From a bacterium (GTDB taxonomy: Bacteria; SZUA-182; DTGQ01), in contig JBFLZW010000030.1 of assembly GCA_040755755.1 (NCBI GenBank), positions 144,991 to 208,990 of the forward strand: a stretch of DNA of 64,000 bases. The letters are read 5' to 3'. A program made the translations under genes and the position numbers. This document shows positions 1-64,000 of this stretch, one piece after another. Each line of letters begins with the position of its first letter. Positions within the stretch are counted from its first letter, which is position 1. The notes under the pieces were generated by a model. That model saw only the letters and a program-made list of their open reading frames with translations, ran no database searches and had not been told where the DNA came from.

Positions 1-1
1 T

Positions 2-109
2 ATTACTGCCGAAGTGGTCGATCTGCCTGCCGGTACCTATGAGGTGAACTTTTTCAATAAATCGAGCGGAAAATTGTCCGGAACTATCCCTCAAGTAATT
101 ATTCCTTGA
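2..109 (+). CDS. C-terminal end of an unidentified protein (partial)
   Basis: An open frame enters from the left edge and ends at TGA 107-109, giving about 35 residues that finish PQVIIP. The segment is rich in beta-forming residues (PAGTYEVNFFNKSSGK), as in the last strands of an extracellular or carbohydrate-binding beta-sandwich. No family can be named from so short a piece. It is supported only by the open frame and by ordinary coding composition; a chance frame of this length is possible. Confidence 0.45.
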   Translation: MTAEVVDLPAGTYEVNFFNKSSGKLSGTIPQVIIP

Positions 110-140
110 GGAGAGGCATTCTTACCTACGCGGCCAGTCA

Positions 141-205
141 GCCCCCTCCCCCTTACTCTCCTCCCCCAGAGGGGCCAGAGGGGAAGGGATAAGGGGAGAG
201 GGGGC
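141..205. repeat. GC-rich palindromic intergenic repeat, copy 1
   Basis: The ends form a perfect 8-bp inverted repeat (GCCCCCTC at 141-148, GAGGGGGC at 198-205) around a core of alternating C-rich and G-rich tracts. Related cores occur at 25447-25500, 49274-49384 and 59075-59209, all outside genes. Translated, such repeats give spurious SPLAPLGEE-type peptides. Confidence 0.6.
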
Positions 206-746
206 TCCAGTCATAGCCTGTCCCGAAATGCATCCCGGTATGAAACGTTTACCACGCTTACCTGTCCACCCAATGCCGGTCAACGATGAAGTTTGTTCCC
301 GAGCCTTTTGTATTATTGACTTCACAATAAAGGTAACTCTTTCAGAGGCATTGAGGTTGTGATGGTTTCGACGAAATTGGAGTACCTTGGCATATTTAGG
401 CAGAATGGCACTGAGACCGTGCACGATAATTGATGGACTTGATTTCACGGTATTTGAGGGGAACCAGATACCAGTTGCTGATATTTTACCGTGAAAATAT
501 TGGGGGACCAAGGGCAAAATCCTCCCTTCCCGTCAACCTGCCGGTTTATACAGGCTGGATTGCAGCCCACGGAGAGTGGGGTTAACTCAAATTTACCTGT
601 GCTTGTACAGGCCAGTAGCCATACTTCTTCAGTGCCTTTATCCACGGGTGCATTACCGATTTGTTACGAGTATGGCAACCATTCCCCGTCCCCGCTTAAT
701 ACCTGCGGGGACAAGGTTCTGCAATCGGCCATCATGCAAAGCAATC

Positions 747-773
747 GTCATTCCCGCGCAGGCGAGAATCCAG
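747..773. repeat. Short dispersed repeat (GTCATTCCCGC type)
   Basis: The segment starts GTCATTCCCGCGCAGG and reads on through GAGAATCCAG. It is a short dispersed intergenic repeat seen in many bacterial genomes, and a relative with a perfect 13-bp hairpin is present at 31976-32005. Confidence 0.55.
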
Positions 774-1029
774 AAGCCCGGTAAAACGCATATTGCCTCA
801 TGGATAACCACTATCACCTTGTGTAGAGACAATTGAGGGCAACCTTTCCCCTGGCATGCGCCACCTGACCCCTGACTGTGCTGGCATCTTTTCGGTTGAC
901 ATGACAGCATGAGAGGCATTATGATAATTCACTTTATTCACCAGCTTGAATCGTTATCCGCCAGCTTGAATGTATGGCAGGGATTCATGCTTTATATACC
1001 TATTTACCAGGAGGCTTGGAAAACCGGAA

Positions 1030-2718
1030 ATGAGCAACAACATACCGAACAAGGTCATTTACTCCATGATCGGAGTCAGTAAATATTACGGCAAGAGAGC
1101 GGTCCTCAAGGATATTTATCTTTCGTACTTCTACGGTGCCAAGATAGGCGTTATCGGACTGAACGGCTCAGGGAAAAGCTCGCTGCTTCGGATCATGGCC
1201 GGAGTCGATAAGGACTTTCTCGGCAAGACCGCCATCTCTCCCGGTCATACGATCGGCTTTCTCGAACAGGAGCCGCAGCTTGACGAATCAAAAACAGTGC
1301 GGGAAATTGTAGAGCAGGGCGTCCAGGAAACGGTCGATCTGCTGAAAGAGTATGAAAAGATCACCGAGAGATTTTCCGAGCCGATGTCTGACGACGAGAT
1401 GGCCTCACTCCTCGATCGCCAGGGGGTGGTGCAGGAGAGGCTCGATGCCCTCAACGCCTGGGACCTTGACAGCAGGCTCGATATGGCCATGGATGCCCTG
1501 CGGTGTCCGCCCGCGAGTACCCCGGTCAAGGTTATTTCCGGCGGTGAGCGGCGGCGCGTGGCCCTCTGCCGCCTGCTTCTTCAGGAGCCGGATATCCTGC
1601 TGCTCGATGAGCCGACCAACCACCTCGATGCCGAATCGGTAGCCTGGCTGGAGCAGCACCTGCAGCGCTACCCCGGCACGGTCATTGCCGTGACCCACGA
1701 CCGCTATTTTCTCGACAATGTGGCCGGATGGATCCTCGAACTGGACCGGGGGGCCGGTATCCCCTGGCAGGGCAACTATTCATCCTGGCTGGAACAAAAG
1801 CAGGTCCGCCTCCAGCAGGAAGAAAAAGCCGAGACCGAGCGGCAGAAAACTCTCCAGCGAGAGCTTGAATGGATCAGGATGACGCCCAAAGGCCGAAGCG
1901 CCAAAAGCAAGGCGCGCCTCAATTCCTACGAGACCCTTCTGGCCCAGGAGAGTGAGAAACAGGCGCGTGACCTTGAAATCTATATTCCGCCCGGCCCCCG
2001 GCTGGGGAATGTGGTCATCGAGGCGGATGGCATCAGCAAGGCCTATGGAGACCGGCTTCTGGTGGAGAACCTGACATTCTCCCTGCCACCGGCAGGTATC
2101 GTCGGTGTGATCGGACCGAACGGGGCTGGAAAGACGACGCTGTTCAAGATGATCACCGGACAGGAGCAGCCGGACAGCGGAACCTTCCGGATCGGCGAGA
2201 CAGTCAAACTGGCCTATGTCGATCAGAGCCGAAATGCTCTTGATCCGGATAAGACGGTCTGGGAGGTGGTCTCGGACGGCCTCGACACGATTCAACTGGG
2301 GAGCAGGCAGGTCAATTCACGGGCTTATGTCGCCCGGTTCAACTTTTCGGGCACGGATCAGCAAAAGAAAGTCGGCACACTTTCCGGCGGCGAGAGAAAC
2401 AGGGTCCATCTCGCCAGGATGCTGAAAGAGGGGGCCAATGTGATCCTTCTCGATGAGCCGACCAATGATCTCGATGTCAATACCCTGCGGGCTCTTGAGG
2501 AGGCTTTGGAAAACTTTGCCGGTTGCGCGGTGGTGATCAGCCATGACCGATGGTTTCTCGACCGGATCGCCACCCATATCCTTGCCTTTGAAGGTGACAG
2601 CAAAGTCGTCTGGTTCCAGGGCAACTATTCCGATTACGAAGCGGACCGAAGAGCGCGGCTTGGCGCGGCAGCAGATCAGCCCCACCGGATCAGATACCGT
2701 CAGTTGACCCGGAAGTAG
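1030..2718 (+). CDS. ettA: Energy-dependent translational throttle protein EttA (ABC-F ATPase)
   Basis: A soluble ABC-F protein of 562 residues with two ATPase domains. In E. coli, EttA binds the ribosomal E site and gates entry into elongation according to the ATP/ADP ratio. The first Walker A reads GLNGSGKSS near residue 43, with signature SGGERRR near 171 and Walker B LLLDEPTNHLD near 190. The second has GPNGAGKTT near 363, SGGERNR near 452 and LLDEPTNDLD after it. The linker between the domains contains the basic Lys/Arg-rich helix typical of the family, and length and order match EttA end to end. The frame is open from 970, but homologues begin near MSNNIPNKVIYSM, so ATG 1030 is chosen. 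The AGGAGG at 1009-1014 is 15 bases upstream, rather far. It appears monocistronic. Confidence 0.95.
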   Translation: MSNNIPNKVIYSMIGVSKYYGKRAVLKDIYLSYFYGAKIGVIGLNGSGKSSLLRIMAGVDKDFLGKTAISPGHTIGFLEQEPQLDESKTVREIVEQGVQETVDLLKEYEKITERFSEPMSDDEMASLLDRQGVVQERLDALNAWDLDSRLDMAMDALRCPPASTPVKVISGGERRRVALCRLLLQEPDILLLDEPTNHLDAESVAWLEQHLQRYPGTVIAVTHDRYFLDNVAGWILELDRGAGIPWQGNYSSWLEQKQVRLQQEEKAETERQKTLQRELEWIRMTPKGRSAKSKARLNSYETLLAQESEKQARDLEIYIPPGPRLGNVVIEADGISKAYGDRLLVENLTFSLPPAGIVGVIGPNGAGKTTLFKMITGQEQPDSGTFRIGETVKLAYVDQSRNALDPDKTVWEVVSDGLDTIQLGSRQVNSRAYVARFNFSGTDQQKKVGTLSGGERNRVHLARMLKEGANVILLDEPTNDLDVNTLRALEEALENFAGCAVVISHDRWFLDRIATHILAFEGDSKVVWFQGNYSDYEADRRARLGAAADQPHRIRYRQLTRK

Positions 2719-2806
2719 AGGGTTAGGGAGCGAGGGGAACCGCTATAAACTATCAATCTGCCGGGATTGCCGGCCTCTTCATACAAGAAGGCGGAGAAAT
2801 TCTCAG

Positions 2807-3397
2807 ATGAAAAAATTCGGTGCGGTATTCGTGCTTTTTTCCAGTTTGGTGATTTTTACCCGCGACGGCTCCTGCGCTCTGAAAGATCGATTGGTGGACC
2901 CGCATTATCTCAGACCTCCGTCGGCAGTTGCCTGCCGATTATCGTATGGCGGAGTGAATTCGAGCACTGTCAGCAAAGCACTCCACGACCTTCGGGGAGG
3001 CAGTCTGGAATTTGAATATGAAAAGACGGGTTCTTCGAACCCGTTTTCAGGGGTAATCGGCCTCGGTTACCTTAATCTTGACAATAGTTCCGCCTCGGTG
3101 ACAGCTTATCTGAAAGGCCCCTTTCTGAAAGCCGGAGTCAATCTCATAGCCTTTTCCTCTCCCTCCATGGATTTCAAACTCGGTCCCGATATCCGATTTA
3201 TCCAGATGGAAGTAGCCGATAAGGATAACAGCGAGAAATCCTATACGGGAATAGGCATGGGAATCAACCTGGCGGTAAATATCTCGATCAAACCAAAGTG
3301 GTTTGCGGGAGCCGGTATCAGGGAGGGAATCCTGAACTTCGGCAACGAAGAACTCAAGACACGATACCTGTTTCTCACCCTGCAAAGACTCCTCTAG
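2807..3397 (+). CDS. Exported beta-rich protein, possible outer-membrane beta-barrel
   Basis: A 196-residue protein with a clear signal peptide (MKKFGAVFVLFSSLVIF..., likely cleaved after about residue 24 at GSCA). The mature part alternates hydrophobic and polar residues with Gly and aromatic turns (GVIGLGYLNLDNSSASVTAY, GIGMGINLAVNISI) and ends in hydrophobic LFLTLQRLL, the pattern of a small outer-membrane barrel. No family is recognised with certainty. ATG 2807 follows a GGCGGAGA element by about ten bases. It opens a group of secreted-protein genes in the same direction; a 113-base gap separates it from the lipoprotein gene downstream. Confidence 0.7.
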   Translation: MKKFGAVFVLFSSLVIFTRDGSCALKDRLVDPHYLRPPSAVACRLSYGGVNSSTVSKALHDLRGGSLEFEYEKTGSSNPFSGVIGLGYLNLDNSSASVTAYLKGPFLKAGVNLIAFSSPSMDFKLGPDIRFIQMEVADKDNSEKSYTGIGMGINLAVNISIKPKWFAGAGIREGILNFGNEELKTRYLFLTLQRLL

Positions 3398-3510
3398 TGT
3401 TCTCTCACCCTCCAAAGGGCTCCTCTCGTGCTGTTTGCCTCATACCGGACCATCCTATGAAATCGTTGCGAAACCGTTATGAGATCATGCTGATATCATA
3501 AGGAAACTGT

Positions 3511-4368
3511 ATGCCGATGTTCAGACCCAGGTCCAGGCTCAGGTTCAGGTCCATGACCATGGTGATTATCTCCTGGATATTGGAAGTCCTTGCCCTTGTG
3601 GGTTGCTCACCATTGCGGGATCTTGGCCGGACAAGCAAACGCTACTCCGCTGTGCCGGTATTCTCTCCCTGTCCTGTTCACGATTACCCGAATTATTCAG
3701 CCGGGCGCTTTAAGGCGCCATTCCTGGCCGAACAACTGACTGCGGTCCTGAAGGTCAGTCAGGCCCAGAAAGCTCCGCTGATCGTCCTGCCGATTCAGGA
3801 ACTGGACAGGCAGAACATAGTCAGTTCATTTGGACGCTATCTTGCTGAGCAGCTCAAGACGGAATTATACCTGAACGACTTTCGCATCCTCTGCCCCTGG
3901 CACAACGCGGAGGAAGAGCTTTTGAAACAGATGGGCAAAAATCCGGGCACCTTCACCCTTTCCCAGGATAGCCCTTTGATAAAAAAGCTGGTCAATTCCG
4001 GCGTGAAATCCATTGTATATGGCTCCTATCAGGTGGGGAAGGATAACATCTACCTGAATATCAGGATGGTTTCCCTGGAAAACCTGGAGGTTATCTCCAT
4101 CGGGACCTGTGAGCTGCCGAAAGACAGAAATATTCTGGAACTGATCAGCCAAAGGAAAATCCTGGCCCAACCGGCATCCCTGGCCTCACCGTCATCTTCT
4201 GACCAGCAGGGAGATGAAGTATCCATACCTGTTCGGGGAGTACAGAAGAATGGAGATCCCATCGATGAACTGCCAATCGATGAACCGGATGATGTGCCGG
4301 GCGGCAGGCAAGGTGACGGGAAAATCAAGAACCCGGCAAATAAAATGGACGATAAACAAGATGAGTAA
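3511..4368 (+). CDS. Lipoprotein with FlgO-like domain
   Basis: A 285-residue predicted lipoprotein. A long basic N-region (MPMFRPRSRLRFRSM) precedes a hydrophobic helix ending in lipobox LVGC near residue 32. Residues 70-200 (APFLAEQLTAVLKVSQAQ, LIVLPIQELDRQN, FGRYLAEQLKTEL, SIVYGSYQVGKDNIYLN) resemble the FlgO/TolB-N type domain found in outer-membrane proteins that help flagellar or envelope assembly. The last 70 residues are acidic, rich in Pro, Asp and Gly, and probably disordered. An AAGGA element lies about seven bases before ATG 3511. No flagellar genes are nearby, so a general envelope role is as likely. The FlgO assignment is from pattern only. Confidence 0.65.
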   Translation: MPMFRPRSRLRFRSMTMVIISWILEVLALVGCSPLRDLGRTSKRYSAVPVFSPCPVHDYPNYSAGRFKAPFLAEQLTAVLKVSQAQKAPLIVLPIQELDRQNIVSSFGRYLAEQLKTELYLNDFRILCPWHNAEEELLKQMGKNPGTFTLSQDSPLIKKLVNSGVKSIVYGSYQVGKDNIYLNIRMVSLENLEVISIGTCELPKDRNILELISQRKILAQPASLASPSSSDQQGDEVSIPVRGVQKNGDPIDELPIDEPDDVPGGRQGDGKIKNPANKMDDKQDE

Positions 4369-4481
4369 GGTGAGTAAGAGAATGAAAAACCGGATAACGA
4401 AGCGGGTGATAAAACCGGTAATAAAGTCTATCGCTGCTCATGTTCATACTATTTTACAAATCCAGAATGGAGGGACTATTG

Positions 4482-5120
4482 ATGAACCGCTTTCCAAAAA
4501 CTTATATCCTCACCTTCCTGCTTCTCTTTATGGCTGGTTTTTCTCCGGCTCAAACCCTGGCAGCACCTGCATCGGATCAGGTCGTCTTTTCCTTCGAGAA
4601 GGAGAATGTAACCTCACCGGGCGGACAAATCCACAGAGTGCACTTCGGAATCCAAAAAGGCTCGGCAGTAGTCCCTGTCTGCCTGACTACCTCCATAGAA
4701 TATGATACTGAAGTTTTCGATCTTTTCTCCGAGGAAGACCTGGTTGCCTCTTCCAATGTCAGCAATAAAGCCGTAACGCCGAATCTCTCCAAAAATGACC
4801 AGGGTATTATCAAGGTCGGTGTCGGAGTTGAAGACTATAACGATACACCTCTGCCAGAAGGAGAAATGTTTTATATCAACTTCAGAGTCAAACCGGGTGT
4901 CACGCCGGAAGAGGACGATGTTGCTTTTAACTATAATATCATGCTGGGCCCGAATCAGGCCAGCGATAGCAGCGCCAGGCTGCTGAAAGTGGCGGATGTT
5001 ACGGGCGCAATTTTTAACGACAAGATCGAGGTGGCCAATACCACCCCACCCCCCAAGAAATCAGGCGGCGGCAGCAAGGGAAGCTGCTTCATCGGATCGC
5101 TCATCGGATGGCACAAATAG
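4482..5120 (+). CDS. Small secreted cohesin-like protein
   Basis: A 212-residue exported protein: signal peptide MNRFPKTYILTFLLLFMAGF with cleavage after TLAA, then one immunoglobulin-like domain of cohesin or archaellin-accessory type. Residues 35-190 show the cohesin pattern: VTSPGGQIHRVHFGIQ at the start, a YDTEVFDLF strand where cohesins have YDPxxL, and late strands GEMFYINFRVK. The tail ends GGGSKGSCFIGSLIGWHK, a Gly-linked Cys-Phe-Ile motif before the stop that recalls processed C-terminal sorting tails. ATG 4482 is preferred over 4440 because GGAGGGA sits nine bases before it and the signal peptide begins there. The next gene also carries a cohesin-like domain and a dockerin, so the products may interact. 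Confidence 0.7.
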   Translation: MNRFPKTYILTFLLLFMAGFSPAQTLAAPASDQVVFSFEKENVTSPGGQIHRVHFGIQKGSAVVPVCLTTSIEYDTEVFDLFSEEDLVASSNVSNKAVTPNLSKNDQGIIKVGVGVEDYNDTPLPEGEMFYINFRVKPGVTPEEDDVAFNYNIMLGPNQASDSSARLLKVADVTGAIFNDKIEVANTTPPPKKSGGGSKGSCFIGSLIGWHK

Positions 5121-5177
5121 ATGAAAATAAAAAATGGATCACCGACGGCACAATATTCATTGAGAAAGGAACCCACA

Positions 5178-8100
5178 ATGTCAGCAAAAAAACCCCTTTT
5201 GCTAGCCTTGACGCTCTTTATTCTGCTGCTGTCTGCTGCTGCACCCGCTCTCTGGGCTGCAACCACCCTGCAATCCATTACTCCGCTGGCGCATTCAGGG
5301 GGTAAGTTTTATTCGGTAAAGGTGGTGGACATCGGAGGGACTAAATACTTCCTGGCAGGCAACGAGAGTGGCTTGCAGATTTATTCTCAGGACGGTCCTC
5401 CGATATTGACCAGTGAATATCCTTCCTCGACCGCAAGTTATACGGGTGGTGCTTCCGGTCTGGAAATTACCAATTTTAAAACCGCTGTGGATGGAATCAC
5501 CATAGGCACTACGGAATATGCCTTTTATGCCGATGGAGTGAATCTGTATGTCATCAATGTGGATACGGTAGGCACCCCGACGCTGGCCAGCTCCTATGGA
5601 GTCGCCAATGTCAGGGCGGTAACCGTGGCCGCGACGGGTAGTACCAGTAAATACTATGCTTATGCCCTGGCCTATCGTCCGCAGGTAAATATCGAAGACG
5701 GTGAGCCGCTGCCGCCAAACACTCTTCTCTATATCTTTGACGTTACTACTCCCACCAGCATCAGCCTGGCAGCAACCCTCGAACTGGATACAGACAGTGA
5801 AACTCCCAACAATACCGGAGCCTGTGATCTGGTCTATGTGGCTGATATAGATAATGACAGCACTGCCGATTACGATGGTGACGGGGAGGATTATGATCCC
5901 TACCTGTTTATTGCTGACGGTGTTGAGGGGCTGAAAGCCGTTGACCTCACCGGTCTGGAACTGGAGACTGCCTCCTACCCGACTACTAACGATATTTATC
6001 AGACGGATACCAGTGGTACGGCCACCGGCCTTGACGTGGTACGGTTCGGAAGTACCCTCTACGCTTTTGTCGCCGACGGCCCCCAGGGGCTGAAAATTTT
6101 CGATGTCACCAATCCTACCAGCATGCCGACGGATGATAGTGCCCGAACCGGCGCAGTAACTGCCTTCACCTATGCGACCGGATACAGCGGATATGCCTAC
6201 GATGTAAAGCTTTTTGGCACCACTGCTTTTATTGCCAACGGCCAGAACGGTGTTCAGGTGGTGGATGTATCCGATCCCGCCAACCCGGTTGATCTTACGC
6301 TCAGCGACGCTGGATCGTATATAGATTCGACCGGCTCCTATAACCGGCTGAAAGGTACAGCTTTTGACCTGGATTTTGTTGTTGACACCGATACGTTGTA
6401 TACCGTTGTGGCCTGGGGGGAAGCGGGTCTGGTCAGAGCGACGATCAATATTGATAATATTGTCAATCAGAACGTAACGACAGCCATAGCTGATTATGTT
6501 ATCGATGATGACATAATTTATGTGAGAACAACCAACGGCAAACTGGCTTCTTATAATATCGATGCCACCCTGAGTGCGAAGACTGCGCTCACCGCTGCAA
6601 TCTTGGATACTGGCGGTGCTGCCAACATGATCTGCGTGGGAGATTATCTCTTTGCAATCGATAGTAGTGCTGATGATGCAGCTCCCAATGATGATATCAT
6701 TGCCATGATCCAAAAAAGCGATTTATCAAAAGTTGATGTTACGAATTCGGTGGCAGGTGTCATCAGCAAACTTTATTATGACAGTGCGGATGAAGAAGCA
6801 ATTTACTTTCTGGAAGGAACGAACAATAAACTTGGTAAAGTTGTTGTCGATACGGTAACTCCAGCGTTTGGTGCTGAAACCTTATCTCCCGCGAGTTACG
6901 CCACGACGGATTTGGTTGTTGCGGGAAACTATGTTTATGGGGTTAAGCAGGGCGCTGCAACGACACTTCTTCAAGTGGCTAAGGCAGATATTACTGCTGC
7001 TCCTACTGACCTTGTAGTTTTGGGCGCCGACATAGTCAAACTTGCTACCGATGGAACCTATGTATATTGCCTGACAGCAGATGGAAAACTGAACCGGGTG
7101 GACAGTTCAGGCAATGCTACCACCTCAGCCATTGCCTTTACAGCAGGCTCTACACAATTGTTTATCCAGGATGGATATGCCTACGGCATCGACACATTGA
7201 AACTGGCCAGGATCAGTACGTCATTTGCATCCGGCGATGACTCCACAGTTTCAACGGTCACGATCGATGCAGCTTCTCTCATTACGGGAGATGGAGTGGA
7301 TATTTACATAAACGATGCCGGCAAGATCACCAAAGTGGCGATGGACCGTTTGGGCGACACTGATTGGGACGGCTTCAGCTCTGGTACCTTGGTGGAAGCT
7401 GCCGAAGAGATTATCGTCGTTGATGGCTATGTATACGGTGTTGATAATGGCGTCACCACGACAATCCAGCAGGTCGGCTTCAAGGCGACCGAAGCAAACA
7501 ATACCATCGCCCTGAACGAGGCAGCCGCTGGCGGGGGCAAAGACAATTTCGGCGGATATGCCAAAGATATCGCGCTGTATACGGATGGTGCATCCGGGTC
7601 AAATGACTACGTCTATGTAGCTGACGGAAGCAAAGGTATCAGACGCTATACCGTCACTGACCCTACTCTCCATACCGCCTGGGATCCTGTCATCCTGACC
7701 GATGTGGATAAGGATGGTACAGGCGGTGGTTTTACTGCTAACGGAGATGTAAGTGACGAGTGGGATATCTACGATGCCAGAGGCGTCGATTTTGCCTATA
7801 TTACTGACTTTGCCCATTCCGTTATCCTGGTCGCCGATGGCACGAAAGGCGTCAAATTAGTGAACTCCGGTGCAACTGCATTACTGCCCGGCGACTCGGC
7901 AGTAAGCAATAAGACCGGCTACATAGTTCAGCACGACGCCACAGCAGCGGACAGTCTGACCGGCAATAATGAAACCACCGATGGAGCGGCAGCCGAAGAC
8001 ATCAAGTACTTCAAGGTCGGAAGTACGCATTATGCGGCTGTAGCCAATGGATCGGCCGGTCTGGTCATACTGAGCTTTAATGCAACTACCGGCGTCGTAA

Positions 8101-10382
8101 CCGTAGTGGCCAGGGTTTCCCTGCCTACAGGTGGTTATGCCTATGGGGTGGATGTGGACACCGCTAACAACCTGGTCTATGTGGCTGCCGGTACGATAGG
8201 TGTGGTCATTGTCGAGCTTGATCCGGACGAAGATGACAGTTTCACCGATGCAGCCCTGCTGGACGGCGGGACCTATACCTACAGCTCGGTTTATTACGGA
8301 TCAAACCATGAGGCCTATTCAATAACCCTGGATGATCCGACCGACCCCGAGTATGCATTTGTTGCCTATGGCACCAGGGGAGTGATTGTCCTCGATATCA
8401 GCGACCCCAGTGCGCCGGTCAAAAAGGCCATCTATCCCTCCACCGGCCAGGTTGACGGCAAAGCCTGTGACATTGCATATGCTGACAGTACCCTCTATGT
8501 GGCCATGAGCTATGGGGCAGTCCTTTCCCTGGATGTTGCCGACACCAGCCACCTGGATCTGAGGGACAGTATGAATACCTTTGGTGAGGCCAGGGGAATC
8601 GCTTTCGGAAATGTGGATGGCGGCAGCCTCAAGAAGAAAAATCACCTCTTCATCGCCAATGGCCCTGGCGGAATGCTCAGTGCCCTGGTCAAATACCAGA
8701 TGCAGATCAACACTGTGGTTACCAATGTTCAGACGCAGGAAGGCGGTGATACCGTTAAGCTCATCGGTTCCGGGTTCTTTGACGATGCCGCGACTATCAA
8801 GGTAACTGTAAACGGCGACGATGTCGGTACCGTGACCATAGCCGATGCCTTCGAGCTCACCTTTACCGCTCCCTCGCAGGATGCCGGGACATACGATATC
8901 AGGGTGTATGATAATGATTCCGAATTGGAGGAAGACACCGCCTCCAGCTCTATCACCTACGCACCCGAAGGGAGTGCGATTCTCGGCCTTTTTGCCGATA
9001 CCACCACCCAGGGCGGCATCACTTCGCCGGGTGGAAATGTAACCCTTGATCTGGTGCTGCATAATAATGGCGCCGGGAATCTCATCTCAGCCAAGGCCCT
9101 GATCAAGTATGATAAGAATAAATTCCAGGTATTGAATTCAGGCGGTATGGCCAATGTTGTCGGACAGATCGATCCGAACACGGCTTTTACCCTGAATACC
9201 AGCCTGACCGATCTTACGGCGACAACAAGTATCATCGATCTTAATCCCAATGACGACTACCTGAGTTTGATGATTTCCATCTACGGGACGGAGCCCTTTT
9301 CCACCTCGCCCGACGACAAGATCACCCTGGGTACGGTTTCTTTTACCGTCCCCACCGATGTCGCGGGTGATCAACTGCTGACCCTCGACAACACTACCGG
9401 CCAGGAAGTGTCTATTCCCCATGGGGACGTTGTTCCTGCCACGGGAAGTGTGACCATGGTCTATGTAAAACAGGCAGCGAAACTGACCTGTGACTACACC
9501 AGCGAAACCCTGGCAGCGGGAGGAACGGAAGCCTTTGGTGTCGGGCCGTTTGCGGTAACCGTTTCCGAAATTCTGGACCCGGACGAGATGGTCGAGAATG
9601 CGGAAATCACCTTCAGCGTAAGCTCCGATGCGCTCATCGATGCCGACGGGGTAACCAGTGTATACAGGGTCAATACGGGAACCTTAAAAACCGGCTCCAG
9701 CGTGACTACCTCCCCCATTACCGTCAAAACCACTTCGGCGGGAGCAGTCTCGGTGGGTCTGAATATCGGAACAAAAGCCGGAACGTATACCATGACTATC
9801 AGTGGAGTATCCTCCGATGGCGCACCATTGACCGGCTCCCCGATTACCAAGACCTTTACCATCAGTGCTGAAACCGATCCAGGAGATGACAATGACAGCA
9901 TTTCGCTGGCTGCAAATACCCAGACCCCGGCACCAGGTGATACGGTAACGATTACGGCTACCGCCTATGACCGGTATGGGAATGCCATGGAGGATGAGCT
10001 TGTCACCCTTTCCACGGACAAGGGTTCTCTCAGCGTGACTTCAGGCGAAACCGACTCGAACGGCCAGATTACCACCAACCTGAAGCTGCTGAACAGCATC
10101 GCCACCCATACGGTGACCGCAAGCTATGACAGTGCGGCTACTTCGACAACACTGGAAGTGACACCAATCGGGCCGGATGTGAATGCCGACGGCTCGTTCA
10201 CCATCGCCGACATCCAGACAGCCATCAATTATCACCTGAACTGGACCGATCTGTCCTCAGCGACTAAACCGTCAGGCAAAAGCTACGTTCCCGGCGATAC
10301 CAATCATAACGACCGGTTCGACCTGAACGAAGTGGTAGCTATCATCAACCTGGCTATGGAACTGGGGATGGAGGTGGAATAA
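5178..10382 (+). CDS. Giant secreted beta-propeller/IPT/cohesin/dockerin protein
   Basis: A 1734-residue secreted protein. ATG 5178 is chosen because a GAAAGGA ribosome-binding site lies nearby and a classic signal peptide (MSAKKPLLLALTLFILLLS, cleavage near ALWA) begins there. Residues 30-1170 are repeated LVIVD-type propeller blades (YVADGSKGIRRY, LFIADGVEGLKAV, AYVADGPQGLKIFD, VVDVSDPANPV). Then follow an IPT/TIG domain (about 1176-1263), a cohesin-like domain (1266-1430; SPGGNVTLDLVLHNNG), an Ig-like region, a Big_1-type invasin/intimin Ig domain (1574-1662) and a dockerin-like end with two calcium loops (DVNADGSFTIADIQ and DTNHNDRFDLNEVV). It follows the cohesin-like gene by 57 bases. 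Likely a surface or extracellular scaffold/adhesin; ligand unknown. Confidence 0.85.
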   Translation: MSAKKPLLLALTLFILLLSAAAPALWAATTLQSITPLAHSGGKFYSVKVVDIGGTKYFLAGNESGLQIYSQDGPPILTSEYPSSTASYTGGASGLEITNFKTAVDGITIGTTEYAFYADGVNLYVINVDTVGTPTLASSYGVANVRAVTVAATGSTSKYYAYALAYRPQVNIEDGEPLPPNTLLYIFDVTTPTSISLAATLELDTDSETPNNTGACDLVYVADIDNDSTADYDGDGEDYDPYLFIADGVEGLKAVDLTGLELETASYPTTNDIYQTDTSGTATGLDVVRFGSTLYAFVADGPQGLKIFDVTNPTSMPTDDSARTGAVTAFTYATGYSGYAYDVKLFGTTAFIANGQNGVQVVDVSDPANPVDLTLSDAGSYIDSTGSYNRLKGTAFDLDFVVDTDTLYTVVAWGEAGLVRATINIDNIVNQNVTTAIADYVIDDDIIYVRTTNGKLASYNIDATLSAKTALTAAILDTGGAANMICVGDYLFAIDSSADDAAPNDDIIAMIQKSDLSKVDVTNSVAGVISKLYYDSADEEAIYFLEGTNNKLGKVVVDTVTPAFGAETLSPASYATTDLVVAGNYVYGVKQGAATTLLQVAKADITAAPTDLVVLGADIVKLATDGTYVYCLTADGKLNRVDSSGNATTSAIAFTAGSTQLFIQDGYAYGIDTLKLARISTSFASGDDSTVSTVTIDAASLITGDGVDIYINDAGKITKVAMDRLGDTDWDGFSSGTLVEAAEEIIVVDGYVYGVDNGVTTTIQQVGFKATEANNTIALNEAAAGGGKDNFGGYAKDIALYTDGASGSNDYVYVADGSKGIRRYTVTDPTLHTAWDPVILTDVDKDGTGGGFTANGDVSDEWDIYDARGVDFAYITDFAHSVILVADGTKGVKLVNSGATALLPGDSAVSNKTGYIVQHDATAADSLTGNNETTDGAAAEDIKYFKVGSTHYAAVANGSAGLVILSFNATTGVVTVVARVSLPTGGYAYGVDVDTANNLVYVAAGTIGVVIVELDPDEDDSFTDAALLDGGTYTYSSVYYGSNHEAYSITLDDPTDPEYAFVAYGTRGVIVLDISDPSAPVKKAIYPSTGQVDGKACDIAYADSTLYVAMSYGAVLSLDVADTSHLDLRDSMNTFGEARGIAFGNVDGGSLKKKNHLFIANGPGGMLSALVKYQMQINTVVTNVQTQEGGDTVKLIGSGFFDDAATIKVTVNGDDVGTVTIADAFELTFTAPSQDAGTYDIRVYDNDSELEEDTASSSITYAPEGSAILGLFADTTTQGGITSPGGNVTLDLVLHNNGAGNLISAKALIKYDKNKFQVLNSGGMANVVGQIDPNTAFTLNTSLTDLTATTSIIDLNPNDDYLSLMISIYGTEPFSTSPDDKITLGTVSFTVPTDVAGDQLLTLDNTTGQEVSIPHGDVVPATGSVTMVYVKQAAKLTCDYTSETLAAGGTEAFGVGPFAVTVSEILDPDEMVENAEITFSVSSDALIDADGVTSVYRVNTGTLKTGSSVTTSPITVKTTSAGAVSVGLNIGTKAGTYTMTISGVSSDGAPLTGSPITKTFTISAETDPGDDNDSISLAANTQTPAPGDTVTITATAYDRYGNAMEDELVTLSTDKGSLSVTSGETDSNGQITTNLKLLNSIATHTVTASYDSAATSTTLEVTPIGPDVNADGSFTIADIQTAINYHLNWTDLSSATKPSGKSYVPGDTNHNDRFDLNEVVAIINLAMELGMEVE

Positions 10383-10413
10383 GTAGTCCTTCCCGTTTCC
10401 ATCGAAATACCTG

Positions 10414-10463
10414 CCCCCCTCCTGATCCTGCCGATTCGGCAGGGTCGGGAGGGATTTATTTTT
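10414..10463 (+). terminator. Rho-independent terminator after the giant secreted protein
   Basis: A strong GC-rich hairpin (arms CCTCCTGATCCTGCC and GGCAGGGTCGGGAGG, loop GATT region) is followed at once by ATTTATTTTT. It starts about 30 bases after the stop codon at 10382 and ends the secreted-protein group. Confidence 0.8.
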
Positions 10464-10565
10464 CCCGGACCGGAGTCCCGCTATGACGAGGACGAAAAGA
10501 AAGGAAACGGGCAGCAGTGAACTTATAATACCAGGTACTCAGAATACCATAAGGAGGAGATCCAC

Positions 10566-10799
10566 ATGAGAGAGGCCCTATTATTGCTGGTTTTTTCTTT
10601 TATTTTCCCCGATATCGCCTATGCCCACGGTGGTCACAGCAGCGTTATCATGCAGGTAAAAGGGTGGTGGGATGTCATACGGCTGAAATACTGGGGAGCC
10701 ATCACCTGGGTATTGGTATTTGCGCTGGCAGGACTCATCATCTTTTTCGTTGTCAGGCAGATACAGGCCAAAAGGCAGGGCAGTTCAACACCAGCTTGA
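10566..10799 (+). CDS. Small exported/membrane protein with His-rich N-terminus
   Basis: A 77-residue protein with a cleavable-looking signal peptide (MREALLLLVFSFIFPDIAYA) followed immediately by HGGHSS, a possible metal-binding cluster. After an amphipathic stretch (KGWWDVIRLKYWG) comes a second membrane helix (TWVLVFALAGLIIFFVV) and a basic tail. A strong AAGGAGGAGA site stands eight bases before ATG, so it is probably translated. It lies between the terminator and the ABC genes with 144 bases before the next start. The function is unknown; the His cluster next to a membrane anchor suggests metal handling or an accessory subunit. Confidence 0.7.
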   Translation: MREALLLLVFSFIFPDIAYAHGGHSSVIMQVKGWWDVIRLKYWGAITWVLVFALAGLIIFFVVRQIQAKRQGSSTPA

Positions 10800-10943
10800 A
10801 CTGAGGAGTTGCCGAACCTTTTTACCCTGCAATCCGAAAAGATAGATAAATAGGTAAGTGGACAGAATCAATCCAGTGATACGGTCTGATCTTCGTCTGA
10901 ACTATGGTTATTCTTTTCATATGATTGCTGCATAATCCAGACT

Positions 10944-11861
10944 ATGATTGCTATTAAAACCACAGGCTTGAAAAAAACCTACAAGACAGGCTTTGCCAGG
11001 AAGATAGAAGCCCTCAAAGGACTTGATCTGGAAATCGAGGAAGGGGAAACCTTCGGCTATCTGGGGCCAAACGGCGCAGGGAAAACAACCACCTTAAAGC
11101 TCATTCTGGGATTGATGCACCCGACTGCGGGCGCTGCGTATATTCTGGGAGAAGACAGCAGGAATGTGAAGGTAAAAAATTCCGTCGGCTTTCTTCCGGA
11201 GCAGCCATATTTTTACAGCTATCTGACAGCACAGGAATTTTTGGGCTTTTACGGACGGTTGTTTGATATTTCCCGGGGATCGTACCAGGGTAAAATCGAT
11301 GAATTGCTTGCTCTGGTGGGGTTGAAAGGGAAGGCGCATCTGCAGCTGCGGAAATTTTCCAAGGGGATGCTGCAGCGTCTCGGCATTGCCCAGGCCCTGA
11401 TGAATGATCCGAGAGTGATCTTTTTCGATGAGCCCTTTTCGGGTCTTGATCCCATTGGCCGGAAAGAAATCCGGGATATTGTATTGAAGTTGAAGGAGAG
11501 AGGGAAAACCATTTTCTTTTGCTCTCATATCCTGTCTGACGTGGAAATGGTTTGCGACCGGGTCGGGATCCTCGTCAATGGGGAACTGAAGGCTGTCGGG
11601 AGGATAGACAGCCTCGTGGAGACAAAGCTCAAATCAGCGGAAATCGCTTTTTCCGGACTCGCAGAGGCTGCCAAAGAGAAAATCCGCCAGATTGCCACCC
11701 GAATGCTGGACCACGCCGACAAAACCCTGGCCACACTTCCCAGCCGGGAATCGGTCGATCAGGTGATACGGATTATTTCTGAAGGGCAGGGTTCTCTGAT
11801 CTCCCTGACGCCGATTCGGGAAACACTCGAAGATATCTTTCTGAAAGAAGTGGCGGGTTAA
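10944..11861 (+). CDS. ABC transporter ATP-binding protein
   Basis: A 305-residue ATPase of the ABC-2 exporter type (DrrA/CcmA/NatA-like). Walker A GPNGAGKTT lies near residue 41, the Q-loop is in FLPEQPYFY, the signature is FSKGMLQRLG near 136, and Walker B is VIFFDEPFSGLDP followed by the switch His in CSHILSD. The C-terminal 90 residues are the extension common in this subfamily. It pairs with the permease gene 74 bases downstream. No substrate is indicated by the neighbours. The intervening gap carries a dispersed repeat, so cotranscription is likely but not certain. Confidence 0.9.
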   Translation: MIAIKTTGLKKTYKTGFARKIEALKGLDLEIEEGETFGYLGPNGAGKTTTLKLILGLMHPTAGAAYILGEDSRNVKVKNSVGFLPEQPYFYSYLTAQEFLGFYGRLFDISRGSYQGKIDELLALVGLKGKAHLQLRKFSKGMLQRLGIAQALMNDPRVIFFDEPFSGLDPIGRKEIRDIVLKLKERGKTIFFCSHILSDVEMVCDRVGILVNGELKAVGRIDSLVETKLKSAEIAFSGLAEAAKEKIRQIATRMLDHADKTLATLPSRESVDQVIRIISEGQGSLISLTPIRETLEDIFLKEVAG

Positions 11862-11869
11862 AAAGTGAT

Positions 11870-11913
11870 CAGTGGCCAGTGGTCAGTGGTCAGAAAAACT
11901 GATAATTGATAAC
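11870..11913. repeat. CAGTGGTCAGTGGTCAG-type dispersed repeat, copy 1
   Basis: Short tandem CAGTGGYCAGTGG motifs are followed by AACTGATAATTGATAAC. A very similar arrangement occurs at 28796-28837, again in a gap between two transporter genes of one operon. Degenerate relatives lie at 19881-19940 and 55868-55923. Confidence 0.65.
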
Positions 11914-11935
11914 TTTCTTTTCCGGGAGTTATGTC

Positions 11936-12703
11936 ATGTTCAAGATTCAGGCCATTATGATCAACACCTTTCGTGAAGCCATTCGAGACAGGATACTCTA
12001 CAATCTGCTGCTGTTTGCCCTGCTCATCATCGGAGGTTCAATTCTGCTGGGGACCCTGACCATCGGGGAGCAGCAGAAGATCATCAAGGACATGGGACTG
12101 GCGAGTATCTCGATATTTGGCACGCTGATTGCCGTTTTCGTTGGCATTGGCCTGGTTTACAAAGAGATTGAGCGAAAGACGGTTTACAATATTATTTCAA
12201 AACCGGTCCATCGGTATCAGTTTTTTATCGGCAAGTACCTGGGGCTCATCCTGACTCTGCTGGTTAATGTTCTGATAATGACAGGAGTATTTCTTTCAAT
12301 CAGTTACTTCATGGATGGAAACATCCAGCGAGGGCTGATCGAGGCGATTTTTTTAATCTTTCTGGAACTGATGATTATCACCGCTGTGGCCTTGCTCTTT
12401 TCGACCTTCACCACTCCTACCCTGAGTGCAATCTTTACCCTGGCCATCTATGTGATCGGCCATTTGAGCCGGGATTTGAAAGTATTTGGAGCCAAATCCG
12501 AGCTCGTCTGGGTGAGACATCTCACCAGGTCTCTCTATTACCTGATACCCAATCTGCAAAATTTCAACATCAAGGGCCTGGTAGTTCACAATATCCCTCT
12601 GCCCCCTCATTTTATCCTGTTTTCCTTTTTATACGGCATCCTCTATATCAGCATTCTTCTTGCGCTGGCTATCTGTATCTTTGAACAGAGGGACTTCAAA
12701 TAG
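11936..12703 (+). CDS. ABC-2 type transporter permease
   Basis: A 255-residue integral membrane protein with six predicted helices (for example LLLFALLIIGGSILLG, ISIFGTLIAVFVGIGLVY, LGLILTLLVNVLIMTG, LMIITAVALLFS). The segment YKEIERKTVYNIISKPVHRYQFFIGKY is the conserved cytosolic coupling region of ABC-2 permeases, where the enzyme contacts its ATPase. ATG 11936 follows GGGAG by eight bases; the earlier in-frame codon at 11906 lacks such a site. It is the natural partner of the ATPase upstream. The transported compound cannot be told from sequence. Confidence 0.85.
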   Translation: MFKIQAIMINTFREAIRDRILYNLLLFALLIIGGSILLGTLTIGEQQKIIKDMGLASISIFGTLIAVFVGIGLVYKEIERKTVYNIISKPVHRYQFFIGKYLGLILTLLVNVLIMTGVFLSISYFMDGNIQRGLIEAIFLIFLELMIITAVALLFSTFTTPTLSAIFTLAIYVIGHLSRDLKVFGAKSELVWVRHLTRSLYYLIPNLQNFNIKGLVVHNIPLPPHFILFSFLYGILYISILLALAICIFEQRDFK

Positions 12704-12810
12704 CTCTATGCCTGAGTAGTTACCCGAATTCTTTATTCCGGTCTGCAATGAAAAATGGTTTTTTCTTTTTCAATATGTTATAATTTACATCTGAGTTGTG
12801 CCTTTCATCG

Positions 12811-12834
12811 GGCATCCGGAATTCTCCGGATGCC
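12811..12834. repeat. Perfect 10-bp hairpin in the gap before the sigma-54 activator gene
   Basis: GGCATCCGGA and TCCGGATGCC flank a four-base loop ATTC. No T-run follows on either side, so it is more likely a repeat element or protein-binding palindrome than an intrinsic terminator. It lies after the permease gene (ends 12703) and before ATG 12924. A TATAAT box at 12779-12784 lies just upstream of it. Confidence 0.45.
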
Positions 12835-12923
12835 GGGCATGACGGGCAGGCAAGATTGAGCGGTTAATAGTGAGTGGTTAATTTAAATAAGGCTTTGGGA
12901 GGGGGCCGTGGAGACAACTTCGC

Positions 12924-15900
12924 ATGATCAGCGGCAGGCAATTGAAAGAAAAGGGCACGATATTCCTGAATGATATCTTCAAGAGTAATCACCCGATCAT
13001 CATCACCGGTATTGTAGCAGTCATTCTTTTAATCTTCGTTATCCTTTCCATTTATACTCAATCCAAAGATAATATTGTCAATGAGTTCCAGAAGCATCAA
13101 CTGACTTCGGTAGAGAGTGCGGCCCGGGGCATTGAGGGATTCATCAAAGAAGTTATCAAAGACCTGTGCATCCTCAGCGAACTGAAGTCTGGCCAGGATT
13201 CAGAGCTGCCGATCAAGCAGGCAGCTCTGGACAATCTCTATGCTCTTCATGCCAAGGAAAACGGCTTTCTGGTCTCGCTGTTTTATTTTGACCAGCAGGG
13301 GAACCTGCGGCTTGCTGCTCCGGCACTGCCGGGAAGAGGAGAGAACCTCATGGCAGGTTACGGGCGGGGAAAGAATCCGGCTGGCGTGAACGATGTAACC
13401 AAACTGCATATTTCAAGGTTATTTTTTAATGAAAAAAGAGAGGGGAGGATCCGCGTCAGTGTCCCTGTTTTTTATACTGATACATCCAGCGGGCATGAGC
13501 GGAGAAAATTTCTTGGTATCCTGGCTGCGGACATCGATGTCAAAAAGATGGCCGACCATTTTCTTGGACATGTCAATCTGGGCGGAAGCTATGTGAGTAT
13601 TCTGGATGCTGACGGGACGATCCTGGAGCACCCGTGTCCGCAATTTACCGGAAAGAGTATCAAGGACATAGACATCAAGAGAATCGATGAAAACAACAAG
13701 GTCTTTCCTTTTCAGAATAACGAGGATTTTCTGGCCCTTTTGCTGGGAAAAAGCGAGGGAGTCCTGCGGGTCATCAGTCCCAATCTGGGCCGGTTGGAAC
13801 TCTTGTCTTACGCGCCTATCTATTTGCCGGTAAGATCCTGGATCATGACGATGTTTACGCCTTACAGCGAAATATCCAATCCCATCGGCAGATTGCAGAA
13901 AAGATTTACTCTTATTATGCTCGCGCTCATCATCCTCATGACCGTCGGAAGCGTTTTGCTGATTACCGTCAATAATAAACGGGTAAAGACAGAGGCCAGG
14001 GTTGCGCACCTGACAAGGGAAATCCAGCTCGAGGAGAAGATTAAAAAGTCGGAGGCCAAGCTGCGGGCAATATTGCAGTCGATCAATGACCGGATTGTTA
14101 TTCTCGACCCGGATTTGCAGGTGATCTGGAGCAATTCAAAGGGAAGCGGGGAGGGGCTGATCGGGAAAAAGTGTTATGAGATCTACCGCGGTCTGCATCA
14201 GCCATGCTCGAAATGTGTGGTAAAGGCCAGCTTTGCCGATGGCAATTCTCACCTGTCGGAAGTGATCGGAGTGGAAAAGGATCAGAAATTCTTTTACGAA
14301 ATATGTTCTTCCCCAATTTTGGATCATGAGGGCAAGGTCGCCAGTGTAGTCGAGATGACACGGGACATTACCAAAGCCAGAAAGATGGATATCCTGATCA
14401 GGGAATCCGAGAACCGGTACCGGAATCTGGTCGAGCAGATGAACGAAGGCCTTATGGTCATTAACCATGAAGGTAAAATCACCTTCGTGAACCAGAAGTT
14501 TTGCGAAGTACTTGGTTATAAGCATAAAGAGATTGCCGGGCAGGATTATGGAATTTTTCTCGATGCCGAGAACCAGGTCAGAATGAAAGAGGCGATTGAA
14601 GAAAGCAAAAAAAATCAGGCCCTTTCATTCGAGATGGAATTGGCTAATCAGCAGGGTGAGCATTTAACCTTGATTTGCAGCCTGTCATCTCTTTTCGACG
14701 ACCGCGGGGATTACCGTGGTGCATCCGTGGTCTTTACCGAGATTACCGAGAGGAGAAAGCTGGAGCGGGAAATTCAGGTCAACAGGGATAAACTGCGGGC
14801 TATTCTGAAGAGTCTGAGTGACGGAGTAGTGATTATCGATAAAAATTATACCATTCAATACATGAACGAGAGCGGCCGGAAAATTTTTGGGGACCAGATA
14901 CAAGGGGTGTGCTATCAGGCTCTCTGGAACCGGACCGGGCCCTGTGATGCCTGCGTGCTGGAGGAGGTTATCGAGAGGCGGCAGAGTTTATTCCTGACCA
15001 AAGATTCTCTCAAGGGACAGGCACTGGACATTTCCATAAGCCCTGTGGTGATGGAAGATGGAACCATCTCTTTGCTCAAGGTATTTCGCGATGTTACTGA
15101 ACGCAAGCGTCTGGAGAGCCAGCTCCTTGAATTTGAGCAGAACCGGCTGCGGGATCTCAGGGAGAGGTACCGGTTCGGCAACATTATCGGGAAAAATCAC
15201 AAAATGCAGGAAATTTATGAGCTTATCTCCATCGTTTCTCAGGGATTCACCACAGTCCTGATTCAGGGAGCAAGCGGCACGGGAAAGGAACTGATTGCCC
15301 GGGCAATTCACTATAACAGCCCCCAGCAGGATAAACCCTTCATCGGTGTAAGCTGCTCGGCCCTGTCCGACGGGCTCCTGGAGAGTGAGTTATTTGGCCA
15401 TGTGCGGGGGTCATTTACCGGTGCTGTCAGGGATAAAATGGGACGATTCGAATTGGCGGATGGGGGAACCCTGTTTCTGGACGAAATTGGAGATATCTCT
15501 CCGATGATTCAGGTGAAGTTACTCCGGGTGCTCCAGGAGCGGCAATTCGAGCGGGTGGGATCCTTGAAGACCATCAGCGTCAATGTACGGGTGATCGCGG
15601 CCACCAATAAGGACCTTAAGGCTGCGGTAGCCAGAGGAGAATTCCGTGAGGATTTATACTACCGTCTGAATGTGGTCAGTATTTTTATCCCCTCCCTGAA
15701 AGAGCGGGTGGATGATATCCCCCTTCTGGTCAACCATTTTATCGAGCACTTCAATAAGAAACTCAACCGGAACATCTCTTCGGTCTCCTCCAGTGCCATG
15801 GATTGTCTCATCAGCTTCGACTGGCCGGGCAATATCCGCCAACTGGAAAACACCATCGAACATGCGTTCATCTGCGCCAAGGGGAAGATCCTCATGCCGG

Positions 15901-16214
15901 AGGACTTCCCGATTGAAATCCAGAAGGCCAAAAAGAAAAAGAAGAGCGAATCACCAACCGGAACGGATCTGGAGCAGGAGGAGGGAGAAAAGGTCCGGAC
16001 CCTCGACGAAATGGAAGCCCGGATGATTGCCCATGCTCTTCAGGAAACGGGCGGGCACCTGGGAAATACGGCACAGGTTTTGGGGATTGCACGGTCTACC
16101 CTGTGGCGGCTGATGAAGAAGCACGGGATTAGTAAAGGAGCTGTCAAAGGGGCTGACCGGGAAGATAAAGTCGTCTCTCTCGAAGAGAGATTTCTGAATA
16201 AAAAGCAGGGTTGA
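12924..16214 (+). CDS. Membrane-anchored Cache/PAS sigma-54-dependent transcriptional activator
   Basis: A 1096-residue one-component regulator. Helix 25-45, a periplasmic Cache-type domain to about 310 and helix 325-345 are followed by three PAS domains (about 375-490, 500-620, 625-740). Then come a sigma-54 AAA+ domain (Walker A GASGTGKE near 782, GSFTGA loop near 829, Walker [13 protein letters not shown]-finger region) and a Fis-type helix-turn-helix at the end ([19 protein letters not shown]). PAS 1 and PAS 3 each carry a paired-cysteine motif (PCSKC and PCDAC), which could bind a metal cluster or sense redox. The GAFTGA loop has Ser in position 2. Being tethered to the membrane with its own activator output is unusual, since most are soluble response regulators. 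No sigma-54 promoter was found nearby. Confidence 0.9.
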
Positions 16215-16218
16215 TGAT

Positions 16219-16890
16219 TCAGGCTAAAAGTGCGGCAATCAGGCCGCTCAGAAAAATCCCATCGAATGTTCCTGCCCCCCCGATGGATGCAGTGGAAATA
16301 CCCAGCCAGGCGAATATCGGGAGATTGGCGAGGTCGGCCCCAATCAGGGTGCCGATGCTGCCGGCGATATAAGCGGTCTGGGGAGTTGCATGCCCCTCGA
16401 TGAGAAGAGAAATGAGCGCAGCACACAGGGGGGGAAGCAGAGAGGGAACGGTAATCCCGACGCCCGGCACTGGCCGGGAAGAGGCATAAACAATAAACGC
16501 AACGATCAGGGTGGCCAGGGTTGTCTTTCCCGGTGAAGGGGCTTTGGTCATCAGCCTGAAAGAAATAAGAACCGGGATAACGGCCCCTCCCAGATTAATG
16601 GCTACGGTGGTCCTGGCAGTGAGAGCAGATGGCCCAAACCAGGTCCAAAAACGTGAAGGCCCGATAAGGCAGGGAGGAATGACCGCAGGGATCTGCCAGA
16701 GCGGGATATTCACATAACTTCCCATGAGGGACAGGAGGAGGAGAAGAAAAAGAGAGCGGTGGTGAATGCCGATTCTTTCAAAGGCATATTTAATGACCTG
16801 AATTTTGATCAGCAGGAAGAGAATAACCAGCAAAAGAGCGGATAGCAGTGAGAATGGAAAGTGAGGTATTGAAACCGGCCCGTGCCCCAC
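16219..16890 (-). CDS. DUF1614-like integral membrane protein
   Basis: A 223-residue polytopic membrane protein with about six helices (for example LLSALLLVILFLLIKIQVI, LFLLLLLSLMGSYVNIPL) and a Gly-rich end (IPIFAWLGISTASIGGAGTFDGIF). The arrangement and motifs GSYVNIPL and LISLLIEGHAT fit the DUF1614 family, whose function is unknown. It lies eight bases downstream of the pentapeptide-repeat gene on the same strand, so the two probably form an operon. It converges tail to tail with the sigma-54 activator gene, with only four bases between stops. Confidence 0.75.
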   Translation of the reverse strand: MGHGPVSIPHFPFSLLSALLLVILFLLIKIQVIKYAFERIGIHHRSLFLLLLLSLMGSYVNIPLWQIPAVIPPCLIGPSRFWTWFGPSALTARTTVAINLGGAVIPVLISFRLMTKAPSPGKTTLATLIVAFIVYASSRPVPGVGITVPSLLPPLCAALISLLIEGHATPQTAYIAGSIGTLIGADLANLPIFAWLGISTASIGGAGTFDGIFLSGLIAALLA

Positions 16891-16898
16891 GATATCCC

Positions 16899-17846
16899 CT
16901 AGAAGCGATCGGGGAAGTTTTTTTGCAGATATTCTTTAAACTGCGCAGGAGACACGCAGAAAGCAGACCACCAGTTGGCTCCCCGAAAACTGGCCCCGTG
17001 AAATTGCTCGATTTGCGAGATGTTGGCACCGGTCATAATGGAATAATCAAACAGGGCATCCTGAATCGATGCCCCCTGCAGGTTACAGGACATCAGATTC
17101 GTATCCTTCAGATTGGCACCATCCAGTCGGGCACCTTCAAAGTGGGCACCGCTTAAATCAGAACCTTGAAAGTCCGCCTGGCGAAGGTCTTTGTTTTGAA
17201 AGGATGCATTGGAAAAATTCATAAAGCGGAATATTTTCCCATTGAAAGTGGCCTGGTGGAAGTTGGCCTGCTGGATGTTGCTGGCCTCTTCCAGGCTGAC
17301 CTGATCAACGATGGCTCCCTGAAAGTCAGTCTGGCTGAGATTGGAACCTCTCAGACAGACATTGATCAGTTGGGCATAGGCCAGATTGCATCTTTGTAAA
17401 TTGGCCCTCTCCAGATTGGCATTAATCAATACGGCCCCCTCCAGGTTGGCTTGACTTAAATTGGCACCCCAAAGATCAGCATTGATCAGTTTTGCATGAG
17501 CAAGATTTGCGAGCGTCAGGTTCGCCGAGCGCAGGTTAATCCCTTCCATGTTGGTGTAAGCCAAATGGGCTCCGTACAGGAAAGATCCCGGCATCTGAGC
17601 GCCGCAAAGGTCTGCCCCCTCCATAAAGGCCCGCTCGAGATTGATATTCTGGCTGTGGAATTCCCTCATGGTGGCGTCCCTAAAACATGCCTCCCGCGCA
17701 TAGGCATAATCAAGGTTGGCTCTCCAGAGATTCGCCTTTTCCAGGTTCGCCCGCTCCAGATTAGCTCTGGAGAGCAGGGCCTCGCCAAAATCCGCAAAGG
17801 CCAGGTTGTGCCCCGGCCAATGAGCCCCTTCCAGGTTTTTTCCCAT
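16899..17846 (-). CDS. Pentapeptide-repeat protein
   Basis: A 315-residue protein made almost wholly of tandem A(D/N)LXX pentapeptides (ANLERANLEKANLWRANL, ADLCGAQM, ADLWGANLSQANLEGA, ADFQGSDLSGAHFEGARLDG), which fold as a right-handed quadrilateral beta helix. There is no signal peptide. The C-terminal 30 residues (FRGANWWSAFCVSPAQFKEYLQ) depart from the repeat and may cap the helix. Such proteins range from gyrase-protecting factors to structural proteins, and nothing here points to a particular role. It is cotranscribed with the DUF1614-like gene. Confidence 0.9.
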   Translation of the reverse strand: MGKNLEGAHWPGHNLAFADFGEALLSRANLERANLEKANLWRANLDYAYAREACFRDATMREFHSQNINLERAFMEGADLCGAQMPGSFLYGAHLAYTNMEGINLRSANLTLANLAHAKLINADLWGANLSQANLEGAVLINANLERANLQRCNLAYAQLINVCLRGSNLSQTDFQGAIVDQVSLEEASNIQQANFHQATFNGKIFRFMNFSNASFQNKDLRQADFQGSDLSGAHFEGARLDGANLKDTNLMSCNLQGASIQDALFDYSIMTGANISQIEQFHGASFRGANWWSAFCVSPAQFKEYLQKNFPDRF

Positions 17847-18013
17847 GATTTCGCTCCCTCAAGATGAATGAGCATGAACGGTGAAAATATTTCAATATGA
17901 TATTATACTTACCCCTTTTTTGTCAAATTGAATGTGCACGTTATCCCCGCCCCAATACCGTGTGGCCTGAGCCGTGTGATGTCAGAAGGAATCAAAGGGC
18001 ATAACCCGGATGG

Positions 18014-18038
18014 GAAAGGGGGCCCCCCACCCCCTTTC
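18014..18038 (-). terminator. GC-rich hairpin downstream of the Pro-rich exported protein gene
   Basis: A 9-bp perfect stem (GAAAGGGGG at 18014-18022, CCCCCTTTC at 18030-18038) lies ten bases past the stop of the minus-strand gene. No T-run follows, so it would be a weak intrinsic terminator or an mRNA-stabilising end. Confidence 0.4.
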
Positions 18039-18047
18039 ATGTCTGCT

Positions 18048-18638
18048 TTACAACCCCAGGATTGCACTTGCCGTTAAAAGTGTTGGCGGCGTCCAGGGAG
18101 CCGGAGAAACAGGAGGAATCGTAGTAGGCGGCGTAATCAGAGGAGGCAGTGTCGTTGGAGGTAAAACAACTGGCTTCAGGTACGCGATGAAGGCTGTATT
18201 GGCTATTGGCACATTTGTAGTGAGCCAGGAGGAATCGATGGGAGCCAAAGAGGAATAGTCAGCAGGCAAAACAATAGGCAGCGGACCTGAAGGGCCAACC
18301 AGGTAGCTTGGCGGCCACAGGTCTATGCCCGCGATCGGATCATAATAGGCCATTCCAAGAGGAGTATTGTAGAGAAGCCAGGGGTAGCTGAGGGACGGAT
18401 CCCAGGTCAAACCAGGTTGTACCGGCAATACGGTACTCGGATACAGGGCGCTTACGGTCGGTACGGGAAGCCCGGTGACAGGATCTGGGGGAGACAGCAC
18501 CGGGGACCAGAGTGGCCATAAGGTATTGTACGGAGGAAGCGGAGTCCAATATTGTGCATGAATAACCGGGGAAAACAGAAGACAGATTAATCCAAGAAGG
18601 CTGATAAAGAATATTTTCTTGCCGGGTTTTTGTGTCAT
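18048..18638 (-). CDS. Proline-rich exported protein
   Basis: A 196-residue protein with a signal peptide (KKIFFISLLGLICLLFSP, cleavage near HAQ) and a low-complexity mature part dominated by Pro, Leu, Thr, Ser, Tyr and Trp (YWTPLPPYNTLWPLW, PPTTLPPLITPPTTIPP). No domain is recognised. Such Pro-rich chains often span the periplasm or decorate the surface. An AAGGATT element is about ten bases before ATG at 18638. It is separated from the pentapeptide operon by about 200 bases and has its own downstream hairpin, so it is probably transcribed alone. Confidence 0.65.
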   Translation of the reverse strand: MTQKPGKKIFFISLLGLICLLFSPVIHAQYWTPLPPYNTLWPLWSPVLSPPDPVTGLPVPTVSALYPSTVLPVQPGLTWDPSLSYPWLLYNTPLGMAYYDPIAGIDLWPPSYLVGPSGPLPIVLPADYSSLAPIDSSWLTTNVPIANTAFIAYLKPVVLPPTTLPPLITPPTTIPPVSPAPWTPPTLLTASAILGL

Positions 18639-19311
18639 GACTATTAATCCTTTGTAAGCTCATCTTTTCATGAGGCTGTAAATTTTCTCTTGGGATATCT
18701 CTCTATCAATATTTTGCCTTATAAATAATGTATGGAGGAACGAAAAGTACTGATATCTCTCCAGAGGAGGACCGCGATTTGAATCTATTATGAATAAATC
18801 TTCAGTATAATATAGGATAAGCATTCTGGTTATCTCTTCTATCCTCGTTGTTTGGACAAGCAAGGAGTGCAATTCTCTTGGAGCGGCATCCGGGAGCTTC
18901 AGCGGCAGGGCTGTATGGTAACGCGAGTATGAATTTCCGATTCCGTATTCACAATATTCACAATTATATGCACCTGATATTAACTACATCTTTCACCCTC
19001 TCATTTACCTTTTTGGGATAATCATAAAAATTTTTGCAATCCAGTACTTATTAGATCAATTTATATGCCAGGAGATGCACAAATCTTATCTCTTCGGTAA
19101 TTGTGCCTGAACCGGGGCTTTCCGATAATCTGTTGCGGTATATGCTTACCGTTGATTAGACCAAATCCTGGTGATTGGATAAGGATATGCCAGGAACGTT
19201 TTCCAAATAATTATGGACATGTCATAAGATTTATACACCTTGCCGCAGGTGTAATATAACACTTCTCCATATCTTACATTCCTTCAGAATTCATAATTTC
19301 CAATCCTGACC
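18639..19311. other. AT-rich gap without a recognised gene
   Basis: About 670 bases. One minus-strand frame (18660-18872) begins MHSLLVQTTRIEEITRM but has no homology I recognise and no convincing ribosome-binding site. The stretch is markedly more AT-rich than flanking genes and may hold promoters for both sides or decayed sequence. Confidence 0.45.
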
Positions 19312-19869
19312 ATGTCATCTTTCATTTTTTTTTATGCTGGCATCTGGAATGCTATCTTTTATTATCCAGAGGAAATGAGGTGTTTTGAACTGATGGTTAG
19401 CGAGAGAGGAGTCTTTGAGGTGATTTCCGTTAGGTTGAAAATAATGATAACCGCACTAATTTTTCTGCTCTTGCTGATCCTTGACATCCCGGAATTTATC
19501 ATTTGTACGTGTACTATTCCTGATGAAATTCTGGATGTTCCCCGTATGTTGCCCACAAGGAACCTGTCAGACAGTGGTATCAATGCTGAAAGATTGAGAG
19601 CAATAATCAAGATGCTGGAATCGGTGCCCTACCTCCCTACGAAAAAGGAAGCGGCCCACCCCCGGATCATGATAGTCAGCGGCTACGCTGCCGAAATTAA
19701 AAAACACTACCTTGGTGAAGAGAGCGGCCCTCGATATGAGGATACCACTCAGAAAGGAGATGCTATCCTCTACCTCCAGGGGAAAAACCGATTCATTACA
19801 TTTATTAACAAATCCAGGCAAATTTGCGCTATCCTCCGTACTTCTAGCCTTTCAATCCTCAGAATTTAG
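19312..19869 (+). CDS. Hypothetical protein, doubtful
   Basis: A 185-residue open frame with one hydrophobic helix (LKIMITALIFLLLLILDIPEFIICTC) and a soluble second half containing PRIMIVSGYAAEIKKHYLGE. That half faintly recalls the start of an Rossmann-like or 2-hydroxyacyl-CoA dehydratase segment, but too little matches to call it. No good ribosome-binding site precedes the first ATG; a later in-frame ATG (MRCFELMV) is possible. It may be a remnant of a larger gene. It lies 195 bases upstream of the hdrA-like operon in the same direction. Confidence 0.3.
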   Translation: MSSFIFFYAGIWNAIFYYPEEMRCFELMVSERGVFEVISVRLKIMITALIFLLLLILDIPEFIICTCTIPDEILDVPRMLPTRNLSDSGINAERLRAIIKMLESVPYLPTKKEAAHPRIMIVSGYAAEIKKHYLGEESGPRYEDTTQKGDAILYLQGKNRFITFINKSRQICAILRTSSLSILRI

Positions 19870-19880
19870 AATTCCCATAA

Positions 19881-19940
19881 CCAGTCATCAGTGGCCAGTG
19901 GCCAATGGTCAGTGGCGCAAGGCGCTATCCCGCGCCGTGG
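19881..19940. repeat. CAGTGGCCAGTGG / GGCGCAAGGC dispersed repeat
   Basis: CAGTGGCCAGTGGCCAATGG leads into GTCAGTGGCGCAAGGC, which is also found inverted at 55868-55923 with only a few differences through the following CTATCC region. It combines the CAGTGG motif of copies at 11870 and 28796 with this second module. Confidence 0.55.
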
Positions 19941-20063
19941 TCGAAGCACCATAGAGGTTTTTCCTCTGGGCTTCCCTCTGTGTCTTTAGTGTCTCTGTGG
20001 TGTCCTTTGCATTTGCCTTTGTCTTTGCAGTTACGAGTGGGAGAGAGATAAGGAGTTGGATTA

Positions 20064-22040
20064 ATGTCGCGGATTGGAGTATTTGTTTGCTGGTGTGGAT
20101 CGAGTATCGCCGAACAGGTGGATATTCGTGAGGTATCCCGATACGGGGCCATGCTGCCTGGGGTGGTCAAGGTTATTGATCATCAATACCTGTGTTCCGA
20201 ATCGGGGCAAAAATTGATTGTGAAGACCATCCGTGAGCAGCGTCTCGACGGAGTGGTGGTGGCCGCATGCTCGCCCGGGATGCATCAGGTGACGTTCCGC
20301 AGGGCTGTGACCGGCGGAGGACTAAACCCCTATCTCCTGGAAATAGCCAATGTACAGGAGCATTGCTCCCGGGTATATAAAGACCGGTCAGAAGCTACAG
20401 CCAGGGCTAAAAACCTGGTCAGGATGATGGTGGAGCGGGTGAAATGGAATCGTCCCCTTGATCAGGTTAAACTCCCTGTTACCAGGAGGGCTCTGGTCAT
20501 TGGCGCTGGCATCGCCGGTATCCAGGCATCCCTCGATATTGCGGCTTGCGGTTATGAAGTGGTCCTGGTGGAAAAGAAGCCTTCGATCGGCGGGCATGTG
20601 GCCCAACTGGCTGAAATATTTCCTCCTCTGGGCTCCTCTCCCTGCATCATGACCCCGTATGCGGCTGAAGTGGTACAGAATCCGAATATAACACTCTATC
20701 CCTATGCGGAACTGGAGTCGCTGGAAGGGTATGCCGGGAATTTTACTGCCAGAATCAGAAAAAAAGCCCGCTTTGTAGATGCCAGTAAATGCACTGGCTG
20801 CGGAATATGCCAGCAGAAATGCCCCGTTTCCGTGAAGAGTGAATTTAACGAAGGGCTCTCCTTCCGACCGGCTGTTTATCTCCCTTTTCCTTATGCTGTA
20901 CCGAACACAGCGATCATTGACCGGGAAAATTGCCTTCGGTTTCAGGAAGGCACATGCAGCCTTTGCCAGGAAGTTTGCCCGACCGGTGCCATTGACTACC
21001 GGCAGAAGGATGAAATTATCTCTGAAGAGGCGGGAGCGATAGTGGTGGCTACAGGCTATGACCTGATGGCCAGGGAGGTATATGCAGAATATGGAGGCGG
21101 GCAATACCCCGACGTTATCACTTCTCTTCAATTCGAACGGCTGATGAGTGCCTCCGGCCCGACCCGCGGTCTATTGCGCAGACCCTCGGATGGCAGGATC
21201 CCCGGCAGTGTGGTCTTTATCCAGTGTGTCGGCTCGATGGATGCTTCCCACGGAATACCTTACTGTTCGAGGATATGCTGTACCTATACAGCCAAACAGG
21301 CCATGCTCTTCCGGCATCAGTGTCCCGATGGCCGGGCTTATGTATTTCATGTGGATATTCGTGCTGCGGGCAACAATTACCATGAATATGTGCGAAAGGC
21401 CATTGAGGAGTATAAGACGGTCTATATCCGGGGCCGGGTGTCCAGGGTATTTCTTCGTGATGGCTGTCTTGTGGTCAGCGGAGTGGATGCCATGATCGGA
21501 GAGCAGGTGGAGATCGAGGCAGATTTGGTGGTTTTGGCTGCGGCTGTCACTGCATCTTCGGGAGTGGAAAATCTGGCGCGGAAATTAGGGATCGCCTACG
21601 ACCTCCACCACTTTCTTTCAGAGGCCCATCCAGGGCTTCGACCCATTGAAACCAATAGTATGGGTATCTATCTGGCCGGAGCCTGCCAGGCACCCAAAGA
21701 TATCCCCGAGACCGTGGCCCAGGCAGGAGCGGCGGCAGCCAAGGTGCTGGGGTTGTTCGGAAGCAAAGACCTTTTTCAGGACCCCAGCGTAGCCAGAGTT
21801 AATGAAAATACCTGCACCGGCTGCCTCCTCTGTCAAAAGGTCTGCACCTACAACGCTATCGAAATCAAGGGATTGAAAAACCGGAGAGGGGATGTCGTAA
21901 AGATAGTTTCATCAGTAAACACGAACAAGTGCCGGGGATGCGGCACCTGTGCTGCCGAGTGCCGGTCACATAGTATCGAGTTTGAGGGATTTAACGACCA
22001 GCAGATATATGCCCAGATCAATGCCCTGGGTTTGAGGTGA
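20064..22040 (+). CDS. hdrA: Heterodisulfide reductase subunit A-like flavoprotein (HdrA)
   Basis: A 658-residue iron-sulfur flavoprotein of the HdrA family, the FAD centre of flavin-based electron-bifurcating complexes. The N-terminal module (GVFVCWCGSSIAEQ) precedes the Rossmann FAD motif VIGAGIAGIQASLD near residue 148. Ferredoxin-type clusters are CTGCGICQQKC near 237 and, at the C-terminus, CTGCLLCQKVC (near 585) and CRGCGTCAAEC (near 625). A further Cys-rich segment CSLCQEVCPTG follows the first. It heads a tight operon (44, -4, 13 and 14 base spacings) with MvhD-, FrhB-, HydB- and HydG-like proteins. AAGGAG precedes ATG. No HdrB or HdrC gene is present, so the disulfide-reducing half is missing or encoded elsewhere. 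Confidence 0.9.
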   Translation: MSRIGVFVCWCGSSIAEQVDIREVSRYGAMLPGVVKVIDHQYLCSESGQKLIVKTIREQRLDGVVVAACSPGMHQVTFRRAVTGGGLNPYLLEIANVQEHCSRVYKDRSEATARAKNLVRMMVERVKWNRPLDQVKLPVTRRALVIGAGIAGIQASLDIAACGYEVVLVEKKPSIGGHVAQLAEIFPPLGSSPCIMTPYAAEVVQNPNITLYPYAELESLEGYAGNFTARIRKKARFVDASKCTGCGICQQKCPVSVKSEFNEGLSFRPAVYLPFPYAVPNTAIIDRENCLRFQEGTCSLCQEVCPTGAIDYRQKDEIISEEAGAIVVATGYDLMAREVYAEYGGGQYPDVITSLQFERLMSASGPTRGLLRRPSDGRIPGSVVFIQCVGSMDASHGIPYCSRICCTYTAKQAMLFRHQCPDGRAYVFHVDIRAAGNNYHEYVRKAIEEYKTVYIRGRVSRVFLRDGCLVVSGVDAMIGEQVEIEADLVVLAAAVTASSGVENLARKLGIAYDLHHFLSEAHPGLRPIETNSMGIYLAGACQAPKDIPETVAQAGAAAAKVLGLFGSKDLFQDPSVARVNENTCTGCLLCQKVCTYNAIEIKGLKNRRGDVVKIVSSVNTNKCRGCGTCAAECRSHSIEFEGFNDQQIYAQINALGLR

Positions 22041-22084
22041 TTAGAGAGAAAGAATACGGATAATCTTAAAAAAGGAGAAATAAC

Positions 22085-22573
22085 ATGTCTATCCCCAGCC
22101 ATGTTACCAGCCATGTTACCAGCAGGAGCGAAACGCTCGAGAAGAAAAACTGGCAGCCGAGAGTGGTTGCCTTTCTCTGCAACCGGTGTGCATCTATCGG
22201 TGATAATCCGGCAGGCATGAGCCGCCTGCTTTCAGACAACCGTATCGAGGTTATTCGGGTCCCCTGTTCCGGGCGGGTGGACCCGATCTTCCTGCTGAAA
22301 TGCTTTGAGAAAGGAGCGGATGGTGTTCTTGTCTCCGCTTGTTCCCCGGGAGCCTGTCACCATGCCCTGGGAAATTATCATGCCCGAAAAAGATTCGCGG
22401 TCTTTCAAAAATTGCTGGAATTTTGCGGCCTTGATGGCCGGAGAATCCATTTTCCCTGGGACTTGTCAGATGCAGGAGTACAATTGCCCGGACTGATCGA
22501 CCGGGTAGTGAGCCAAGTGCGGGAAGCAGGGCCTCTTCCGGATATCCGCTCCAGAGGAGGAAACCGGTCATGA
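22085..22573 (+). CDS. MvhD/FlxD-type [2Fe-2S] electron-transfer subunit
   Basis: A 162-residue protein of the methyl-viologen-reducing hydrogenase delta family, which passes electrons to HdrA. The family core is visible: FLCNRCASIGDNPAGM, then VIRVPCSGRVDPIFLLKCFEKGADGVLVSACSPGACHH split over the centre, and KRFAVFQKLLEFCGLD. Cys residues at these positions hold a [2Fe-2S] cluster in known members. It is separated by 44 bases from hdrA, with AAAGGAG before ATG, and overlaps the next gene by four bases (ATGA). In sulfate reducers the same protein is called FlxD. Confidence 0.88.
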   Translation: MSIPSHVTSHVTSRSETLEKKNWQPRVVAFLCNRCASIGDNPAGMSRLLSDNRIEVIRVPCSGRVDPIFLLKCFEKGADGVLVSACSPGACHHALGNYHARKRFAVFQKLLEFCGLDGRRIHFPWDLSDAGVQLPGLIDRVVSQVREAGPLPDIRSRGGNRS

Positions 22574-23394
22574 ACAGGTTATTGCAGGAAAAAGCGCAGG
22601 AGCTGCTCGATCAGAATGAGGTTTCCCTCGTTATCGGATATGGCGAATATTTCCGAAGGACTAATGATGAATCGCTTCAGCGTATAGTTACACCGCTCTT
22701 CATTTCGAAACCGGATGAGGCAAAATCCCTCGTCTGGAATGATCACTGTGTCCATAACCTTTCTGCCTATCTGCTCAGGAAAGAGGTGAAGGTGCATCGC
22801 AGGGTCGCTCTTGTGGCCAAGGGATGCGATGTCAAATCGATCTGTGTTCTCGTTCAGGAGAACCAGATCAAAAGAAATAACGTGCTCATCATCGGCTTGA
22901 CCTGCCAGGGAGTAGTCGGAAACAGCCCGTACCGAAATGCGGAGAAATGTTATTCCTGTCAGTTACATACCCCTCACATCTGCGACATTTTAATTTCTTC
23001 GCCTCAAGAGCGGTCCAGGGAACCGGAGCAGGAGCCGTTGGAAGGTTCCGGCTCCCTGCAGGAGAAAATCGATCGACTGGACAGGATGAGCACTCCTGAG
23101 AGATGGCATTTCTGGAAAGATCAGTTCGGTCGGTGCGTTCGATGCTATGCCTGCCGGAACATCTGCCCCTTGTGCTACTGTGAAAGATGCATTGGAGATA
23201 GCAGCAGCCCGCAATGGATTGAAAAAGGCTCTTTATCGGGAAACCTCGCTTTTCATATCATCAGAGCCCTTCACCTGTCAGACAGATGCACCGACTGCGG
23301 GGAATGCGAAAGGGTCTGCCCTATGGGACTGCCCTTAAACCTTTTATACCACAAGATGGCCCGGATAGCAAAAGACCTCTTTCAGACAAAATAA
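22570..23394 (+). CDS. FrhB/FdhB-like 4Fe-4S electron-transfer subunit (FlxB/C-type)
   Basis: A 274-residue soluble protein. The N-terminal two thirds match the coenzyme F420 hydrogenase/dehydrogenase beta-like fold (VALVAKGCDVKSICVLVQEN, VLIIGLTCQGVVG). The C-terminal part has two clusters, CVRCYACRNICPLCYCERC and CTDCGECERVCP. Such proteins relay electrons between a flavin or hydrogenase module and HdrA. It is translationally coupled to the MvhD-like gene (ATGA overlap) and ends 13 bases before the next gene. Whether it binds a flavin cannot be read from sequence. Confidence 0.8.
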   Translation: MNRLLQEKAQELLDQNEVSLVIGYGEYFRRTNDESLQRIVTPLFISKPDEAKSLVWNDHCVHNLSAYLLRKEVKVHRRVALVAKGCDVKSICVLVQENQIKRNNVLIIGLTCQGVVGNSPYRNAEKCYSCQLHTPHICDILISSPQERSREPEQEPLEGSGSLQEKIDRLDRMSTPERWHFWKDQFGRCVRCYACRNICPLCYCERCIGDSSSPQWIEKGSLSGNLAFHIIRALHLSDRCTDCGECERVCPMGLPLNLLYHKMARIAKDLFQTK

Positions 23395-23407
23395 GGACAC
23401 TCGATCG

Positions 23408-24457
23408 ATGACCACGAAACTCATTACCCGCAATAGTTTAAAAAAGCTCATGCGCGACCTTTTAACCGTGTTTGAAATTGTGGCCCCTGTTCAGGGTGAA
23501 GCTGTCTCGGCCTTTCAGCGGATATCTGCCTATGAGGAGATCGGATGGCCGGATTCCAATACGGCCAGGTCTCCCAAGGAATTCTTTCTGCCTCCTGCCG
23601 ATGGTCTTTTTCGATTCCAGCAGACAGGAAGGGAAACGCTCCTGTCCGAGCCTGCAAACCATCATGGTCCAAGAATCATCCTGGGAGTCCGGCCCTGTGA
23701 CGCCGCAGCTCTGGCAATCATGGACCGGGTCTTTAGTGAAAAGGGCATAGATGTTCACTACACTGCTCTTCGGGATAATACGCTGGTGATCGGCCAGCCC
23801 TGTTGGAAACCGGGCAAGGACTGCTTTTGTACCTCTGTCGGCATCAATCCCACGGCAAGCCTGAACATGGATATCATGCTGACCGATCTTCGGGACGAGC
23901 GGTTTCTCGTGGACATCGTCAGCCCGAAGGGTGAAGATTTCTTTTCGTATTTTTCACATTTTTTTCAGGAACCGGAAGACCTGCCCAGGGCCCTATCAGC
24001 TCAAACGAGGGAGATGGTGTTTTATCTCGGAGAGGATAAGATGTTCGACCTGCGGGTCATCAAGAAATGGCTGGATAATAATTTCGAGAACCCTCTCTGG
24101 ACAAAGACAGCAGCCAGGTGCATCGGCTGCGGTGCCTGCTCGTTTCTTTGTCCCACGTGTCATTGTTTTGACTTCACTGATGAGTCTACCTATCAGGATA
24201 ACAGTTTCCAGGGCTTGAGAAAGAGAGTCTGGGACTCCTGTTCCTTCAGCCATTTTACTCAAACGCCCACGCATCAGCCCCGGCCTACGCAGGACCGAAG
24301 ATTTCGGCAAAGAATTATGCACAAGTTCAAATATTCTTTTGACCGGTATCAACAATTGGCTTGTGTGGGCTGCGGCCGCTGCCGCAGCCTCTGTCCAGTG
24401 GGAATCGACCTGGTCGAGGTTTTAGTGTCAATCTCCCGGCAGTCTCATCAGTTTTGA
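23408..24457 (+). CDS. HydB/AsrA-like 4Fe-4S dicluster subunit (FlxC-type)
   Basis: A 349-residue protein like the beta subunit of Pyrococcus sulfhydrogenase and AsrA of anaerobic sulfite reductase. The N-terminal half includes ILGVRPCDAAALAIMDRVF, a hallmark of the family. Near the end are two ferredoxin-type motifs, CIGCGACSFLCPTCHC (near 238) and CVGCGRCRSLCP (near 319). These subunits carry electrons between the NAD(P)H/FAD subunit (next gene) and the catalytic or Hdr part. It is separated by 13 bases from the preceding gene and by 14 from the next. Confidence 0.85.
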   Translation: MTTKLITRNSLKKLMRDLLTVFEIVAPVQGEAVSAFQRISAYEEIGWPDSNTARSPKEFFLPPADGLFRFQQTGRETLLSEPANHHGPRIILGVRPCDAAALAIMDRVFSEKGIDVHYTALRDNTLVIGQPCWKPGKDCFCTSVGINPTASLNMDIMLTDLRDERFLVDIVSPKGEDFFSYFSHFFQEPEDLPRALSAQTREMVFYLGEDKMFDLRVIKKWLDNNFENPLWTKTAARCIGCGACSFLCPTCHCFDFTDESTYQDNSFQGLRKRVWDSCSFSHFTQTPTHQPRPTQDRRFRQRIMHKFKYSFDRYQQLACVGCGRCRSLCPVGIDLVEVLVSISRQSHQF

Positions 24458-24471
24458 AAGGTTATGGAATC

Positions 24472-25305
24472 ATGGAAAGTATTTACCAGCCACATATTAT
24501 GGCTATTGAAGATATTATTGTTGAAACCCCGGATGTGAAAACTTTCCGGCTTATCTTCCAGGAGCGGAAGATACGCCGCCACTTTTCATTCAAGGCAGGA
24601 CAATTTGGCAAGTATTCCGTTTTCGGGGAAGGGGAATCCACCTTTTATCTTGCATCCTCTCCCACCTGGGAGGGCTATCTCGAGTGCAGTGTCAGAAGGG
24701 CAAGCAAGGTTGCCGAAGCTTTCCATAAACTCGGAGTCGGAGACCGGATCGGTTTCCGTGGCCCGTATGGAAACGGGTTCCCGCTTCCCGAATTGACGGG
24801 GAAAAATCTCATTCTGATCGGTAGCGGGATCGGCATTGTCCCGCTCAGGTCTTTAATCTGGAACTGCCTGGATTTCCGGGAGTCTTTCGGCAAGATCACC
24901 ATCTTATACGGAGCCGAGCGGGTAGCTGATCTGGTCTATAAACGGGAGCTCAGGGAATGGGAATCAAGAAGGGATATCAATCTTATCAGGACAGTAGACC
25001 CTGGAGGGGAAGAGCCTGGGTGGGATGGACGGGTCGGCTTTGTGCCCATGATCATGAGGGAGATCGACTTATTGCCGGAAAAATCCTGGGTTATCACCTG
25101 TGGTCCTCCGGTCATGATTAAATTTGTCATTGAAGGTCTGATCAGCCTGGGATTTTCTCCTGAGCGGATTATAACCACGCTTGAAATGAAGATACGGTGC
25201 GGTCTGGGAAAATGCGGACGATGCAATATCGGGAAACATTATGTCTGCCAGGATGGGCCTGTTTTTACTTACGCTCAGATTGGTGAATTTCCCAATGAAT
25301 TTTAG
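24472..25305 (+). CDS. FAD/NAD(P)H-binding oxidoreductase subunit (FlxA/HydG/AsrB-like)
   Basis: A 277-residue ferredoxin-NAD(P)+ reductase-like protein. An FAD-binding beta barrel (KAGQFGKYSVFGEGESTFYL with RxxS-like SVRRASKVAE) precedes an NAD(P) domain (LIGSGIGIVPLRSLI, ITCGPPVMIKFVIEG). The C-terminal Cys cluster CGLGKCGRCNIG...C holds a [2Fe-2S] cluster as in dihydroorotate dehydrogenase electron-transfer and HydG subunits. ATG 24472 is chosen because upstream in-frame residues overlap the previous gene and the family begins near here. It completes the HdrA-MvhD-FrhB-HydB-HydG set and would let the complex exchange electrons with NAD(P)H. Confidence 0.88.
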   Translation: MESIYQPHIMAIEDIIVETPDVKTFRLIFQERKIRRHFSFKAGQFGKYSVFGEGESTFYLASSPTWEGYLECSVRRASKVAEAFHKLGVGDRIGFRGPYGNGFPLPELTGKNLILIGSGIGIVPLRSLIWNCLDFRESFGKITILYGAERVADLVYKRELREWESRRDINLIRTVDPGGEEPGWDGRVGFVPMIMREIDLLPEKSWVITCGPPVMIKFVIEGLISLGFSPERIITTLEMKIRCGLGKCGRCNIGKHYVCQDGPVFTYAQIGEFPNEF

Positions 25306-25330
25306 TAGTACAACGAGACATGGAAGAATG

Positions 25331-25409
25331 ATTTCCCGCAGAGACGCAAAGGCGCAGAGTATGTCATTTTTAGTCATTCTCTGCGACTCCGCGTCTCTGC
25401 GGGAGAAAT
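25331..25409. repeat. Long imperfect palindrome repeat (CGCAGAGACGC type)
   Basis: Arms ATTTCCCGCAGAGACGC (from 25331) and GCGTCTCTGCGGGAGAAAT (to 25409) pair over about 29 bases with a central AT-rich loop. It is a widespread bacterial intergenic repeat (spurious peptide SRRDAKAQ). It follows the stop of the Flx operon by 25 bases and may stabilise or end that mRNA. Confidence 0.65.
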
Positions 25410-25446
25410 ACCAAATAGCACGCAAATGGCTGCAAAGTCCCTCGCA

Positions 25447-25500
25447 CTCCATCCCTCTCCCCCTCCAACCCCTCTGGGGAAGAGGGTGGGGTGAGGGGGA
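25447..25500. repeat. GC-rich palindromic repeat, copy 2
   Basis: C-rich tracts (CCCTCTCCCCCTCCAACCCC) face G-rich tracts (GGGGAAGAGGGTGGGGTGAG) about a TCTG centre. Same family as 141-205. Confidence 0.6.
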
Positions 25501-25556
25501 TAGCTTGCTGCCAGCACCGGCTTATGACAGATACTAACACTCTGGGAGGAGTGAAA

Positions 25557-25961
25557 ATGAATACGATGGAAGATTCCAAAAGCGTATTGATTATCGATGA
25601 CGATGCGGATTGGGTGGAAGCCAATAGAATTGCGCTGGAAGCAAATTCTTATAAGGTGTTCACCGCTTACAGCGGGCAGCAGGGTATTTTCAAATTTCTG
25701 AAGGTTCTCCCTGATCTGGTTATTCTCGACATCTCTATGGAAAGAAGGGATGAGGGGTTTTACGTAGGCCATAAAATCAGAAGTTACCCGAATGTCGGCA
25801 ATGTTCCAATCATCATGATCACGGCTATACATCAATCCAGCAAGTTCCGGTTTTCCCCTGATACGGATGGTAATTATCTGCCGGCAGATGAATTGATAGA
25901 TAAACCGGCGGATCCTTCACGGCTACTTGAATTGGTGCATAAGTGGCTGAAAGACAGGTAA
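25557..25961 (+). CDS. Stand-alone response-regulator receiver protein
   Basis: A 134-residue CheY-like receiver domain with no output domain: acidic pair IIDDDADW near residue 14, phosphoacceptor Asp in LVILDIS, Thr in MITAI, and Lys in IDKPADPS. ATG 25557 has GGGAGGA six bases upstream, which makes it a better choice than the in-frame start at 25491. The dihaem kinase gene begins four bases after its stop, so the two should be cotranscribed. It may be phosphorylated by that kinase and act by protein contact, since it carries no DNA-binding domain. Confidence 0.88.
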   Translation: MNTMEDSKSVLIIDDDADWVEANRIALEANSYKVFTAYSGQQGIFKFLKVLPDLVILDISMERRDEGFYVGHKIRSYPNVGNVPIIMITAIHQSSKFRFSPDTDGNYLPADELIDKPADPSRLLELVHKWLKDR

Positions 25962-25965
25962 AAAA

Positions 25966-27537
25966 ATGAAACAGATCAGCAAATGTCTGGAAGGTAAAAT
26001 GATCCCCGGGATCGGCATGGTAATCATACTGGCCCTGATGGGTTTCTTTTACCTTCACAGCAAGGAAGATTACCGTCATCTGGTTCTGTTAATCAGAGAT
26101 GAGGCATACCAGTTGAGCGACATTGTCATAAGGGGCATCAGGCACGATATGCTGCTGAACAGGAGGGCTGACCTTCAGCAGAGGATAGGTGATATCGTCA
26201 ATCACGATAAGATAATCAGGATAAGGATCATCAAGGACGGGAGGGTAAAAGTTGCCTCTAATACCTATGAAATCGGCATGCTTATCGATAAAAAGTCTGA
26301 AGGTTGCATTGAATGCCACCGGGGAAATAGTCAACTCCCATCCTCCCGGTCCATGAAAGATTACCGGATATTCCAACCCGCGTACGGGAGCGAGGCTATC
26401 GGCATCATGAATCCCATTTACAACGAAAAGCCCTGCTATCGATGTCATGGAAGTCAAAAAAAGATTATCGGAGTGTTGGGCATCACTATTTCTCTGTCCA
26501 GGATTCATGCCTTCATGAGAGGCAGCCATATCAGAATGGTGCTGTTCCTGATATGTACCCTTATCCTGATCTCCATAACCGCAGGCCTTCTGATCCGGCA
26601 TCTGGTGATTATTCCCATCCGTAAACTGGCCAGGGAGACAGCCATGATTACGTACGGGAACCTGGATCATCAGGTTTGCCTTGATACCGGAGACGAGATT
26701 GAGGATCTGGCTCGGGCTTTTAACCTTATGACTTCACAATTACAGGCAGCCACCCGGGAGGTTGAAGACCAGGTCAAATTGGCTGCCTCCCGATTGGCAC
26801 AAGCCAACCAGGAATTGGAAACAGCCAATCAAAGACTGGAGGAAAGCGATCGGAGAAAATCGGAGATGATGATGGCGGTAGCTCACGATCTCCATACACC
26901 CCTGGCTGCCATCGAAAGCTGCCTGCGGGTTGTTCTGGATGGGTATCTGAAAAACGATCCGGATAAGGAAAGAGAGATGCTTCAGCGGATAGAGGCCAGG
27001 ATAAAGGATCAGATAACTCTGGTCAAAAACCTTCTGGATTTCTCCCTGATAACGGAAAGTTGCAGGGAAATGAAAGAAGTGAACATTTCCGACGTGATCC
27101 GGAAAGCAACGGATTTGGTATCACATCTGGCGAGTGCCAGGAAGATTTCCATCCAGGTCCAGGAAGATACCACTACTCCGTTGTCTGTTCCGGGAGATGA
27201 GGAATCGCTGGTGCGCGCGCTGACCAATCTGCTCGACAATGCCATAAAGTACAGTCCGCTGAGAAGCACGATCTGGATCAGCAGTCAGAGTCTCAATCAT
27301 CACATTCAATTGGTTGTCAGAGACTATGGTCCCGGGATCCCGGCGGAGGAGCTTCCCCTGATCTTTGATTTTCTCTTTCGAGGCAGAAGCGCCAAAAGGC
27401 AGAAAAAGCAAGGATCAGGTTTGGGGTTATCCATTGTCAAACAGATTATCGATCTCCACAAGGGAGAGATCCGGGTTGAGAGCGAAAAAGGAGAGGGAAC
27501 GAGCTTCTTTATCACTTTGCCGAGATGTCGGTCCTAG
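25966..27537 (+). CDS. Membrane sensor histidine kinase with periplasmic dihaem (two CxxCH) domain
   Basis: A 523-residue kinase. Helix 13-30, a periplasmic domain with two c-type haem motifs (CIECH near 110, CYRCH near 153), helix 185-205 and HAMP (IIPIRKLARETAMITYGNL) are followed by a short coiled coil and the HisKA box AHDLHTPLAAIE, with the phospho-His in HDLHTPL. The HATPase has N-box DNAIKYSP, G1 DYGPGIP and G2 GSGLGLSI. Two haems in the sensor imply detection of redox state or small gases such as NO, CO or O2. It lies between the receiver gene and pstS (196-base gap with Pho-box-like repeats), but its link to phosphate is only positional. Confidence 0.92.
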   Translation: MKQISKCLEGKMIPGIGMVIILALMGFFYLHSKEDYRHLVLLIRDEAYQLSDIVIRGIRHDMLLNRRADLQQRIGDIVNHDKIIRIRIIKDGRVKVASNTYEIGMLIDKKSEGCIECHRGNSQLPSSRSMKDYRIFQPAYGSEAIGIMNPIYNEKPCYRCHGSQKKIIGVLGITISLSRIHAFMRGSHIRMVLFLICTLILISITAGLLIRHLVIIPIRKLARETAMITYGNLDHQVCLDTGDEIEDLARAFNLMTSQLQAATREVEDQVKLAASRLAQANQELETANQRLEESDRRKSEMMMAVAHDLHTPLAAIESCLRVVLDGYLKNDPDKEREMLQRIEARIKDQITLVKNLLDFSLITESCREMKEVNISDVIRKATDLVSHLASARKISIQVQEDTTTPLSVPGDEESLVRALTNLLDNAIKYSPLRSTIWISSQSLNHHIQLVVRDYGPGIPAEELPLIFDFLFRGRSAKRQKKQGSGLGLSIVKQIIDLHKGEIRVESEKGEGTSFFITLPRCRS

Positions 27538-27637
27538 CAAAATTCTTACACAAATTTAACAGTCAATTAATGATCAATGATTATCATTATTTTAGTTAAC
27601 CGAAAGGTTTGGTGAGATATCTCTCTGTATCCGTGAT

Positions 27638-27681
27638 CGTAACAGAATTCTAACTATTCTCTAACAAAACGCTAACAATCG
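27638..27681 (+). promoter_or_regulatory. Four 11-bp direct repeats, Pho-box-like operator of pstS
   Basis: Four consecutive 11-base units (CGTAACAGAAT, TCTAACTATTC, TCTAACAAAAC, GCTAACAATCG) share a (T/G)CTAAC(A) core at exact 11-base spacing, the phase of one helical turn typical of PhoB/PhoP binding sites. The block ends 52 bases before pstS ATG, and TAAATT at 27687-27692 may serve as the -10 region. Confidence 0.6.
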
Positions 27682-27733
27682 GAGCGTAAATTCAGAAAAA
27701 GAGAAAAGTCATAACCCAAGGAGATGGAAAAGA

Positions 27734-28792
27734 ATGAATACCATGAAAATCAGGGCCTGCTTAGGGAGTTTTCTGGTATCGGTGCTTCTCTTGATCAGCG
27801 GCTTTGCACCCCGGGTTGAATCGTTGACCATCAACGGGGCGGGAGCATCGTTTCCCTATCCTATTTACTCTCAATTGGCACACAAGTATGAGCAAATGAG
27901 CGGCCAGAAACTCAACTATCAATCCATCGGTTCCGGGGGCGGCATAGCACAGATCAAGGCCAAAACCGTGGACTTTGGCGCTTCGGATGCCCCACTGAAG
28001 AAAGAAGAGCTGGATGCAGGCGGCCTGATCCAATTCCCCATGATCATGGGAGGGGTAGTGCCGGTTGTCAATATCAAAGGGATCAAGGCAGGAGAGTTGA
28101 AGCTCACCCCCCAGCTTTTAAGTGGCATCTTCCTGGGCACGATAACCAGGTGGAATGACGAGGCTGTCAAGCAGGTCAATCCCGGCCTGAAACTTCCCGA
28201 TAAAGCCATTACCGTGGTACACAGGGCGGATGGATCGGGGACAACCTGGATTTTTACCAATTACCTGGATAAAGTTTCGGCGCAATGGCATGAAAAAGTC
28301 GGAACCGACAAGGCTGTTGCCTGGCCTGTCGGCGTGGGTGGCAAGGGGAATGAAGGTGTGGCCGCTTATGTGCAGCGCATCGACGGATCGATTGGCTACG
28401 TCGAATTTGCCTATGCTCTGGAGAGCAGGATGAATCACGTACTATTGAAGAACAAGGCAGGCAAATTCGTTGAGCCAACGATCGAGACTTTCCAGGCTGC
28501 CGCAGCCAACGCCGACTGGGAGCATGCTCCCGGCTTCTATCTGGTCCTGACCGACCAGGCCGGTGAAAACAGTTGGCCGATTACCGGAGCATCCTTTATC
28601 CTCGTTCACCGCAATCAGTCACAGGCAGAAAAGGCCAGGGCCATGCTCAAGTTTTTTGACTGGTGCTTCCAGAATGGAACGAAAGAAGCAAAAGACCTCC
28701 AATATGTGCCGATGCCCCAGAATGTGGTTAAACTTGTGAAATCAGCATGGAGCAAAGAAATGAAGGCCGCAGGTCAGCCTGTCTGGCCGTAA
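27734..28792 (+). CDS. pstS: Phosphate ABC transporter substrate-binding protein PstS
   Basis: A 352-residue periplasmic phosphate-binding protein with a signal peptide (MKIRACLGSFLVSVLLLISGF). Family landmarks are present: TINGAGASFPYPIYSQ, YQSIGSGGGIAQIKAKTVDFGASDAP, VVHRADGSGTTWIFTNYL (the phosphate-contacting loop) and KGNEGVAAYVQRIDGSIGYVEFAYA. AAGGAG precedes ATG by about ten bases. It is the first gene of pstSCAB and probably its most expressed one, under the repeat operator just upstream. Confidence 0.96.
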   Translation: MNTMKIRACLGSFLVSVLLLISGFAPRVESLTINGAGASFPYPIYSQLAHKYEQMSGQKLNYQSIGSGGGIAQIKAKTVDFGASDAPLKKEELDAGGLIQFPMIMGGVVPVVNIKGIKAGELKLTPQLLSGIFLGTITRWNDEAVKQVNPGLKLPDKAITVVHRADGSGTTWIFTNYLDKVSAQWHEKVGTDKAVAWPVGVGGKGNEGVAAYVQRIDGSIGYVEFAYALESRMNHVLLKNKAGKFVEPTIETFQAAAANADWEHAPGFYLVLTDQAGENSWPITGASFILVHRNQSQAEKARAMLKFFDWCFQNGTKEAKDLQYVPMPQNVVKLVKSAWSKEMKAAGQPVWP

Positions 28793-28795
28793 GGG

Positions 28796-28837
28796 AGTGG
28801 TCAGTGGTCAGTGGTCAGTACAAACTGATAACTGACT
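28796..28837. repeat. CAGTGGTCAGTGGTCAG-type dispersed repeat, copy 2
   Basis: Three AGTGGTC units followed by ACTGATAACTGAC, closely matching 11870-11913. It sits between pstS and pstC, where such repeats may adjust the ratio of binding protein to membrane parts. Confidence 0.65.
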
Positions 28838-28856
28838 TGTGTCCGGAATCTATTTT

Positions 28857-29825
28857 ATGGTTCAACAGGTCAACAAAGCAATGAAGCCGATCAGTCACCA
28901 GAACATCCAGAAGAAGGCGGATGGGCTTTTCCGCTACCTGACCGCCTTGTGCGCCCTGGTGGTTCTGGCCCTGATGGTCGGCATATTCTGGGCCTTACTC
29001 AGCAATTCTCAACTGGCTATACGTAGGTTCGGATTCAGGTTTCTCGTTTCTCAAGCCTGGAATCCGGTCACCCAGGAGTTTGGGGCAGCAAGCAGTATTT
29101 ACGGGACCCTTGTTTCCACCGCCATTGCCCTGATCCTGGCCGTTCCCCTCAGCCTGGCGATCGCCATATTCCTCGTGGAGCTGGCCCCCCCGGCACTTGG
29201 ACGGGTGGCAGGATACGGCATTGAGCTTCTGGCGGCCATTCCCAGCATAATTTTTGGCATGTGGGGGCTGTTTGTCTTTGCACCCTTCATGGCTGACCAT
29301 GTCCAGCCCGCTTTGAATAAAACCCTGGGATTTTTACCCTTTTTTCAAGGGCCGCCTATGGGCATAGGGATGCTCACGGCTGGAATTATCCTGGCGCTGA
29401 TGATCCTTCCCTTTATCAGCGCTGTGGCCAGGGATGTTTTTCGGATGGTGCCGCCGGTATTAAAGGAATCCGCCTACGGTCTGGGATCGACTAACTGGGA
29501 AGTCACCCACAAGGTAACGATCAGCTATGGGCTGCGCGGCCTTTTGGGAGCCACATTTCTGGGACTTGGCCGGGCCATTGGGGAGACTATGGCTGTCACC
29601 TTCGTTATCGGCAATGACCACACCATTTCAAAATCCCTCTTTGCAGCCGGTAACAGCATCGCCTCGACCCTGGCCAATGAGTTTGCCGAAGCGTCCGAGC
29701 CGCTCTATCTGAGCGCCCTGGTGAAGCTGGGCCTGGTGCTGTTTGTCATTACTATCCTGATCCAGATCGTGGCCCAGCTCTGGCTGAAGAGAATTGGCAA
29801 AAGTCTGGGAGGTGGCGGCCTGTGA
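28857..29825 (+). CDS. pstC: Phosphate ABC transporter permease PstC
   Basis: A membrane permease of about 322 residues with six helices (LCALVVLALMVGIFWALLS, TLVSTAIALILAVPLSLAIA, ELLAAIPSIIFGMWGLFVFAP, GMLTAGIILALMILPFISAV, GLVLFVITILIQIV). The EAA-like coupling loop is RDVFRMVPPVLKESAYGLGSTNW, then a second conserved run GLGRAIGETMAVTFVIGN. The start is uncertain: ATG 28857 is used, though 28839 and 28878 are in frame and none has a strong ribosome-binding site. The last codon overlaps the pstA start by four bases (GTGA). Confidence 0.93.
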   Translation: MVQQVNKAMKPISHQNIQKKADGLFRYLTALCALVVLALMVGIFWALLSNSQLAIRRFGFRFLVSQAWNPVTQEFGAASSIYGTLVSTAIALILAVPLSLAIAIFLVELAPPALGRVAGYGIELLAAIPSIIFGMWGLFVFAPFMADHVQPALNKTLGFLPFFQGPPMGIGMLTAGIILALMILPFISAVARDVFRMVPPVLKESAYGLGSTNWEVTHKVTISYGLRGLLGATFLGLGRAIGETMAVTFVIGNDHTISKSLFAAGNSIASTLANEFAEASEPLYLSALVKLGLVLFVITILIQIVAQLWLKRIGKSLGGGGL

Positions 29826-30667
29826 TCATCCGATCGGCGACACCCCGGAAACTGGCTGACCTTGGCGTCAAAATCATGTCGAGCCTGGCCGCATTGCTGG
29901 GCATAGCTATCCTGGCCTGGATACTCTACGAGGTCATTAAACGGGGCTCGGCTTCGCTGAACTGGTCCTTTTTTACCCGGCTGCCCACTCCGCCTGGCTT
30001 ACGAGGCGGAGGCGTGGCCAATGCCATCCTGGGGACCTCGATGATTACCCTCCTGGCTACCCTGGCCGGAGTCCCGACCGGCCTGTTAGCCGGAGTTTAC
30101 CTGGCCGAATTCGGCCAGAGCACCCGCCTCGGTGCAGCAGTACGATTTACCAGCAATGTCATGATGGGCATTCCATCCATTATCGTGGGGCTTTTCGCCT
30201 ACACCCTGCTGGTTCTCCCCTGGCACCATTTCTCAGGATTTGCCGGAGCAGCCGCATTGGCCATCATCATGCTGCCCATTGTCGCCAGAACCACCGAGGA
30301 CATGCTGAGGCTCGTTCCCAACGCTTTACGCGAATCAGCCCTGGCCCTTGGGTCTCCCCGGTGGAAGGCAACACTGGGGGTAGTATTCCGGGCGGCTAAA
30401 ACAGGTCTTATTACCGGTGTCCTTCTGGCCATCGCACGGGTGAGCGGAGAGACAGCGCCTCTCCTGTTTACGGCCCTCAACAGCCCCTACTGGCCCGGTT
30501 CTCTCAATCAGCCCACGGCTAACCTTACGGTGACCATATTCAATTATGCCATGTCCCCCTATCCCGACTGGCAGGAAATAGCCTGGGGAGCCTCCCTGCT
30601 GATTATGATCGCTGTTTTGGCTTTAACCGTAGTTGCCCGTTTTGCTCTCAAAGAGGTAAAGAAATGA
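29822..30667 (+). CDS. pstA: Phosphate ABC transporter permease PstA
   Basis: A 281-residue permease with a GTG start overlapping the pstC stop (GTGA). Family features: [20 protein letters not shown] near residue 45, [18 protein letters not shown], the coupling loop [26 protein letters not shown], and [20 protein letters not shown]. With PstC it forms the translocation channel. It overlaps pstB by four bases (ATGA), so pstC, pstA and pstB are translationally coupled. Confidence 0.95.
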
Positions 30668-31536
30668 ATGCAGCCGTAAACGGCGAACCCCGGAAATTTT
30701 CAGCATATCAGTACACCAGATCACCGGGCGATAAATATCCGGACGGCAGCAGCTCATATATAGCGGCAGCTTCTCAGATTATTCAGCCCAAGATATCGAC
30801 CCGCAACCTGAACTTCTACTATGGCAACCATCAGGCTCTGAGGGACAACAGCCTGGACATTGCTCCAAATAAGGTAACGGCCATCATTGGCCCGTCGGGG
30901 TGCGGAAAGTCTACGCATATCAGGGTATTTAACCGGATATTCGAGCTCTACCGGGACCAGCGGGCCACCGGCGAGGTCCTGCTGGATGGAGAGAATATCC
31001 TCCTGCCCTCGGTGGATGTTATAGAACTGCGCAGGAAAGTGGGAATGATCTTTCAAAAGCCGACGCCATTTCCGATGAGCATTTTTGAAAATGTCGCCTA
31101 TGGCCTTAAGCTGCACTATAAGCTGGCCAAGAGTGAGCTGGCCGAACACGTAGAAACAGCCCTGAGGCGTGCGGCCTTATGGGAGGAAGTCAAAGACAAG
31201 CTGCACCGTCCGGGGACCGCCCTCTCAGGAGGACAGCAGCAGCGGCTGTGTATTGCCAGGGCCATAGCCATTGAACCGGAGGTGCTGCTCATGGATGAGC
31301 CCACCTCCGCTATCGATCCGGTGGCCACGGCCAAGATCGAAGAACTGATTGAGACGATAAAGTCGATATATACCATCGTCATTGTCACCCATAATATGCA
31401 GCAGGCGGCCCGCGTCTCTGACTTTACGGCCTTTTTCTATGGAGGGAGGGTTGTGGAGTTCGGGCCTACTACCCACATTTTTACCAACCCCTCCAACAAG
31501 CAGACCGAGGATTATATAACCGGCCGTTTCGGTTAA
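30664..31536 (+). CDS. pstB: Phosphate ABC transporter ATP-binding protein PstB
   Basis: A 290-residue ATPase with Walker [11 protein letters not shown] near residue 80, signature [16 protein letters not shown] near 190, Walker [14 protein letters not shown] and switch His [14 protein letters not shown] 40-residue N-terminal extension ([19 protein letters not shown]...) precedes the usual start [16 protein letters not shown], so either the true start is internal or the tail is lineage-specific. After Walker A the residues are THIRVFNRI where most PstB have FLRCFNRM. No phoU follows, although phoU often ends pst operons. Confidence 0.95.
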
Positions 31537-31644
31537 GGGTGATCGATAACGTTAAAATTTTCAATTTTTACTTTAGTTTCTATAGACGCCGGGGTTGCAG
31601 AAAATAGAAAAGACAGCCTGTAATTTGACCTGCAACTTATCACC

Positions 31645-31761
31645 TTAATTATGAACCTTGTGACAGTCAAGAATAATCCCGGTAACAATCGGCAGAGGAA
31701 CAGTAATAATCAACCATCCAAATAAGGATCCCAGCAATAATGTCTGTATAACAGCGTTCAT
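31645..31761 (-). CDS. 38-residue hydrophobic small protein
   Basis: A short minus-strand frame starting at ATG 31761 with AAGGAG eight bases upstream, a textbook initiation site in an otherwise empty gap. It encodes MNAVIQTLLLGSLFGWLIIT, then a Pro-Leu-Pro-containing hydrophobic stretch and a polar tail LDCHKVHN. One membrane helix is likely. It faces pstB tail to tail. It could be a small membrane regulator or transporter accessory, or a chance frame, but the ribosome-binding site, the hydrophobicity pattern and the soluble charged tail favour a real gene. No homologue is recognised. Confidence 0.55.
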   Translation of the reverse strand: MNAVIQTLLLGSLFGWLIITVPLPIVTGIILDCHKVHN

Positions 31762-32265
31762 GGTCTTATCTCCTTGAAATAATTTGTTACTCTTACTCAC
31801 CAAACTTCATCATATCAGACGGTCAGCCATACCGGGTAATTACTCTCTTTTTTTATTCTGAAACAGATAAGAAATCAGGATGACAGATACTAACTGCTTT
31901 GTTCCCCCTTTCTTCAAATCGCATAAGTCCGGATAAGTCTACAAGTGTAAGTACCCAGTTAAAGCGGCATCAATGCCGTCATTCCTGCCTTTGCAGGAAT
32001 GACGGGAAATATCAACACTTGTGGGCGCATGCAGAAGACATTACAAATCAAGACCAGATATGACCCTAACTTTTCGGGAAGACAAAGGGAGAAATAAAGA
32101 GAAAACTCCGTCTTCAAAAATAATCCTTGACCTTTCTTAACCAGTCCATTAAACTCGTTGTTATGAAAACCATGAAAACAATAAAAAATTCAAATTTTTC
32201 TTCGAATTGGATAATGCATGTCCAGGATTAAACGGTATCCGTTAAATCTGAAAAGGGAATTAATC
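31762..32265. other. Gap of about 500 bases with one repeat element
   Basis: Between the 38-residue frame and the antitoxin gene. It contains an 82-bp element at 31941-32022. The rest is AT-rich and contains no gene I can support; it probably holds the divergent promoters. Confidence 0.5.
31941..32022. repeat. 82-bp palindromic element with 8-bp terminal inverted repeats
   Basis: ACAAGTGT (31941-31948) and ACACTTGT (32015-32022) flank a perfect 13-bp hairpin (CCGTCATTCCTGC at 31976-31988, GCAGGAATGACGG at 31993-32005, loop CTTT). The hairpin core matches the 747-773 repeat. It looks like a REP/MITE-type element. Confidence 0.65.
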
Positions 32266-32475
32266 ATGAGCAGTAAGGAAATATTGGAAAAGGCAATCCA
32301 GCTTAAACCCCATGAGAAGCTTGCCATTATTGAGGGCTTATTAAGGAGCTTAGATGAGCCGAATAAAAATATTGATGAAATATGGGCTATCGAGGCTGAA
32401 AAAAGGTTAAGTGCTTATAGGAATGGTAGATTAAAAGGGATTCCAATGGAAGAGATTTTTCGTGAAGAGAAATGA
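32266..32475 (+). CDS. Antitoxin of a RelE/ParE-type addiction module
   Basis: A 69-residue protein of the putative addiction-module component family: MSSKEILEKAIQLKPHEKLA, then IEGLLRSLDEPN, IDEIWAIEAEKRLSAYRNG and a final MEEIFREEK. Such proteins neutralise the RelE/ParE-like toxin encoded next and repress the operon. ATG 32266 with AAAAGGGA upstream is preferred to 32218, because the family begins here. Its stop overlaps the toxin start (ATGA). Confidence 0.88.
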   Translation: MSSKEILEKAIQLKPHEKLAIIEGLLRSLDEPNKNIDEIWAIEAEKRLSAYRNGRLKGIPMEEIFREEK

Positions 32476-32765
32476 AAATTATATTCACAGAACTTGCAAA
32501 AGCCGAACTTTTGGATGCTGTTGCATATTATGAACTTGAATATGAAGGCTTGGGGAAAAAGTTTAAAGAAGAAGTTAACGCTTCAATATTAAGAATAAAC
32601 CAATTTCCAACAGCTTGGTCGGTTGAATGTGGCGAAGTCCGGAAATGTTTAATGCACAAGTTTCCATACAAGATACTTTATTCTATTGAAGAAGATCATA
32701 TACTGATTATTGCTATTGCTCATCAGCACAGAAAGCCTGATTACTGGGTTGACCAAAAGGGTTAA
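32472..32765 (+). CDS. RelE/ParE-family toxin
   Basis: A 97-residue toxin-like protein. Pattern: KIIFTELAKAELLDAVAYYE, then KKFKEEVNASILRINQFP, followed by RKCLMHKFPYKILYSIEEDH and IAIAHQHRKPDYW, the standard ParE/RelE fold with its C-terminal strand. ParE members poison gyrase and RelE members cut ribosome-bound mRNA; sequence alone does not settle which applies here. It overlaps the antitoxin gene by four bases. Confidence 0.88.
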   Translation: MKIIFTELAKAELLDAVAYYELEYEGLGKKFKEEVNASILRINQFPTAWSVECGEVRKCLMHKFPYKILYSIEEDHILIIAIAHQHRKPDYWVDQKG

Positions 32766-33014
32766 GGTCGCAGCGCGGTAAATCCAGGACCAAATAAAAT
32801 CGGTCAACAGACACGTGTGATATTTTATTAGGGCATAAGCCCTACCCTGCATTTGTTTTGAAGGGATATATCGGGAGTTCATGAGTAAGATACAGAGCAA
32901 TTCCTAAATTGGCGTCCCGATAGGAAGGGAGAAAAATCCTCACAAAAAAGAGAACAAACAGGACAAAGGTAACTTTGTGCCTGGCATCTTGCCCCTCTAA
33001 GCCTAAGTAGTTAC

Positions 33015-33560
33015 TCAGAAAAAGCAATATACTCCTATCAGGATGAACAATACACCGGCAGCCGTAGAGATTATTCTCTTGTCCAGTTTGCTCAGGAGAT
33101 ATTTACCCAGGTATATGGCCATAAGGGATAAAACAGCCAGAGCGGTTATGACGCCAAGAAACACCATGAAGGGATTGAACTTTGTGGCAAACAGGCCGGA
33201 AGCGATCTGGGTCTTGTCTCCCATTTCGGAGAGCAGCACGATACCGAATCCCGATAAAAAAGGATTTTTGAGCCTGCACTCCGATTCCTCTTCTTTCCTG
33301 CCTGCAAGAGTCAGGATGCCAAACAGGATAAATACGGCCCCGGAGATGATTTTGATATAATCAATGGGAACAAGGCGAAGCAGGAAGTTGCCGAAGATAA
33401 TGGCCATACCGTCAGCTATACAAAAGGCCAGTAATACACCAGACAGCAGTTGAAAATACTTCCTGGTGTTCGATGCCAGACAAAAGATAGCCAGTTGGGT
33501 TTTATCACCCAGCTCTGCTATTCCAATCGTCAGGAAAGGAACTAAAAAATCCTTGATCAT
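33015..33560 (-). CDS. GDT1/TMEM165-family cation transporter (UPF0016)
   Basis: A 181-residue membrane protein built of two homologous halves, each with the family motif: GIAELGDKTQLAIFCLA near residue 13 and LLSEMGDKTQIASGLFATKF near 108. Members export Mn2+ or exchange Ca2+ for H+ through the acidic motif. Six helices are predicted. GAGGGAATT stands just before ATG. No Mn-sensing yybP-ykoY riboswitch consensus was found upstream. It is separate from its neighbours, apparently monocistronic. Confidence 0.93.
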   Translation of the reverse strand: MIKDFLVPFLTIGIAELGDKTQLAIFCLASNTRKYFQLLSGVLLAFCIADGMAIIFGNFLLRLVPIDYIKIISGAVFILFGILTLAGRKEEESECRLKNPFLSGFGIVLLSEMGDKTQIASGLFATKFNPFMVFLGVITALAVLSLMAIYLGKYLLSKLDKRIISTAAGVLFILIGVYCFF

Positions 33561-33784
33561 AATTCCCTCGAGAGTATGATAGTAATCAGGTTGTTGAGAC
33601 TGTAGGCTGTTAGGCTAAAGCCTTTCTTGCGGTGCGGGAGATCGTTTTTCCCTGTGCGCTTTGTGTCCTCTCTCTATTATAAGCTTGGCTTATGTAAGTG
33701 CCATTCCTTTTAGGAAGGATAAAGGATTCATATGCAGTTATCAAGAGAATTCGAGGTGGCAAATTGAAAAATCCCGGATCAGAA

Positions 33785-34093
33785 ATGACAAACCTTAGAA
33801 AATATGGTAATCCTCCCTATTCTGTTGCCGTCATTCACGGCGGTCCGGGTGCACGAGGAGAGATGGCTCCGGGAGGAGGACAGAGCGGAATATACATCCA
33901 TCATCCGCATTCTGGATGACCCGGCAGCTCACGATAAAAATACCTTACTTGCCAGGCTCGGCTCATTGGCATCAAAGGCCGATGTCTGTGATCCGGTCAT
34001 AGACGGGTCTGCGGGCATGAGCCCTGGATCGAACGGCAGGCAAAGGATGATTTTTACCAGGTTCTCGAAGAAGAACTGCATGGTACGGTCTAA
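33785..34093 (+). pseudogene. Decayed alpha/beta hydrolase gene
   Basis: The first frame gives MTNLRKYGNPPYSVAVIHGG followed by PGARGEMAP, the start of an alpha/beta hydrolase with its oxyanion-hole HGGPG. It then jumps, after losing the catalytic core, to a second frame encoding ILDDPAAHDKNTLLARLGSL and ASKADVCDP, a C-terminal segment of the same family, and returns to the first frame for FYQVLEEELHGTV before TAA at 34091. About two thirds of the gene is deleted and at least two frameshifts are present, so no active product is expected. Confidence 0.7.
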
Positions 34094-34135
34094 TTGGTTA
34101 AAATCCCGGTGGTGAATTTTCAAGCAAAATAACAC

Positions 34136-34164
34136 TTGTTATTTACGCAAATCTGGATTATTAT
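34136..34164 (+). promoter_or_regulatory. Candidate sigma-70 promoter of the biosynthetic locus
   Basis: TTGTTA (34136-34141) and TATTAT (34159-34164) are spaced by exactly 17 bases, giving a predicted start near 34171 and a leader of about 58 bases before ATG 34229. The hairpin AAATAACA/TGTTATTT at 34127-34144 overlaps the -35 box and might bind a regulator. Confidence 0.4.
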
Positions 34165-34228
34165 TTTTGCGATTCCTCGATGAAACTCTGAAAGTTATTG
34201 CATTCCCCAAATTTAGGAAAAACAAAGA

Positions 34229-34966
34229 ATGACGGAAGATTATCGCAGCAAGGTCGCTTTAGTGATTGGCGGGAGCCGTGGAATAGGGCGGGCGATAGCA
34301 TTACGGCTGGCCCGGTCGAGCTTTGATATCTGGCTCGCTTACCGGGAGAATCATGAAGCTGCGCAGACAGTCAGGGCAGAAGTGGAACAGGCAGGCAGGC
34401 TCTGTGATCTGTTTTCCTTCGATGTCGCTAATTACGATGAGACAAAAGCCGCTCTGGGAGAAAAAGTGGAAGCGCATGCTCCCTCGGTGGTGGTATATAA
34501 TGTCGGTGTTGCCCGGGATAATCTTTTTATGTGGATGACAAAAGAGGAGTGGGACACGGTTCTTTCCACTAATCTTGACGGGTTCTATAATATCATGCAC
34601 CTGGTGCTCTTTCCCATGCTGCGTGAGAAGCAGGGACGCATTGTGGTTATATCTTCGGTCTCCGGGCAGATCGGGCAGGCAGGTCAGGTGAATTATTCCG
34701 CTTCCAAAGCCGGACTGATCGGTGCAGTCAAGGCCCTGGCCAGAGAAGTCGGAAAGAAAAATATCCTGGTCAATGTCGTTTCTCCGGGAATGATTGAAAC
34801 GGATATGACCAGGGAAATCCCCAAAGACAAAGTAATCCCCCTCATTCCATTACAGCGGTTCGGGACTCCGGAAGATGTGGCCTCGGTCGTTAACTTTTTA
34901 TGCACCGAAGAGCATATGTACATTCATGGTCAGGTTATCGGCATCAACGGGGGGCTGGCTATTTAG
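34229..34966 (+). CDS. 3-oxoacyl-ACP reductase (FabG-like, SDR)
   Basis: A 245-residue short-chain dehydrogenase that would reduce the beta-keto group of a growing ACP-bound chain with NAD(P)H. Cofactor motif GGSRGIGRA lies near residue 14, the NNAG-like motif is VYNVGVARDN, catalytic Ser is in ISSVSGQIGQ, the YSASK motif is complete (Tyr-Lys), and the end GQVIGINGGLAI is typical of FabG. The acidic-to-neutral change after the first strand (LAYREN) fits NADPH. It is the first gene of a closely packed run on this strand: the next start follows its stop directly. It resembles ApeQ of aryl polyene clusters in role. Confidence 0.9.
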   Translation: MTEDYRSKVALVIGGSRGIGRAIALRLARSSFDIWLAYRENHEAAQTVRAEVEQAGRLCDLFSFDVANYDETKAALGEKVEAHAPSVVVYNVGVARDNLFMWMTKEEWDTVLSTNLDGFYNIMHLVLFPMLREKQGRIVVISSVSGQIGQAGQVNYSASKAGLIGAVKALAREVGKKNILVNVVSPGMIETDMTREIPKDKVIPLIPLQRFGTPEDVASVVNFLCTEEHMYIHGQVIGINGGLAI

Positions 34967-36481
34967 ATGGAGCGCTATGATGACCTCGTCGTTGGCAGTG
35001 GGGTAAGCGGTATGACCATTGCTCTCCTTCTGGCCATGAATGGACACAAGGTCCTGCTCCTGGAAAAAAATCCTCACCTTGGCGGAGCGATGGCCAGGTT
35101 TTACAAACAGGGTATCCCGTTTGACATAGGATTTCATTTTACCGGAGGGCTTTCCGACAATGGGATCCTTCGCCAGATGCTTTCGGTCCTCGAAATCGAG
35201 GAAGATATCCACCCTGTATTCCTCCTCCATGAGAAAGCCAATCAGCTCGTTTTTGAAGCGGAACAAAATTCATACGAGATGCCGGCTGGAATACAGAATC
35301 TGCAAAGTAAGTTAAAAGGATACTTCCCTGACGAATGCCCGGCAATTGACCGGTATTTCGCTCTGGTACAGAAGGTTTGCAGGCAAACTGTTACTACTGA
35401 TTTAAGCAGGATTTCCCTGTCCCCGGATATGCTCGACGAAGATTTCATCAGCCTTGATCAGGTCCTGAACCAGTTAACTGACAATCAATCCTTAAAAGGC
35501 GTGTTATCGGCGTATTGTCTGTGCTACGGCGTGAAACCGCAGGAGGTCTCTTTTGCCAATCACAGCAGGATATGTCTGAATCAATATGAATCGATGGCCC
35601 GGGTTGAGGGGGGCGGAGATGCCTTTATTCAAGCCTTTGAGAAACAGTTTGCCCGCTATGATGTTGACATTATGAATAACAGATACCTGAGCGAAATGGT
35701 CGATATCAAAAATAATTCCGTTCAGCGGTTCGTTCTGAACACGGGAGAAGAAATAACCTGCAGCCGGTGTATTCTGACTATCCACCCCACGGAGATACTC
35801 AAGATACTGCCCCGGAAATATTTGAGCAAAGCCTTTATTGACCGGATATCGGCCTTTGAATCGTCAGCCGGATTTTTTTCGCTCTTCGGGGTCCTCCAGG
35901 CTGAGGGTCCTGAAGGTGAAAACAAAGATAATTTCCAGCCCTCGATTGTTACTCTTCTCCCATCCGGGGATTTGAATCAGATGCTCGATCCGGAATATTC
36001 CGGCACGCCTTCGTTGATTATCATGAAGTATCTGGAGGCAGTCAACGGGAAAACCTACCGGCTGGTAAGTGCCTTCGAACCATCTTTTTTCGAACATGCA
36101 GTTGCCTGGAAAGATTCACAAACCGGCAAAAGGCCTGCGGATTACCAAAAATACAAACAGCAGCGAATTGAGAGTATAACCGAGCGCATCCATAAATTCT
36201 ATCCGGAATTCAAAAACTCCCTTCAGGTGATGGATGCGGCTTCGATTTTGACCTACCGGGATTATCTGCATTCACCCGAGGGGTCAGCTTATGGCATAAA
36301 GCAAAAAGTCGGACAGTATAACCTTTTTGGAAGGCTTCACCTTCGCAACATCTACGTTGCCGGTCAGAGCGCCCTGTTACCCGGATTGGTAGGGGCAATG
36401 ATGTCATCGTTTATCATGGGCCGGGGCATAGTTGGCAAAGAAACATTCACCCGGTTTATCGAACAGAGATTATGCAATTGA
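34967..36481 (+). CDS. FAD-dependent oxidoreductase (phytoene desaturase/CrtISO-like)
   Basis: A 504-residue flavoprotein: dinucleotide motif DDLVVGSGVSGMTIALLLA near residue 5, then LLEKNPHLGGAMARF, and FDIGFHFTGGLSD, as in CrtI/CrtISO carotenoid enzymes and retinol saturases. The C-terminus has the FAD-clasp YVAGQSALLPGLVGAMMSSF. Such enzymes desaturate, saturate or isomerise polyene chains. Its position directly after FabG and before the KS points to modification of an ACP-bound or released polyene. It starts at the base following the FabG stop, and its end overlaps the KS start by ten bases. Confidence 0.85.
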   Translation: MERYDDLVVGSGVSGMTIALLLAMNGHKVLLLEKNPHLGGAMARFYKQGIPFDIGFHFTGGLSDNGILRQMLSVLEIEEDIHPVFLLHEKANQLVFEAEQNSYEMPAGIQNLQSKLKGYFPDECPAIDRYFALVQKVCRQTVTTDLSRISLSPDMLDEDFISLDQVLNQLTDNQSLKGVLSAYCLCYGVKPQEVSFANHSRICLNQYESMARVEGGGDAFIQAFEKQFARYDVDIMNNRYLSEMVDIKNNSVQRFVLNTGEEITCSRCILTIHPTEILKILPRKYLSKAFIDRISAFESSAGFFSLFGVLQAEGPEGENKDNFQPSIVTLLPSGDLNQMLDPEYSGTPSLIIMKYLEAVNGKTYRLVSAFEPSFFEHAVAWKDSQTGKRPADYQKYKQQRIESITERIHKFYPEFKNSLQVMDAASILTYRDYLHSPEGSAYGIKQKVGQYNLFGRLHLRNIYVAGQSALLPGLVGAMMSSFIMGRGIVGKETFTRFIEQRLCN

Positions 36482-37707
36482 AGCGAGTAGTCATAACAGG
36501 AGTTGGTGCAGTCTGCGGGTTAGGCCAGGACGTTCCCTCTCTTATCGAGGGAATCGAACAGGGGAAAAGCGCTGTTCGCTCCATGGAGGGATGGGACCGG
36601 TATAACGGCCTGCGCTGTCTGGTGGGGGCACCTTGTGAGTTGAAAAATGAGAAGGAAATCCCGCGGCAGTACCGGCGGCTGATGGGCAGGATGAGCATTT
36701 TTGCCGTACAGGCCAGCCAGCAGGCAATCGCTGATGCCGGGATACCACAGGAGAGCTTATCATCGGGACGGATCGGCTGCATCATCGGCTCGACTATGGG
36801 AAGCGCCGAGAGCCTGAACGAGGCATTTGAAATAATATTGCCGAACAAAGATCTGACTCAGTTAAAGTCGACCCAGTTTTTTCAATGTGTTTCCCACACA
36901 GCGACCATGAATGTATCCCGATATCTGGGAATTCATGGGTATGTTACCGCCACTTCGGCAGCCTGCGCATCCGCCCTGCAGGCCCTGGGAGCGGGTTACG
37001 ACCTGATCAGGCTGGGAAGACAGGAAGCCATGGTGTGCGGCGGTGCGGAGGAGCTCCATCCTACGGTAACCGGCTCTTTCGATGTCCTGGTTGCAACTTC
37101 GGCCCGGTATAACCATGCTCCTCATCAAACTCCCCGGCCCTTTGACAGCAAACGTGACGGCCTTGTCTGCGGTGAAGGAAGCGGCATGCTCCTTCTGGAG
37201 GAATATGAACGCGCACGGCAAAGAGGTGCCAGGATATACGCTGAAATCATCGGCTATAACACCAGTGGAAATGGAATCAATGTCAGCCAGTCCTATAAGG
37301 AAGCAATCGTCTCGTGTATGAGTGAGGCCTTACAAGACGCCTCTCTCACCCCACAGGATGTTGACTATATCAATGCCCATGCCACGGCAACCATCCAGGG
37401 AGATAAAGAAGAGGCCGAGGCGATCAGGGAGGTTTTCGGAAATTCCGTACCGGTAAGCAGTCTGAAGGGCTACTTTGGACATACCCTGGGGGCGTCAGGA
37501 TCGATCGAACTGATCGCCTCCCTGATCATGATGAAGAAAGGCAGGATTTATCCTACGCACAATCTGGAAACGGTCAGTCCGGAATGCGAGGGGATTTTTC
37601 ATGTACAGGAATGCCTGAACCGGGAGATCCGCGTCCTGCTCAAGAATTGCTTTGCCTTTGGGGGGATCAATGCTGCCTTGATCTGTAAAAAAGTGCCCTC
37701 TGAATAA
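36472..37707 (+). CDS. Beta-ketoacyl-ACP synthase II-type (KS 1)
   Basis: A 411-residue FabF/KS-alpha enzyme. All three catalytic residues are visible: the nucleophile in TATSAACASALQALG (Cys near residue 166), His in NAHATAT near 303, and His in KGYFGHTLGASG near 336. The N-terminal RVVITGVGAVCGLGQD and C-terminal NCFAFGGINAALI are standard. It would elongate ACP-bound chains by decarboxylative condensation. It overlaps the oxidoreductase gene by ten bases and is followed 21 bases on by an ACP. In aryl polyene logic it corresponds to ApeO or ApeR. Confidence 0.93.
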   Translation: MQLKRVVITGVGAVCGLGQDVPSLIEGIEQGKSAVRSMEGWDRYNGLRCLVGAPCELKNEKEIPRQYRRLMGRMSIFAVQASQQAIADAGIPQESLSSGRIGCIIGSTMGSAESLNEAFEIILPNKDLTQLKSTQFFQCVSHTATMNVSRYLGIHGYVTATSAACASALQALGAGYDLIRLGRQEAMVCGGAEELHPTVTGSFDVLVATSARYNHAPHQTPRPFDSKRDGLVCGEGSGMLLLEEYERARQRGARIYAEIIGYNTSGNGINVSQSYKEAIVSCMSEALQDASLTPQDVDYINAHATATIQGDKEEAEAIREVFGNSVPVSSLKGYFGHTLGASGSIELIASLIMMKKGRIYPTHNLETVSPECEGIFHVQECLNREIRVLLKNCFAFGGINAALICKKVPSE

Positions 37708-37728
37708 CCAGCAGCAAAAAGGATATCT

Positions 37729-37980
37729 ATGACTGAGCAAGAAATAATCACCAAGGTAAACGAGGTATTTATCGAGTCGTTTGAAATAGCGCCGGAAAAG
37801 CTCCAGCCCCAGGTGAATATTTTTCAGGATCTGGGGCTGGATAGCCTTGATATTGTAGATTTGGTTGTGGCTCTGCAAAACAAGTTCAAGATAAAAATAC
37901 ACAATGATGAGCGGATGAGAGAAATCCGGACCCTGGAAGATATTCATCAGTTTGCCAAAAATATAGTTATTGACCGTTGA
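37729..37980 (+). CDS. Acyl carrier protein 1
   Basis: An 83-residue acyl carrier protein with the phosphopantetheine Ser in DLGLDSLDIVDLVVAL near residue 41, four-helix pattern, and acidic helix II (QNKFKIKIHND). AAAAAGGA precedes ATG. It would carry the growing chain for KS 1 and FabG. A second, different ACP is encoded on the other strand at 55551. No phosphopantetheinyl transferase is in the window. Confidence 0.93.
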   Translation: MTEQEIITKVNEVFIESFEIAPEKLQPQVNIFQDLGLDSLDIVDLVVALQNKFKIKIHNDERMREIRTLEDIHQFAKNIVIDR

Positions 37981-38015
37981 AGAACATAGTTCCCGGACCT
38001 TGAGAGGGGTAGTCC

Positions 38016-38768
38016 ATGGATGGCCTCAGCGTTATACTGTTAAACACCTTTTTTTATGGAGCGTTTCTCGTGTTTTCGGCAACGGTTATACCGCTTTTCA
38101 TCCTGTATCTTGCTCTTCTTTCGGTATTCATGTCACACCGCGGCATCATGAGACAGTTACGCCGTGCTATCAGTTGGTATGGTTTTATTATCATCAAGGT
38201 CTTTCCCTTTCCTTTTGCCCGGGTCCGGTACCGGGATTATGGAAAAGCCGATCCTGAGGGACCGTATCTTTTCGTCTGCAACCATCGGTCCGCTTCGGAT
38301 GCCTTTTTAATGGCCTGTTTGCCCTACGAATGTGTCCAGGTGGTAAACATCTGGCCGTTTCGGATACCGGTTTTGGGGACATTTGCCCGGCTGGCTGGCT
38401 ATCTCAGCATCAGAGAGATGTCGTTTGAGGAATTTTCCCGCAAATCGATCGATCTCCTCAACCAGGGAGTTTCCATCATTGCCTTTCCTGAAGGAACCCG
38501 TTCCGGGAGCAGCGTCATGAGGCCGTTTCACAGCTCAGTGTTCCGGGTCGCTCTCGAAGCCCGGTGCCCGATTGTGCCAATATGTATTTCCGGAAACGAA
38601 GACAAGCCCCATCGGGGCTCTCTCATACTTCATCCGGGAATAATCAGGATGCATAAATTACCAGCCCTGCCCTGGGAAAAATACAAAGATTTAACCTCGT
38701 TTAAGTTAAAAAACATGGTGCGGGACATTATTGCCCGGGAACTGGCTGGTATGGAGGGAAATAGATAA
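38016..38768 (+). CDS. PlsC-family 1-acylglycerol-3-phosphate acyltransferase-like protein
   Basis: A 250-residue membrane-associated acyltransferase. Two N-terminal helices precede motif I HX4D as NHRSASDAFLM near residue 90, and motif III IAFPEGTRSGSSVMRPF near 160; PIVPICISGNED is motif IV-like. It could transfer the product acyl chain to a glycerol-phosphate or other lipid acceptor, as ApeD is thought to do in aryl polyene clusters. Its stop TAA shares a base with the ATG of the ligase gene. Confidence 0.85.
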   Translation: MDGLSVILLNTFFYGAFLVFSATVIPLFILYLALLSVFMSHRGIMRQLRRAISWYGFIIIKVFPFPFARVRYRDYGKADPEGPYLFVCNHRSASDAFLMACLPYECVQVVNIWPFRIPVLGTFARLAGYLSIREMSFEEFSRKSIDLLNQGVSIIAFPEGTRSGSSVMRPFHSSVFRVALEARCPIVPICISGNEDKPHRGSLILHPGIIRMHKLPALPWEKYKDLTSFKLKNMVRDIIARELAGMEGNR

Positions 38769-40075
38769 TGACAGAGCTGTCCCGGTATCGGGAAATTTCG
38801 TTTTCCAGCCCGGAAGCGATACGAGAGGTGCAGGAGGGCCGGTTGCGAAAACATCTTGTTTATTGCCGTGAGCATTCCCCGTATTATCGAAGGGTGTTAC
38901 AAGATATTGACCTTGATTTTGAAAAGATAACCCTCGACCTGATATCCCGGCTTCCCTTCACGGATAAATCCGAGATCGAAAAATATAACCATGACCTGTG
39001 CGCAGTTGCCCCGGATAAAATCGTCGATATTGTCCTGTCCTCCGGAACAACCGGCAGCCCGACTCTGGTAATGTACACGGAGCATGATCTCAGGCGGCTT
39101 GCTTACAATGAGGAAATCTCCTTCCAGGGATGTGGAATGACCAGGGATGATGTGGTGCTGCTGACCTGTACCATAGACCGGTGTTTTGTGGCTGGTCTGG
39201 CGTATTTCCTGGGGGTGCGCAGTGTCGGGGCGGCAGCAATCAGGAGTGGCCAGAATAGTGTGGAAAGTCACTGGGAAATCATCAGGAGAATGAATCCTAC
39301 AATTATCGTTGGAGTCCCGACCTTTCTCAAGAAACTGGGCCTCTATGTGCAGGAAAGGGGAGTCGATCCTGGTCAACTCAGGGTATCCAAACTGATATGC
39401 ATCGGTGAGCCGTTACGGGATAAATATCTCAAGTTATTGAAGATCGGGGAAGATTTGGAAAAAATCTGGCAGGCTCAATGCTTTTCCACCTACGCTTCTT
39501 CGGAAGTGGTGACCACATTCTGCGAATGCAGTGCCCGGCAGGGAGGGCATCTTCATCCGGACCTGGCGGTTCTTGAAATCGTCGATGAAGCGGGCAGGGC
39601 AGTCCCTGCCGGAACTATCGGGGAGGTAGTGATAACTCCGCTGGCGGTTGAAGGAATGCCGCTGGTACGGTTTAAAACCGGAGATGTAAGCTTCCTGATC
39701 GATAAACCCTGCTCCTGCGGAAAAAACTCTCCCCGCCTGGGTCCGATCCTGGGGAGAAAGAAACAGATGATGAAGATCCGCGGGACCACCCTTTATCCCC
39801 AGGCAGTATATTCAGCCCTGGACGAAATCGAGGCGGTCGGTGAATATTATCTTGTCGTCAGCCGCGAGAGCAATCTGTCTGACACCATAACCATTTATGC
39901 GGCGGTCAACGACGCCTCATGTACGGCTGAGGTTATTCAGGACCGGCTTCAGGCACGGCTGCGGGTGAAACCGTCGGTGGTGATCGATTCTCCGGAAGCG
40001 GTACGGCAACAGGTGTTCAACCCGAAATCGAGGAAACCGATCCGGTTCCGGGATAAACGACAGGGGATGAAGTAA
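38768..40075 (+). CDS. PaaK-like adenylate-forming acyl/aryl ligase
   Basis: A 435-residue member of the phenylacetate-CoA ligase/coenzyme F390 synthetase family. The ATP loop is LSSGTTGSPTLVMYTE near residue 90, followed by the aromatic/Glu motif YASSEVVTTF near 245, and a zinc-like CSCGKNSPRLGPILGRK. The C-terminal domain carries MMKIRGTTLYPQAVY. It would activate a carboxylic acid starter, aryl or alkyl, for loading onto an ACP or CoA. This may supply the starter unit in place of the cinnamate ligase of aryl polyene clusters. It overlaps the acyltransferase by one base. Confidence 0.85.
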   Translation: MTELSRYREISFSSPEAIREVQEGRLRKHLVYCREHSPYYRRVLQDIDLDFEKITLDLISRLPFTDKSEIEKYNHDLCAVAPDKIVDIVLSSGTTGSPTLVMYTEHDLRRLAYNEEISFQGCGMTRDDVVLLTCTIDRCFVAGLAYFLGVRSVGAAAIRSGQNSVESHWEIIRRMNPTIIVGVPTFLKKLGLYVQERGVDPGQLRVSKLICIGEPLRDKYLKLLKIGEDLEKIWQAQCFSTYASSEVVTTFCECSARQGGHLHPDLAVLEIVDEAGRAVPAGTIGEVVITPLAVEGMPLVRFKTGDVSFLIDKPCSCGKNSPRLGPILGRKKQMMKIRGTTLYPQAVYSALDEIEAVGEYYLVVSRESNLSDTITIYAAVNDASCTAEVIQDRLQARLRVKPSVVIDSPEAVRQQVFNPKSRKPIRFRDKRQGMK

Positions 40076-40077
40076 CC

Positions 40078-41568
40078 ATGCAAACCTGCCCAAGCAAGAT
40101 TCGTAACTTTGAATTCAGCCGGGAAGAAATCGAAGAGGCAGTAAGAGCTGACCGGCTCCTTTCTCTGGAGATCGAATTCAGCCTGCGCTGCAATTTTCGC
40201 TGCTCGTATTGCTACCAGCCGGAAAGCTCTGTGTTCGAACATGAACTGACGGAAGAAGAAATCCGGGATGTTATTCTCCAGGCCAAAGACCTTGGAGCCA
40301 GAAAAATCGTTATCCTCGGCGGCGAGCCGATGGTCTATCCCCACATTCTCGAAGTAATTGCCTTTATCCGGCAGCAGGGTCTCGATATCGAGATGTTTAC
40401 CAACGGCTTTCAGATCACGGCTGCCGTGGCCGGGTATTTGTTCAACCATCAGGTCATGGTGGTCCTCAAGATGAATACTCATGATGAAAAGACCCAGGAT
40501 ATGCTGGCCGGGAAAAAGGGAGCCTACAAAATCATCCAGACTGCGTTTTTGCATTTGAAACAGGCAGGCTACCCCTCCGAAAAAGCTCCTCTGGCAGTCA
40601 GCACCATTATCTGCCGGCAGAATATCGATGATCTGGCAGGTATGTGGCAGTGGCTGCGAAATCAAAACATTATTCCCTATTTTGAAATGATTACTCCCCA
40701 GGGCAATGCCAGACAGAATGCATGGTTAGCGGTCGATTCAAAAAAAGTGTTTGACGTATTTCAGCAGATCGCCGACATCGACCGCCGTCAATATGGCCAG
40801 TGCTGGGACCCTCAGCCTCCTCTGGTCGGCAACAAGTGCCTGCGGCACCGGTTTTCCTGCCTGGTCAATTCGCAGGGGGATGTAATGCCCTGTGTCGGGG
40901 TGGGTATTCCTATCGGCAATATCCGGGAGCACAGGCTTTCCGATATCTTGCAGGGGAGTGAGGTTGTCCGGGACCTCAAAAACTTCCGTCACACCATCAA
41001 AGGCCCCTGCCGCAGGTGCGAAAAACTCGAGAGCTGCTACGGCTGCCGGGGGGCGGCCTATCAATTGACCGGAGATTATCTGGCCTCGGACCCCTTATGC
41101 TGGAAGAACGCCGACCGTCAGGATGAAATCGTTACCCTGCCGATATCGGCCCATGAGATTATCCCGCAGAAAGAACCGATGCGGGTCATCGATTCCCTGC
41201 TCAAATTGGGCGAGCGGACAGCGGAAGTTTCGGTAACTATCCGGGAAGATATGCCCGGGGTCGATGAAAACGGCATGATCGACCAGACCCTCTATCTTGA
41301 AATGATGGCCCAGGCCGTTGCAGCTCAAAAGGGATTCAAATACCTTGGCACATCTCAATCGCCGCCCGATGGATTTCTGCTGGGAGCCAGAAATCTGGAG
41401 ATTCTGGGGAGTGCCTGTGTCGGCGATACCCTGACCGTGATGGTAACCCAGTCTGTCCAGTATGGTGATTTTGGGCTGGTACAGGGCACCGTGGTGCGGG
41501 GCGGTCAGGTGCTGGCACGAGGGGAGATAAAGGTCTGGCAAAATACCAGTCAGGAGGCAGTTGCTTGA
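40078..41568 (+). CDS. Radical SAM-SPASM protein fused to a hotdog (dehydratase-like) domain
   Basis: A 496-residue two-part enzyme. Residues 1-345 are radical SAM with the [4Fe-4S] motif C38-NFR-C42-SY-C45, GGEPMVY and a SPASM-like Cys region (CLVNSQGDVMPC, CRRC...CYGCRG, LCWKN). From about 353 the fold changes to a hotdog domain (PISAHEIIPQKEPMRVIDSL, MMAQAVAAQKG, GARNLEILGSACVGDTL) like ApeP/FabA-type dehydratases. The hotdog HEIIPQKEPM has the dehydratase-like histidine. One chain would thus combine radical chemistry on an ACP-bound chain with dehydration or binding. It follows the ligase gene by two bases and its stop overlaps the LolA start (TTGA). Confidence 0.85.
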   Translation: MQTCPSKIRNFEFSREEIEEAVRADRLLSLEIEFSLRCNFRCSYCYQPESSVFEHELTEEEIRDVILQAKDLGARKIVILGGEPMVYPHILEVIAFIRQQGLDIEMFTNGFQITAAVAGYLFNHQVMVVLKMNTHDEKTQDMLAGKKGAYKIIQTAFLHLKQAGYPSEKAPLAVSTIICRQNIDDLAGMWQWLRNQNIIPYFEMITPQGNARQNAWLAVDSKKVFDVFQQIADIDRRQYGQCWDPQPPLVGNKCLRHRFSCLVNSQGDVMPCVGVGIPIGNIREHRLSDILQGSEVVRDLKNFRHTIKGPCRRCEKLESCYGCRGAAYQLTGDYLASDPLCWKNADRQDEIVTLPISAHEIIPQKEPMRVIDSLLKLGERTAEVSVTIREDMPGVDENGMIDQTLYLEMMAQAVAAQKGFKYLGTSQSPPDGFLLGARNLEILGSACVGDTLTVMVTQSVQYGDFGLVQGTVVRGGQVLARGEIKVWQNTSQEAVA

Positions 41569-42227
41569 AACAACAGGCAATAGTGTTCATGGTATGGTTT
41601 TTACTGTTCGGAATATGCCGCCTCAGTGAACCGGCAATGCAGGAAGCCGGTCGTCCGGATACGCCGCAAATCGTTACGATCCTGAAAAGGCTGGAAGGGA
41701 AAATGTCCGGCATAAAAACACTCAGGACCAGTTTCACTCAGGAGAAAAATCTCGCGGTTTTCGATCGCAAGCTCATCCTGAAAGGAACTATTTTTCTGCA
41801 AAAGCCTGATCTTTTCGCCTGGCATGTCAAAGATCCGGTCCGCTATTCCCTGCTCATAAAAGGCGGCGCAGTAACTCAATGGGATGAAGAGAGCGGGAAG
41901 GTCCAGCACATATCCCTGGCGAAGAATCCCGGATATCAAATTGTCACCCGGCAGTTGCAGGAATGGTTTTCCGGTACCTATACTTCACTGCTTGAGCACT
42001 ACGAGGTGAGGGTCCTGAATCATGATCCGGTTTGCCTGAAGTTCGATCCCCGCAAAGATGCCCTGGCCAGTAAAGCCATTACCAGTGTCACCGTTACCTT
42101 CGATAAGGATGAGCGCTACATTCAAACAATCTCCATCCAGGAAAAGAATGGAGATGGCACCCTCCTTACCTTTACCGATACTCAGCTCAATATTCCCATC
42201 GATGCCAGGGCCTGGGAGGTGAAATAG
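41565..42227 (+). CDS. LolA-like periplasmic lipid/lipoprotein carrier
   Basis: A 220-residue exported protein with a TTG start overlapping the previous stop. The N-terminal helix (AIVFMVWFLLFGICRL) is followed by the LolA pattern: LKRLEGKMSGIKTLRTSFTQEKNL, KGTIFLQKPDLFAWHVK, GGAVTQWDEESGKV, and a C-terminal SVTVTFDKDERYIQTISIQE. LolA folds carry hydrophobic acyl groups through the periplasm. In aryl polyene clusters ApeL has this fold and probably carries the product lipid. The MMPL exporter gene begins one base after its stop. Confidence 0.85.
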   Translation: MKQQAIVFMVWFLLFGICRLSEPAMQEAGRPDTPQIVTILKRLEGKMSGIKTLRTSFTQEKNLAVFDRKLILKGTIFLQKPDLFAWHVKDPVRYSLLIKGGAVTQWDEESGKVQHISLAKNPGYQIVTRQLQEWFSGTYTSLLEHYEVRVLNHDPVCLKFDPRKDALASKAITSVTVTFDKDERYIQTISIQEKNGDGTLLTFTDTQLNIPIDARAWEVK

Positions 42228-42228
42228 G

Positions 42229-44640
42229 GTGTCTGACGGCTCTCTCTCACCTTCTCCCCGGATACAGAGAAGGAAATATCTGTTTCCTGGATTGATAGGG
42301 GTAATCATCCTTGCCTCGGCCCTTGGCCTGAGATCCATTTCCTTTGACAACAATGTGGAATCCATGCTTCCGGCAGATGAGGAAGTTGTTCGCTCCATCC
42401 GGTTTTTCAGAGAATCCGATCTTTCAGACAAGGTTTTCATCTCATTAGGCATAAAGTCTTCCGGCCATTCGACGAAGGAGCTCATTCAGGCCGTCGATCA
42501 ATTAGCCGCTTCTCTCAGGTCCCCCCTGGTGACCGAGGTGATGACCGGAGTGTCGGAAACCGAGATGCTTAGTGAGATCGATACCCTGCTGACAGGTTTT
42601 CCCCAGTTGGCCAGTCAAAAAGACCTCTGCCGCATCGATCGGTTGCTAACCCCCCAGGGAGTCAAAGACAGCCTGGCCAGGGATTTTCAGCACCTTTTAA
42701 CCCCTGCCAGCAGCTTCATGGTGCCCTTCATCCGCTCGGATCCTTTGGGGATAAAGGCCAGGGTACTGGGCAATCTCCGCACCCTTTATACCAGCCTGGG
42801 ATATGAAGTCAATCTCGAAGACGGGCACTTTATCAGCAAGGATGGAAGGCATGCCCTGCTCATCCTGAAAACTCCGGTAGTCCTTACCGACGGATTCGGT
42901 TCCCGGAAATTGCACGCCTTCCTGCTTGACCGCCTGAAGTCTTTGCCCGACTTTGTCTTCGCAGACATCGTGGCCGGGCACCTTCACTCCATAAGTAATG
43001 AAGATGTCCTGAAAAGAGATGTTCGCATCATGACCATTATAGCCTCGGTCGCTTTTGTGCTCTTATTCCTGCTCCTGTTCCAGGATATCAGAGCGATTGC
43101 TGTCTTTGTACTGCCCATGGCCGCTGTTCTTGTCGCTACCAGCCTGTCGTCGATGATATTCGATAAGCTCTCCTATTTAGTCATCGGCATGGGAGGAGTT
43201 GTTGTCGGGTTTGTCATAGATTATGGCATTTATGTGTATACAGCGGTTATTCGCACCGGCGACAACTCTGCGGCTATTGTTAAAAAGATAGCCGGGCCGG
43301 TACTCACCGGGGCACTGACCACGGTGGCCATTTTTATCGCCTTCTTCTTCTCCCATGTTCAGGGGTATTATCAGTTGGCCGCTTTCTCGATTATCAGCAT
43401 CACCCTGTGCATCCTGGGGTCTTTCTTTATCTTGCCGCATCTCCTTTGCGCTCACCATGACAGCAGGCTGTTAGCCGCAGTCAGAAGGAGCTCTCCTATC
43501 CGGCAGGTGGCCATATCGGATACCCGGAAAATTCTTTTCGGGGGAGTAATGATCATTGCCGCTCTCCTTCTCTGCTCGCGATTGACCTTCGATGCCGACA
43601 TCAGACAGTTCGATGGAAGTGATCGGAAGATTTCCCAGACTGAGGAGAAATTTCATCATATCTGGGGAGGAAAGGATGCCCCGGCGGTTCTGGTCGTGCC
43701 GGGGGAAAATCTGGAAGAAGCCCTGGAGCGGAACGAGCAGGTCTATCACCAGGCAGCGGGCCGGATAGGCGAAGATAATATTTCAAGCCTGGCTTTGCTC
43801 TGGCCATCGAGAAAAACCCGGCAGGAGAATGCAAACCGATGGGTCCGTTTCTGGAAACAGGGAAGGGAAGAAAAATTGAGAAATCTTCTTTCCGAATACG
43901 GCCAGAAGTATCATTTCTCGAAGGATGCCTTTTCTCCCTTCTTCGAGAGCCTGTATACAGGAGCGATTGTGGGGGATTTTACCCCCTTGCAGCGATTAAG
44001 AGATCGTTTTATCATGGAAGGAAAGGAAGGCAAGGATGGCTTCAGGGTATTGTCCTTTTTCCCGGATAAAGATCACTATCTCTCATCGCTCAAGGCCATA
44101 TGCAGCCGTTATCCGGGAACCTTTGTCGTGTCCCGGAAAAATCTTTCCCAGGCGCTTTCCCGGTCGGTCTTTTCCGAAACCGTTTATTTATCGGGCATTG
44201 CTGCCGTATTGGTTGCGGCCATAACCCTTCTTCTGCTGAAAAGCATCCGGCTGTCCATCCTGGCCCTTCTTCCCTCGGTCACGGGTATTGCGGTGGCTCT
44301 CGGCATCATGCCGCTTATGCGTTTACCCTTGAATGCGGCCAATATCATGGCTGCCATGATCGTGGCTGGCCTGACCAGCGATTATGGCATATTCATGGTC
44401 TATGCGTGCAAGTATCGATTAAATACCGGAACCCGGACAGCGATATCATTGTCGGCGATCACCACGCTGGTTGGTACCGCAGTATTGCTATTTGCCCGGC
44501 ATCCGGTCCTGTTTTCAATCGGATTGACCCTGACGGCAGGGGTGTTCCCAGGATTCATCTCCTCGATGATGATTGTCCCTGCCCTGTATGCCCAATGGAT
44601 TAAAGTGGAAAGGGAACCTTTGCCAGTATGCGGCCTCTGA
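42229..44640 (+). CDS. MMPL/RND-family lipid exporter
   Basis: An 803-residue inner-membrane transporter with GTG start. It has two homologous halves, each one helix plus a large periplasmic loop and a five-helix bundle (IMTIIASVAFVLLFLLLFQD, YLVIGMGGVVVGFVIDYGIY near residue 325, then TVYLSGIAAVLVAAITLLLL, NIMAAMIVAGLTSDYGIFMV near 705). The DYGIY and SDYGIF sequences are the MMPL/RND proton-relay region. It would lift the finished product lipid from the inner membrane to the periplasm, as ApeM does, handing over to the LolA-like carrier. It overlaps the lipoprotein gene by 13 bases. Confidence 0.9.
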   Translation: MSDGSLSPSPRIQRRKYLFPGLIGVIILASALGLRSISFDNNVESMLPADEEVVRSIRFFRESDLSDKVFISLGIKSSGHSTKELIQAVDQLAASLRSPLVTEVMTGVSETEMLSEIDTLLTGFPQLASQKDLCRIDRLLTPQGVKDSLARDFQHLLTPASSFMVPFIRSDPLGIKARVLGNLRTLYTSLGYEVNLEDGHFISKDGRHALLILKTPVVLTDGFGSRKLHAFLLDRLKSLPDFVFADIVAGHLHSISNEDVLKRDVRIMTIIASVAFVLLFLLLFQDIRAIAVFVLPMAAVLVATSLSSMIFDKLSYLVIGMGGVVVGFVIDYGIYVYTAVIRTGDNSAAIVKKIAGPVLTGALTTVAIFIAFFFSHVQGYYQLAAFSIISITLCILGSFFILPHLLCAHHDSRLLAAVRRSSPIRQVAISDTRKILFGGVMIIAALLLCSRLTFDADIRQFDGSDRKISQTEEKFHHIWGGKDAPAVLVVPGENLEEALERNEQVYHQAAGRIGEDNISSLALLWPSRKTRQENANRWVRFWKQGREEKLRNLLSEYGQKYHFSKDAFSPFFESLYTGAIVGDFTPLQRLRDRFIMEGKEGKDGFRVLSFFPDKDHYLSSLKAICSRYPGTFVVSRKNLSQALSRSVFSETVYLSGIAAVLVAAITLLLLKSIRLSILALLPSVTGIAVALGIMPLMRLPLNAANIMAAMIVAGLTSDYGIFMVYACKYRLNTGTRTAISLSAITTLVGTAVLLFARHPVLFSIGLTLTAGVFPGFISSMMIVPALYAQWIKVEREPLPVCGL

Positions 44641-45299
44641 TAATTATCATGGTATTCTTTATGGGATTGCTCGTGGGCGGCTGCGCCCGGACTCCTTTTC
44701 AACCGGCGTTGTGCCTGCCGGTTAAAGGGCTCGATCCCCGGGCAGTCCGGGAACAGTTTTCCCGGCTGATTCCGGAAAAGTTTCAGCTTGTCAACACCAT
44801 CGTTTTCACCTATGGTCAATACACCTTTTCTGCAATCGGGTATACGGATATCGATAGTCAAAAGAACGCCTTCACCGTGGCCGGTATCAATCCTCTGGGC
44901 GTAAAACTCTTTGAGCTTGCCGGTGACAGTCAGGGGGTCGAGTGCAGGTTTGCTCTCGAAGAGTTTGCCCGTCACGGGAACTTTGCTCAGGCCGTAGCCG
45001 ACGATATCAGGAGGATATATTTTGACCGCCTTCCCTCTCCCGAAGCCAGGGTGCGAAAAAAGAAATACCGGATCATCTTCCGGCAGCCGGGTACAGAAGG
45101 CACTCTGGAGTATGTTTTTGCCGGGGCCGATAACCTGCTGGTTGAAAAGAATTGTTATCAGGAGAATAATCGCCTGTGGAGTATTTCCTATTATGAATAC
45201 CAGCAAAAAGACGGGAAATTCCATCCAACCGGCATTATTCTTAACAATCATCACTATCATTATCGGTTAACTCTCCGATTAAAGGAAATCCGGTCGTGA
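44628..45299 (+). CDS. DUF3261-like outer-membrane lipoprotein
   Basis: A 223-residue lipoprotein with signal peptide and lipobox GLLVGGC at residue 20. The mature part (TIVFTYGQYTFSAIGYTDID, TVAGINPLGVKLFELAGDSQ) and later YRIIFRQPGTEGTLEYV match the DUF3261 pattern seen in aryl polyene clusters (ApeN-like). It probably receives the exported lipid at the outer membrane. It overlaps the MMPL gene by 13 bases and the dehydratase gene by four (GTGA). Confidence 0.78.
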   Translation: MRPLIIIMVFFMGLLVGGCARTPFQPALCLPVKGLDPRAVREQFSRLIPEKFQLVNTIVFTYGQYTFSAIGYTDIDSQKNAFTVAGINPLGVKLFELAGDSQGVECRFALEEFARHGNFAQAVADDIRRIYFDRLPSPEARVRKKKYRIIFRQPGTEGTLEYVFAGADNLLVEKNCYQENNRLWSISYYEYQQKDGKFHPTGIILNNHHYHYRLTLRLKEIRS

Positions 45300-45703
45300 A
45301 TAGACTGAGCGATGAAATTGAACACAGCATGTTTGGCCTGCGGGAGGGCTCCGAAGGCGTTATTGAAGCGCATTTTTCGTTTCCGCCGGAGTTCATCGGT
45401 TTTCAGGGCCACTTTCCCGGAAAGCCCATTCTTCCGGGTGTATGCAAAATTCAGGCAACCCTGCTGATTCTCAAGACCTGGAAAAGGAAAAAGGTTGCTC
45501 TGAAGGAAATCGTTCTGGCAAAGTTTTTTTCTCCCGTTACCTGCGGCCAGGAAGTGGTCTTTACCTGCCGGGAATGTAAGAGCGGTGGCAGCCGGGAAAC
45601 CCTGATAAAGGCCCTGGTAGAGAGTGAAGGGAAAAAAGTTGCCGAGCTGCATCTGAAAGTAGTTATTTCTCCTGAGGAGGGGGGCTCATGCATCGCAGAA
45701 TGA
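45296..45703 (+). CDS. Hotdog dehydratase (ApeI/FabZ-like)
   Basis: A 135-residue hotdog enzyme with the FabZ/FabA landmark FQGHFPGKPILPGVCKIQAT near residue 37, where His (GHFPG) is the catalytic base and the following helix carries the partner acid position (here replaced or shifted). It would dehydrate the 3-hydroxyacyl-ACP made by FabG, giving the conjugated chain. GTG start overlaps the lipoprotein stop. It overlaps the thioesterase gene by 16 bases. Confidence 0.85.
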   Translation: MNRLSDEIEHSMFGLREGSEGVIEAHFSFPPEFIGFQGHFPGKPILPGVCKIQATLLILKTWKRKKVALKEIVLAKFFSPVTCGQEVVFTCRECKSGGSRETLIKALVESEGKKVAELHLKVVISPEEGGSCIAE

Positions 45704-46170
45704 AATGCTATTTCGAGCGTGTTGCCGGAGCACCTGACCCTCTGGTGTTTCGCCTGAAAAGACGGGTGAGGTTCAGCGAGGTTGACGTTATGGGGATAAG
45801 CTGGCACGGGAGATACCCGGTGTACTTCGAGGAAGGATCGGCTGAGCTTGGCAGGCGCTGCGGCCTTTCCTATCAGGATTTCTATGAGGCAAACATCCGG
45901 GCCCCGATTGTGCAATTGCATATCGATTATCACCGCCCCCTGTACCTCGATGAGGAATTTACCATCGTGGCCTCGTACCTGTGGAGCGAAGGTGCCCGGC
46001 TGAATACTGAATACTCGCTGATCAAACAGGAGGGGAGCGTCGCTGCAAGCGGCTATACCGTCCAGATGTTTATCGACAGCGTCAGCCAGGAGCCGTATCT
46101 CATTTCCCCGGACCTTCTTGAGCGGTTCCGCAGACGATGGCAGGCAGGAGAATTTGCATGCCTCACCTGA
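45688..46170 (+). CDS. Acyl-CoA/ACP thioesterase (YbgC/ApeK-like, 4HBT)
   Basis: A 160-residue 4-hydroxybenzoyl-CoA thioesterase-like hotdog protein. Family run RFSEVDVMGISWHGRYPVYF near residue 27, with the Asp-x-Met-Gly-x-x-x-His region in place, then APIVQLHIDYHRPLYLDEEF. It would release chains from ACP or CoA, or correct mis-loading. AGGAGGGG precedes ATG, and it overlaps the following KS gene by 13 bases. ApeK has the same fold and place in aryl polyene clusters. Confidence 0.85.
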   Translation: MHRRMKCYFERVAGAPDPLVFRLKRRVRFSEVDVMGISWHGRYPVYFEEGSAELGRRCGLSYQDFYEANIRAPIVQLHIDYHRPLYLDEEFTIVASYLWSEGARLNTEYSLIKQEGSVAASGYTVQMFIDSVSQEPYLISPDLLERFRRRWQAGEFACLT

Positions 46171-47291
46171 AAGCACTGGCCGTGGCCAGTGATCTGGTCA
46201 CTCCCTACGGATGGGGCATTGAAGCCTGCTGGCAGGGGCTTTTGTCCGGCAAGACCGCCATCCGGCCCCTGGAACGCTTTTCCACCGGGCACTTATTGAC
46301 CGGCAAAGCAGCCACCATACCGGGCCTGAAGGTAATAAGCCCGGATGAATCACTGGTAATGCAGATGCTGACTCCTCTTCTGAGAAAGGCATCCGGCCTT
46401 ATTCCTGCGGACGCTCTGGTGATACTGGCAACCACCACCGGAGAGATAGACTTTCTGGAACGGTCGGTTATCGAGGGAAGGGCATCGGCCGGGGAGAGCC
46501 GTTTGGATTGCCTGCTCGGTAAAGTGGTGCAATTGGCCGGATCAGCCAGACCGGGAATAATCATTTCGGCAGCCTGTGTTTCGTCGAGTACCGCCATTGC
46601 CCGGGCAGCCTCCCAGATCCGGGATGGTGTGGATGATTGCCTGCTCGTTGTGGCCTGTGACAGTGTGAGTGAGTTTGTCATGGCCGGGTTCTCCACCCTG
46701 ATGGCCCTGGACAAAGACATGGCCCGGCCCTTTGACCAAAACAGAGGAGGCTTGAGCCTCGGTGAGGCAGCCGGATTTATCTTACTGATGAGCGAAGAGC
46801 GGGCCATGCGGGAAAACCGGCCGGTTATCGGAGAAATCGCCGGTTGGGGATTGACCAGTGATGCCAACCATATGACCGGACCTTCGCGGGATGGCCGCGG
46901 GCTGGCCCTGGCTGTTGAAAAAGCCCTCCGGTCAGCCGGGCTCCCTGACGATAGTGTGGGATCCATAGCTGCACATGGTACGGGAACGGTGTATAATGAC
47001 GCTATGGAGATGAAAGCCTTCAAAAGGATTTTTACAAATCAGGCCATTCCGACTTACTCCATCAAAGGCGGAACAGGACATACCCTGGGAGCCGCAGGTC
47101 TGGTGGAAGCGATTGTCGCATTTCGGTCCTTGCAGGAAAAGGTTATCCCCCCTACGGTAAATATGCGCTGCGTCGATGAAGAAGCCAAAGGCTGGGTTTC
47201 CCCGCAGCCGCAGCCGTTCAACGGGCAGGTAACGGTTTCCACCAACTCCGGATTCGGAGGCTTGAATGCCGCCCTGGTGCTTAAAGTATAA
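46158..47291 (+). CDS. Beta-ketoacyl-ACP synthase (KS 2)
   Basis: A 377-residue KS. Catalytic set: nucleophile Cys in ISAACVSSSTAIARA near residue 140, His in AAHGTGTVYNDAME near 275, and His in KGGTGHTLGAAG near 306. The N-terminus (MPHLKALAVASDLVTPYGWG) is shorter than KS 1 and the central helix differs, so the two are not recent duplicates. ATG 46158 has GGAG nearby; the in-frame ATG at 46137 lies deeper in the upstream gene. It would serve a different chain length or step. The plus-strand run is interrupted after this gene by the ATPase/PIN-like pair. Confidence 0.9.
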   Translation: MPHLKALAVASDLVTPYGWGIEACWQGLLSGKTAIRPLERFSTGHLLTGKAATIPGLKVISPDESLVMQMLTPLLRKASGLIPADALVILATTTGEIDFLERSVIEGRASAGESRLDCLLGKVVQLAGSARPGIIISAACVSSSTAIARAASQIRDGVDDCLLVVACDSVSEFVMAGFSTLMALDKDMARPFDQNRGGLSLGEAAGFILLMSEERAMRENRPVIGEIAGWGLTSDANHMTGPSRDGRGLALAVEKALRSAGLPDDSVGSIAAHGTGTVYNDAMEMKAFKRIFTNQAIPTYSIKGGTGHTLGAAGLVEAIVAFRSLQEKVIPPTVNMRCVDEEAKGWVSPQPQPFNGQVTVSTNSGFGGLNAALVLKV

Positions 47292-47342
47292 TGTGAAGTG
47301 ATATAAATTAACGGAGTAAGAATGGAGTAACATGGAGTAACC

Positions 47343-48608
47343 ATGATTAAGGAACTGAGGTTAATAAACTGGAAAAGCTTCGAAGACGCAACACTTCACA
47401 TCGATCCGCTCACTGTCATTATCGGGGCTAACGCAAGCGGAAAATCCAATGCCCTTGACGCTCTTCTGTTTCTTCAGCGGATAGCCTTTGGCCGCTCCAT
47501 TACGGCGACAATCGCTGGAGATACCGAATTGTCCAATATTCGAGGTGGCATTGAGTGGGTGGTTAGAAAACCGGAAACAAGTTTTGGTCTGGAAGTTCTG
47601 GTTCAAGACCCAAGGCAAGAAACAATCGAATACCGGTACACGATCAAGATTGCCGCCAATAGCGTGCGTGCAGAGTTGGCAAGCGAGTCGCTCGTGCGAA
47701 TGAAATATAGACCTTACAGCTCAACACCAATTGAACAGAAACTCTATTACACAAACCTGGAAGACACTTCCGCTGCGGCCATTCCAACCTACTTTTCTTC
47801 TGGAAAACAGGGGAGAGGAAAGCGGATCGATCTGAACCGGGCTTATAGCATTCTCAGCCAGATGGAAACACAGAGCTTTCGCAAAGAGGTGTCTGAAGGA
47901 GCACGACTGGTTCAGGAAAATTTTCAGCGCATCTTCATTTTAGATCCCATTCCGAGTCACATGCGCAACTACTCGCCCTTTTCCGACAAGCTCAAGTCTG
48001 ATGGCGCAAACATTGCCGGTGTACTTGCGGCCCTCCCGAAAGAGCGGAAGGAAGAAGTGGAAGTCATCCTGACCAGCTACCTGAAACAAATGCCTGAGCG
48101 GGATATCAAACGGGTCTGGACAGAACCTGTCGGCAAATTTGAGACCGACGCCATGCTTTATTGTGAGGAAGGATGGCCGGGTTCCAGAGAACAAGATACT
48201 GTTGACGCCAGGGGCATGTCCGACGGGACATTGCGCTATCTGGCTATCATCACTGCTTTGCTGACTCGTGAAGAAAATAGCTTGCTGGTCGTAGAGGAAG
48301 TAGATAACGGACTGCATCCGTCGCGTGCCCATATCCTGGTGAAAATGCTTCAAGAGCTGGGGAATCAGCGAAACATCGATGTTATTGTAACCACGCATAA
48401 CCCGGCACTGCTGGATGCGTTGGGCAACCGTATGGTGCCGTTTATTACGGTAGCTCACCGCGATATGTCTACCGGTGCCAGCACATTCACCCTGCTGGAA
48501 GAAATCGAGCAACTTCCAAAATTAATGGCTTCAGGTACTATCGGTAGACTCACCACGGAAGGTAAGATCGAGGCTGCCCTGAAAAGCGCAGGAAGAAGGG
48601 GCAGGTGA
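47343..48608 (+). CDS. AAA/SMC-like ATPase (RecF/OLD-type), putative defence component
   Basis: A 421-residue ATPase of the AAA_15/AAA_21 class: Walker A IGANASGKSN near residue 27, an ABC-like signature DARGMSDGTLRYLA near 290, Walker B LLVVEEVDNGLHPSR, and H-loop TTHNPALLDAL. Proteins of this class team up with nuclease or toprim partners in phage defence (for example OLD/Gabija- and PARIS-like systems). The next gene, a single base on, encodes a PIN-like protein. Both lie between biosynthetic genes with 51 bases from KS 2. Three GGAGTAA motifs precede its ATG. No toprim domain is fused. Confidence 0.85.
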   Translation: MIKELRLINWKSFEDATLHIDPLTVIIGANASGKSNALDALLFLQRIAFGRSITATIAGDTELSNIRGGIEWVVRKPETSFGLEVLVQDPRQETIEYRYTIKIAANSVRAELASESLVRMKYRPYSSTPIEQKLYYTNLEDTSAAAIPTYFSSGKQGRGKRIDLNRAYSILSQMETQSFRKEVSEGARLVQENFQRIFILDPIPSHMRNYSPFSDKLKSDGANIAGVLAALPKERKEEVEVILTSYLKQMPERDIKRVWTEPVGKFETDAMLYCEEGWPGSREQDTVDARGMSDGTLRYLAIITALLTREENSLLVVEEVDNGLHPSRAHILVKMLQELGNQRNIDVIVTTHNPALLDALGNRMVPFITVAHRDMSTGASTFTLLEEIEQLPKLMASGTIGRLTTEGKIEAALKSAGRRGR

Positions 48609-49121
48609 ATGAAAAAAGTGCTGATTATCGATACCAGCGTTCTTTGCGTCTGGCTGCGGGTGCCGGGTATGGAATCTTGTGGACCTGATGAAGACCAATG
48701 GGATTGGGATCGTGTTGAGAAAAAAATCGACGATGAAAACCAGAACCATTCGATTTTTGTTTTGCCGCTGGCAACTATTATCGAAACCGGCAACCATATC
48801 AGTCGGGCAAAGCATAACCGCAGAGAGTGCGGGGTAGTGCTGGCCGATCTCATGAGCAAAAGTGCAGACCAGAAATCTCCCTGGGCGGCGTTTTCCGATC
48901 AAGCCGCACTTTGGACTTCTGATAAGCTTAAAGAGCTGGCGAATACTTGGCCTGATCTGGCTGCCCAAAAACTTTCTCTTGGGGACGTTACAATAAAAGA
49001 TGTGGCGGAATACTATGCCCAAAGTGGGTATGAAGTAGAAATCCTGACTGGGGACAAGGGGCTTAAGGCATATCAGCCGATAGCAAAAGCTATGGTTCCT
49101 CGACGAAGGCAAAAACGGTGA
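48609..49121 (+). CDS. PIN-like domain protein, partner of the ATPase
   Basis: A 170-residue soluble protein starting directly at the ATPase stop. KVLIIDTSVLCVWLRV with Asp8, an internal acidic segment, and LSLGDVTIKDVAEYYAQSG followed by VEILTGDKGLKAY give the acidic-residue order of PIN-family RNases. It probably cleaves RNA or DNA when triggered by the ATPase; inference from pairing alone. The end MVPRRRQKR is basic. The pair is followed by a 310-base repeat-bearing gap. Confidence 0.65.
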   Translation: MKKVLIIDTSVLCVWLRVPGMESCGPDEDQWDWDRVEKKIDDENQNHSIFVLPLATIIETGNHISRAKHNRRECGVVLADLMSKSADQKSPWAAFSDQAALWTSDKLKELANTWPDLAAQKLSLGDVTIKDVAEYYAQSGYEVEILTGDKGLKAYQPIAKAMVPRRRQKR

Positions 49122-49431
49122 GGGAGAGAGGGATGCAGTGTGGGTGGGTGCGTATTAATCATGGATACCAGGGGTTTTTATATAAGGGAAAAAACAATTA
49201 ATTCAAACTCTCGAAAAGGTTGCATTGGCTTTAGGCAAGAGGTTGAAAATAGAGTTAACATAAACAGGTAAAATATCCCCCATTTCTCTCGATCGAGAGG
49301 AGGACGGTAACAACCATCACCCCCACCCAGCATCCCCCCTCAAGGGGGAGGGAGAAGAGTGGATGTCTTTCCTCAAGGGGGATAATGGATGCTCCTATAC
49401 AAGACGAAGAAGAATCGGCGAACGAGCAGTC
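49122..49431. other. Gap between the ATPase/PIN pair and the half-KS gene
   Basis: About 310 bases containing a 111-bp repeat element at 49274-49384; nothing else is recognised. It may mark the right edge of the inserted ATPase/PIN-like unit and must hold the promoter for downstream genes if the insertion is polar. Confidence 0.5.
49274..49384. repeat. GC-rich palindromic repeat, copy 3 (111 bp)
   Basis: Ends TATCCCCC (49274-49281) and GGGGGATA (49377-49384) are perfect inverted repeats. The centre holds CCCCCTCAAGGGGG, with C- and G-rich tracts like the other copies. Confidence 0.6.
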
Positions 49432-50100
49432 ATGATTGACATTCCCGGTATCGGCTGGATTACAGCGAAAGAATACGGCTGCGTGGCCCAAAATATAAGC
49501 CGGACGCTCCCTCCAATGAAATCGATACACGGCCAGTTGTCGAATGAGGGCATATTTTTGTATCCGGTAAAATATTTTGGCAGATTCGACGCGGTTTCCA
49601 AAATGACGTGCTGTGCCATAGCCCTGGCTCTGCATGATGCCGGATTGGTCTATTCCGAAGATCGGAAGCAGGACATGGGCATTGTCGGGACCAATGAGCG
49701 GGGCTCCCTGGAATCGAACATCAGCTATTTCCAGGATTACGTAGAATCAGGCAGGACATTGGCACGGGGAAATCTCTTTCTCTATACCCTCTCCTCAAGC
49801 CCGTTAGCTGAAGCAGCAATCTATTTTGGCTGTCAGGGGCCGGTATTGTACCTGGGCTTTCAGCGCCAGGATATCTCTTCGCTGCTGTCGTGTGCAGGGC
49901 ACATGCTCTGCAGTGAAGGAGTTTCAGGGATGCTGGCAGTAGCGGCGGATGAAGAAGAGGCTGTCTGTTTTTGTATGCAGCCAAAAGAAGCGGATCCGAT
50001 GAGAAGGGGGTTCGGATTTGAGAACATCAAGGATATAGTAGAAAAAACAACCAATATAAATCAAGTAATAGATAGAGCACGGTGGCTTTCCCGCTCATGA
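49432..50100 (+). CDS. Chain-length-factor-like half ketosynthase (Ketoacyl-synt_2 type)
   Basis: A 222-residue protein matching only the N-terminal half of a KS (DIPGIGWITAKEYGCVAQN, SKMTCCAIALALHDAGLVY, VGTNERGSLESNISYF, LYTLSSSPLAEAAIYFGCQG). At the nucleophile elbow it reads VLYLGFQRQDIS, so the catalytic Cys is absent. Half-length KS-like proteins of this kind (ApeC) pair with a full KS and set chain length in aryl polyene systems. ATG 49432 begins near the family start, though no strong ribosome-binding site precedes it, and an earlier in-frame ATG at 49363 lies inside the repeat. It is likely a pseudo-enzyme partner of KS 1 or KS 2. Confidence 0.7.
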   Translation: MIDIPGIGWITAKEYGCVAQNISRTLPPMKSIHGQLSNEGIFLYPVKYFGRFDAVSKMTCCAIALALHDAGLVYSEDRKQDMGIVGTNERGSLESNISYFQDYVESGRTLARGNLFLYTLSSSPLAEAAIYFGCQGPVLYLGFQRQDISSLLSCAGHMLCSEGVSGMLAVAADEEEAVCFCMQPKEADPMRRGFGFENIKDIVEKTTNINQVIDRARWLSRS

Positions 50101-50131
50101 AATCTATACTATAACGGCAGGTAGGAACAGA

Positions 50132-51409
50132 GTGAAAATAAAGCTGATTTATCCGAAATGGCCAAAATTAAGCAACCAGACGGAGTTTAATTTACCGCCT
50201 CATGGGCCGGTGTGTCTGGCGGCGGCAGTGAGTGATGACATAGAGATTTCCTTTTGTGACGAACATGTGGAACCCCTGGATTACACCGATAACGATGCAG
50301 ACCTGATAGCCCTGTCTGTCATGCTGACCTGTCAGATCCCCCGCGCTTTCGAGATAGCTGACTGGTACCGTGCGCAGGGCAGGCCGGTTATCTTTGGCGG
50401 CATTGCTGCCATGCTTCATTCCGAGGAAGCAATCTCCCATGCCGATGCTGTCTTCTTAGGTGAGGCAGAGGGTCATTTTAACCAGGTGATTGAAGATTTC
50501 CGTCGCGGCGAGTTGAAAAAGGTGTATGATTTTCTCTCGGATCACCCTGATACGGCATTGATAGGAACTGCCCGGCGCGATATTCTGAAACGGGAGCGGT
50601 ATAATTTCCGGGGCATCCAGATGGTTGACCTGGTACATGCCTCGCGGGGATGCCGGTTTAATTGCTTTCCCTGCTGCACGCCGTATCTGGGTGGCCGGAA
50701 ATTCAGGCCGCGCCCTCTTGAGGCCGTGGTCAGGGAATTAGAAAGTATCGATAACAACCGTTTGTTCTTTGTTGATAATTCGCTGGCCCAGGATGACGAA
50801 TGGGAAAAGGCCCTGTTCAAGGCCATTGCACCCTTGCGGAAGAAATGGATATCTCACCCGATCAAGGACGACGATGAAATCCTGGATCTGGCCGTACAGG
50901 CTGGCTGCTGGTATGTGTATCAGGCCATTGTGGATACCTCGGACCACATTCGCCGGAGAGTCCAGCGATTGAAAGAGCGCGGGATCGGAGTCGAGGGAAC
51001 GATTATCCTGGGGCTGGATTCCCATGACGAAGATTCCATTAAGCGTCTGGTGGATTTTCTCCTCGAGATCAATCTGGACCTGGCCGAATTCACTATTCTT
51101 ACTCCCTTTCCCCATACTCCGATCAGGGATCAGTTAGCAAGGGAAAACAGGATACTCCACAATGACTGGAGCCGGTACACTACCGGGGAGGTCGTCTTTC
51201 AACCGGCCAGAATGAGCATCAGCTCACTCCAGCGCATGTATGAATATGCCTGGGAGACTTTTTACAGCAACGTAAGCCAGGAAATGCAGATGGCGAAATT
51301 ATTCCTGAAGGTCATCGAAAAAGAAAAACTCGATGGAACCTATAAGCGGGTCCCGTTGAGCTCCAATCGCTCGTGGTCTTCATCCGGGAGGGAAAACGCA
51401 AGATCATGA
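50132..51409 (+). CDS. B12-binding-type radical SAM protein 1
   Basis: A 425-residue protein with GTG start. An N-terminal cobalamin-binding-like Rossmann region (KIKLIYPKWPKLSNQTEFNL, VIFGGIAAMLHSEEA, VFLGEAEG) precedes the radical SAM core with SRGCRFNCFPCCTPYLGG near residue 175, giving CX3CX2C. Class-B enzymes of this build methylate unreactive carbons or do ring chemistry. The canonical DxHxxG cobalamin motif is not evident, so B12 may not be bound. It lies 31 bases after the half-KS gene and overlaps the next radical SAM gene by four bases (ATGA). Confidence 0.85.
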   Translation: MKIKLIYPKWPKLSNQTEFNLPPHGPVCLAAAVSDDIEISFCDEHVEPLDYTDNDADLIALSVMLTCQIPRAFEIADWYRAQGRPVIFGGIAAMLHSEEAISHADAVFLGEAEGHFNQVIEDFRRGELKKVYDFLSDHPDTALIGTARRDILKRERYNFRGIQMVDLVHASRGCRFNCFPCCTPYLGGRKFRPRPLEAVVRELESIDNNRLFFVDNSLAQDDEWEKALFKAIAPLRKKWISHPIKDDDEILDLAVQAGCWYVYQAIVDTSDHIRRRVQRLKERGIGVEGTIILGLDSHDEDSIKRLVDFLLEINLDLAEFTILTPFPHTPIRDQLARENRILHNDWSRYTTGEVVFQPARMSISSLQRMYEYAWETFYSNVSQEMQMAKLFLKVIEKEKLDGTYKRVPLSSNRSWSSSGRENARS

Positions 51410-52773
51410 AGATACTGCTTGTTTCATCGAATGTTGCCGAAACACCCTATCCTGTCTATCCTCTCGGATTGAGCATGATCGCGGCAGCTCTCAGGAAGGC
51501 CGGGCATGGGGTGCGCCAGTTCGACTTTCTCCAGAATGGCCAGTCACTGGATGCCCTGGCCAATGCCATAGGTGATTATTCTCCTGATCTCATCGGCATA
51601 TCGATCCGCAATATCGATAATGTAAATCTTCTGCATGAACAAAGGTACATCAGCATTGTCAAGGGCATTGTCCACAGCATCCGCCAGCAGACCGATGCCC
51701 CCATCCTGCTTGGAGGCGCAGGTTTTTCCCTTCTGCCGCAGGAGATTCTCTCTGAAGCAGGCGCAGATTATGGGATTATCGGCGAAGGGGAATCCCTGGC
51801 AGTTGATTTCGTGAATAAAATCGCTCAGGGGATATACCCCAAGGATCGGCTTTTACGGTCCCCGTCCAGCCTGCGGGGAGAAGATATCCCTTCCGCCGAT
51901 TACGATTCCGGTCTTATGGGATTTTACTCTCAGAGCGGCTCCATGGCTGGTGTCCAGACGAAACGGGGATGCTCACACAAATGTGTGTACTGCTCGTATC
52001 CTTTCCTGGAGGGATCGGTGATCCGCTGCCGTGATCCGAAGGCAGTGGTAGACGATATCCAGACCTTGATAAATGAGCATAAGATCCGGTACATCTTCTT
52101 CACTGATTCGGCCTTTAATGATCCCCAGAAACATTACCTTTCGGTGATCCGGGAGATGGAGAAAAGAAGGGTTTCTATTCCCTGGACCGCCTTTTTTACC
52201 CCGAAGGGGATGGATGAGGAGGATGTAGCCCTGATGAAACAGACCGGGCTCAGGGCAGCGGAAATCGGAGCTGACGCGGCTTCGGACACTACCCTGCGAA
52301 TGCTTGGCAAGTCCTTCTTATTTAACGACATTGTAGCCTGCAACGATCTGTTTGCCCGGCACGGGGTAGCTACCGCCCACTACTTCATGTTCGGCTGTCC
52401 CGGTGAAACCAAAGAGACAGTCAGGGAAGGGATCGAGAACATCAAGAGCCTGCAAGGGACGGTTTCCTTTATTTTCATGGGCATCCGCATCCTTCCTGAT
52501 ACGGCGCTTGCCGATAGAGCCCGCAGGGAGGGTTTGCTCGCTGCCGGGCAGAACCTGCTCGAACCGCTCTATTACCTTGCTCCGGGGATCGAGAGAAAGT
52601 GGCTGGAAGAGACCCTGACCCGTGCTTTTTCCGGCCTCCGGCACTGCATCTTTCCTCCTGACTCCCTTGACGCCACGGTACATTTCCTTCATCAAATGGG
52701 TCATGTCGGATCGCTCTGGGATATGCTGATTCCGGGTAAGGACCGGACATACCGAAGGAGACATGGAAAATAA
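51406..52773 (+). CDS. B12-binding-type radical SAM protein 2
   Basis: A 455-residue protein of the same architecture: KILLVSSNVAETPYPVYPLG, APILLGGAGFSLLPQEIL, DYGIIGEGE, then TKRGCSHKCVYCSYPFLEG near residue 190 (CX3CX2C). ATG 51406 with GGGAGGG nearby is used, overlapping the previous stop. The two neighbouring radical SAM proteins share about the same frame but differ strongly in sequence, so they should do different steps. It overlaps the glycosyltransferase gene by 11 bases. Confidence 0.85.
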   Translation: MKILLVSSNVAETPYPVYPLGLSMIAAALRKAGHGVRQFDFLQNGQSLDALANAIGDYSPDLIGISIRNIDNVNLLHEQRYISIVKGIVHSIRQQTDAPILLGGAGFSLLPQEILSEAGADYGIIGEGESLAVDFVNKIAQGIYPKDRLLRSPSSLRGEDIPSADYDSGLMGFYSQSGSMAGVQTKRGCSHKCVYCSYPFLEGSVIRCRDPKAVVDDIQTLINEHKIRYIFFTDSAFNDPQKHYLSVIREMEKRRVSIPWTAFFTPKGMDEEDVALMKQTGLRAAEIGADAASDTTLRMLGKSFLFNDIVACNDLFARHGVATAHYFMFGCPGETKETVREGIENIKSLQGTVSFIFMGIRILPDTALADRARREGLLAAGQNLLEPLYYLAPGIERKWLEETLTRAFSGLRHCIFPPDSLDATVHFLHQMGHVGSLWDMLIPGKDRTYRRRHGK

Positions 52774-54001
52774 AGCCGCTCTTTCAACAGAACATATCTG
52801 GTGTGTTATCCCCGTATTCAATAATAAAGATACGGTCAAACGCATAGCCCTGGACTGTCGCTCCTATCTATCGCGGATCGTGGTGGTCGATGATGGCAGT
52901 ACGGACGTCGATGTTTCCTCCTTATTGAGCGGCAGTGACATTACCGTGCTCAGACACGAAAAAAACCGGGGCAAGGGGGAAGCGATCCTGACTGCCTTGA
53001 AGTATATCGATTCTCAGGGGGGGCGATTCATGATTACCATTGATGCGGATGGTCAGCATTACCCCCGGGATATCGAAAGGTTTATCCCCCTGCTCCAGGA
53101 TGATGAAGGGGTGGTGGTGATAGGATGCAGAAAATTTCTCCCCCGGACGTCGGGCTCGCTGACGGATGGAGAGCACATCCCCCGCACGAGCCGCTTTGGG
53201 AGAAAGGTGGCCAATTTCTGGCTGCGTCTTGAGACCGGTATTTCGTGTGACGACTGCCAGAGCGGATTTCGTGCCTACCCGGTGCGGCCCCTCACCAGAC
53301 TGGCCCTGAAAGGGGCCCATTACGATTTTGAAACCGAGATCCTGGCCAAGGCAGTCTGGGCCGGGTTACGCCTTGTTCCGGTTGATATCGATGTCTGGTA
53401 CCCTGAGCCCCATATGCGGGTTTCAAGCTTTCGACCACTGGTGGACAATCTCCGTATCTCCTGGATGCATGCCCGGCTGGTTGCCAGAAGGCTCCTGCCG
53501 GTCCCTGACCGGAAACTCGTTACTGCCGGGGAAAAACGCTTCGAGATCGGGATGCTCCTTCATCCAATAAAAATGCTCAAAATGCTGCTCAAGGAAAACG
53601 CGACTCCTGCCGGACTGGCAGTGTCCGCCGCAGTCGGGATGTTTTTAGCTGTCCTGCCGCTTGTTTCACTTCACACCCCCCTGATTATCTATGTATCTGT
53701 CCGGCTCCATTTGAATAAGATAATGGCCATAAATATCCAGCACCTGGCCATGCCTCCCTTTATACCCGCGGCCTGTATCGAACTGGGATATTACCTGCGC
53801 TATGGTCATTGGCTGACCGATATTTCCCCGCAGGTAATCTTCGGCCAGTTGGCCGCGCGGCTCTGGGAATGGGTATTGGGGTCTCTCATTATCGCTCCGG
53901 TTGCAGCAGTCATCGTGGGCTTGGTGGTATTCATCATTGCCACCGCGCTCCAAAGGAAAGCCTCCTCGTATGGACCAGGAAAAACCGTCCCGGAAAATTG
54001 A
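52763..54001 (+). CDS. GT2 glycosyltransferase fused to a DUF2062 membrane domain
   Basis: A 412-residue protein: GT-A domain at 1-240 with IPVFNNKDTVKRIALDC, VVDDGSTD, TIDADGQHYPRD (DxD metal site) and DCQSGFRAYP, like polyprenyl-phosphate mannosyl/glucosyltransferases. Residues 270-400 form a DUF2062 membrane domain (AVSAAVGMFLAVLPLVSLHT, LIIAPVAAVIVGLVVFIIAT). It would add a sugar to a lipid carrier or to the product. It overlaps the acyltransferase gene by 32 bases. Similar fusions occur in aryl polyene-type clusters next to lipid acyltransferases. Confidence 0.85.
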   Translation: MENKAALSTEHIWCVIPVFNNKDTVKRIALDCRSYLSRIVVVDDGSTDVDVSSLLSGSDITVLRHEKNRGKGEAILTALKYIDSQGGRFMITIDADGQHYPRDIERFIPLLQDDEGVVVIGCRKFLPRTSGSLTDGEHIPRTSRFGRKVANFWLRLETGISCDDCQSGFRAYPVRPLTRLALKGAHYDFETEILAKAVWAGLRLVPVDIDVWYPEPHMRVSSFRPLVDNLRISWMHARLVARRLLPVPDRKLVTAGEKRFEIGMLLHPIKMLKMLLKENATPAGLAVSAAVGMFLAVLPLVSLHTPLIIYVSVRLHLNKIMAINIQHLAMPPFIPAACIELGYYLRYGHWLTDISPQVIFGQLAARLWEWVLGSLIIAPVAAVIVGLVVFIIATALQRKASSYGPGKTVPEN

Positions 54002-54920
54002 AGCCAGAAAAAGGGGAAACACACTCGGCTTCTGGTTCTTCAAGGCCCTCCTGCACCTTTTCGGGCTCCACGGGGCCTATGGCCTCTTATATGTGGTCTG
54101 CCTGTATTACCTGATTTTTGATACATCAGCCGTCTCCGCTTCCCGGGCCTATGTAAAAAGAAAATTCCCTGACTGCGGCTTTTTCAAAAAGTACCTCCAT
54201 ACCTATCGGCTGTTTGTAAGCCAGGGCAAGCAACTCATTGATCTTTATGCTATTCTAGCCAAAGAGAAGGAGTTTGATATCCGGTTGCAGGGATACGATG
54301 ATTTTGTATCTTTGGTTCGCGGATCCCGGCAGGGAATAATTTTGCTGACAGCCCATGTTGGTAACTGGCAACTGGCTATGACCGCTCTGGGAGAGCTGAA
54401 GAAAGAAGTTTACCTTCTCATGCGTCCGGAAGATAATCAGGCAGTGAAAAATTTTCTCCATATCGGCAGGGAAGCCGGGCACCTGAAAATCATTTCTCCT
54501 GAGCAGGACCTTGGGGGCGTTGTCAAGGTCATCGATGTCCTGAAGCAGGGCCATATCGTATCGATCATGGGCGATCGAAGCTATGGATCCAGGACGATCG
54601 ATGTTTCCTTTCTGGAGGAGAGTGCAGGGTTCCCCTACGGTGCCTTCAGTATCGCGGCTGCCGTTGAATGCCCCATCGTGGTTTTATTATCCGTGAAAAC
54701 AGATGATAATACGTATGTCATCGATGTATCGAACGTGCTCTATCCCCGGTATGAGAGCGGCCAGAACAAGTCCCGGCAATTGCAGACCTGGGTACAGCAC
54801 TATGCCACCATCCTTGAGACCTATGTAAACCGCTACCCCTACCAATGCTTTTTATTCCACGATATCTGGCGGAAGAGATATGACAGCATCGATCCGGGGC
54901 TGACTACCTTAAAAGTGTAA
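53970..54920 (+). CDS. LpxL-like lipid acyltransferase
   Basis: A 316-residue membrane-anchored acyltransferase. One N-terminal helix is followed by the motif I sequence LLTAHVGNWQLAM near residue 130, then VYLLMRPEDNQAV, and IVSIMGDRSYGSRTIDVSF. LpxL-type enzymes use HX4(D/E); here the last position is Gln (HVGNWQ), which may be a family variant. It would attach the product acyl chain to a sugar or lipid head group. ATG 53970 lies inside the glycosyltransferase end, and its 3' end overlaps the opposite-strand coiled-coil gene by 17 bases. Confidence 0.85.
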   Translation: MDQEKPSRKIEARKRGNTLGFWFFKALLHLFGLHGAYGLLYVVCLYYLIFDTSAVSASRAYVKRKFPDCGFFKKYLHTYRLFVSQGKQLIDLYAILAKEKEFDIRLQGYDDFVSLVRGSRQGIILLTAHVGNWQLAMTALGELKKEVYLLMRPEDNQAVKNFLHIGREAGHLKIISPEQDLGGVVKVIDVLKQGHIVSIMGDRSYGSRTIDVSFLEESAGFPYGAFSIAAAVECPIVVLLSVKTDDNTYVIDVSNVLYPRYESGQNKSRQLQTWVQHYATILETYVNRYPYQCFLFHDIWRKRYDSIDPGLTTLKV

Positions 54921-55371
54921 GTATAGTGAAAATTGCTCCTGTATAGGCAATCAAAAGACCGGCAACCCAACCGACAATCCATTTAATTGTGCTGGATTTT
55001 GCTCTTTCCACTTCCAACCTGACCGATTCTATTTCCAGTCTGACCGATTCTATTTCCTTGCTTAACTCCAGCCTGAGTGATTCTATTTCCTTGCTTAACT
55101 CCAGCCTGAGTGATTCTATTTCCTTGTTCAACTTAAGTTCTACTTCTTTTATATGTGCAGTCAATTTAAGCTCAGTCTCTTTCAGATCCTCTTTTGTCGA
55201 CAGTATATGTGCAGTCAATTTAAGCTCAATCTCTTTCAGATCCTCTTTTGTTGACAGCTCCCGTCTATGGTCACTTATTAAGGTTTCAATATCTTTTACT
55301 ATAGTCTGAGCCTCTTCTTTGCTGAAGGCCTTTGAGAAGATATTGAATAATTCCATCACCTCTATGCTCAT
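54904..55371 (-). CDS. Coiled-coil protein with C-terminal membrane anchor
   Basis: A 155-residue protein: helix-rich N-terminus (EVMELFNIFSKAFSKEEAQT), a long coiled coil with internal repeats (LSTKEDLKEIELKLTAHI twice, LSKEIESLRLE several times), and a final membrane helix WIVGWVAGLLIAYTGAIFTI. The pattern recalls DUF1640-type proteins of uncertain function. It sits at the meeting point of the two convergent arms and its coding DNA contains 54-bp and 33-bp tandem duplications. A link to the biosynthetic pathway is unproven. Confidence 0.75.
   Translation of the reverse strand: MSIEVMELFNIFSKAFSKEEAQTIVKDIETLISDHRRELSTKEDLKEIELKLTAHILSTKEDLKETELKLTAHIKEVELKLNKEIESLRLELSKEIESLRLELSKEIESVRLEIESVRLEVERAKSSTIKWIVGWVAGLLIAYTGAIFTILTLLR
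55046..55257. repeat. Tandem duplications inside the coiled-coil gene
   Basis: Two perfect 33-bp units (55046-55078, 55079-55111) with degenerate flanking copies encode an 11-residue ELSKEIESLRL repeat. Two 54-bp units (55150-55203, 55204-55257) differ at two positions and encode LSTKEDLKE-type repeats. Both lengths are multiples of three, so the frame is kept. Confidence 0.85.
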
Positions 55372-55550
55372 CTTGTGGCCGCCTTTATAGTCATTTCTTC
55401 CAGGTATTTATTTAAATCTTCCCGGTAAATTTTGATAGTTATGTATGTATTTAACGCTTCTTATAAAAATTATAGCCTATTTATTTCCCTGTCAAGCAAA
55501 AATTTCGCCATGCCGAATCTGCCTGCAATTTTCTCTATCTGGTGTTCCGA

Positions 55551-55811
55551 CTAATTGCTCTTTTCCTGATGCTCTCTGATATAGTCAGCTATTGTTTTTA
55601 CTGAAACAAAGACTTCCCTGGCTACGTTCCTGTTCTTGATTTCCAGGTGATAATTTTTTTTCAGGATTGCAGCTAATTCGACGGCATCAAGAGAATCGAG
55701 CCCCAGGCCCTCGCCAAAAATAGGCGTGTTGTCATCCAATTCTTCCGGTTGGATATTTTTAATCTGAAGTTCTGACACTATCAATTCTTTCAGTTTGTCT
55801 TCTAGTCTCAT
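55551..55811 (-). CDS. Acyl carrier protein 2
   Basis: An 86-residue ACP with the phosphopantetheine Ser in GEGLGLDSLDAVELAAIL near residue 38. It differs clearly from ACP 1 (longer N-terminus, Leu-Asp-Ser-Leu-Asp-Ala rather than Leu-Asp-Ser-Leu-Asp-Ile). It is the first gene of the minus-strand arm in map order but the last to be transcribed, after the ABC exporter. In flexirubin and dialkylresorcinol clusters an ACP accompanies the BtrH-like protein and ABC exporter, as here. Confidence 0.92.
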   Translation of the reverse strand: MRLEDKLKELIVSELQIKNIQPEELDDNTPIFGEGLGLDSLDAVELAAILKKNYHLEIKNRNVAREVFVSVKTIADYIREHQEKSN

Positions 55812-55867
55812 AATGGTTCCAATAATTATGGTATTCGGTGGAGCCCAAGCCCACCCTGCATTCGCCT

Positions 55868-55923
55868 GCTATGTTTTAGCCACTGCACAGGATAATGCCT
55901 TGCGCCACTGACTACTGACCACG
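55868..55923. repeat. Inverted copy of the GTGGCGCAAGGC dispersed repeat
   Basis: Read on the minus strand it gives GTCAGTGGCGCAAGGC followed by TTATCC, matching 19881-19940. It lies between the ABC permease and ACP 2 genes. Confidence 0.5.
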
Positions 55924-57252
55924 TCACTCCCGCTGCCATATGTAATAGCCGAAGGATATTACTATAGTAACGACAAAAAAGCCGAGAAGCCGCCCGACGT
56001 TGGGCAGCACGGAGGTCAGGCTGCCGTGCCGGAGGAAGACATCAAGGAAAGCATTCAGGCCCCAGGCCAGGGGTGAGATGGTGCTCAGTTTTTGCATGAA
56101 CTCCGGCATTGCGTATACCGGCACCATGACTCCGCCCAGGGCAGCGGCAATAATGATGATAACCGCGCCGAAGGTTGATGCCTGCTGCTGGCTTCGCATG
56201 ATCGTCCCGATTGCCAGCCCGAAACCTATGGCTGCAAGAGCGGCAGCCGTAGCCACCAGCATCAGGGCCGGATAGTTGCTGCCGATTTCCAGTTTCGGGG
56301 AGCCGAAAAGGGGAAGTATCTTGAATCCCACAAACAGCATCAGCAAAAACTGGGACAGGCATACCAGCAGGTATACAATCACCTTGGCCAGTAAGACCGT
56401 AAAGTAGCTGACCGGAGCGACCATTATCCTCTTCAGGATACCCTGCTGCCGCTCGTTGATAAGATAGCCGGACAAGGGGACAACGATAAAAAACATGGCA
56501 AACATGGTCCAGGCCGGTACATTCTGCTGGGTTGAGGTCGGCAGCATGCCTTTTTTCGGATCAAATATAAACTCCTCCTTGATTTCAACCAGAATCCCGT
56601 CATATTTCGAGAAACTGGATGCAGAAAGCCGGTTGACTAACGTGCCTGCGCCCGATCCGCTGGTGCTGGACAGGCTGTTCAGAATAGTTTCCATCTCGGT
56701 CATGATTATGCTGCGGCTCAGGGCATTCATGATCGTCTCTCTGAACAGCTCAGGGAGGGCGGGGTCCAGCATGACCTGTACTCTGGCCAGGGCCTGTTCC
56801 CGCAATTTGTCCAATGAGATCTGCGGCTGCGGTGGAGAAAGGCCCGGCGGATAGGTGCCAGCCGGGACAAGGCTGCTCATGAGTTTTCCGGCCAGGGTAT
56901 CGAAGCTGCGGGAAGTACCCTGCGGGATAAAGATACACACTTTGAAATCGCCGCGGGCGAGGGCTCGTTTTGCCTCCTCCAGCGTGGGTATCCGACTTCC
57001 ACCATGAGTATGGACCTGAAAACTTCCTGACTGGCGGAGTCTTTCCTCGATTGTTTCGCTGAGGGACCCTGTGTCCTGATTCACCAGGAGGAGTTTGAGA
57101 GTCGGGTTTTGGGTCGCTTTCAGGGCGGTGTCATGTACGAGCGAAATAACCAGCACCAGAGCGGTAGGCATGAGAAAGAGCACTGCCAGGCCGGCTTTGT
57201 CTCTCAGTAAAAGGAGGATATCCTTCCTGGCGATGGACAAAAGTTTCAGCAT
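55924..57252 (-). CDS. ABC-2 type exporter permease
   Basis: A 442-residue permease: helix 20-40 (AGLAVLFLMPTALVLVISLV), a large extracytoplasmic domain (about 45-240), then five helices including MFAMFFIVVPLSGYLI, VIVYLLVCLSQFLLMLFVGF, GFGLAIGTIMRSQQQAS and VIIIIAAALGGVMVPVYAMP. This is the YhhJ/DrrB type with long soluble loop used for drugs, lipids or polysaccharides. It is paired with the ATPase gene six bases upstream. It probably exports the product or a precursor. Confidence 0.9.
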   Translation of the reverse strand: MLKLLSIARKDILLLLRDKAGLAVLFLMPTALVLVISLVHDTALKATQNPTLKLLLVNQDTGSLSETIEERLRQSGSFQVHTHGGSRIPTLEEAKRALARGDFKVCIFIPQGTSRSFDTLAGKLMSSLVPAGTYPPGLSPPQPQISLDKLREQALARVQVMLDPALPELFRETIMNALSRSIIMTEMETILNSLSSTSGSGAGTLVNRLSASSFSKYDGILVEIKEEFIFDPKKGMLPTSTQQNVPAWTMFAMFFIVVPLSGYLINERQQGILKRIMVAPVSYFTVLLAKVIVYLLVCLSQFLLMLFVGFKILPLFGSPKLEIGSNYPALMLVATAAALAAIGFGLAIGTIMRSQQQASTFGAVIIIIAAALGGVMVPVYAMPEFMQKLSTISPLAWGLNAFLDVFLRHGSLTSVLPNVGRLLGFFVVTIVISFGYYIWQRE

Positions 57253-57258
57253 GATTCT

Positions 57259-58017
57259 TTAGTCTCTCAATTTCCTGCCGGTTAAATGCAGAAACAACTG
57301 TTCGAGGTTCTCATATCCCGCGTCCCGGTGAAGTAATTCATAAGGGGTACCCTGATCCAGGATCCGGCCCTGATCGATAATGGCTATTCGCGAGCATAAT
57401 TGTCTGACTTCTTCGATGTAATGCGTAGTATAAATCATGGTTACTCCACTCCGGTTAACGGAGGACAGGATTTCGAGGATGCGATACCTCGACTGGGTAT
57501 CGATGCCGAGGGTCGGCTCGTCCAGGATAATAATATCCGGCTCATGAATCATGCCGATGGTTAAGTTGGTAAGCCGCTTCATCCCTCCGGAAAAGGTACA
57601 AACCCGGCAATCAGCCTTTTTCCCCAGCCCCGTAATGTCCAGGCAGGTATCAATTCTCTTCTTCAGCTCTTTTCCCTGCAAACCATACAGGTACCCGAAC
57701 AGTTTCAGATTTTCCCTGGCCGTGAGTTCCTCATACAGGGCGATATCCTGGGTCACCAGACCGAGCCGCTTTTTTATCTGTTTGGCATGACGCAGGATAT
57801 TTCTGCCGAAAATATCCACCCTTCCCTGGTCAGGCTTCAATATTCCACATAAAATGGAAATAAGCGTTGTTTTTCCTGCACCATTCGGCCCCAGTAACCC
57901 AAGAGATTCACCTTGGTGAATCGACAGGCAGATACTGTCCAAAACCGGAGAGCTTTGAGAGGGGTACCTTTTGCTCAGGCTATCGACAGTTATGATCGGT
58001 TTGTTGGCGTCATCCAT
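57259..58017 (-). CDS. ABC exporter ATP-binding protein
   Basis: A 252-residue ATPase: Walker A LLGPNGAGKTTLISIL near residue 39, Q-loop VTQDIALYEE, signature TFSGGMKRLTNL near 144 (Leu at a position that is usually Val/Ala), Walker B IIILDEPTLGIDTQSR and His switch YTTHYIEEVRQLC. It partners the ABC-2 permease. It overlaps the BtrH-like gene by eight bases, so three genes are translated together. Confidence 0.92.
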   Translation of the reverse strand: MDDANKPIITVDSLSKRYPSQSSPVLDSICLSIHQGESLGLLGPNGAGKTTLISILCGILKPDQGRVDIFGRNILRHAKQIKKRLGLVTQDIALYEELTARENLKLFGYLYGLQGKELKKRIDTCLDITGLGKKADCRVCTFSGGMKRLTNLTIGMIHEPDIIILDEPTLGIDTQSRYRILEILSSVNRSGVTMIYTTHYIEEVRQLCSRIAIIDQGRILDQGTPYELLHRDAGYENLEQLFLHLTGRKLRD

Positions 58018-59089
58018 GATGGTTTTTCAGTAACCGGGTGGTAATGTTCTTTCTCAGCTCCTGGAAGATCGCCTTTTCACGGTCAGCGCAATCGAGCAGA
58101 ATGTCCGAAGCAACAGTCAGAGTATCGTTTTTTCCGGCCCGCTCCTTGCAAATCCTTGAGGCCAGGAGCGCAAATTCCCTCCACCTGTCCCCTGTTTCTG
58201 TCATTTCTCCTGACATTTTCAGCAGGAATTCGGCTTGTGCCGGGAGAACATCAGCGGCTTTCTGGAGAAAGGCTCCGAAGATAAAACGAAACCCGGCCCC
58301 ACCCGTACCGATTTCCTCCTGCATCCGAATGACCTGGGCCAGATACAGAATGGCCTTTCTGTCTCCGAGTTTCTCAGGCCAGGAGGGTATTTGTCTGGCC
58401 AGATACCGTATGCCGTACACACCGCCCAAAGGGGGAGGGGACATCAGCATCATAAAGCAGGTCCTGCGGATCCCTTTGACAACTGCCCTGGCGATATGAT
58501 GAGGCTGGGTTGAGCAGCCGGTTATGTAGTACATCTTCCCCTGGGGAGCGAAGGCACCCCTGGCAAACCGGGCTTTTTGCAGAGAGCGGGGAGAAATGGT
58601 AACTGGATGGTCGAGCGTCGGATCACTGATCAGATATTCCCCCTTCTCTTTGCCATAGACAATAATGTTATGCCCATTAAAGTGGAACCGGAGCGCATCC
58701 GGGAAAAAAGGCAGCCAATATACTCCTACCTGTAAACCAACCGGAATGTTCTCTTCCAGGGCCTGATCGAGCGCTGTCATGGCTTTTTCCTGATTGCGAA
58801 AGCGGCGCACCCGGACCCTGACCTTGAGCATGCTGGCAACCCGGTTAAAGATCGATCCGGGCATCACCCGGAAGGTAGTCAGAGGAATGCCGTCAAGCCT
58901 GATAAAAGGCAGGTAGGCAAAAAACAGTCCCGCGCCGATTCCAAAAGCCAGCGGCTCGTCAATATCAAGGCCGCTATGCTGCAACAGGTTGGCCGTAACT
59001 CCCGTTTCACAATGAGCGCTCTGTAAGTGATGAAAATTTATGGTCAATAATGTTTGCCCCTTTTCTTTCCACCTAAGTACACGGCACAT
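58010..59089 (-). CDS. BtrH-like acyltransferase (BtrH N-terminal domain)
   Basis: A protein of up to 359 residues. The papain-like BtrH fold is indicated by the nucleophile Cys in HLQSAHCETGVTANLL near residue 27, His in FHFNGHNIIVYGKE near 160 and Asp in LISDPTLDHPV, the Cys-His-Asp order of acyl-transferring members. BtrH moves an acyl chain from an ACP to an aminoglycoside, and by analogy this one may move the product chain from ACP 2 to an acceptor. The ATG at 59089 lies inside a repeat arm with no ribosome-binding site; TTG 59047 has AAAAGGGG nine bases upstream and is a likely true start. It heads the exporter group. Confidence 0.82.
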   Translation of the reverse strand: MCRVLRWKEKGQTLLTINFHHLQSAHCETGVTANLLQHSGLDIDEPLAFGIGAGLFFAYLPFIRLDGIPLTTFRVMPGSIFNRVASMLKVRVRVRRFRNQEKAMTALDQALEENIPVGLQVGVYWLPFFPDALRFHFNGHNIIVYGKEKGEYLISDPTLDHPVTISPRSLQKARFARGAFAPQGKMYYITGCSTQPHHIARAVVKGIRRTCFMMLMSPPPLGGVYGIRYLARQIPSWPEKLGDRKAILYLAQVIRMQEEIGTGGAGFRFIFGAFLQKAADVLPAQAEFLLKMSGEMTETGDRWREFALLASRICKERAGKNDTLTVASDILLDCADREKAIFQELRKNITTRLLKNHHG

Positions 59090-59209
59090 TAAATACGCGG
59101 CCGGTTAAAGCCGCCCATTCACTCCCTATCCCCCCTGTGGGGGGAGAGAGCTGGGGTGAAGGGGCGTCGTTGAACCAAACCGGCCGGGTAATTCCCGCGT
59201 CGTGTACTA
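59075..59209. repeat. Palindromic repeat element, copy 4 (MITE-like, about 135 bp)
   Basis: Imperfect 33-bp terminal arms (AGTACACG 59076-59083 and CGTGTACT 59201-59208; GGCCGGTT 59099-59106 and AACCGGCC 59178-59185) flank a GC-rich core like copies 1-3. It fills the space between the BtrH-like gene and the toxin-antitoxin-like pair, carrying the annotated ATG of one and the stop of the other. Confidence 0.65.
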
Positions 59210-59419
59210 AGAGCCCTGTTCGGTGTCTTTCATTCTCAGAGACATGGCTTTCTTGCTGATTTCTTCTATGGATAAGTCTTCATCGAGACCTTGACGCCAC
59301 TTTGTATAATCAAAAGGTTCCCTCTGAATAAGGGCTATGAATCTCTCTGCTTCAACATCACCAAGATGTTCTGCCAGAACTTTTAGCCCTTTCATTCTGA
59401 TTTCTGTATCGGTCATCAT
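59207..59419 (-). CDS. Small partner of a PIN protein (antitoxin-like)
   Basis: A 70-residue soluble protein, MMTDTEIRMKGLKVLAEHLG, then AERFIALIQREPFDYTKW, RQGLDEDLSIEEISKKAM. It overlaps the upstream PIN gene by four bases, so the two are translationally coupled. The pairing of this small family with a PIN protein is what I recall from other genomes; the antitoxin role is inferred. Its stop lies in the repeat element. Confidence 0.6.
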   Translation of the reverse strand: MMTDTEIRMKGLKVLAEHLGDVEAERFIALIQREPFDYTKWRQGLDEDLSIEEISKKAMSLRMKDTEQGS

Positions 59420-59847
59420 GATAAAGCCTCCTTTATGAAGCCGATCGGATCATTGACTCTAATATCATCTATATGCATTGCACAGCGCAAGATCTTATCA
59501 TCAGTGGTCAGGAAATAATCGCATTTGGCGATAATGGCACAAGAGACATGTAAACAATCAATCTTTTGAAGCCCTTTCTTTTTCAGGAAATTAGCGGTTC
59601 CAATCAATTCCGGGCTTTCTTGAATATCCACAAGGGCGTATTTCCTCCAGCCATTAATCCGATCTTTCCGCTCCTGATATGGATTCTTCCCATTCTCGTA
59701 ATCCAGAATGTATGACCAAGCCAACTGGAAATGCCCTGAACGGATTTCTTCCTGAATCTTCAATTTTGCCTCTGACTCAAGCCGTATTCTGATTTGAGAC
59801 TGATCGTCAAATGGCCGATTGCAGCAATTATCAAGATAGATTCTCAT
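59416..59847 (-). CDS. PIN-domain protein (toxin-like RNase)
   Basis: A 143-residue protein beginning MRIYLDNCCNRPFDD, with Asp6 in the PIN first-strand position, then QLAWSYILDYENGKN, KIDCLHVSCAIIAKCDYFLT, and TTDDKILRC, giving the usual acidic cluster of PIN RNases. It is coupled to the small partner gene. The pair separates the BtrH-like gene from the KSIII gene and so looks inserted. Confidence 0.78.
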   Translation of the reverse strand: MRIYLDNCCNRPFDDQSQIRIRLESEAKLKIQEEIRSGHFQLAWSYILDYENGKNPYQERKDRINGWRKYALVDIQESPELIGTANFLKKKGLQKIDCLHVSCAIIAKCDYFLTTDDKILRCAMHIDDIRVNDPIGFIKEALS

Positions 59848-59866
59848 TTGCCTTCCTCCAGCCTGG

Positions 59867-60274
59867 CTACCTCCAGGTAACTCGCTGAACTTTGCCGAGA
59901 TCTTCTATCGGAATATCAAAAACATCCGCGTAAAGTTTCATTTCCCGGCTGCTCAGCTTCCTGAATCCTTCCGGGCTGAGATGCTGCTTTATTTTCCGTT
60001 TGGGGATATGGGTGTATTGAGAGAGAAGGTCAATGTCCATTTGGTGTCGAACCATATGCATGGCCAGGGGACTCACATCACCTCTCTCTACCTGCTTCCT
60101 GACCTCTTCCGCTTCCTGCCGGATTTTCTGCCAGGCCAGTTTATTGGCGATATTGGCAGGCTCCCACCCTGCACTGGGTACTTGAACGTATTTTCCATCC
60201 TTGTCAACAGCATAGCTGACTTCATGCCAGGGACCAAGCAGGCTCTTATCCTGGGGAACATCTTCTTTTCGCAT
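59867..60274 (-). CDS. Small conserved protein of dialkylresorcinol-type clusters
   Basis: A 135-residue soluble protein. The N-terminus MRKEDVPQDKSLLGPWHEV and APSAGW-like motif VPSAGWEPANIANKLAWQ, then SPLAMHMVRHQMDIDLLSQY, THIPKRKIKQHL, YADVFDIPIEDL resemble a small family I recall next to DarB-type KSIII genes in flexirubin-type clusters. The C-terminal third looks like a helix-turn-helix. It may regulate or act as an adaptor. It lies 26 bases from KSIII and 19 bases from the PIN gene. Function unknown. Confidence 0.6.
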   Translation of the reverse strand: MRKEDVPQDKSLLGPWHEVSYAVDKDGKYVQVPSAGWEPANIANKLAWQKIRQEAEEVRKQVERGDVSPLAMHMVRHQMDIDLLSQYTHIPKRKIKQHLSPEGFRKLSSREMKLYADVFDIPIEDLGKVQRVTWR

Positions 60275-60300
60275 GAATTACCCCCCTGCAGTTACTTTCA

Positions 60301-61452
60301 TCATACAGCGGTTAAGAGCATATAACAAATAGAAAATCGTCCGCTTTCGGGTATGAAGCACAGGAGCTTCTGACCTTTTTGTATTTTTTGTGAATGGAAA
60401 AGCTCATCGAGAATAATGTAGATGGAGGCAGCCCCGGTATTCCCCTTGGTGTGAAGGTTGGTGAACCATTTCTCCAGGGGGATTTCAAAGCCGATACTCT
60501 TCAGCCGAAGGTAAAAGTCGTTCTTGAAGAACTCAGATGAATAGTGAGGCAGGAACCAGTCTACATCCGATGCGGAAAGATTATGTTTCCGGATGATGAT
60601 GGGCACGGTACGATCCACTGCTGTCTTGACGATTTCCCGGTTTAAAAGCTTTACATCCTGATGAATGGCAAAACAGTTATTATCCATCGCTTCCTGCAGG
60701 GAATCGAATCCTCGCCAGCCTTGGAGTATACCATTTTCATGTTTTACGGCACCGGCATACATACAGGTCTCCAGCTCATTGGCAAATGATACCTGCTCGA
60801 TCCAGTCAATGCGCAGCGATAGCCGGTTATCTGCCGGTCTGGACTCCAGGAACGCTGCCCCGGCCCCATCGGAGAGCATCCATTTTAAAAACTCTGCGTT
60901 GAAGCCGAGGATAGGGCTGTCTTCCGGGGTGGTTTCCGGGCTGGTGGTGCCGGGGTTTGGGTGCCGCTGCATGCGAAAAAGGGTGGAGGCTGCTTCCGAG
61001 CCTGTGGTCACGGCATTTCTGCTCATCCCGGCAGCTATGCTGGCAAAGCCGAATTTCATGGCTGTCATACCGGAAATGCAGATACCCGAAGTGCTGACCA
61101 CTTCACAGGGGGGATTCCCTAATTCTCCATGAACCATGGAGGCATGTCCCGGCATGAGTTGGTCAGGAGTGGAGGTGCCGCAGCATAAGCACTCGATGTC
61201 ATGCAGGGAAAAGTGAGCGGAGGGCCTGAGCCTTCGCACTGCTTCGGCTGTCATTTGTGCATTGGTATGCGTGATCTCTCCCGATCGGCGGTCAATGGCA
61301 TAGTAGCGGGTTTTTATACCGTTGTTGCGAAGAACGGTACGCCGTATGCGAGACGAGATACCTGAAGCCCTTCCCATAATCGACTCTATCTCATCATTGG
61401 TAACAGGCTCGTTCGGCAGAAAAGCAGCAAGATCAGTTATGTAAACTTCCAT
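60301..61452 (-). CDS. Beta-ketoacyl-ACP synthase III (DarB-like)
   Basis: A 383-residue KSIII. The start (EVYITDLAAFLPNEPVTNDE, then NNGIKTRYYAIDRR) matches DarB-type enzymes of dialkylresorcinol/flexirubin pathways. Catalytic residues: Cys125 in STSGICISGM, His in WFLPHYSSEFF, and Asn in HTKGNTGAAS. DarB condenses two acyl units to a cyclohexanedione, and an aromatase (DarA) is then needed; I see no DarA-like gene here. It may instead start the chain with an acyl-CoA. It lies 16 bases from the radical SAM gene upstream and 26 from the small protein downstream. Confidence 0.85.
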   Translation of the reverse strand: MEVYITDLAAFLPNEPVTNDEIESIMGRASGISSRIRRTVLRNNGIKTRYYAIDRRSGEITHTNAQMTAEAVRRLRPSAHFSLHDIECLCCGTSTPDQLMPGHASMVHGELGNPPCEVVSTSGICISGMTAMKFGFASIAAGMSRNAVTTGSEAASTLFRMQRHPNPGTTSPETTPEDSPILGFNAEFLKWMLSDGAGAAFLESRPADNRLSLRIDWIEQVSFANELETCMYAGAVKHENGILQGWRGFDSLQEAMDNNCFAIHQDVKLLNREIVKTAVDRTVPIIIRKHNLSASDVDWFLPHYSSEFFKNDFYLRLKSIGFEIPLEKWFTNLHTKGNTGAASIYIILDELFHSQKIQKGQKLLCFIPESGRFSICYMLLTAV

Positions 61453-61468
61453 ATTTACAGAATTCCCT

Positions 61469-62767
61469 TCATACCGTTGCCCTGGAGTGAAATCGCATGG
61501 CCAGTTCAGTCAAAGATTGATAAAATTCCTTCTCAGGAAGTCTGGTTGGTGTCACTGCATTGGTCAAAGTATAGTAGTCTAAATCGTGAATAACGATTTT
61601 ATCCTTCATGGATTGATATAAAGGTGTGCCCGGCAGCGGGGTGAGTACGGTAAATACCGGGAGCTGAATGGTATTTTCCTCGATAAAGCGGGCCAGGGTC
61701 TGAAAGTCTTTTTCATTATAGTCCGGAGAGATAATAAAATCCCCGATTATGGATATTTCCAGGTCATGGAGTATGCTGATTGCTTCCCGGACGATGTCAG
61801 CGGTATTTTTCTTGCCCCATTTTGCCAGAAGGGTGTTGTTAATCTCCTCAAAACCAACGATAACTGCGCGCAGACCGGCATTTTTCCAGAGGTGAAAAAG
61901 CTCCCGATGATTCACCACGGTATCGGCACAGGCATCGATCATGAAATGCTTCTGGAGGTCGGCCTCAAGAAGAGCATGGCCAAGCTCGTGTGCCCTTTTC
62001 ACATCGCCAAACGTGTTGGCATCGACCAGGCGAATGACCGGAGTGGTGCCGAGAAGCTTAATATCTCTGATTACACAATCGGGAGAACAGGTAAGATACC
62101 GTTTTCCTGTCAGATTGGCAATGGAGCAGAAGGAGCAGGAATTCGGGCAGCCAAAAGCCGTGGCCACAAAGCCCATCTGCAGCCGGGGAAAAGGAACCAG
62201 ATACTGGTCACGGTACCTGTCAACCAGGTCATAGCGGGGTGCACGGGATTCCACGATATCCTCTTTCCGAAAGTCGCGGGGAATCCAGGAAAGCCTGCCT
62301 GATGGATTGGTTTTGGCAACCCCGGCTATGTCGGCCGGGTAATCCCCCTTTTCAACGGCTGCAACAAGCTCTCGAAAACTGGCCTTTCCCAGCCCCATGA
62401 CAATATAATCAACAGCCGGATGGTTAAAGAAACCGGGATCATTACTGGCGTGAACACCGCCGACGACAAGGGTTGTATCCTTTTTCAGTTCCCTGATTTC
62501 CCGGCAAAGGCGCAGAACGGTCCTGGCCTCACAGGTCAGGCTGGTAAAACCGACCAGATCGGGATTAAAATCAAGCATAGTATCAGCCAGGCTCTCTCCC
62601 TGGACTTTCAGGTCGAGGATTTGAGTCTCATGTTCATCGAGATTTCCCGCCAGCGCTTCCAGAGCCAATGGCTCACCGCGAAATATCCGCTGAGTTGCCG
62701 GAAATCCAAATTTTTCCTGGGGAGCACTCCGCCCGCAATTCGGCGGATTAACGAGGAGAATTTTCAT
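61469..62767 (-). CDS. B12-binding-type radical SAM protein 3
   Basis: A 432-residue protein from ATG 62767, chosen over the in-frame start at 62911 because the family begins MKILLVNPPN there. A cobalamin-binding-like domain (VNPPNCGRSAPQEKFGFPA, LVVGGVHASNDPGFF, VDYIVMGLG) precedes the radical SAM core (ATAFGCPNSCSFCSIANLTG near residue 190, CX3CX2C). The third such protein of the locus. It is the most upstream gene of the minus arm and starts a run of closely spaced genes. Role in hydrocarbon-chain modification is inferred. Confidence 0.85.
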   Translation of the reverse strand: MKILLVNPPNCGRSAPQEKFGFPATQRIFRGEPLALEALAGNLDEHETQILDLKVQGESLADTMLDFNPDLVGFTSLTCEARTVLRLCREIRELKKDTTLVVGGVHASNDPGFFNHPAVDYIVMGLGKASFRELVAAVEKGDYPADIAGVAKTNPSGRLSWIPRDFRKEDIVESRAPRYDLVDRYRDQYLVPFPRLQMGFVATAFGCPNSCSFCSIANLTGKRYLTCSPDCVIRDIKLLGTTPVIRLVDANTFGDVKRAHELGHALLEADLQKHFMIDACADTVVNHRELFHLWKNAGLRAVIVGFEEINNTLLAKWGKKNTADIVREAISILHDLEISIIGDFIISPDYNEKDFQTLARFIEENTIQLPVFTVLTPLPGTPLYQSMKDKIVIHDLDYYTLTNAVTPTRLPEKEFYQSLTELAMRFHSRATV

Positions 62768-63045
62768 CAAAAGAAACCTGCCTTGAAATCTGTTATGGAG
62801 AACTGATGCCTGCCGCTGCTCATCGGGTGAGCAGGTTGAGGTAATAATATAAGAACTAAGCTCTTGTGTCAATGATGGAAAACAGGTGATTTGATCGCCT
62901 CCCTCAAACATAAGAAAGGAGGTAAGTGGCAGTATATGAGGGTGTAAATGAGCACGGGGGCAGGATTGCCTTTCCCTATTTGCTGCTCAACTTCCTGGTC
63001 ATAGCGGTTTTCAGTTGAGTCAGTCTAACTGGGACACATTAATTC

Positions 63046-63916
63046 TCAAATATTAATTAACCAATTACACAATGATACGACTTGGACTTCATTGGTTAAA
63101 TTTGCACCGTTTGTTAGAGTATGACTTTCTAATTGGTCAAATATTTCTTTAGCCATCGCACTTTCGATTGCTGCACCAATAAAAAAAGTATACGGCTTAC
63201 AATTCCTTTTAGAAAAAGCAGTTCTAATTCTTTGCAAAGCAGAATTTGCAGTTTTCCAATGTTCATCAGCGCCTGCCGGGTCTATGCCACCTTTTAATTC
63301 CCCGAGAGCAAGATATTTTTCTGGGTTACAGTGTGCCGAATTAGCATCTCTTCCGAAAGTCATTTCATCTGGGAGACAATCAAAAAGACACAGGTCAACA
63401 TTTTTCTCAACTATTGGCACGGTCAAGTTATATATTAAGATACGATCCCGCCCATTTGATATCCAATGTAATCCCTTAAGCTGTTTTTCTATATCTGGCT
63501 CATTATTATCAGGCGCTAGCCAAGTTTTGCTTTTTGAATCAAAATAGGTAAATTCCCCTCCCAGCTACAGAGAGCGTTGATATAAGTATTCTTGTGAATT
63601 TCCATTCACCCACCGCACCGGCAAGATTCCTCATGATACCGCCGAGTGCATCGCCTCTTGTGAGCAGAAATCGATAAACCAACTCATCTACGAAAGATTT
63701 TCCAGATGGTTCAAGAAAATTCTCGATTAATCCAATTATCGCCTCTTTTTTATCTTCTTCTTGTAGATGATTCTTTGCTTTTTCTGACATCCCAGCAGCG
63801 GTAAGTAATGAATTTTGTATCTCATTTAATTCCAATAGATCTTTAGCTTTTCTTACTTTTGAAGCAATAACCTTCTCACTACCGGACACATTTTTAGAAA
63901 TAGATTGAGAACACAT
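63046..63916 (-). pseudogene. AvaI/BsoBI-family restriction endonuclease with a frameshift
   Basis: Two overlapping frames together give about 290 residues. The first (63916-63539) has [20 protein letters not shown] followed by [17 protein letters not shown]. The second resumes with [20 protein letters not shown] and contains GELKGGIDPAGADEHWKTA, the catalytic Glu-x-Lys region of BsoBI-type enzymes. One extra base in the CCCC run at 63555-63558 (GGGG on the coding strand) explains the break; removing it gives a continuous frame. It could be a real inactivation or an assembly/sequencing error in a homopolymer. Enzymes of the family cut CYCGRG in known cases, specificity here unknown. Confidence 0.75.
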
Positions 63917-63920
63917 TAGC

Positions 63921-63985
63921 TGTCGCTCATGATATACTCTAAGTAATTGAAAAAATAATTAAAAAGGAGTATATCATGAGCGACA
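63921..63985. repeat. Perfect 19-bp inverted repeat between two divergent start regions
   Basis: Left arm 63921-63939 and right arm 63967-63985 (GAGTATATCATGAGCGACA on the plus strand) are exact inverse copies separated by 27 AT-rich bases. Both arms contain an ATG and AGCGAC codons: the right arm begins the rightmost gene, and the left arm read on the minus strand gives ATG AGC GAC AGC then stop. Symmetry of this kind fits an operator, a recombination site or a mobile-element end. Confidence 0.7.
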
Positions 63986-64000
63986 ATATGAGAACATATA
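63976..64000 (+). CDS. Start of an unidentified gene running off the right edge
   Basis: ATG 63976 has an AAGGAG site seven bases upstream and encodes MSDNMRTY before the window ends. Divergent placement next to an AvaI-type endonuclease gene makes a cognate methyltransferase possible, but nothing in eight residues shows that. Confidence 0.5.

Follow-up and report, generated by a model that had tools for sequence, protein, structure and literature searches.

The window, i.e. the whole 64,000-nucleotide stretch of bacterial DNA analysed here, carries between positions 34229 and 62767 a two-arm locus whose probable product is an unusual surface lipid. Arm 1 (34229-54920) and arm 2 (55551-62767) consist of genes with intergenic gaps mostly of -37 to +35 bases, and together encode two full ketosynthases (KS), a half-KS, two acyl carrier proteins (ACPs), hotdog enzymes, export genes, a DarB-type ketosynthase III and four radical SAM (rSAM) proteins, g07, g17, g18 and g27 (Table 1). 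Every gene type listed in the initial annotation, including the four rSAM enzymes, was found in its place, and the conservation of gene order in the retrieved loci rules out chance. Two segments resembling insertions interrupt the locus. The first, an AAA ATPase with a PIN-like protein, was rejected as a part of the pathway given its PDC-M07 match and its absence between g13 and g16 in syntenic relatives. The second, a small protein with a PIN-like protein, did not appear between the DarH and DarG genes of loci L127, L128 and L129 and is probably a toxin-antitoxin pair.

Table 1. Features of the two-arm locus, with positions in the window, strand and supporting evidence.
Feature	Position	Strand	Evidence
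g01 FabG-type ketoreductase	34229..34966	+	Pfam adh_short_C2 8.9e-52; 78% identical in G002 locus L031
g02 CrtI/CrtISO-like flavoprotein oxidoreductase	34967..36481	+	NAD_binding_8/Amino_oxidase; carotenoid isomerase model 60 bits, nearly full-length alignment
g03 ketosynthase, Cys-His-His	36472..37707	+	NF006587 432 bits; C/H/H motifs
g04 acyl carrier protein	37729..37980	+	PP-binding 9e-10; LGLDSL
g05 PlsC-type acyltransferase	38016..38768	+	Pfam Acyltransferase 3.5e-23
g06 FlxY-like acyl-CoA ligase	38768..40075	+	NF053551 FlxY 471 bits, slightly below cut-off 520
g07 rSAM/SPASM protein fused to ApeP-like hotdog domain	40078..41568	+	Radical_SAM, SPASM, ApeP-like; CNFRCSYC
g08 LolA-like carrier	41565..42227	+	LolA 5e-15; LolA2_flexi 94 bits, cut-off 125
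g09 MMPL/HpnN-like exporter	42229..44640	+	TIGR03480 HpnN 1.8e-22
g10 DUF3261 lipoprotein	44628..45299	+	Pfam DUF3261 1.6e-8
g11 FabA/ApeI-like dehydratase (hotdog)	45296..45703	+	FabA 8.4e-7; ApeI-like 1.8e-4
g12 4HBT thioesterase	45688..46170	+	4HBT_2 4.7e-16
g13 second ketosynthase	46137..47291	+	Cys-His-His motifs
Insertion, AAA ATPase + PIN-like pair	47343..49121	+	PADLOC PDC-M07A/B, 575 and 172 bits; candidate defence pair
g16 half-KS, chain-length-factor-like	49363..50100	+	Catalytic Cys/His motifs absent; KS fold Z 16.9
g17 B12-binding rSAM protein	50132..51409	+	B12-binding, Radical_SAM; 69-83% identical in syntenic loci
g18 B12-rSAM, TIGR04072 rSAM_ladder_B12 member	51373..52773	+	626 bits, cut-off 360; E 2.9e-188
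g19 GT2-DUF2062	52763..54001	+	
g20 LpxL-like acyltransferase	53901..54920	+	Lip_A_acyltrans 3.9e-15
ACP, DarC-like	55551..55811	-	PP-binding 1.9e-9; equivalent position in L127, L128, L129
g21 ABC permease	55924..57252	-	ABC2_membrane_3; Azoarcus DarI position
g22 ABC ATPase	57259..58017	-	ABC_tran; DarF position
g23 DarH, BtrH-related acyltransferase	58010..59089	-	NF053550 447 bits, cut-off 300
Insertion, small protein + PIN-like protein	59207..59847	-	PIN 0.0022, under Pfam's cut-off
g25 DarG-family protein	59867..60274	-	NF053536 139.7 bits, cut-off 70
g26 StlD/DarB-family ketosynthase III	60301..61452	-	NF005293 558 bits, cut-off 450
g27 B12-binding rSAM protein, DarA position	61469..62767	-	Orthologues 67/57/54% in G060/G092/G087

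The proposed two-arm chassis of aryl polyene or flexirubin type was supported. Arm 1 shares with the polyene arm of aryl polyene, xanthomonadin and flexirubin clusters the KS with its half-KS, ketoreductase, ApeI/ApeP-like dehydratases (the ApeI/ApeP matches being weak), thioesterase and ligase, together with the PlsC, LolA, MMPL, DUF3261 and GT2 proteins. The half-KS g16, the chain-length-factor-like partner, had no sequence-family match, and its AlphaFold model (pLDDT 86) matches FabF-type KS enzymes; the possibility that it is a pseudogene was dismissed, since 59 orthologues are of similar length (~160-275 aa). Unlike the known polyene arms, arm 1 contains a CrtI-like oxidoreductase and three rSAM proteins, of which g07 has AhbD, NirJ2 and PqqE as its nearest models, and the window's genome (97.6% complete) gave no match to the PF00221 profile for aromatic amino acid ammonia-lyases, with control genomes positive, extending to the genome an absence first claimed from the window. 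Azoarcus has an alternative starter route through the chorismatase XanB2 (PMC3949708). An ordinary flexirubin or aryl polyene pathway, obtaining its starter and DarA functions from elsewhere and with incidental rSAM genes, would account for the FlxY-like ligase, the LolA2-like protein, DarB, DarG and DarH, and the ApeI/ApeP-like dehydratases, but the genome has neither an ammonia-lyase nor DarA. Moreover, g17 and g18 occur in nearly all intact arm-1 loci and are therefore not incidental, so that this explanation is already disfavoured and highly improbable.

A search for the same gene set in related genomes, suggested in the initial annotation, found the g05-g20 order in loci and MAGs from at least 10 phyla. 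Arm 1 is an old and widespread relative of the gene set to which the 'ladderane' lipids of anammox bacteria are tentatively attributed. The suspected ladderane connection was borne out in that the TIGR04072 cut-off is exceeded both by g18 and by an anammox B12-rSAM (626 and 440 bits, respectively). 'Ladderane-like FASII' clusters were described in 2009 (Rattray) from Kuenenia, Desulfotalea, Geobacter and Pelobacter (PMC2649909), and arm 1 shares with them rSAM proteins, a phytoene-dehydrogenase-like oxidoreductase, a phenylacetyl-CoA-ligase-like (PCL/FlxY-like) enzyme, divergent KS paralogues, a membrane exporter, a glycosyltransferase and a TIGR04072 member, the oxidoreductase, ligase, exporter and KS paralogues all lying in a single locus in the window. 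It differs from them in belonging to a multi-phylum, mostly non-anammox branch, in its rSAM/SPASM-hotdog fusion and in the adjoining dar operon. The antiSMASH-type 'ladderane' label has already been given to such clusters in non-anammox phyla in public genome mining (PMC9902471). With the order of arm 1 kept in dozens of genomes and its type already described in 2009, the proposal that this arm is a new class is not supported; what stands of that proposal for the locus as a whole is the joining of a dar operon to a ladderane-like locus, with a B12-rSAM protein at DarA's usual place, which seems to be undescribed.

One anammox genome appears to bear a diverged version of the arm-1 locus (L217), in which the same kinds of gene are found (ligase, 37% identity; SPASM rSAM, 44%; CrtI-like, MMPL, FabG and GT2); the half-KS gave no BLASTP match between the window and L217. 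Relatives of g18 occur in 10 of the 17 anammox genomes, a status judged by HZS-alpha-sized matches, at only 31-36% identity. It is very unlikely that the product of arm 1 is a true ladderane, a fatty acid with concatenated cyclobutane rings: shared TIGR04072 membership and the gene kinds of L217 speak for such a product, but g18 and the anammox enzyme are only about 36% identical, many carriers are non-anammox, Desulfotalea has a syntenic cluster yet ladderanes were undetected (PMC2649909), and a study that aimed to test 34 anammox candidate genes through heterologous expression was unsuccessful (PMC4790861).

Arm 2 is a dialkylresorcinol (dar) operon that includes DarB, DarG, DarH, an ABC exporter and an ACP, the curated cut-offs for the DarB subfamily, DarG and DarH all being passed. 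The C/H/N residues of g26 are invariant and its nearest solved structure is StlD (5gk0); against the stricter DarB model NF053539 it scored 477 bits, below the cut-off of 550. The order of arm 2 is that of Azoarcus, darA-B-D-E-F-I-C (PMC3949708), with g27 occupying the darA slot. Thus DarB, the DarG/DarD-type protein, the BtrH-like DarH/DarE, the ABC pair and the ACP follow one another as in the dar operon of Azoarcus sp. BH72 (arcuflavin) and of flexirubin producers, whilst the window differs in having a B12-binding rSAM protein in the position of the missing DarA, and an unrelated PIN-type insertion. DarA was recognised by flavodoxin-like similarity and by position in L164, a Bacteroidota flexirubin-type cluster in which the protein immediately before DarB is flavodoxin-like and was taken to be DarA; no NCBIfam model names this protein, and NF053540 and NF053538 were rejected as DarA models, being LolB2_flexi and an unrelated enzyme. 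The L164 query, which finds another DarA at 40% identity, had no match in the window's 97.6%-complete genome (G000), in keeping with the absence of DarA claimed initially; DarA was likewise absent from G060 and G087, and G092 gave only a spurious match. All four of these genomes, which have a DarA-less dar operon, carry a g27 orthologue (on a separate contig from DarB in G087), and two DarA-bearing genomes have no close g27 homologue, an exchange spanning four genomes and three lineages. A structure model of g27 (pLDDT 61) was too poor for use. The two plasmid-borne DarB relatives inspected (Prevotella, Pseudoalteromonas) and DarH-like matches below the cut-off (L165-L171) were rejected, none lying in a dar operon.

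In the window, L128 and L129, which represent three distant lineages, the dar operon is directly next to g20; in L129 a KS-CLF module flanks it on the side away from g20, an arrangement split over contigs in G060 and the window's genome. A close DarB was absent from 46 of the 50 arm-1 genomes searched, indicating that arm 1 can do without arm 2, and G086, among the four that have one, carries a DarA-DarB pair instead. It is possible, if doubtful, that the arms are two independent neighbouring pathways, arm 1 making a modified acyl lipid and arm 2 a separately exported dialkylresorcinol- or cyclohexanedione-type molecule: the scarcity of DarB among arm-1 carriers and arm 2's own ACP and ABC exporter are consistent with this, but the shared g20 junction in distant lineages argues against it, as do the flexirubins, in which polyene and dialkylresorcinol are esterified together (PMC3992019). 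We consider the chances about even that this is a flexirubin-type two-arm lipid or pigment locus with rSAM chemistry, in which both arms feed one composite lipid.

In such a composite pathway, an acid loaded by the FlxY-like ligase would be extended by the KS/half-KS, ketoreductase and hotdog dehydratases and, with no dedicated enoyl reductase, would give a polyene acyl chain, which the CrtI-like flavoprotein and the three rSAM enzymes g07, g17 and g18 would then modify; acyltransferases, LolA, MMPL and the lipoprotein would bring the product to the outer membrane. In arm 2, two acyl units would be condensed to a DarB-type ring, g27, replacing the DarA aromatase, would modify the ring or its precursor, DarH would move an acyl group off an ACP and the ABC pair would export, the products of both arms being combined in a single composite lipid. 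A more specific and rather unlikely proposal is that g27 might be an oxygen-independent, B12-radical stand-in for DarA, with aromatisation, oxidation or alkylation of the DarB-made cyclohexanedione yielding a new head group joined to the rSAM-modified polyene of a ladderane-related pathway. The same reasoning would have the candidate ladderane locus of anammox bacteria begin with a type II polyketide polyene instead of with a saturated fatty acid that is then desaturated.

That a B12-rSAM protein takes the place of DarA suggests that a resorcinol-type ring undergoes a reaction not described so far. Ladderane biosynthesis is a long-standing open problem, as the 34-candidate expression study illustrates, and the locus links the ladderane-related family to polyene chemistry that has already been characterised (FlxY, ApeI/ApeP, KS/CLF and DarB), offering a concrete and testable set of partners. 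Two arm-1 carriers, Desulfamplus magnetovallimortis and Pontiellaceae bacterium B12227, appear to be isolates, so that lipid analysis without cloning may be possible.

The window is the terminal stretch (positions 144991-208990) of the 209-kb contig C30 in a 5.26-Mb genome (97.6% complete), and the gene list of the initial annotation proved correct, including two ACPs, a half ketosynthase (half-KS) and four radical SAM (rSAM) proteins. All four rSAM proteins contain CxxxCxxC; g07 is of the SPASM type and fused to an ApeP-like hotdog domain, and g17, g18 and g27 are B12-binding. Both full ketosynthases retain Cys-His-His. The half-KS retains none of the Cys/His/His motifs, yet has the KS fold by structure comparison and a nearly constant length across 59 orthologues.

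Positions of the features discussed (window coordinates unless a locus is named)
Feature	Position	Strand
AAA ATPase and PIN-like pair	47343-49121	
Small coiled-coil-like protein between arms	54904-55371	-
Second ACP	55551-55811	-
Small protein and PIN-like protein between DarH and DarG	59207-59847	
BsoBI-type restriction endonuclease, N-terminal part, end of C30	63539-63916	
Type II methyltransferase, start of C24	L181:113-892	
Small coiled-coil-like protein near KS3-CLF on C24	L181:1429-1680	-
Second g18-related B12-rSAM with adjacent KSIII-like protein, presumed anammox genomes	L218:9329-11825	
	L221:7804-10319	
	L222:7919-10444	
	L223:9715-12426	

DarB joins two acyl units into a cyclohexanedione, which DarA aromatises. 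As judged from sequence, arm 2 is a dialkylresorcinol (dar) operon in which g27 would replace DarA. DarH and DarG passed curated cut-offs and DarB a subfamily cut-off, with StlD as its nearest solved structure, and the order g27-DarB-DarG-DarH-ABC-ABC-ACP is that of Azoarcus darA-B-D-E-F-I-C (PMC3949708) in a gene-by-gene matching that is positional, g27 occupying the slot held there by DarA. Using as DarA query the flavodoxin-like protein that immediately precedes DarB in a flexirubin-type cluster (L164), we found a 40% match in the Bacteroidales MAG G086 and none in the window's genome, its family member G060 or the Lentisphaerota MAG G087; a match in the Nitrospirota MAG G092 (E 0.03, one stop) was dismissed as noise. 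Orthologues of g27 occur in G060 (67%), G092 (57%) and G087 (54%), whilst the remaining genomes searched, including G086 and G392, yielded either nothing at the threshold used or matches no higher than 32%. The four g27 proteins form a supported clade, the meaning of which is limited by long branches elsewhere in the tree. DarH above cut-off was rare (3/386 genomes, two being the window's genome and its family member), and a search of a set of open-access papers found no relevant one mentioning both dialkylresorcinol and radical SAM; judged from that set alone, the substitution is probably novel. Inserted between DarH and DarG is a probable toxin-antitoxin pair; a prevent-host-death/PilT pair is also present in the Azoarcus operon, at a different place.

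B12-rSAM enzymes catalyse methylation, or oxidative and ring-forming reactions. The best models for g27, HpnR (162 bits) and BchE (117 bits), both scored far below cut-offs, and C-methylation is roughly as likely as a DarA-like oxidation. Lack of oxygen is a weak explanation for the exchange, since G086 retains DarA beside DarB.

Arm 1 is physically linked to the dar operon outside the window as well: the operon adjoins g20 in G087 (L128) and G092 (L129-L130). In the latter genome it sits between g20 and the ketosynthase/chain-length-factor module (KS3-CLF), and g27 and DarB are encoded on the opposite strand. In G060, which shares its 20,980-base contig with genome G002, one contig carries the dar operon and ACP-KS3-CLF and another ends in arm 1, and in dar-less relatives such as L044 ACP-KS3-CLF directly follows g20. 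DarB of at least 49% was found in 4 of the 50 arm-1 genomes; a fifth match (26%) was rejected as a distant KSIII. In the window's genome KS3-CLF lies on contig C24, behind a methyltransferase at the start of that contig. With this methyltransferase at one edge and the endonuclease fragment at the end of C30, the two contigs are probably neighbours, C24 continuing C30. The two coiled-coil-like proteins, one between the arms and one near KS3-CLF, look similar by eye. G086 carries arm 1 and a DarA-like/DarB pair on different contigs (L131, L074), without DarG/DarH beside the pair.

Polyene starters are activated by FlxY-type ligases, and the chain is built by a KS with its chain-length partner, a KR and ApeI/ApeP-type dehydratases. 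An alignment of five g18 sequences, used as the search query, found 202 relatives; in the 80 of these that were examined, gene order was mostly constant where contigs were long enough (ligase, rSAM-hotdog, LolA, MMPL, DUF3261, dehydratase, thioesterase, KS, half-KS, B12-rSAM, B12-rSAM, GT2, LpxL). Complete g01-g04 were seen in L031 and L130, most examined loci stopping short of these genes, and two Elusimicrobiota loci kept the arrangement for g17-g18 only. Arm 1, old and widely distributed, is carried by MAGs and by a small number of isolates whose labels include Thermodesulfobacteriota, Nitrospirota, Omnitrophota, Hydrogenedentota, Elusimicrobiota, Kiritimatiellota, Lentisphaerota, Planctomycetota, Bacteroidota and Myxococcota. 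In the g17 tree, a rough placement with many open forks, the window groups with L042, L043 and L080 near Desulfobacterales-type loci, and L084 with Nitrospirota. The AAA/PIN-like pair inserted into the operon matches PDC-M07, a candidate defence system in PADLOC, at 575 and 172 bits, and is absent from the corresponding place in syntenic relatives.

By profile match g18 belongs to TIGR04072 ('rSAM_ladder_B12'). A PF18582 search in the phylum of a Brocadiaceae-labelled MAG was used to choose 17 genomes with HZS-alpha-sized frames; queried with g18, 10 of these presumed anammox genomes held relatives at 29-36% identity. The best locus (L217) also encodes a FlxY-like ligase (422 bits), a TIGR04072 rSAM (440 bits), an AhbD/NirJ2-like SPASM rSAM, FabG, an MMPL-like exporter, a CrtI-like oxidoreductase and GT2. 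Given these relatives and the similar gene kinds around L217, arm 1 is distantly related to the anammox candidate locus, a kinship already reported for Desulfotalea by Rattray and colleagues (PMC2649909). Genome miners have applied the label 'ladderane' to such clusters in many phyla, calling their role unknown (PMC9902471), and arm 1 is therefore not the new class of surface lipid or polyene locus initially claimed. The initial observation is confirmed and its interpretation supported in part; of the suggested ladderane-like chemistry the distant kinship stands, whilst ladderane production by arm 1 is unsupported. Four presumed anammox genomes also carry a second g18-related B12-rSAM (the L218 copy, at 316 bits, just below the TIGR04072 cut-off), next to a conserved protein of ~350-380 aa that is KSIII/type III PKS-like by eye; this pair is possibly relevant to ladderane biosynthesis.

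Follow-up and report, generated by a model that had tools for sequence, protein, structure and literature searches.

The closest described relatives of the locus analysed here are systems of the aryl-polyene/flexirubin-like type and the 'ladderane-like' gene clusters known since 2009. With regard to the latter, Rattray 2009 (PMC2649909) describes, in K. stuttgartiensis and D. psychrophila, clusters that combine radical SAM genes with genes for phytoene-dehydrogenase-like proteins and phenylacetyl-CoA ligases, reports similar clusters in Geobacter, and considers them candidates for the formation of ladderane or polyunsaturated lipids; according to the same text, D. psychrophila yielded no ladderanes. 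Moreover, as reported in PMC4790861, E. coli expressing the anammox candidate genes formed no new fatty acids, and PMC9902471 places 'ladderane' clusters of the Cariaco Basin in many non-anammox phyla. The aryl polyene cluster of E. coli also contains LolA, an exporter, a DUF3261 protein, a thioesterase and the ApeI/ApeP pair (PMC8253772). For one aryl polyene cluster, in which ApeI is fused to ApeH, the dehydratases are reported to be ApeI/ApeP heterodimers with only one active site (PMC8041823).

The new element of the present locus is a fusion of a radical SAM enzyme with an ApeP-like hotdog domain, encoded in a stretch of 64,000 nucleotides that was analysed as a whole and is referred to below as the window. 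Searches on radical SAM enzymes with hotdog domains, or with flexirubin or aryl polyenes, returned nothing on this enzyme from a largely open-access literature, and within it no characterised enzyme of this domain order was found, in agreement with what the initial annotation had supposed. Likewise, the accessible parts of the ladderane-cluster papers (PMC2649909, PMC9902471) do not mention a radical SAM-hotdog fusion.

The fusion protein and its gene cluster

From the letters of the window alone, the initial annotation had read one uninterrupted frame that joins C38, C42 and C45 and a SPASM-like cysteine region to a hotdog domain beginning near residue 353, and this reading was borne out in all its parts. 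The open reading frame occupies exactly the positions given for it in Table 1. The Radical_SAM profile scores 74.5 bits against a Pfam cut-off of 29.5, which places the protein in the superfamily, and the SPASM profile scores 40 bits against 21.5 over residues 254-315. Membership of a named NCBIfam radical SAM family was rejected, as none reaches its cut-off on the protein; the closest, AhbD, NirJ2 and PqqE, stay far below (126 against 500 bits for AhbD).

An AlphaFold2 model of the full chain, built on an alignment of 49 fused homologues, is confident over both domains, with a mean pLDDT of 91.4 and a pTM of 0.89. In structure comparisons, residues from about 23 to 345 match SuiB, SkfB, anSME and PqqE (Z 23-26), and residues 354-496 match 6qsr_B, the ApeP chain of the ApeI:P complex, over 141 residues at 23% identity (Z 19.8), followed by many FabZ structures, the anammox-specific FabZ among them. 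Foldseek also aligns it with ApeP (E 3.4e-10, TMt 0.80), and by sequence profile 6qsr_B is again the best PDB hotdog match, at profile positions 357-491 (E 4.1e-15). The Pfam model for ApeP-like proteins, PF22817, recognises residues 361-494 with an E of 2e-4, which is below its gathering cut-off of 27 bits (21.3 bits within the whole chain, 25.1 as an isolated domain). The domain has the ApeP fold, and ApeP is its nearest solved relative. The two checks proposed with the annotation, namely structure prediction of the full chain and profile comparison of the hotdog part, consequently agree on an ApeP-like hotdog and not on the absence of a match; since structural alignment puts the domain at residues 354-490, the boundary at 353 was off by one or two residues at most.

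Table 1. Features of the window discussed in the text, with position, strand and supporting evidence
Feature	Position	Strand	Evidence
FabG-type ketoreductase (ApeQ/FlxB-like)	34229..34966	+	
CrtI/CrtD-like flavoprotein	34967..36481	+	
Ketosynthase 1 (KS1)	36472..37707	+	
Acyl carrier protein (ACP)	37729..37980	+	PF00550 E 9.4e-10
PlsC-type acyltransferase	38016..38768	+	PF01553
FlxY-like acyl-CoA ligase	38768..40075	+	NF053551, 471 bits, cut-off 520
Radical SAM/SPASM-ApeP-like fusion protein	40078..41568	+	496 aa, uninterrupted ORF
Radical SAM core, residues 32-186	40171..40635	+	Pfam PF04055 E 1.4e-20
CX3CX2C [4Fe-4S]/SAM motif, C38 C42 C45	40189..40212	+	conserved 49/49
SPASM region, C254 C261 C272 C311 C314 C320 C323 C341	40837..41100	+	PF13186 E 4.7e-10
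ApeP-like hotdog domain, residues 354-490	41137..41547	+	6qsr_B profile E 4.1e-15, Z 19.8
Dehydratase half-site E408-x3-Q412	41299..41313	+	both residues 49/49
LolA-type carrier	41565..42227	+	PF03548; NF053544 LolA2_flexi 94 bits, cut-off 125
RND/MMPL-type exporter (ApeM-like)	42229..44640	+	TIGR03480, TIGR00921, below cut-off
DUF3261 LolB-like protein (ApeN-like)	44628..45299	+	PF11659 E 1.6e-8
ApeI-like hotdog, proposed heterodimer partner	45296..45703	+	PF07977 E 8.4e-7, PF22818 E 1.8e-4
GHFP motif of ApeI-like protein, His half-site H39; FabZ Glu position is Gln53	45407..45418	+	
4HBT thioesterase (ApeK-like)	45688..46170	+	
Ketosynthase 2 (KS2)	46137..47291	+	
Small conserved cluster gene, adjoins KS2 in relatives	49363..50100	+	synteny
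B12-binding radical SAM protein	50132..51409	+	
TIGR04072 'lipid biosynthesis B12-binding/radical SAM protein' (rSAM_ladder_B12)	51373..52773	+	626 bits, cut-off 360
Family 2 glycosyltransferase (GT2) with DUF2062	52763..54001	+	
Lipid A-type acyltransferase	53901..54920	+	PF03279
Dialkylresorcinol-linked module: ABC permease, ABC ATPase, DarH acyltransferase	55924..59089	-	
StlD/DarB-family ketosynthase and B12-radical SAM protein	60301..62911	-	

The fusion gene is tightly packed within an operon, starting 2 nt past the end of the FlxY-like ligase gene and overlapping with its stop the LolA start by 4 nt. The same neighbours recur elsewhere: among 52 fused loci, the nearest cluster gene is the FlxY-like ligase upstream in 43 and LolA downstream in 49. 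More generally, an order of about 17 genes (FabG, CrtI-like, KS1, ACP, PlsC, FlxY, radical SAM-hotdog, LolA, MMPL, DUF3261, ApeI, thioesterase, KS2, small gene, B12-radical SAM, TIGR04072 B12-radical SAM, GT2) is kept across phyla in most loci with long enough contigs, with ApeQ-, ApeK-, ApeL-, ApeM-, ApeN- and ApeI-like genes in conserved order. The cluster contains the core set of aryl polyene and flexirubin systems, i.e. KS, ACP, FabG, ApeI/ApeP, thioesterase, LolA, exporter, DUF3261 and CoA/ACP ligase, and its flexirubin equivalogs score below their cut-offs (FlxB with 292 against 340 bits; FlxY and LolA2 as in Table 1). The product of the small gene has no Pfam or NCBIfam match and looks like a ketosynthase N-terminus by inspection only. 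Between KS2 and this gene, which adjoin in relatives, lies a plus-strand module at 47343-49121 of an AAA ATPase and a small protein, matching the PADLOC candidate defence system PDC-M07A/B with 575 and 172 bits; it looks like a defence-type module inserted into the biosynthetic cluster. Elsewhere in the window, a plus-strand gene at 5121-10382 encodes, as judged by inspection only, a large secreted protein of 1753 aa that has LVIVD-like repeats and ends in a dockerin-like part.

About 17-20 kb beyond the fusion gene, on the minus strand, DarH (NF053550, 447 bits against 300) and a ketosynthase of the StlD/DarB subfamily (NF005293, 558 bits against 450; the narrower DarB model stays below its cut-off with 477 against 550) belong to a module whose gene order over 55924-62911 is conserved in two other loci (L104 and L105). 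The module recurs with this order close to the same cluster, within one contig, in a genome from a Nitrospirae-labelled record (G712, the genome of locus L041), and on a separate short contig in a relative of the window's genome (G705). The proximity of DarB and DarH points to a flexirubin-like product. As DarB occurs in 4 of 25 carriers and most others have none, a flexirubin-like ester is likely for a subset of carriers only, and gene content suggests an aryl-polyene-like lipid as the common denominator of the fusion clusters. The B12-radical SAM protein of the module is HpnR/BchE-like, with scores below the cut-offs, and might take over a resorcinol tailoring step under anaerobic conditions.

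Conservation and spread of the fusion

Over the whole chain, 48 further homologues share 41-67% identity with the fusion protein. In the 49 aligned fused proteins C38, C42, C45, C254, C272, C311, C314, C320, C323, C341, E408 and Q412 are invariant; seven of the SPASM-region cysteines are thus present in 49/49, and C261 in 47/49. About 50 genomes of the GTDB set, mostly of uncultured bacteria, encode the full-length architecture, under many phylum labels (Nitrospirota, Omnitrophota, Thermodesulfobacteriota, Deferribacterota, Verrucomicrobiota, Lentisphaerota, Kiritimatiellota, Hydrogenedentota and others), which are those of the MAG records and may be imprecise. In particular, it is found in four of the nine genomes examined from the window's own small phylum. 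A local frameshift or an assembly fusion was rejected on the basis of these loci; the conservation of the fusion is far beyond chance, and the fusion is no local accident.

The two halves are also found apart. Specifically, the family is present in 14 of 295 sampled Nitrospirota genomes, 11 of these 14 carrying the fusion over its whole length, and in 23 of 395 sampled Desulfobacterota genomes, nearly all with the radical SAM part alone. Twenty unfused rows, mainly from Desulfobacterota, form a supported clade of the tree (99/94), and the unfused genes of Desulfobacterota loci lie in other gene contexts. In one cluster (L059) a radical SAM protein of 383 aa and an ApeP-like hotdog of 146 aa (135.7 bits) are separate genes, and no further stand-alone hotdog was found beside the other unfused loci in flanks of up to 10 kb. 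The retention of the whole fusion in most Nitrospirota carriers and under many phylum labels suggests selection for the joined parts; the existence of the radical SAM domain without the hotdog indicates that their coupling is not obligatory, and the separate genes of L059 support a functional link for which physical joining is unnecessary.

A single clean fusion event is not supported, as five label changes have to be placed on the tree, and supported branches force at least four of them; of the five, one concerns a row truncated at a contig end (L088) and another a distant paralogue (L013), whose long branch makes the rooting of the tree by it unreliable. This paralogue (G000:C66:9758-10801) is a SPASM protein that is 34% identical and is encoded in the same genome as the window, in unrelated surroundings, and beside it lies an ORF resembling, by inspection only, a SAM-methyltransferase with an FHA-like end. 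A query with hydrazine synthase alpha, an anammox marker, had no match in eight carriers, nor in any control.

Complementary half-sites and the possible role of the radical domain

Dehydratases of the FabZ type require a His plus a Glu or Asp. The hotdog of the fusion holds the dehydratase Glu, E408, within the motif LEMMAQA in 49/49 sequences, and across the same 49 homologues no His is conserved in residues 380-419, the region of the FabZ GHFP motif. FabZ and FabA carry both residues on one chain and the fusion has E408 only, so that a self-sufficient FabZ-type dehydratase was rejected. The ApeI-like protein of the same cluster carries the other half: in its homologues the His of GHF(P/E) is present in 34/34, and the Glu position is Q in 33/34 and M in 1/34. 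Its first profile matches are 3esi_A and 6qsr_A, i.e. ApeI (E 2.8e-9 for 6qsr_A), and its AlphaFold2 model (pLDDT 90) is a hotdog for which Foldseek returns FabZ structures and 6qsr_A. The half-sites are complementary, with Glu in the fusion and His in the ApeI-like protein, and as for ApeP one half-site is accompanied in the same cluster by an ApeI partner with the other. Of the role foreseen by the initial annotation, the assignment to a dehydratase type within an ACP-dependent acyl or polyketide cluster held. The role itself was refined, for the hotdog is neither a dehydratase complete on its own nor a passive holder, and carries only the Glu half.

With good confidence, the fusion hotdog is predicted to supply the Glu side of a heterodimeric dehydratase of the ApeI:ApeP type. 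From these residues we infer a heterodimer in which the two proteins would form a single composite site, and this site would remove water, in every round of extension, from the 3-hydroxyacyl-ACP that FabG has produced. The complementary loss of residues would correspond to the ApeI/ApeP arrangement, with the ApeP half relocated onto a radical enzyme.

With regard to the radical domain, the SPASM cysteines are spaced CX12GX4C...CX2CX5CX2C, the last step being one residue shorter than the usual consensus, and the eight of them may serve as ligands for two auxiliary [4Fe-4S] clusters, as in anSME. Fully ligated auxiliary clusters accompany net oxidations in several known SPASM enzymes, and for this reason an oxidation of the chain or of its aryl end is proposed, as a tentative guess from the cysteine pattern. 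As for the substrate, in one locus (L068) an unfused radical SAM gene follows ACP, KS and PlsC genes, a run that makes an ACP-bound or freshly transferred acyl group the most economical choice; we infer an acyl-ACP substrate, and the putative action on an ACP-bound intermediate of the pathway is rather probable. The run itself (L068:2852-6383), parts of which recur in L070, L061 and L090, is possibly a minimal version of the pathway. In Desulfatitalea-type loci (L071:13211-20696, minus strand) a cluster of thioesterase, two KS, ApeI-like and TIGR04072-like genes converges on the unfused radical SAM gene, and also carries another, weak radical SAM protein and a protein of 365 aa that neither Pfam nor NCBIfam recognises.

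On balance, we lean slightly towards a bifunctional protein that would unite one half of a heterodimeric dehydratase with a radical domain acting on an ACP-bound pathway intermediate. The pathway would be a type II polyketide pathway of the aryl-polyene/flexirubin-like kind, probably run without oxygen. The radical SAM/SPASM domain would reductively cleave SAM and abstract a hydrogen atom from the very ACP-bound chain that the hotdog site dehydrates, or from its aryl end; the extra electron would pass to the two auxiliary clusters, with a net oxidation of the chain by dehydrogenation or a similar reaction, and the fusion would hold the radical enzyme at the dehydratase, where acyl-ACP docks. 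It is conceivable, though doubtful, that the family at large oxidises ACP-bound (aryl)polyenoyl chains without oxygen, by a radical reaction not described so far, and that this replaces in anaerobes the oxygen-dependent steps of flexirubin and aryl polyene synthesis.

A first alternative is that the joining reflects convenience of gene order, the hotdog being an ordinary ApeP half and the radical domain working on another step or molecule, e.g. the aryl starter that FlxY activates, or the completed lipid, with no shared substrate. The unfused radical SAM proteins of Desulfobacterota in their other contexts, the separate halves in L059 and a fusion gene that in most clusters immediately follows the one for the FlxY ligase are in its favour; it is nevertheless rather unlikely, as the full fusion persists in 11/14 of the Nitrospirota family carriers and under so many phylum labels. 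Ladderane-like or polyunsaturated hydrocarbon lipids, with the fusion as a radical desaturase or cyclase of fatty acyl-ACP, would fit the score of rSAM_ladder_B12 and the clusters that PMC2649909 reports from K. stuttgartiensis, D. psychrophila and Geobacter. Against this stand LolA, DUF3261, the MMPL-type exporter, the ApeI/ApeP pair and the FlxY-like ligase, which make up the aryl-polyene/flexirubin set, the adjoining DarB and DarH, and the negative results in D. psychrophila and E. coli cited at the outset, and we regard this reading as improbable. Lastly, a non-catalytic docking domain that merely positions acyl-ACP for the radical domain would account for a hotdog that on its own lacks the catalytic His, but is very improbable in view of a dehydratase Glu and Gln kept in 49/49 and of the His-bearing ApeI-like partner in the same operon.

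Comparison with known systems

The bifunctional reading concerns a widespread and conserved enzyme architecture in a type of cluster noted since 2009 as 'ladderane-like', whose chemistry has had no assignment. Because the composite site is predicted to pair E408 with His39 of the ApeI-like protein, the dehydratase part can be tested directly, and the fusion narrows the radical step down to an intermediate that is probably close to the polyene dehydratase. Should this step oxidise the ACP-bound chain, it would provide a new way of making polyene or aryl lipids anaerobically.

The radical part shares its core fold, the CX3CX2C motif and the SPASM cysteines with SuiB, SkfB, anSME, PqqE and AhbD, whereas no peptide, PQQ or haem context is found here. 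With flexirubin clusters the locus has in common FabG, the FlxY-like ligase and the LolA2-like protein, with DarH and StlD/DarB nearby; it differs in that FlxY and LolA2 are below cut-off and in the three radical SAM enzymes of the polyene part, which to our knowledge are not known from flexirubin clusters. A radical SAM enzyme, a phytoene-dehydrogenase-like protein, a phenylacetyl-CoA ligase, FabG, FabF paralogues and a glycosyltransferase also occur in the FASII/'ladderane-like' clusters of K. stuttgartiensis and D. psychrophila in Rattray 2009, while the words fusion and hotdog are absent from that paper (PMC2649909).

The closest likeness is with the ApeI:ApeP complex (PDB 6QSR), which has the same hotdog fold and conserved EMMAQA helix, and complementary half-sites on two chains whose genes lie in one cluster. 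In contrast, the ApeP half is here the C-terminus of a radical SAM/SPASM enzyme, below the Pfam cut-off for ApeP, and the Glu position of the ApeI chain is Gln, while it is Asp in 6QSR chain A. The ApeI-ApeH fusion of Acinetobacter (PMC8041823) provides a precedent for a dehydratase half joined to another enzyme of the pathway; there, however, it is the other half, ApeI, that is fused, and its partner is an acyl-ACP synthetase without radical chemistry.
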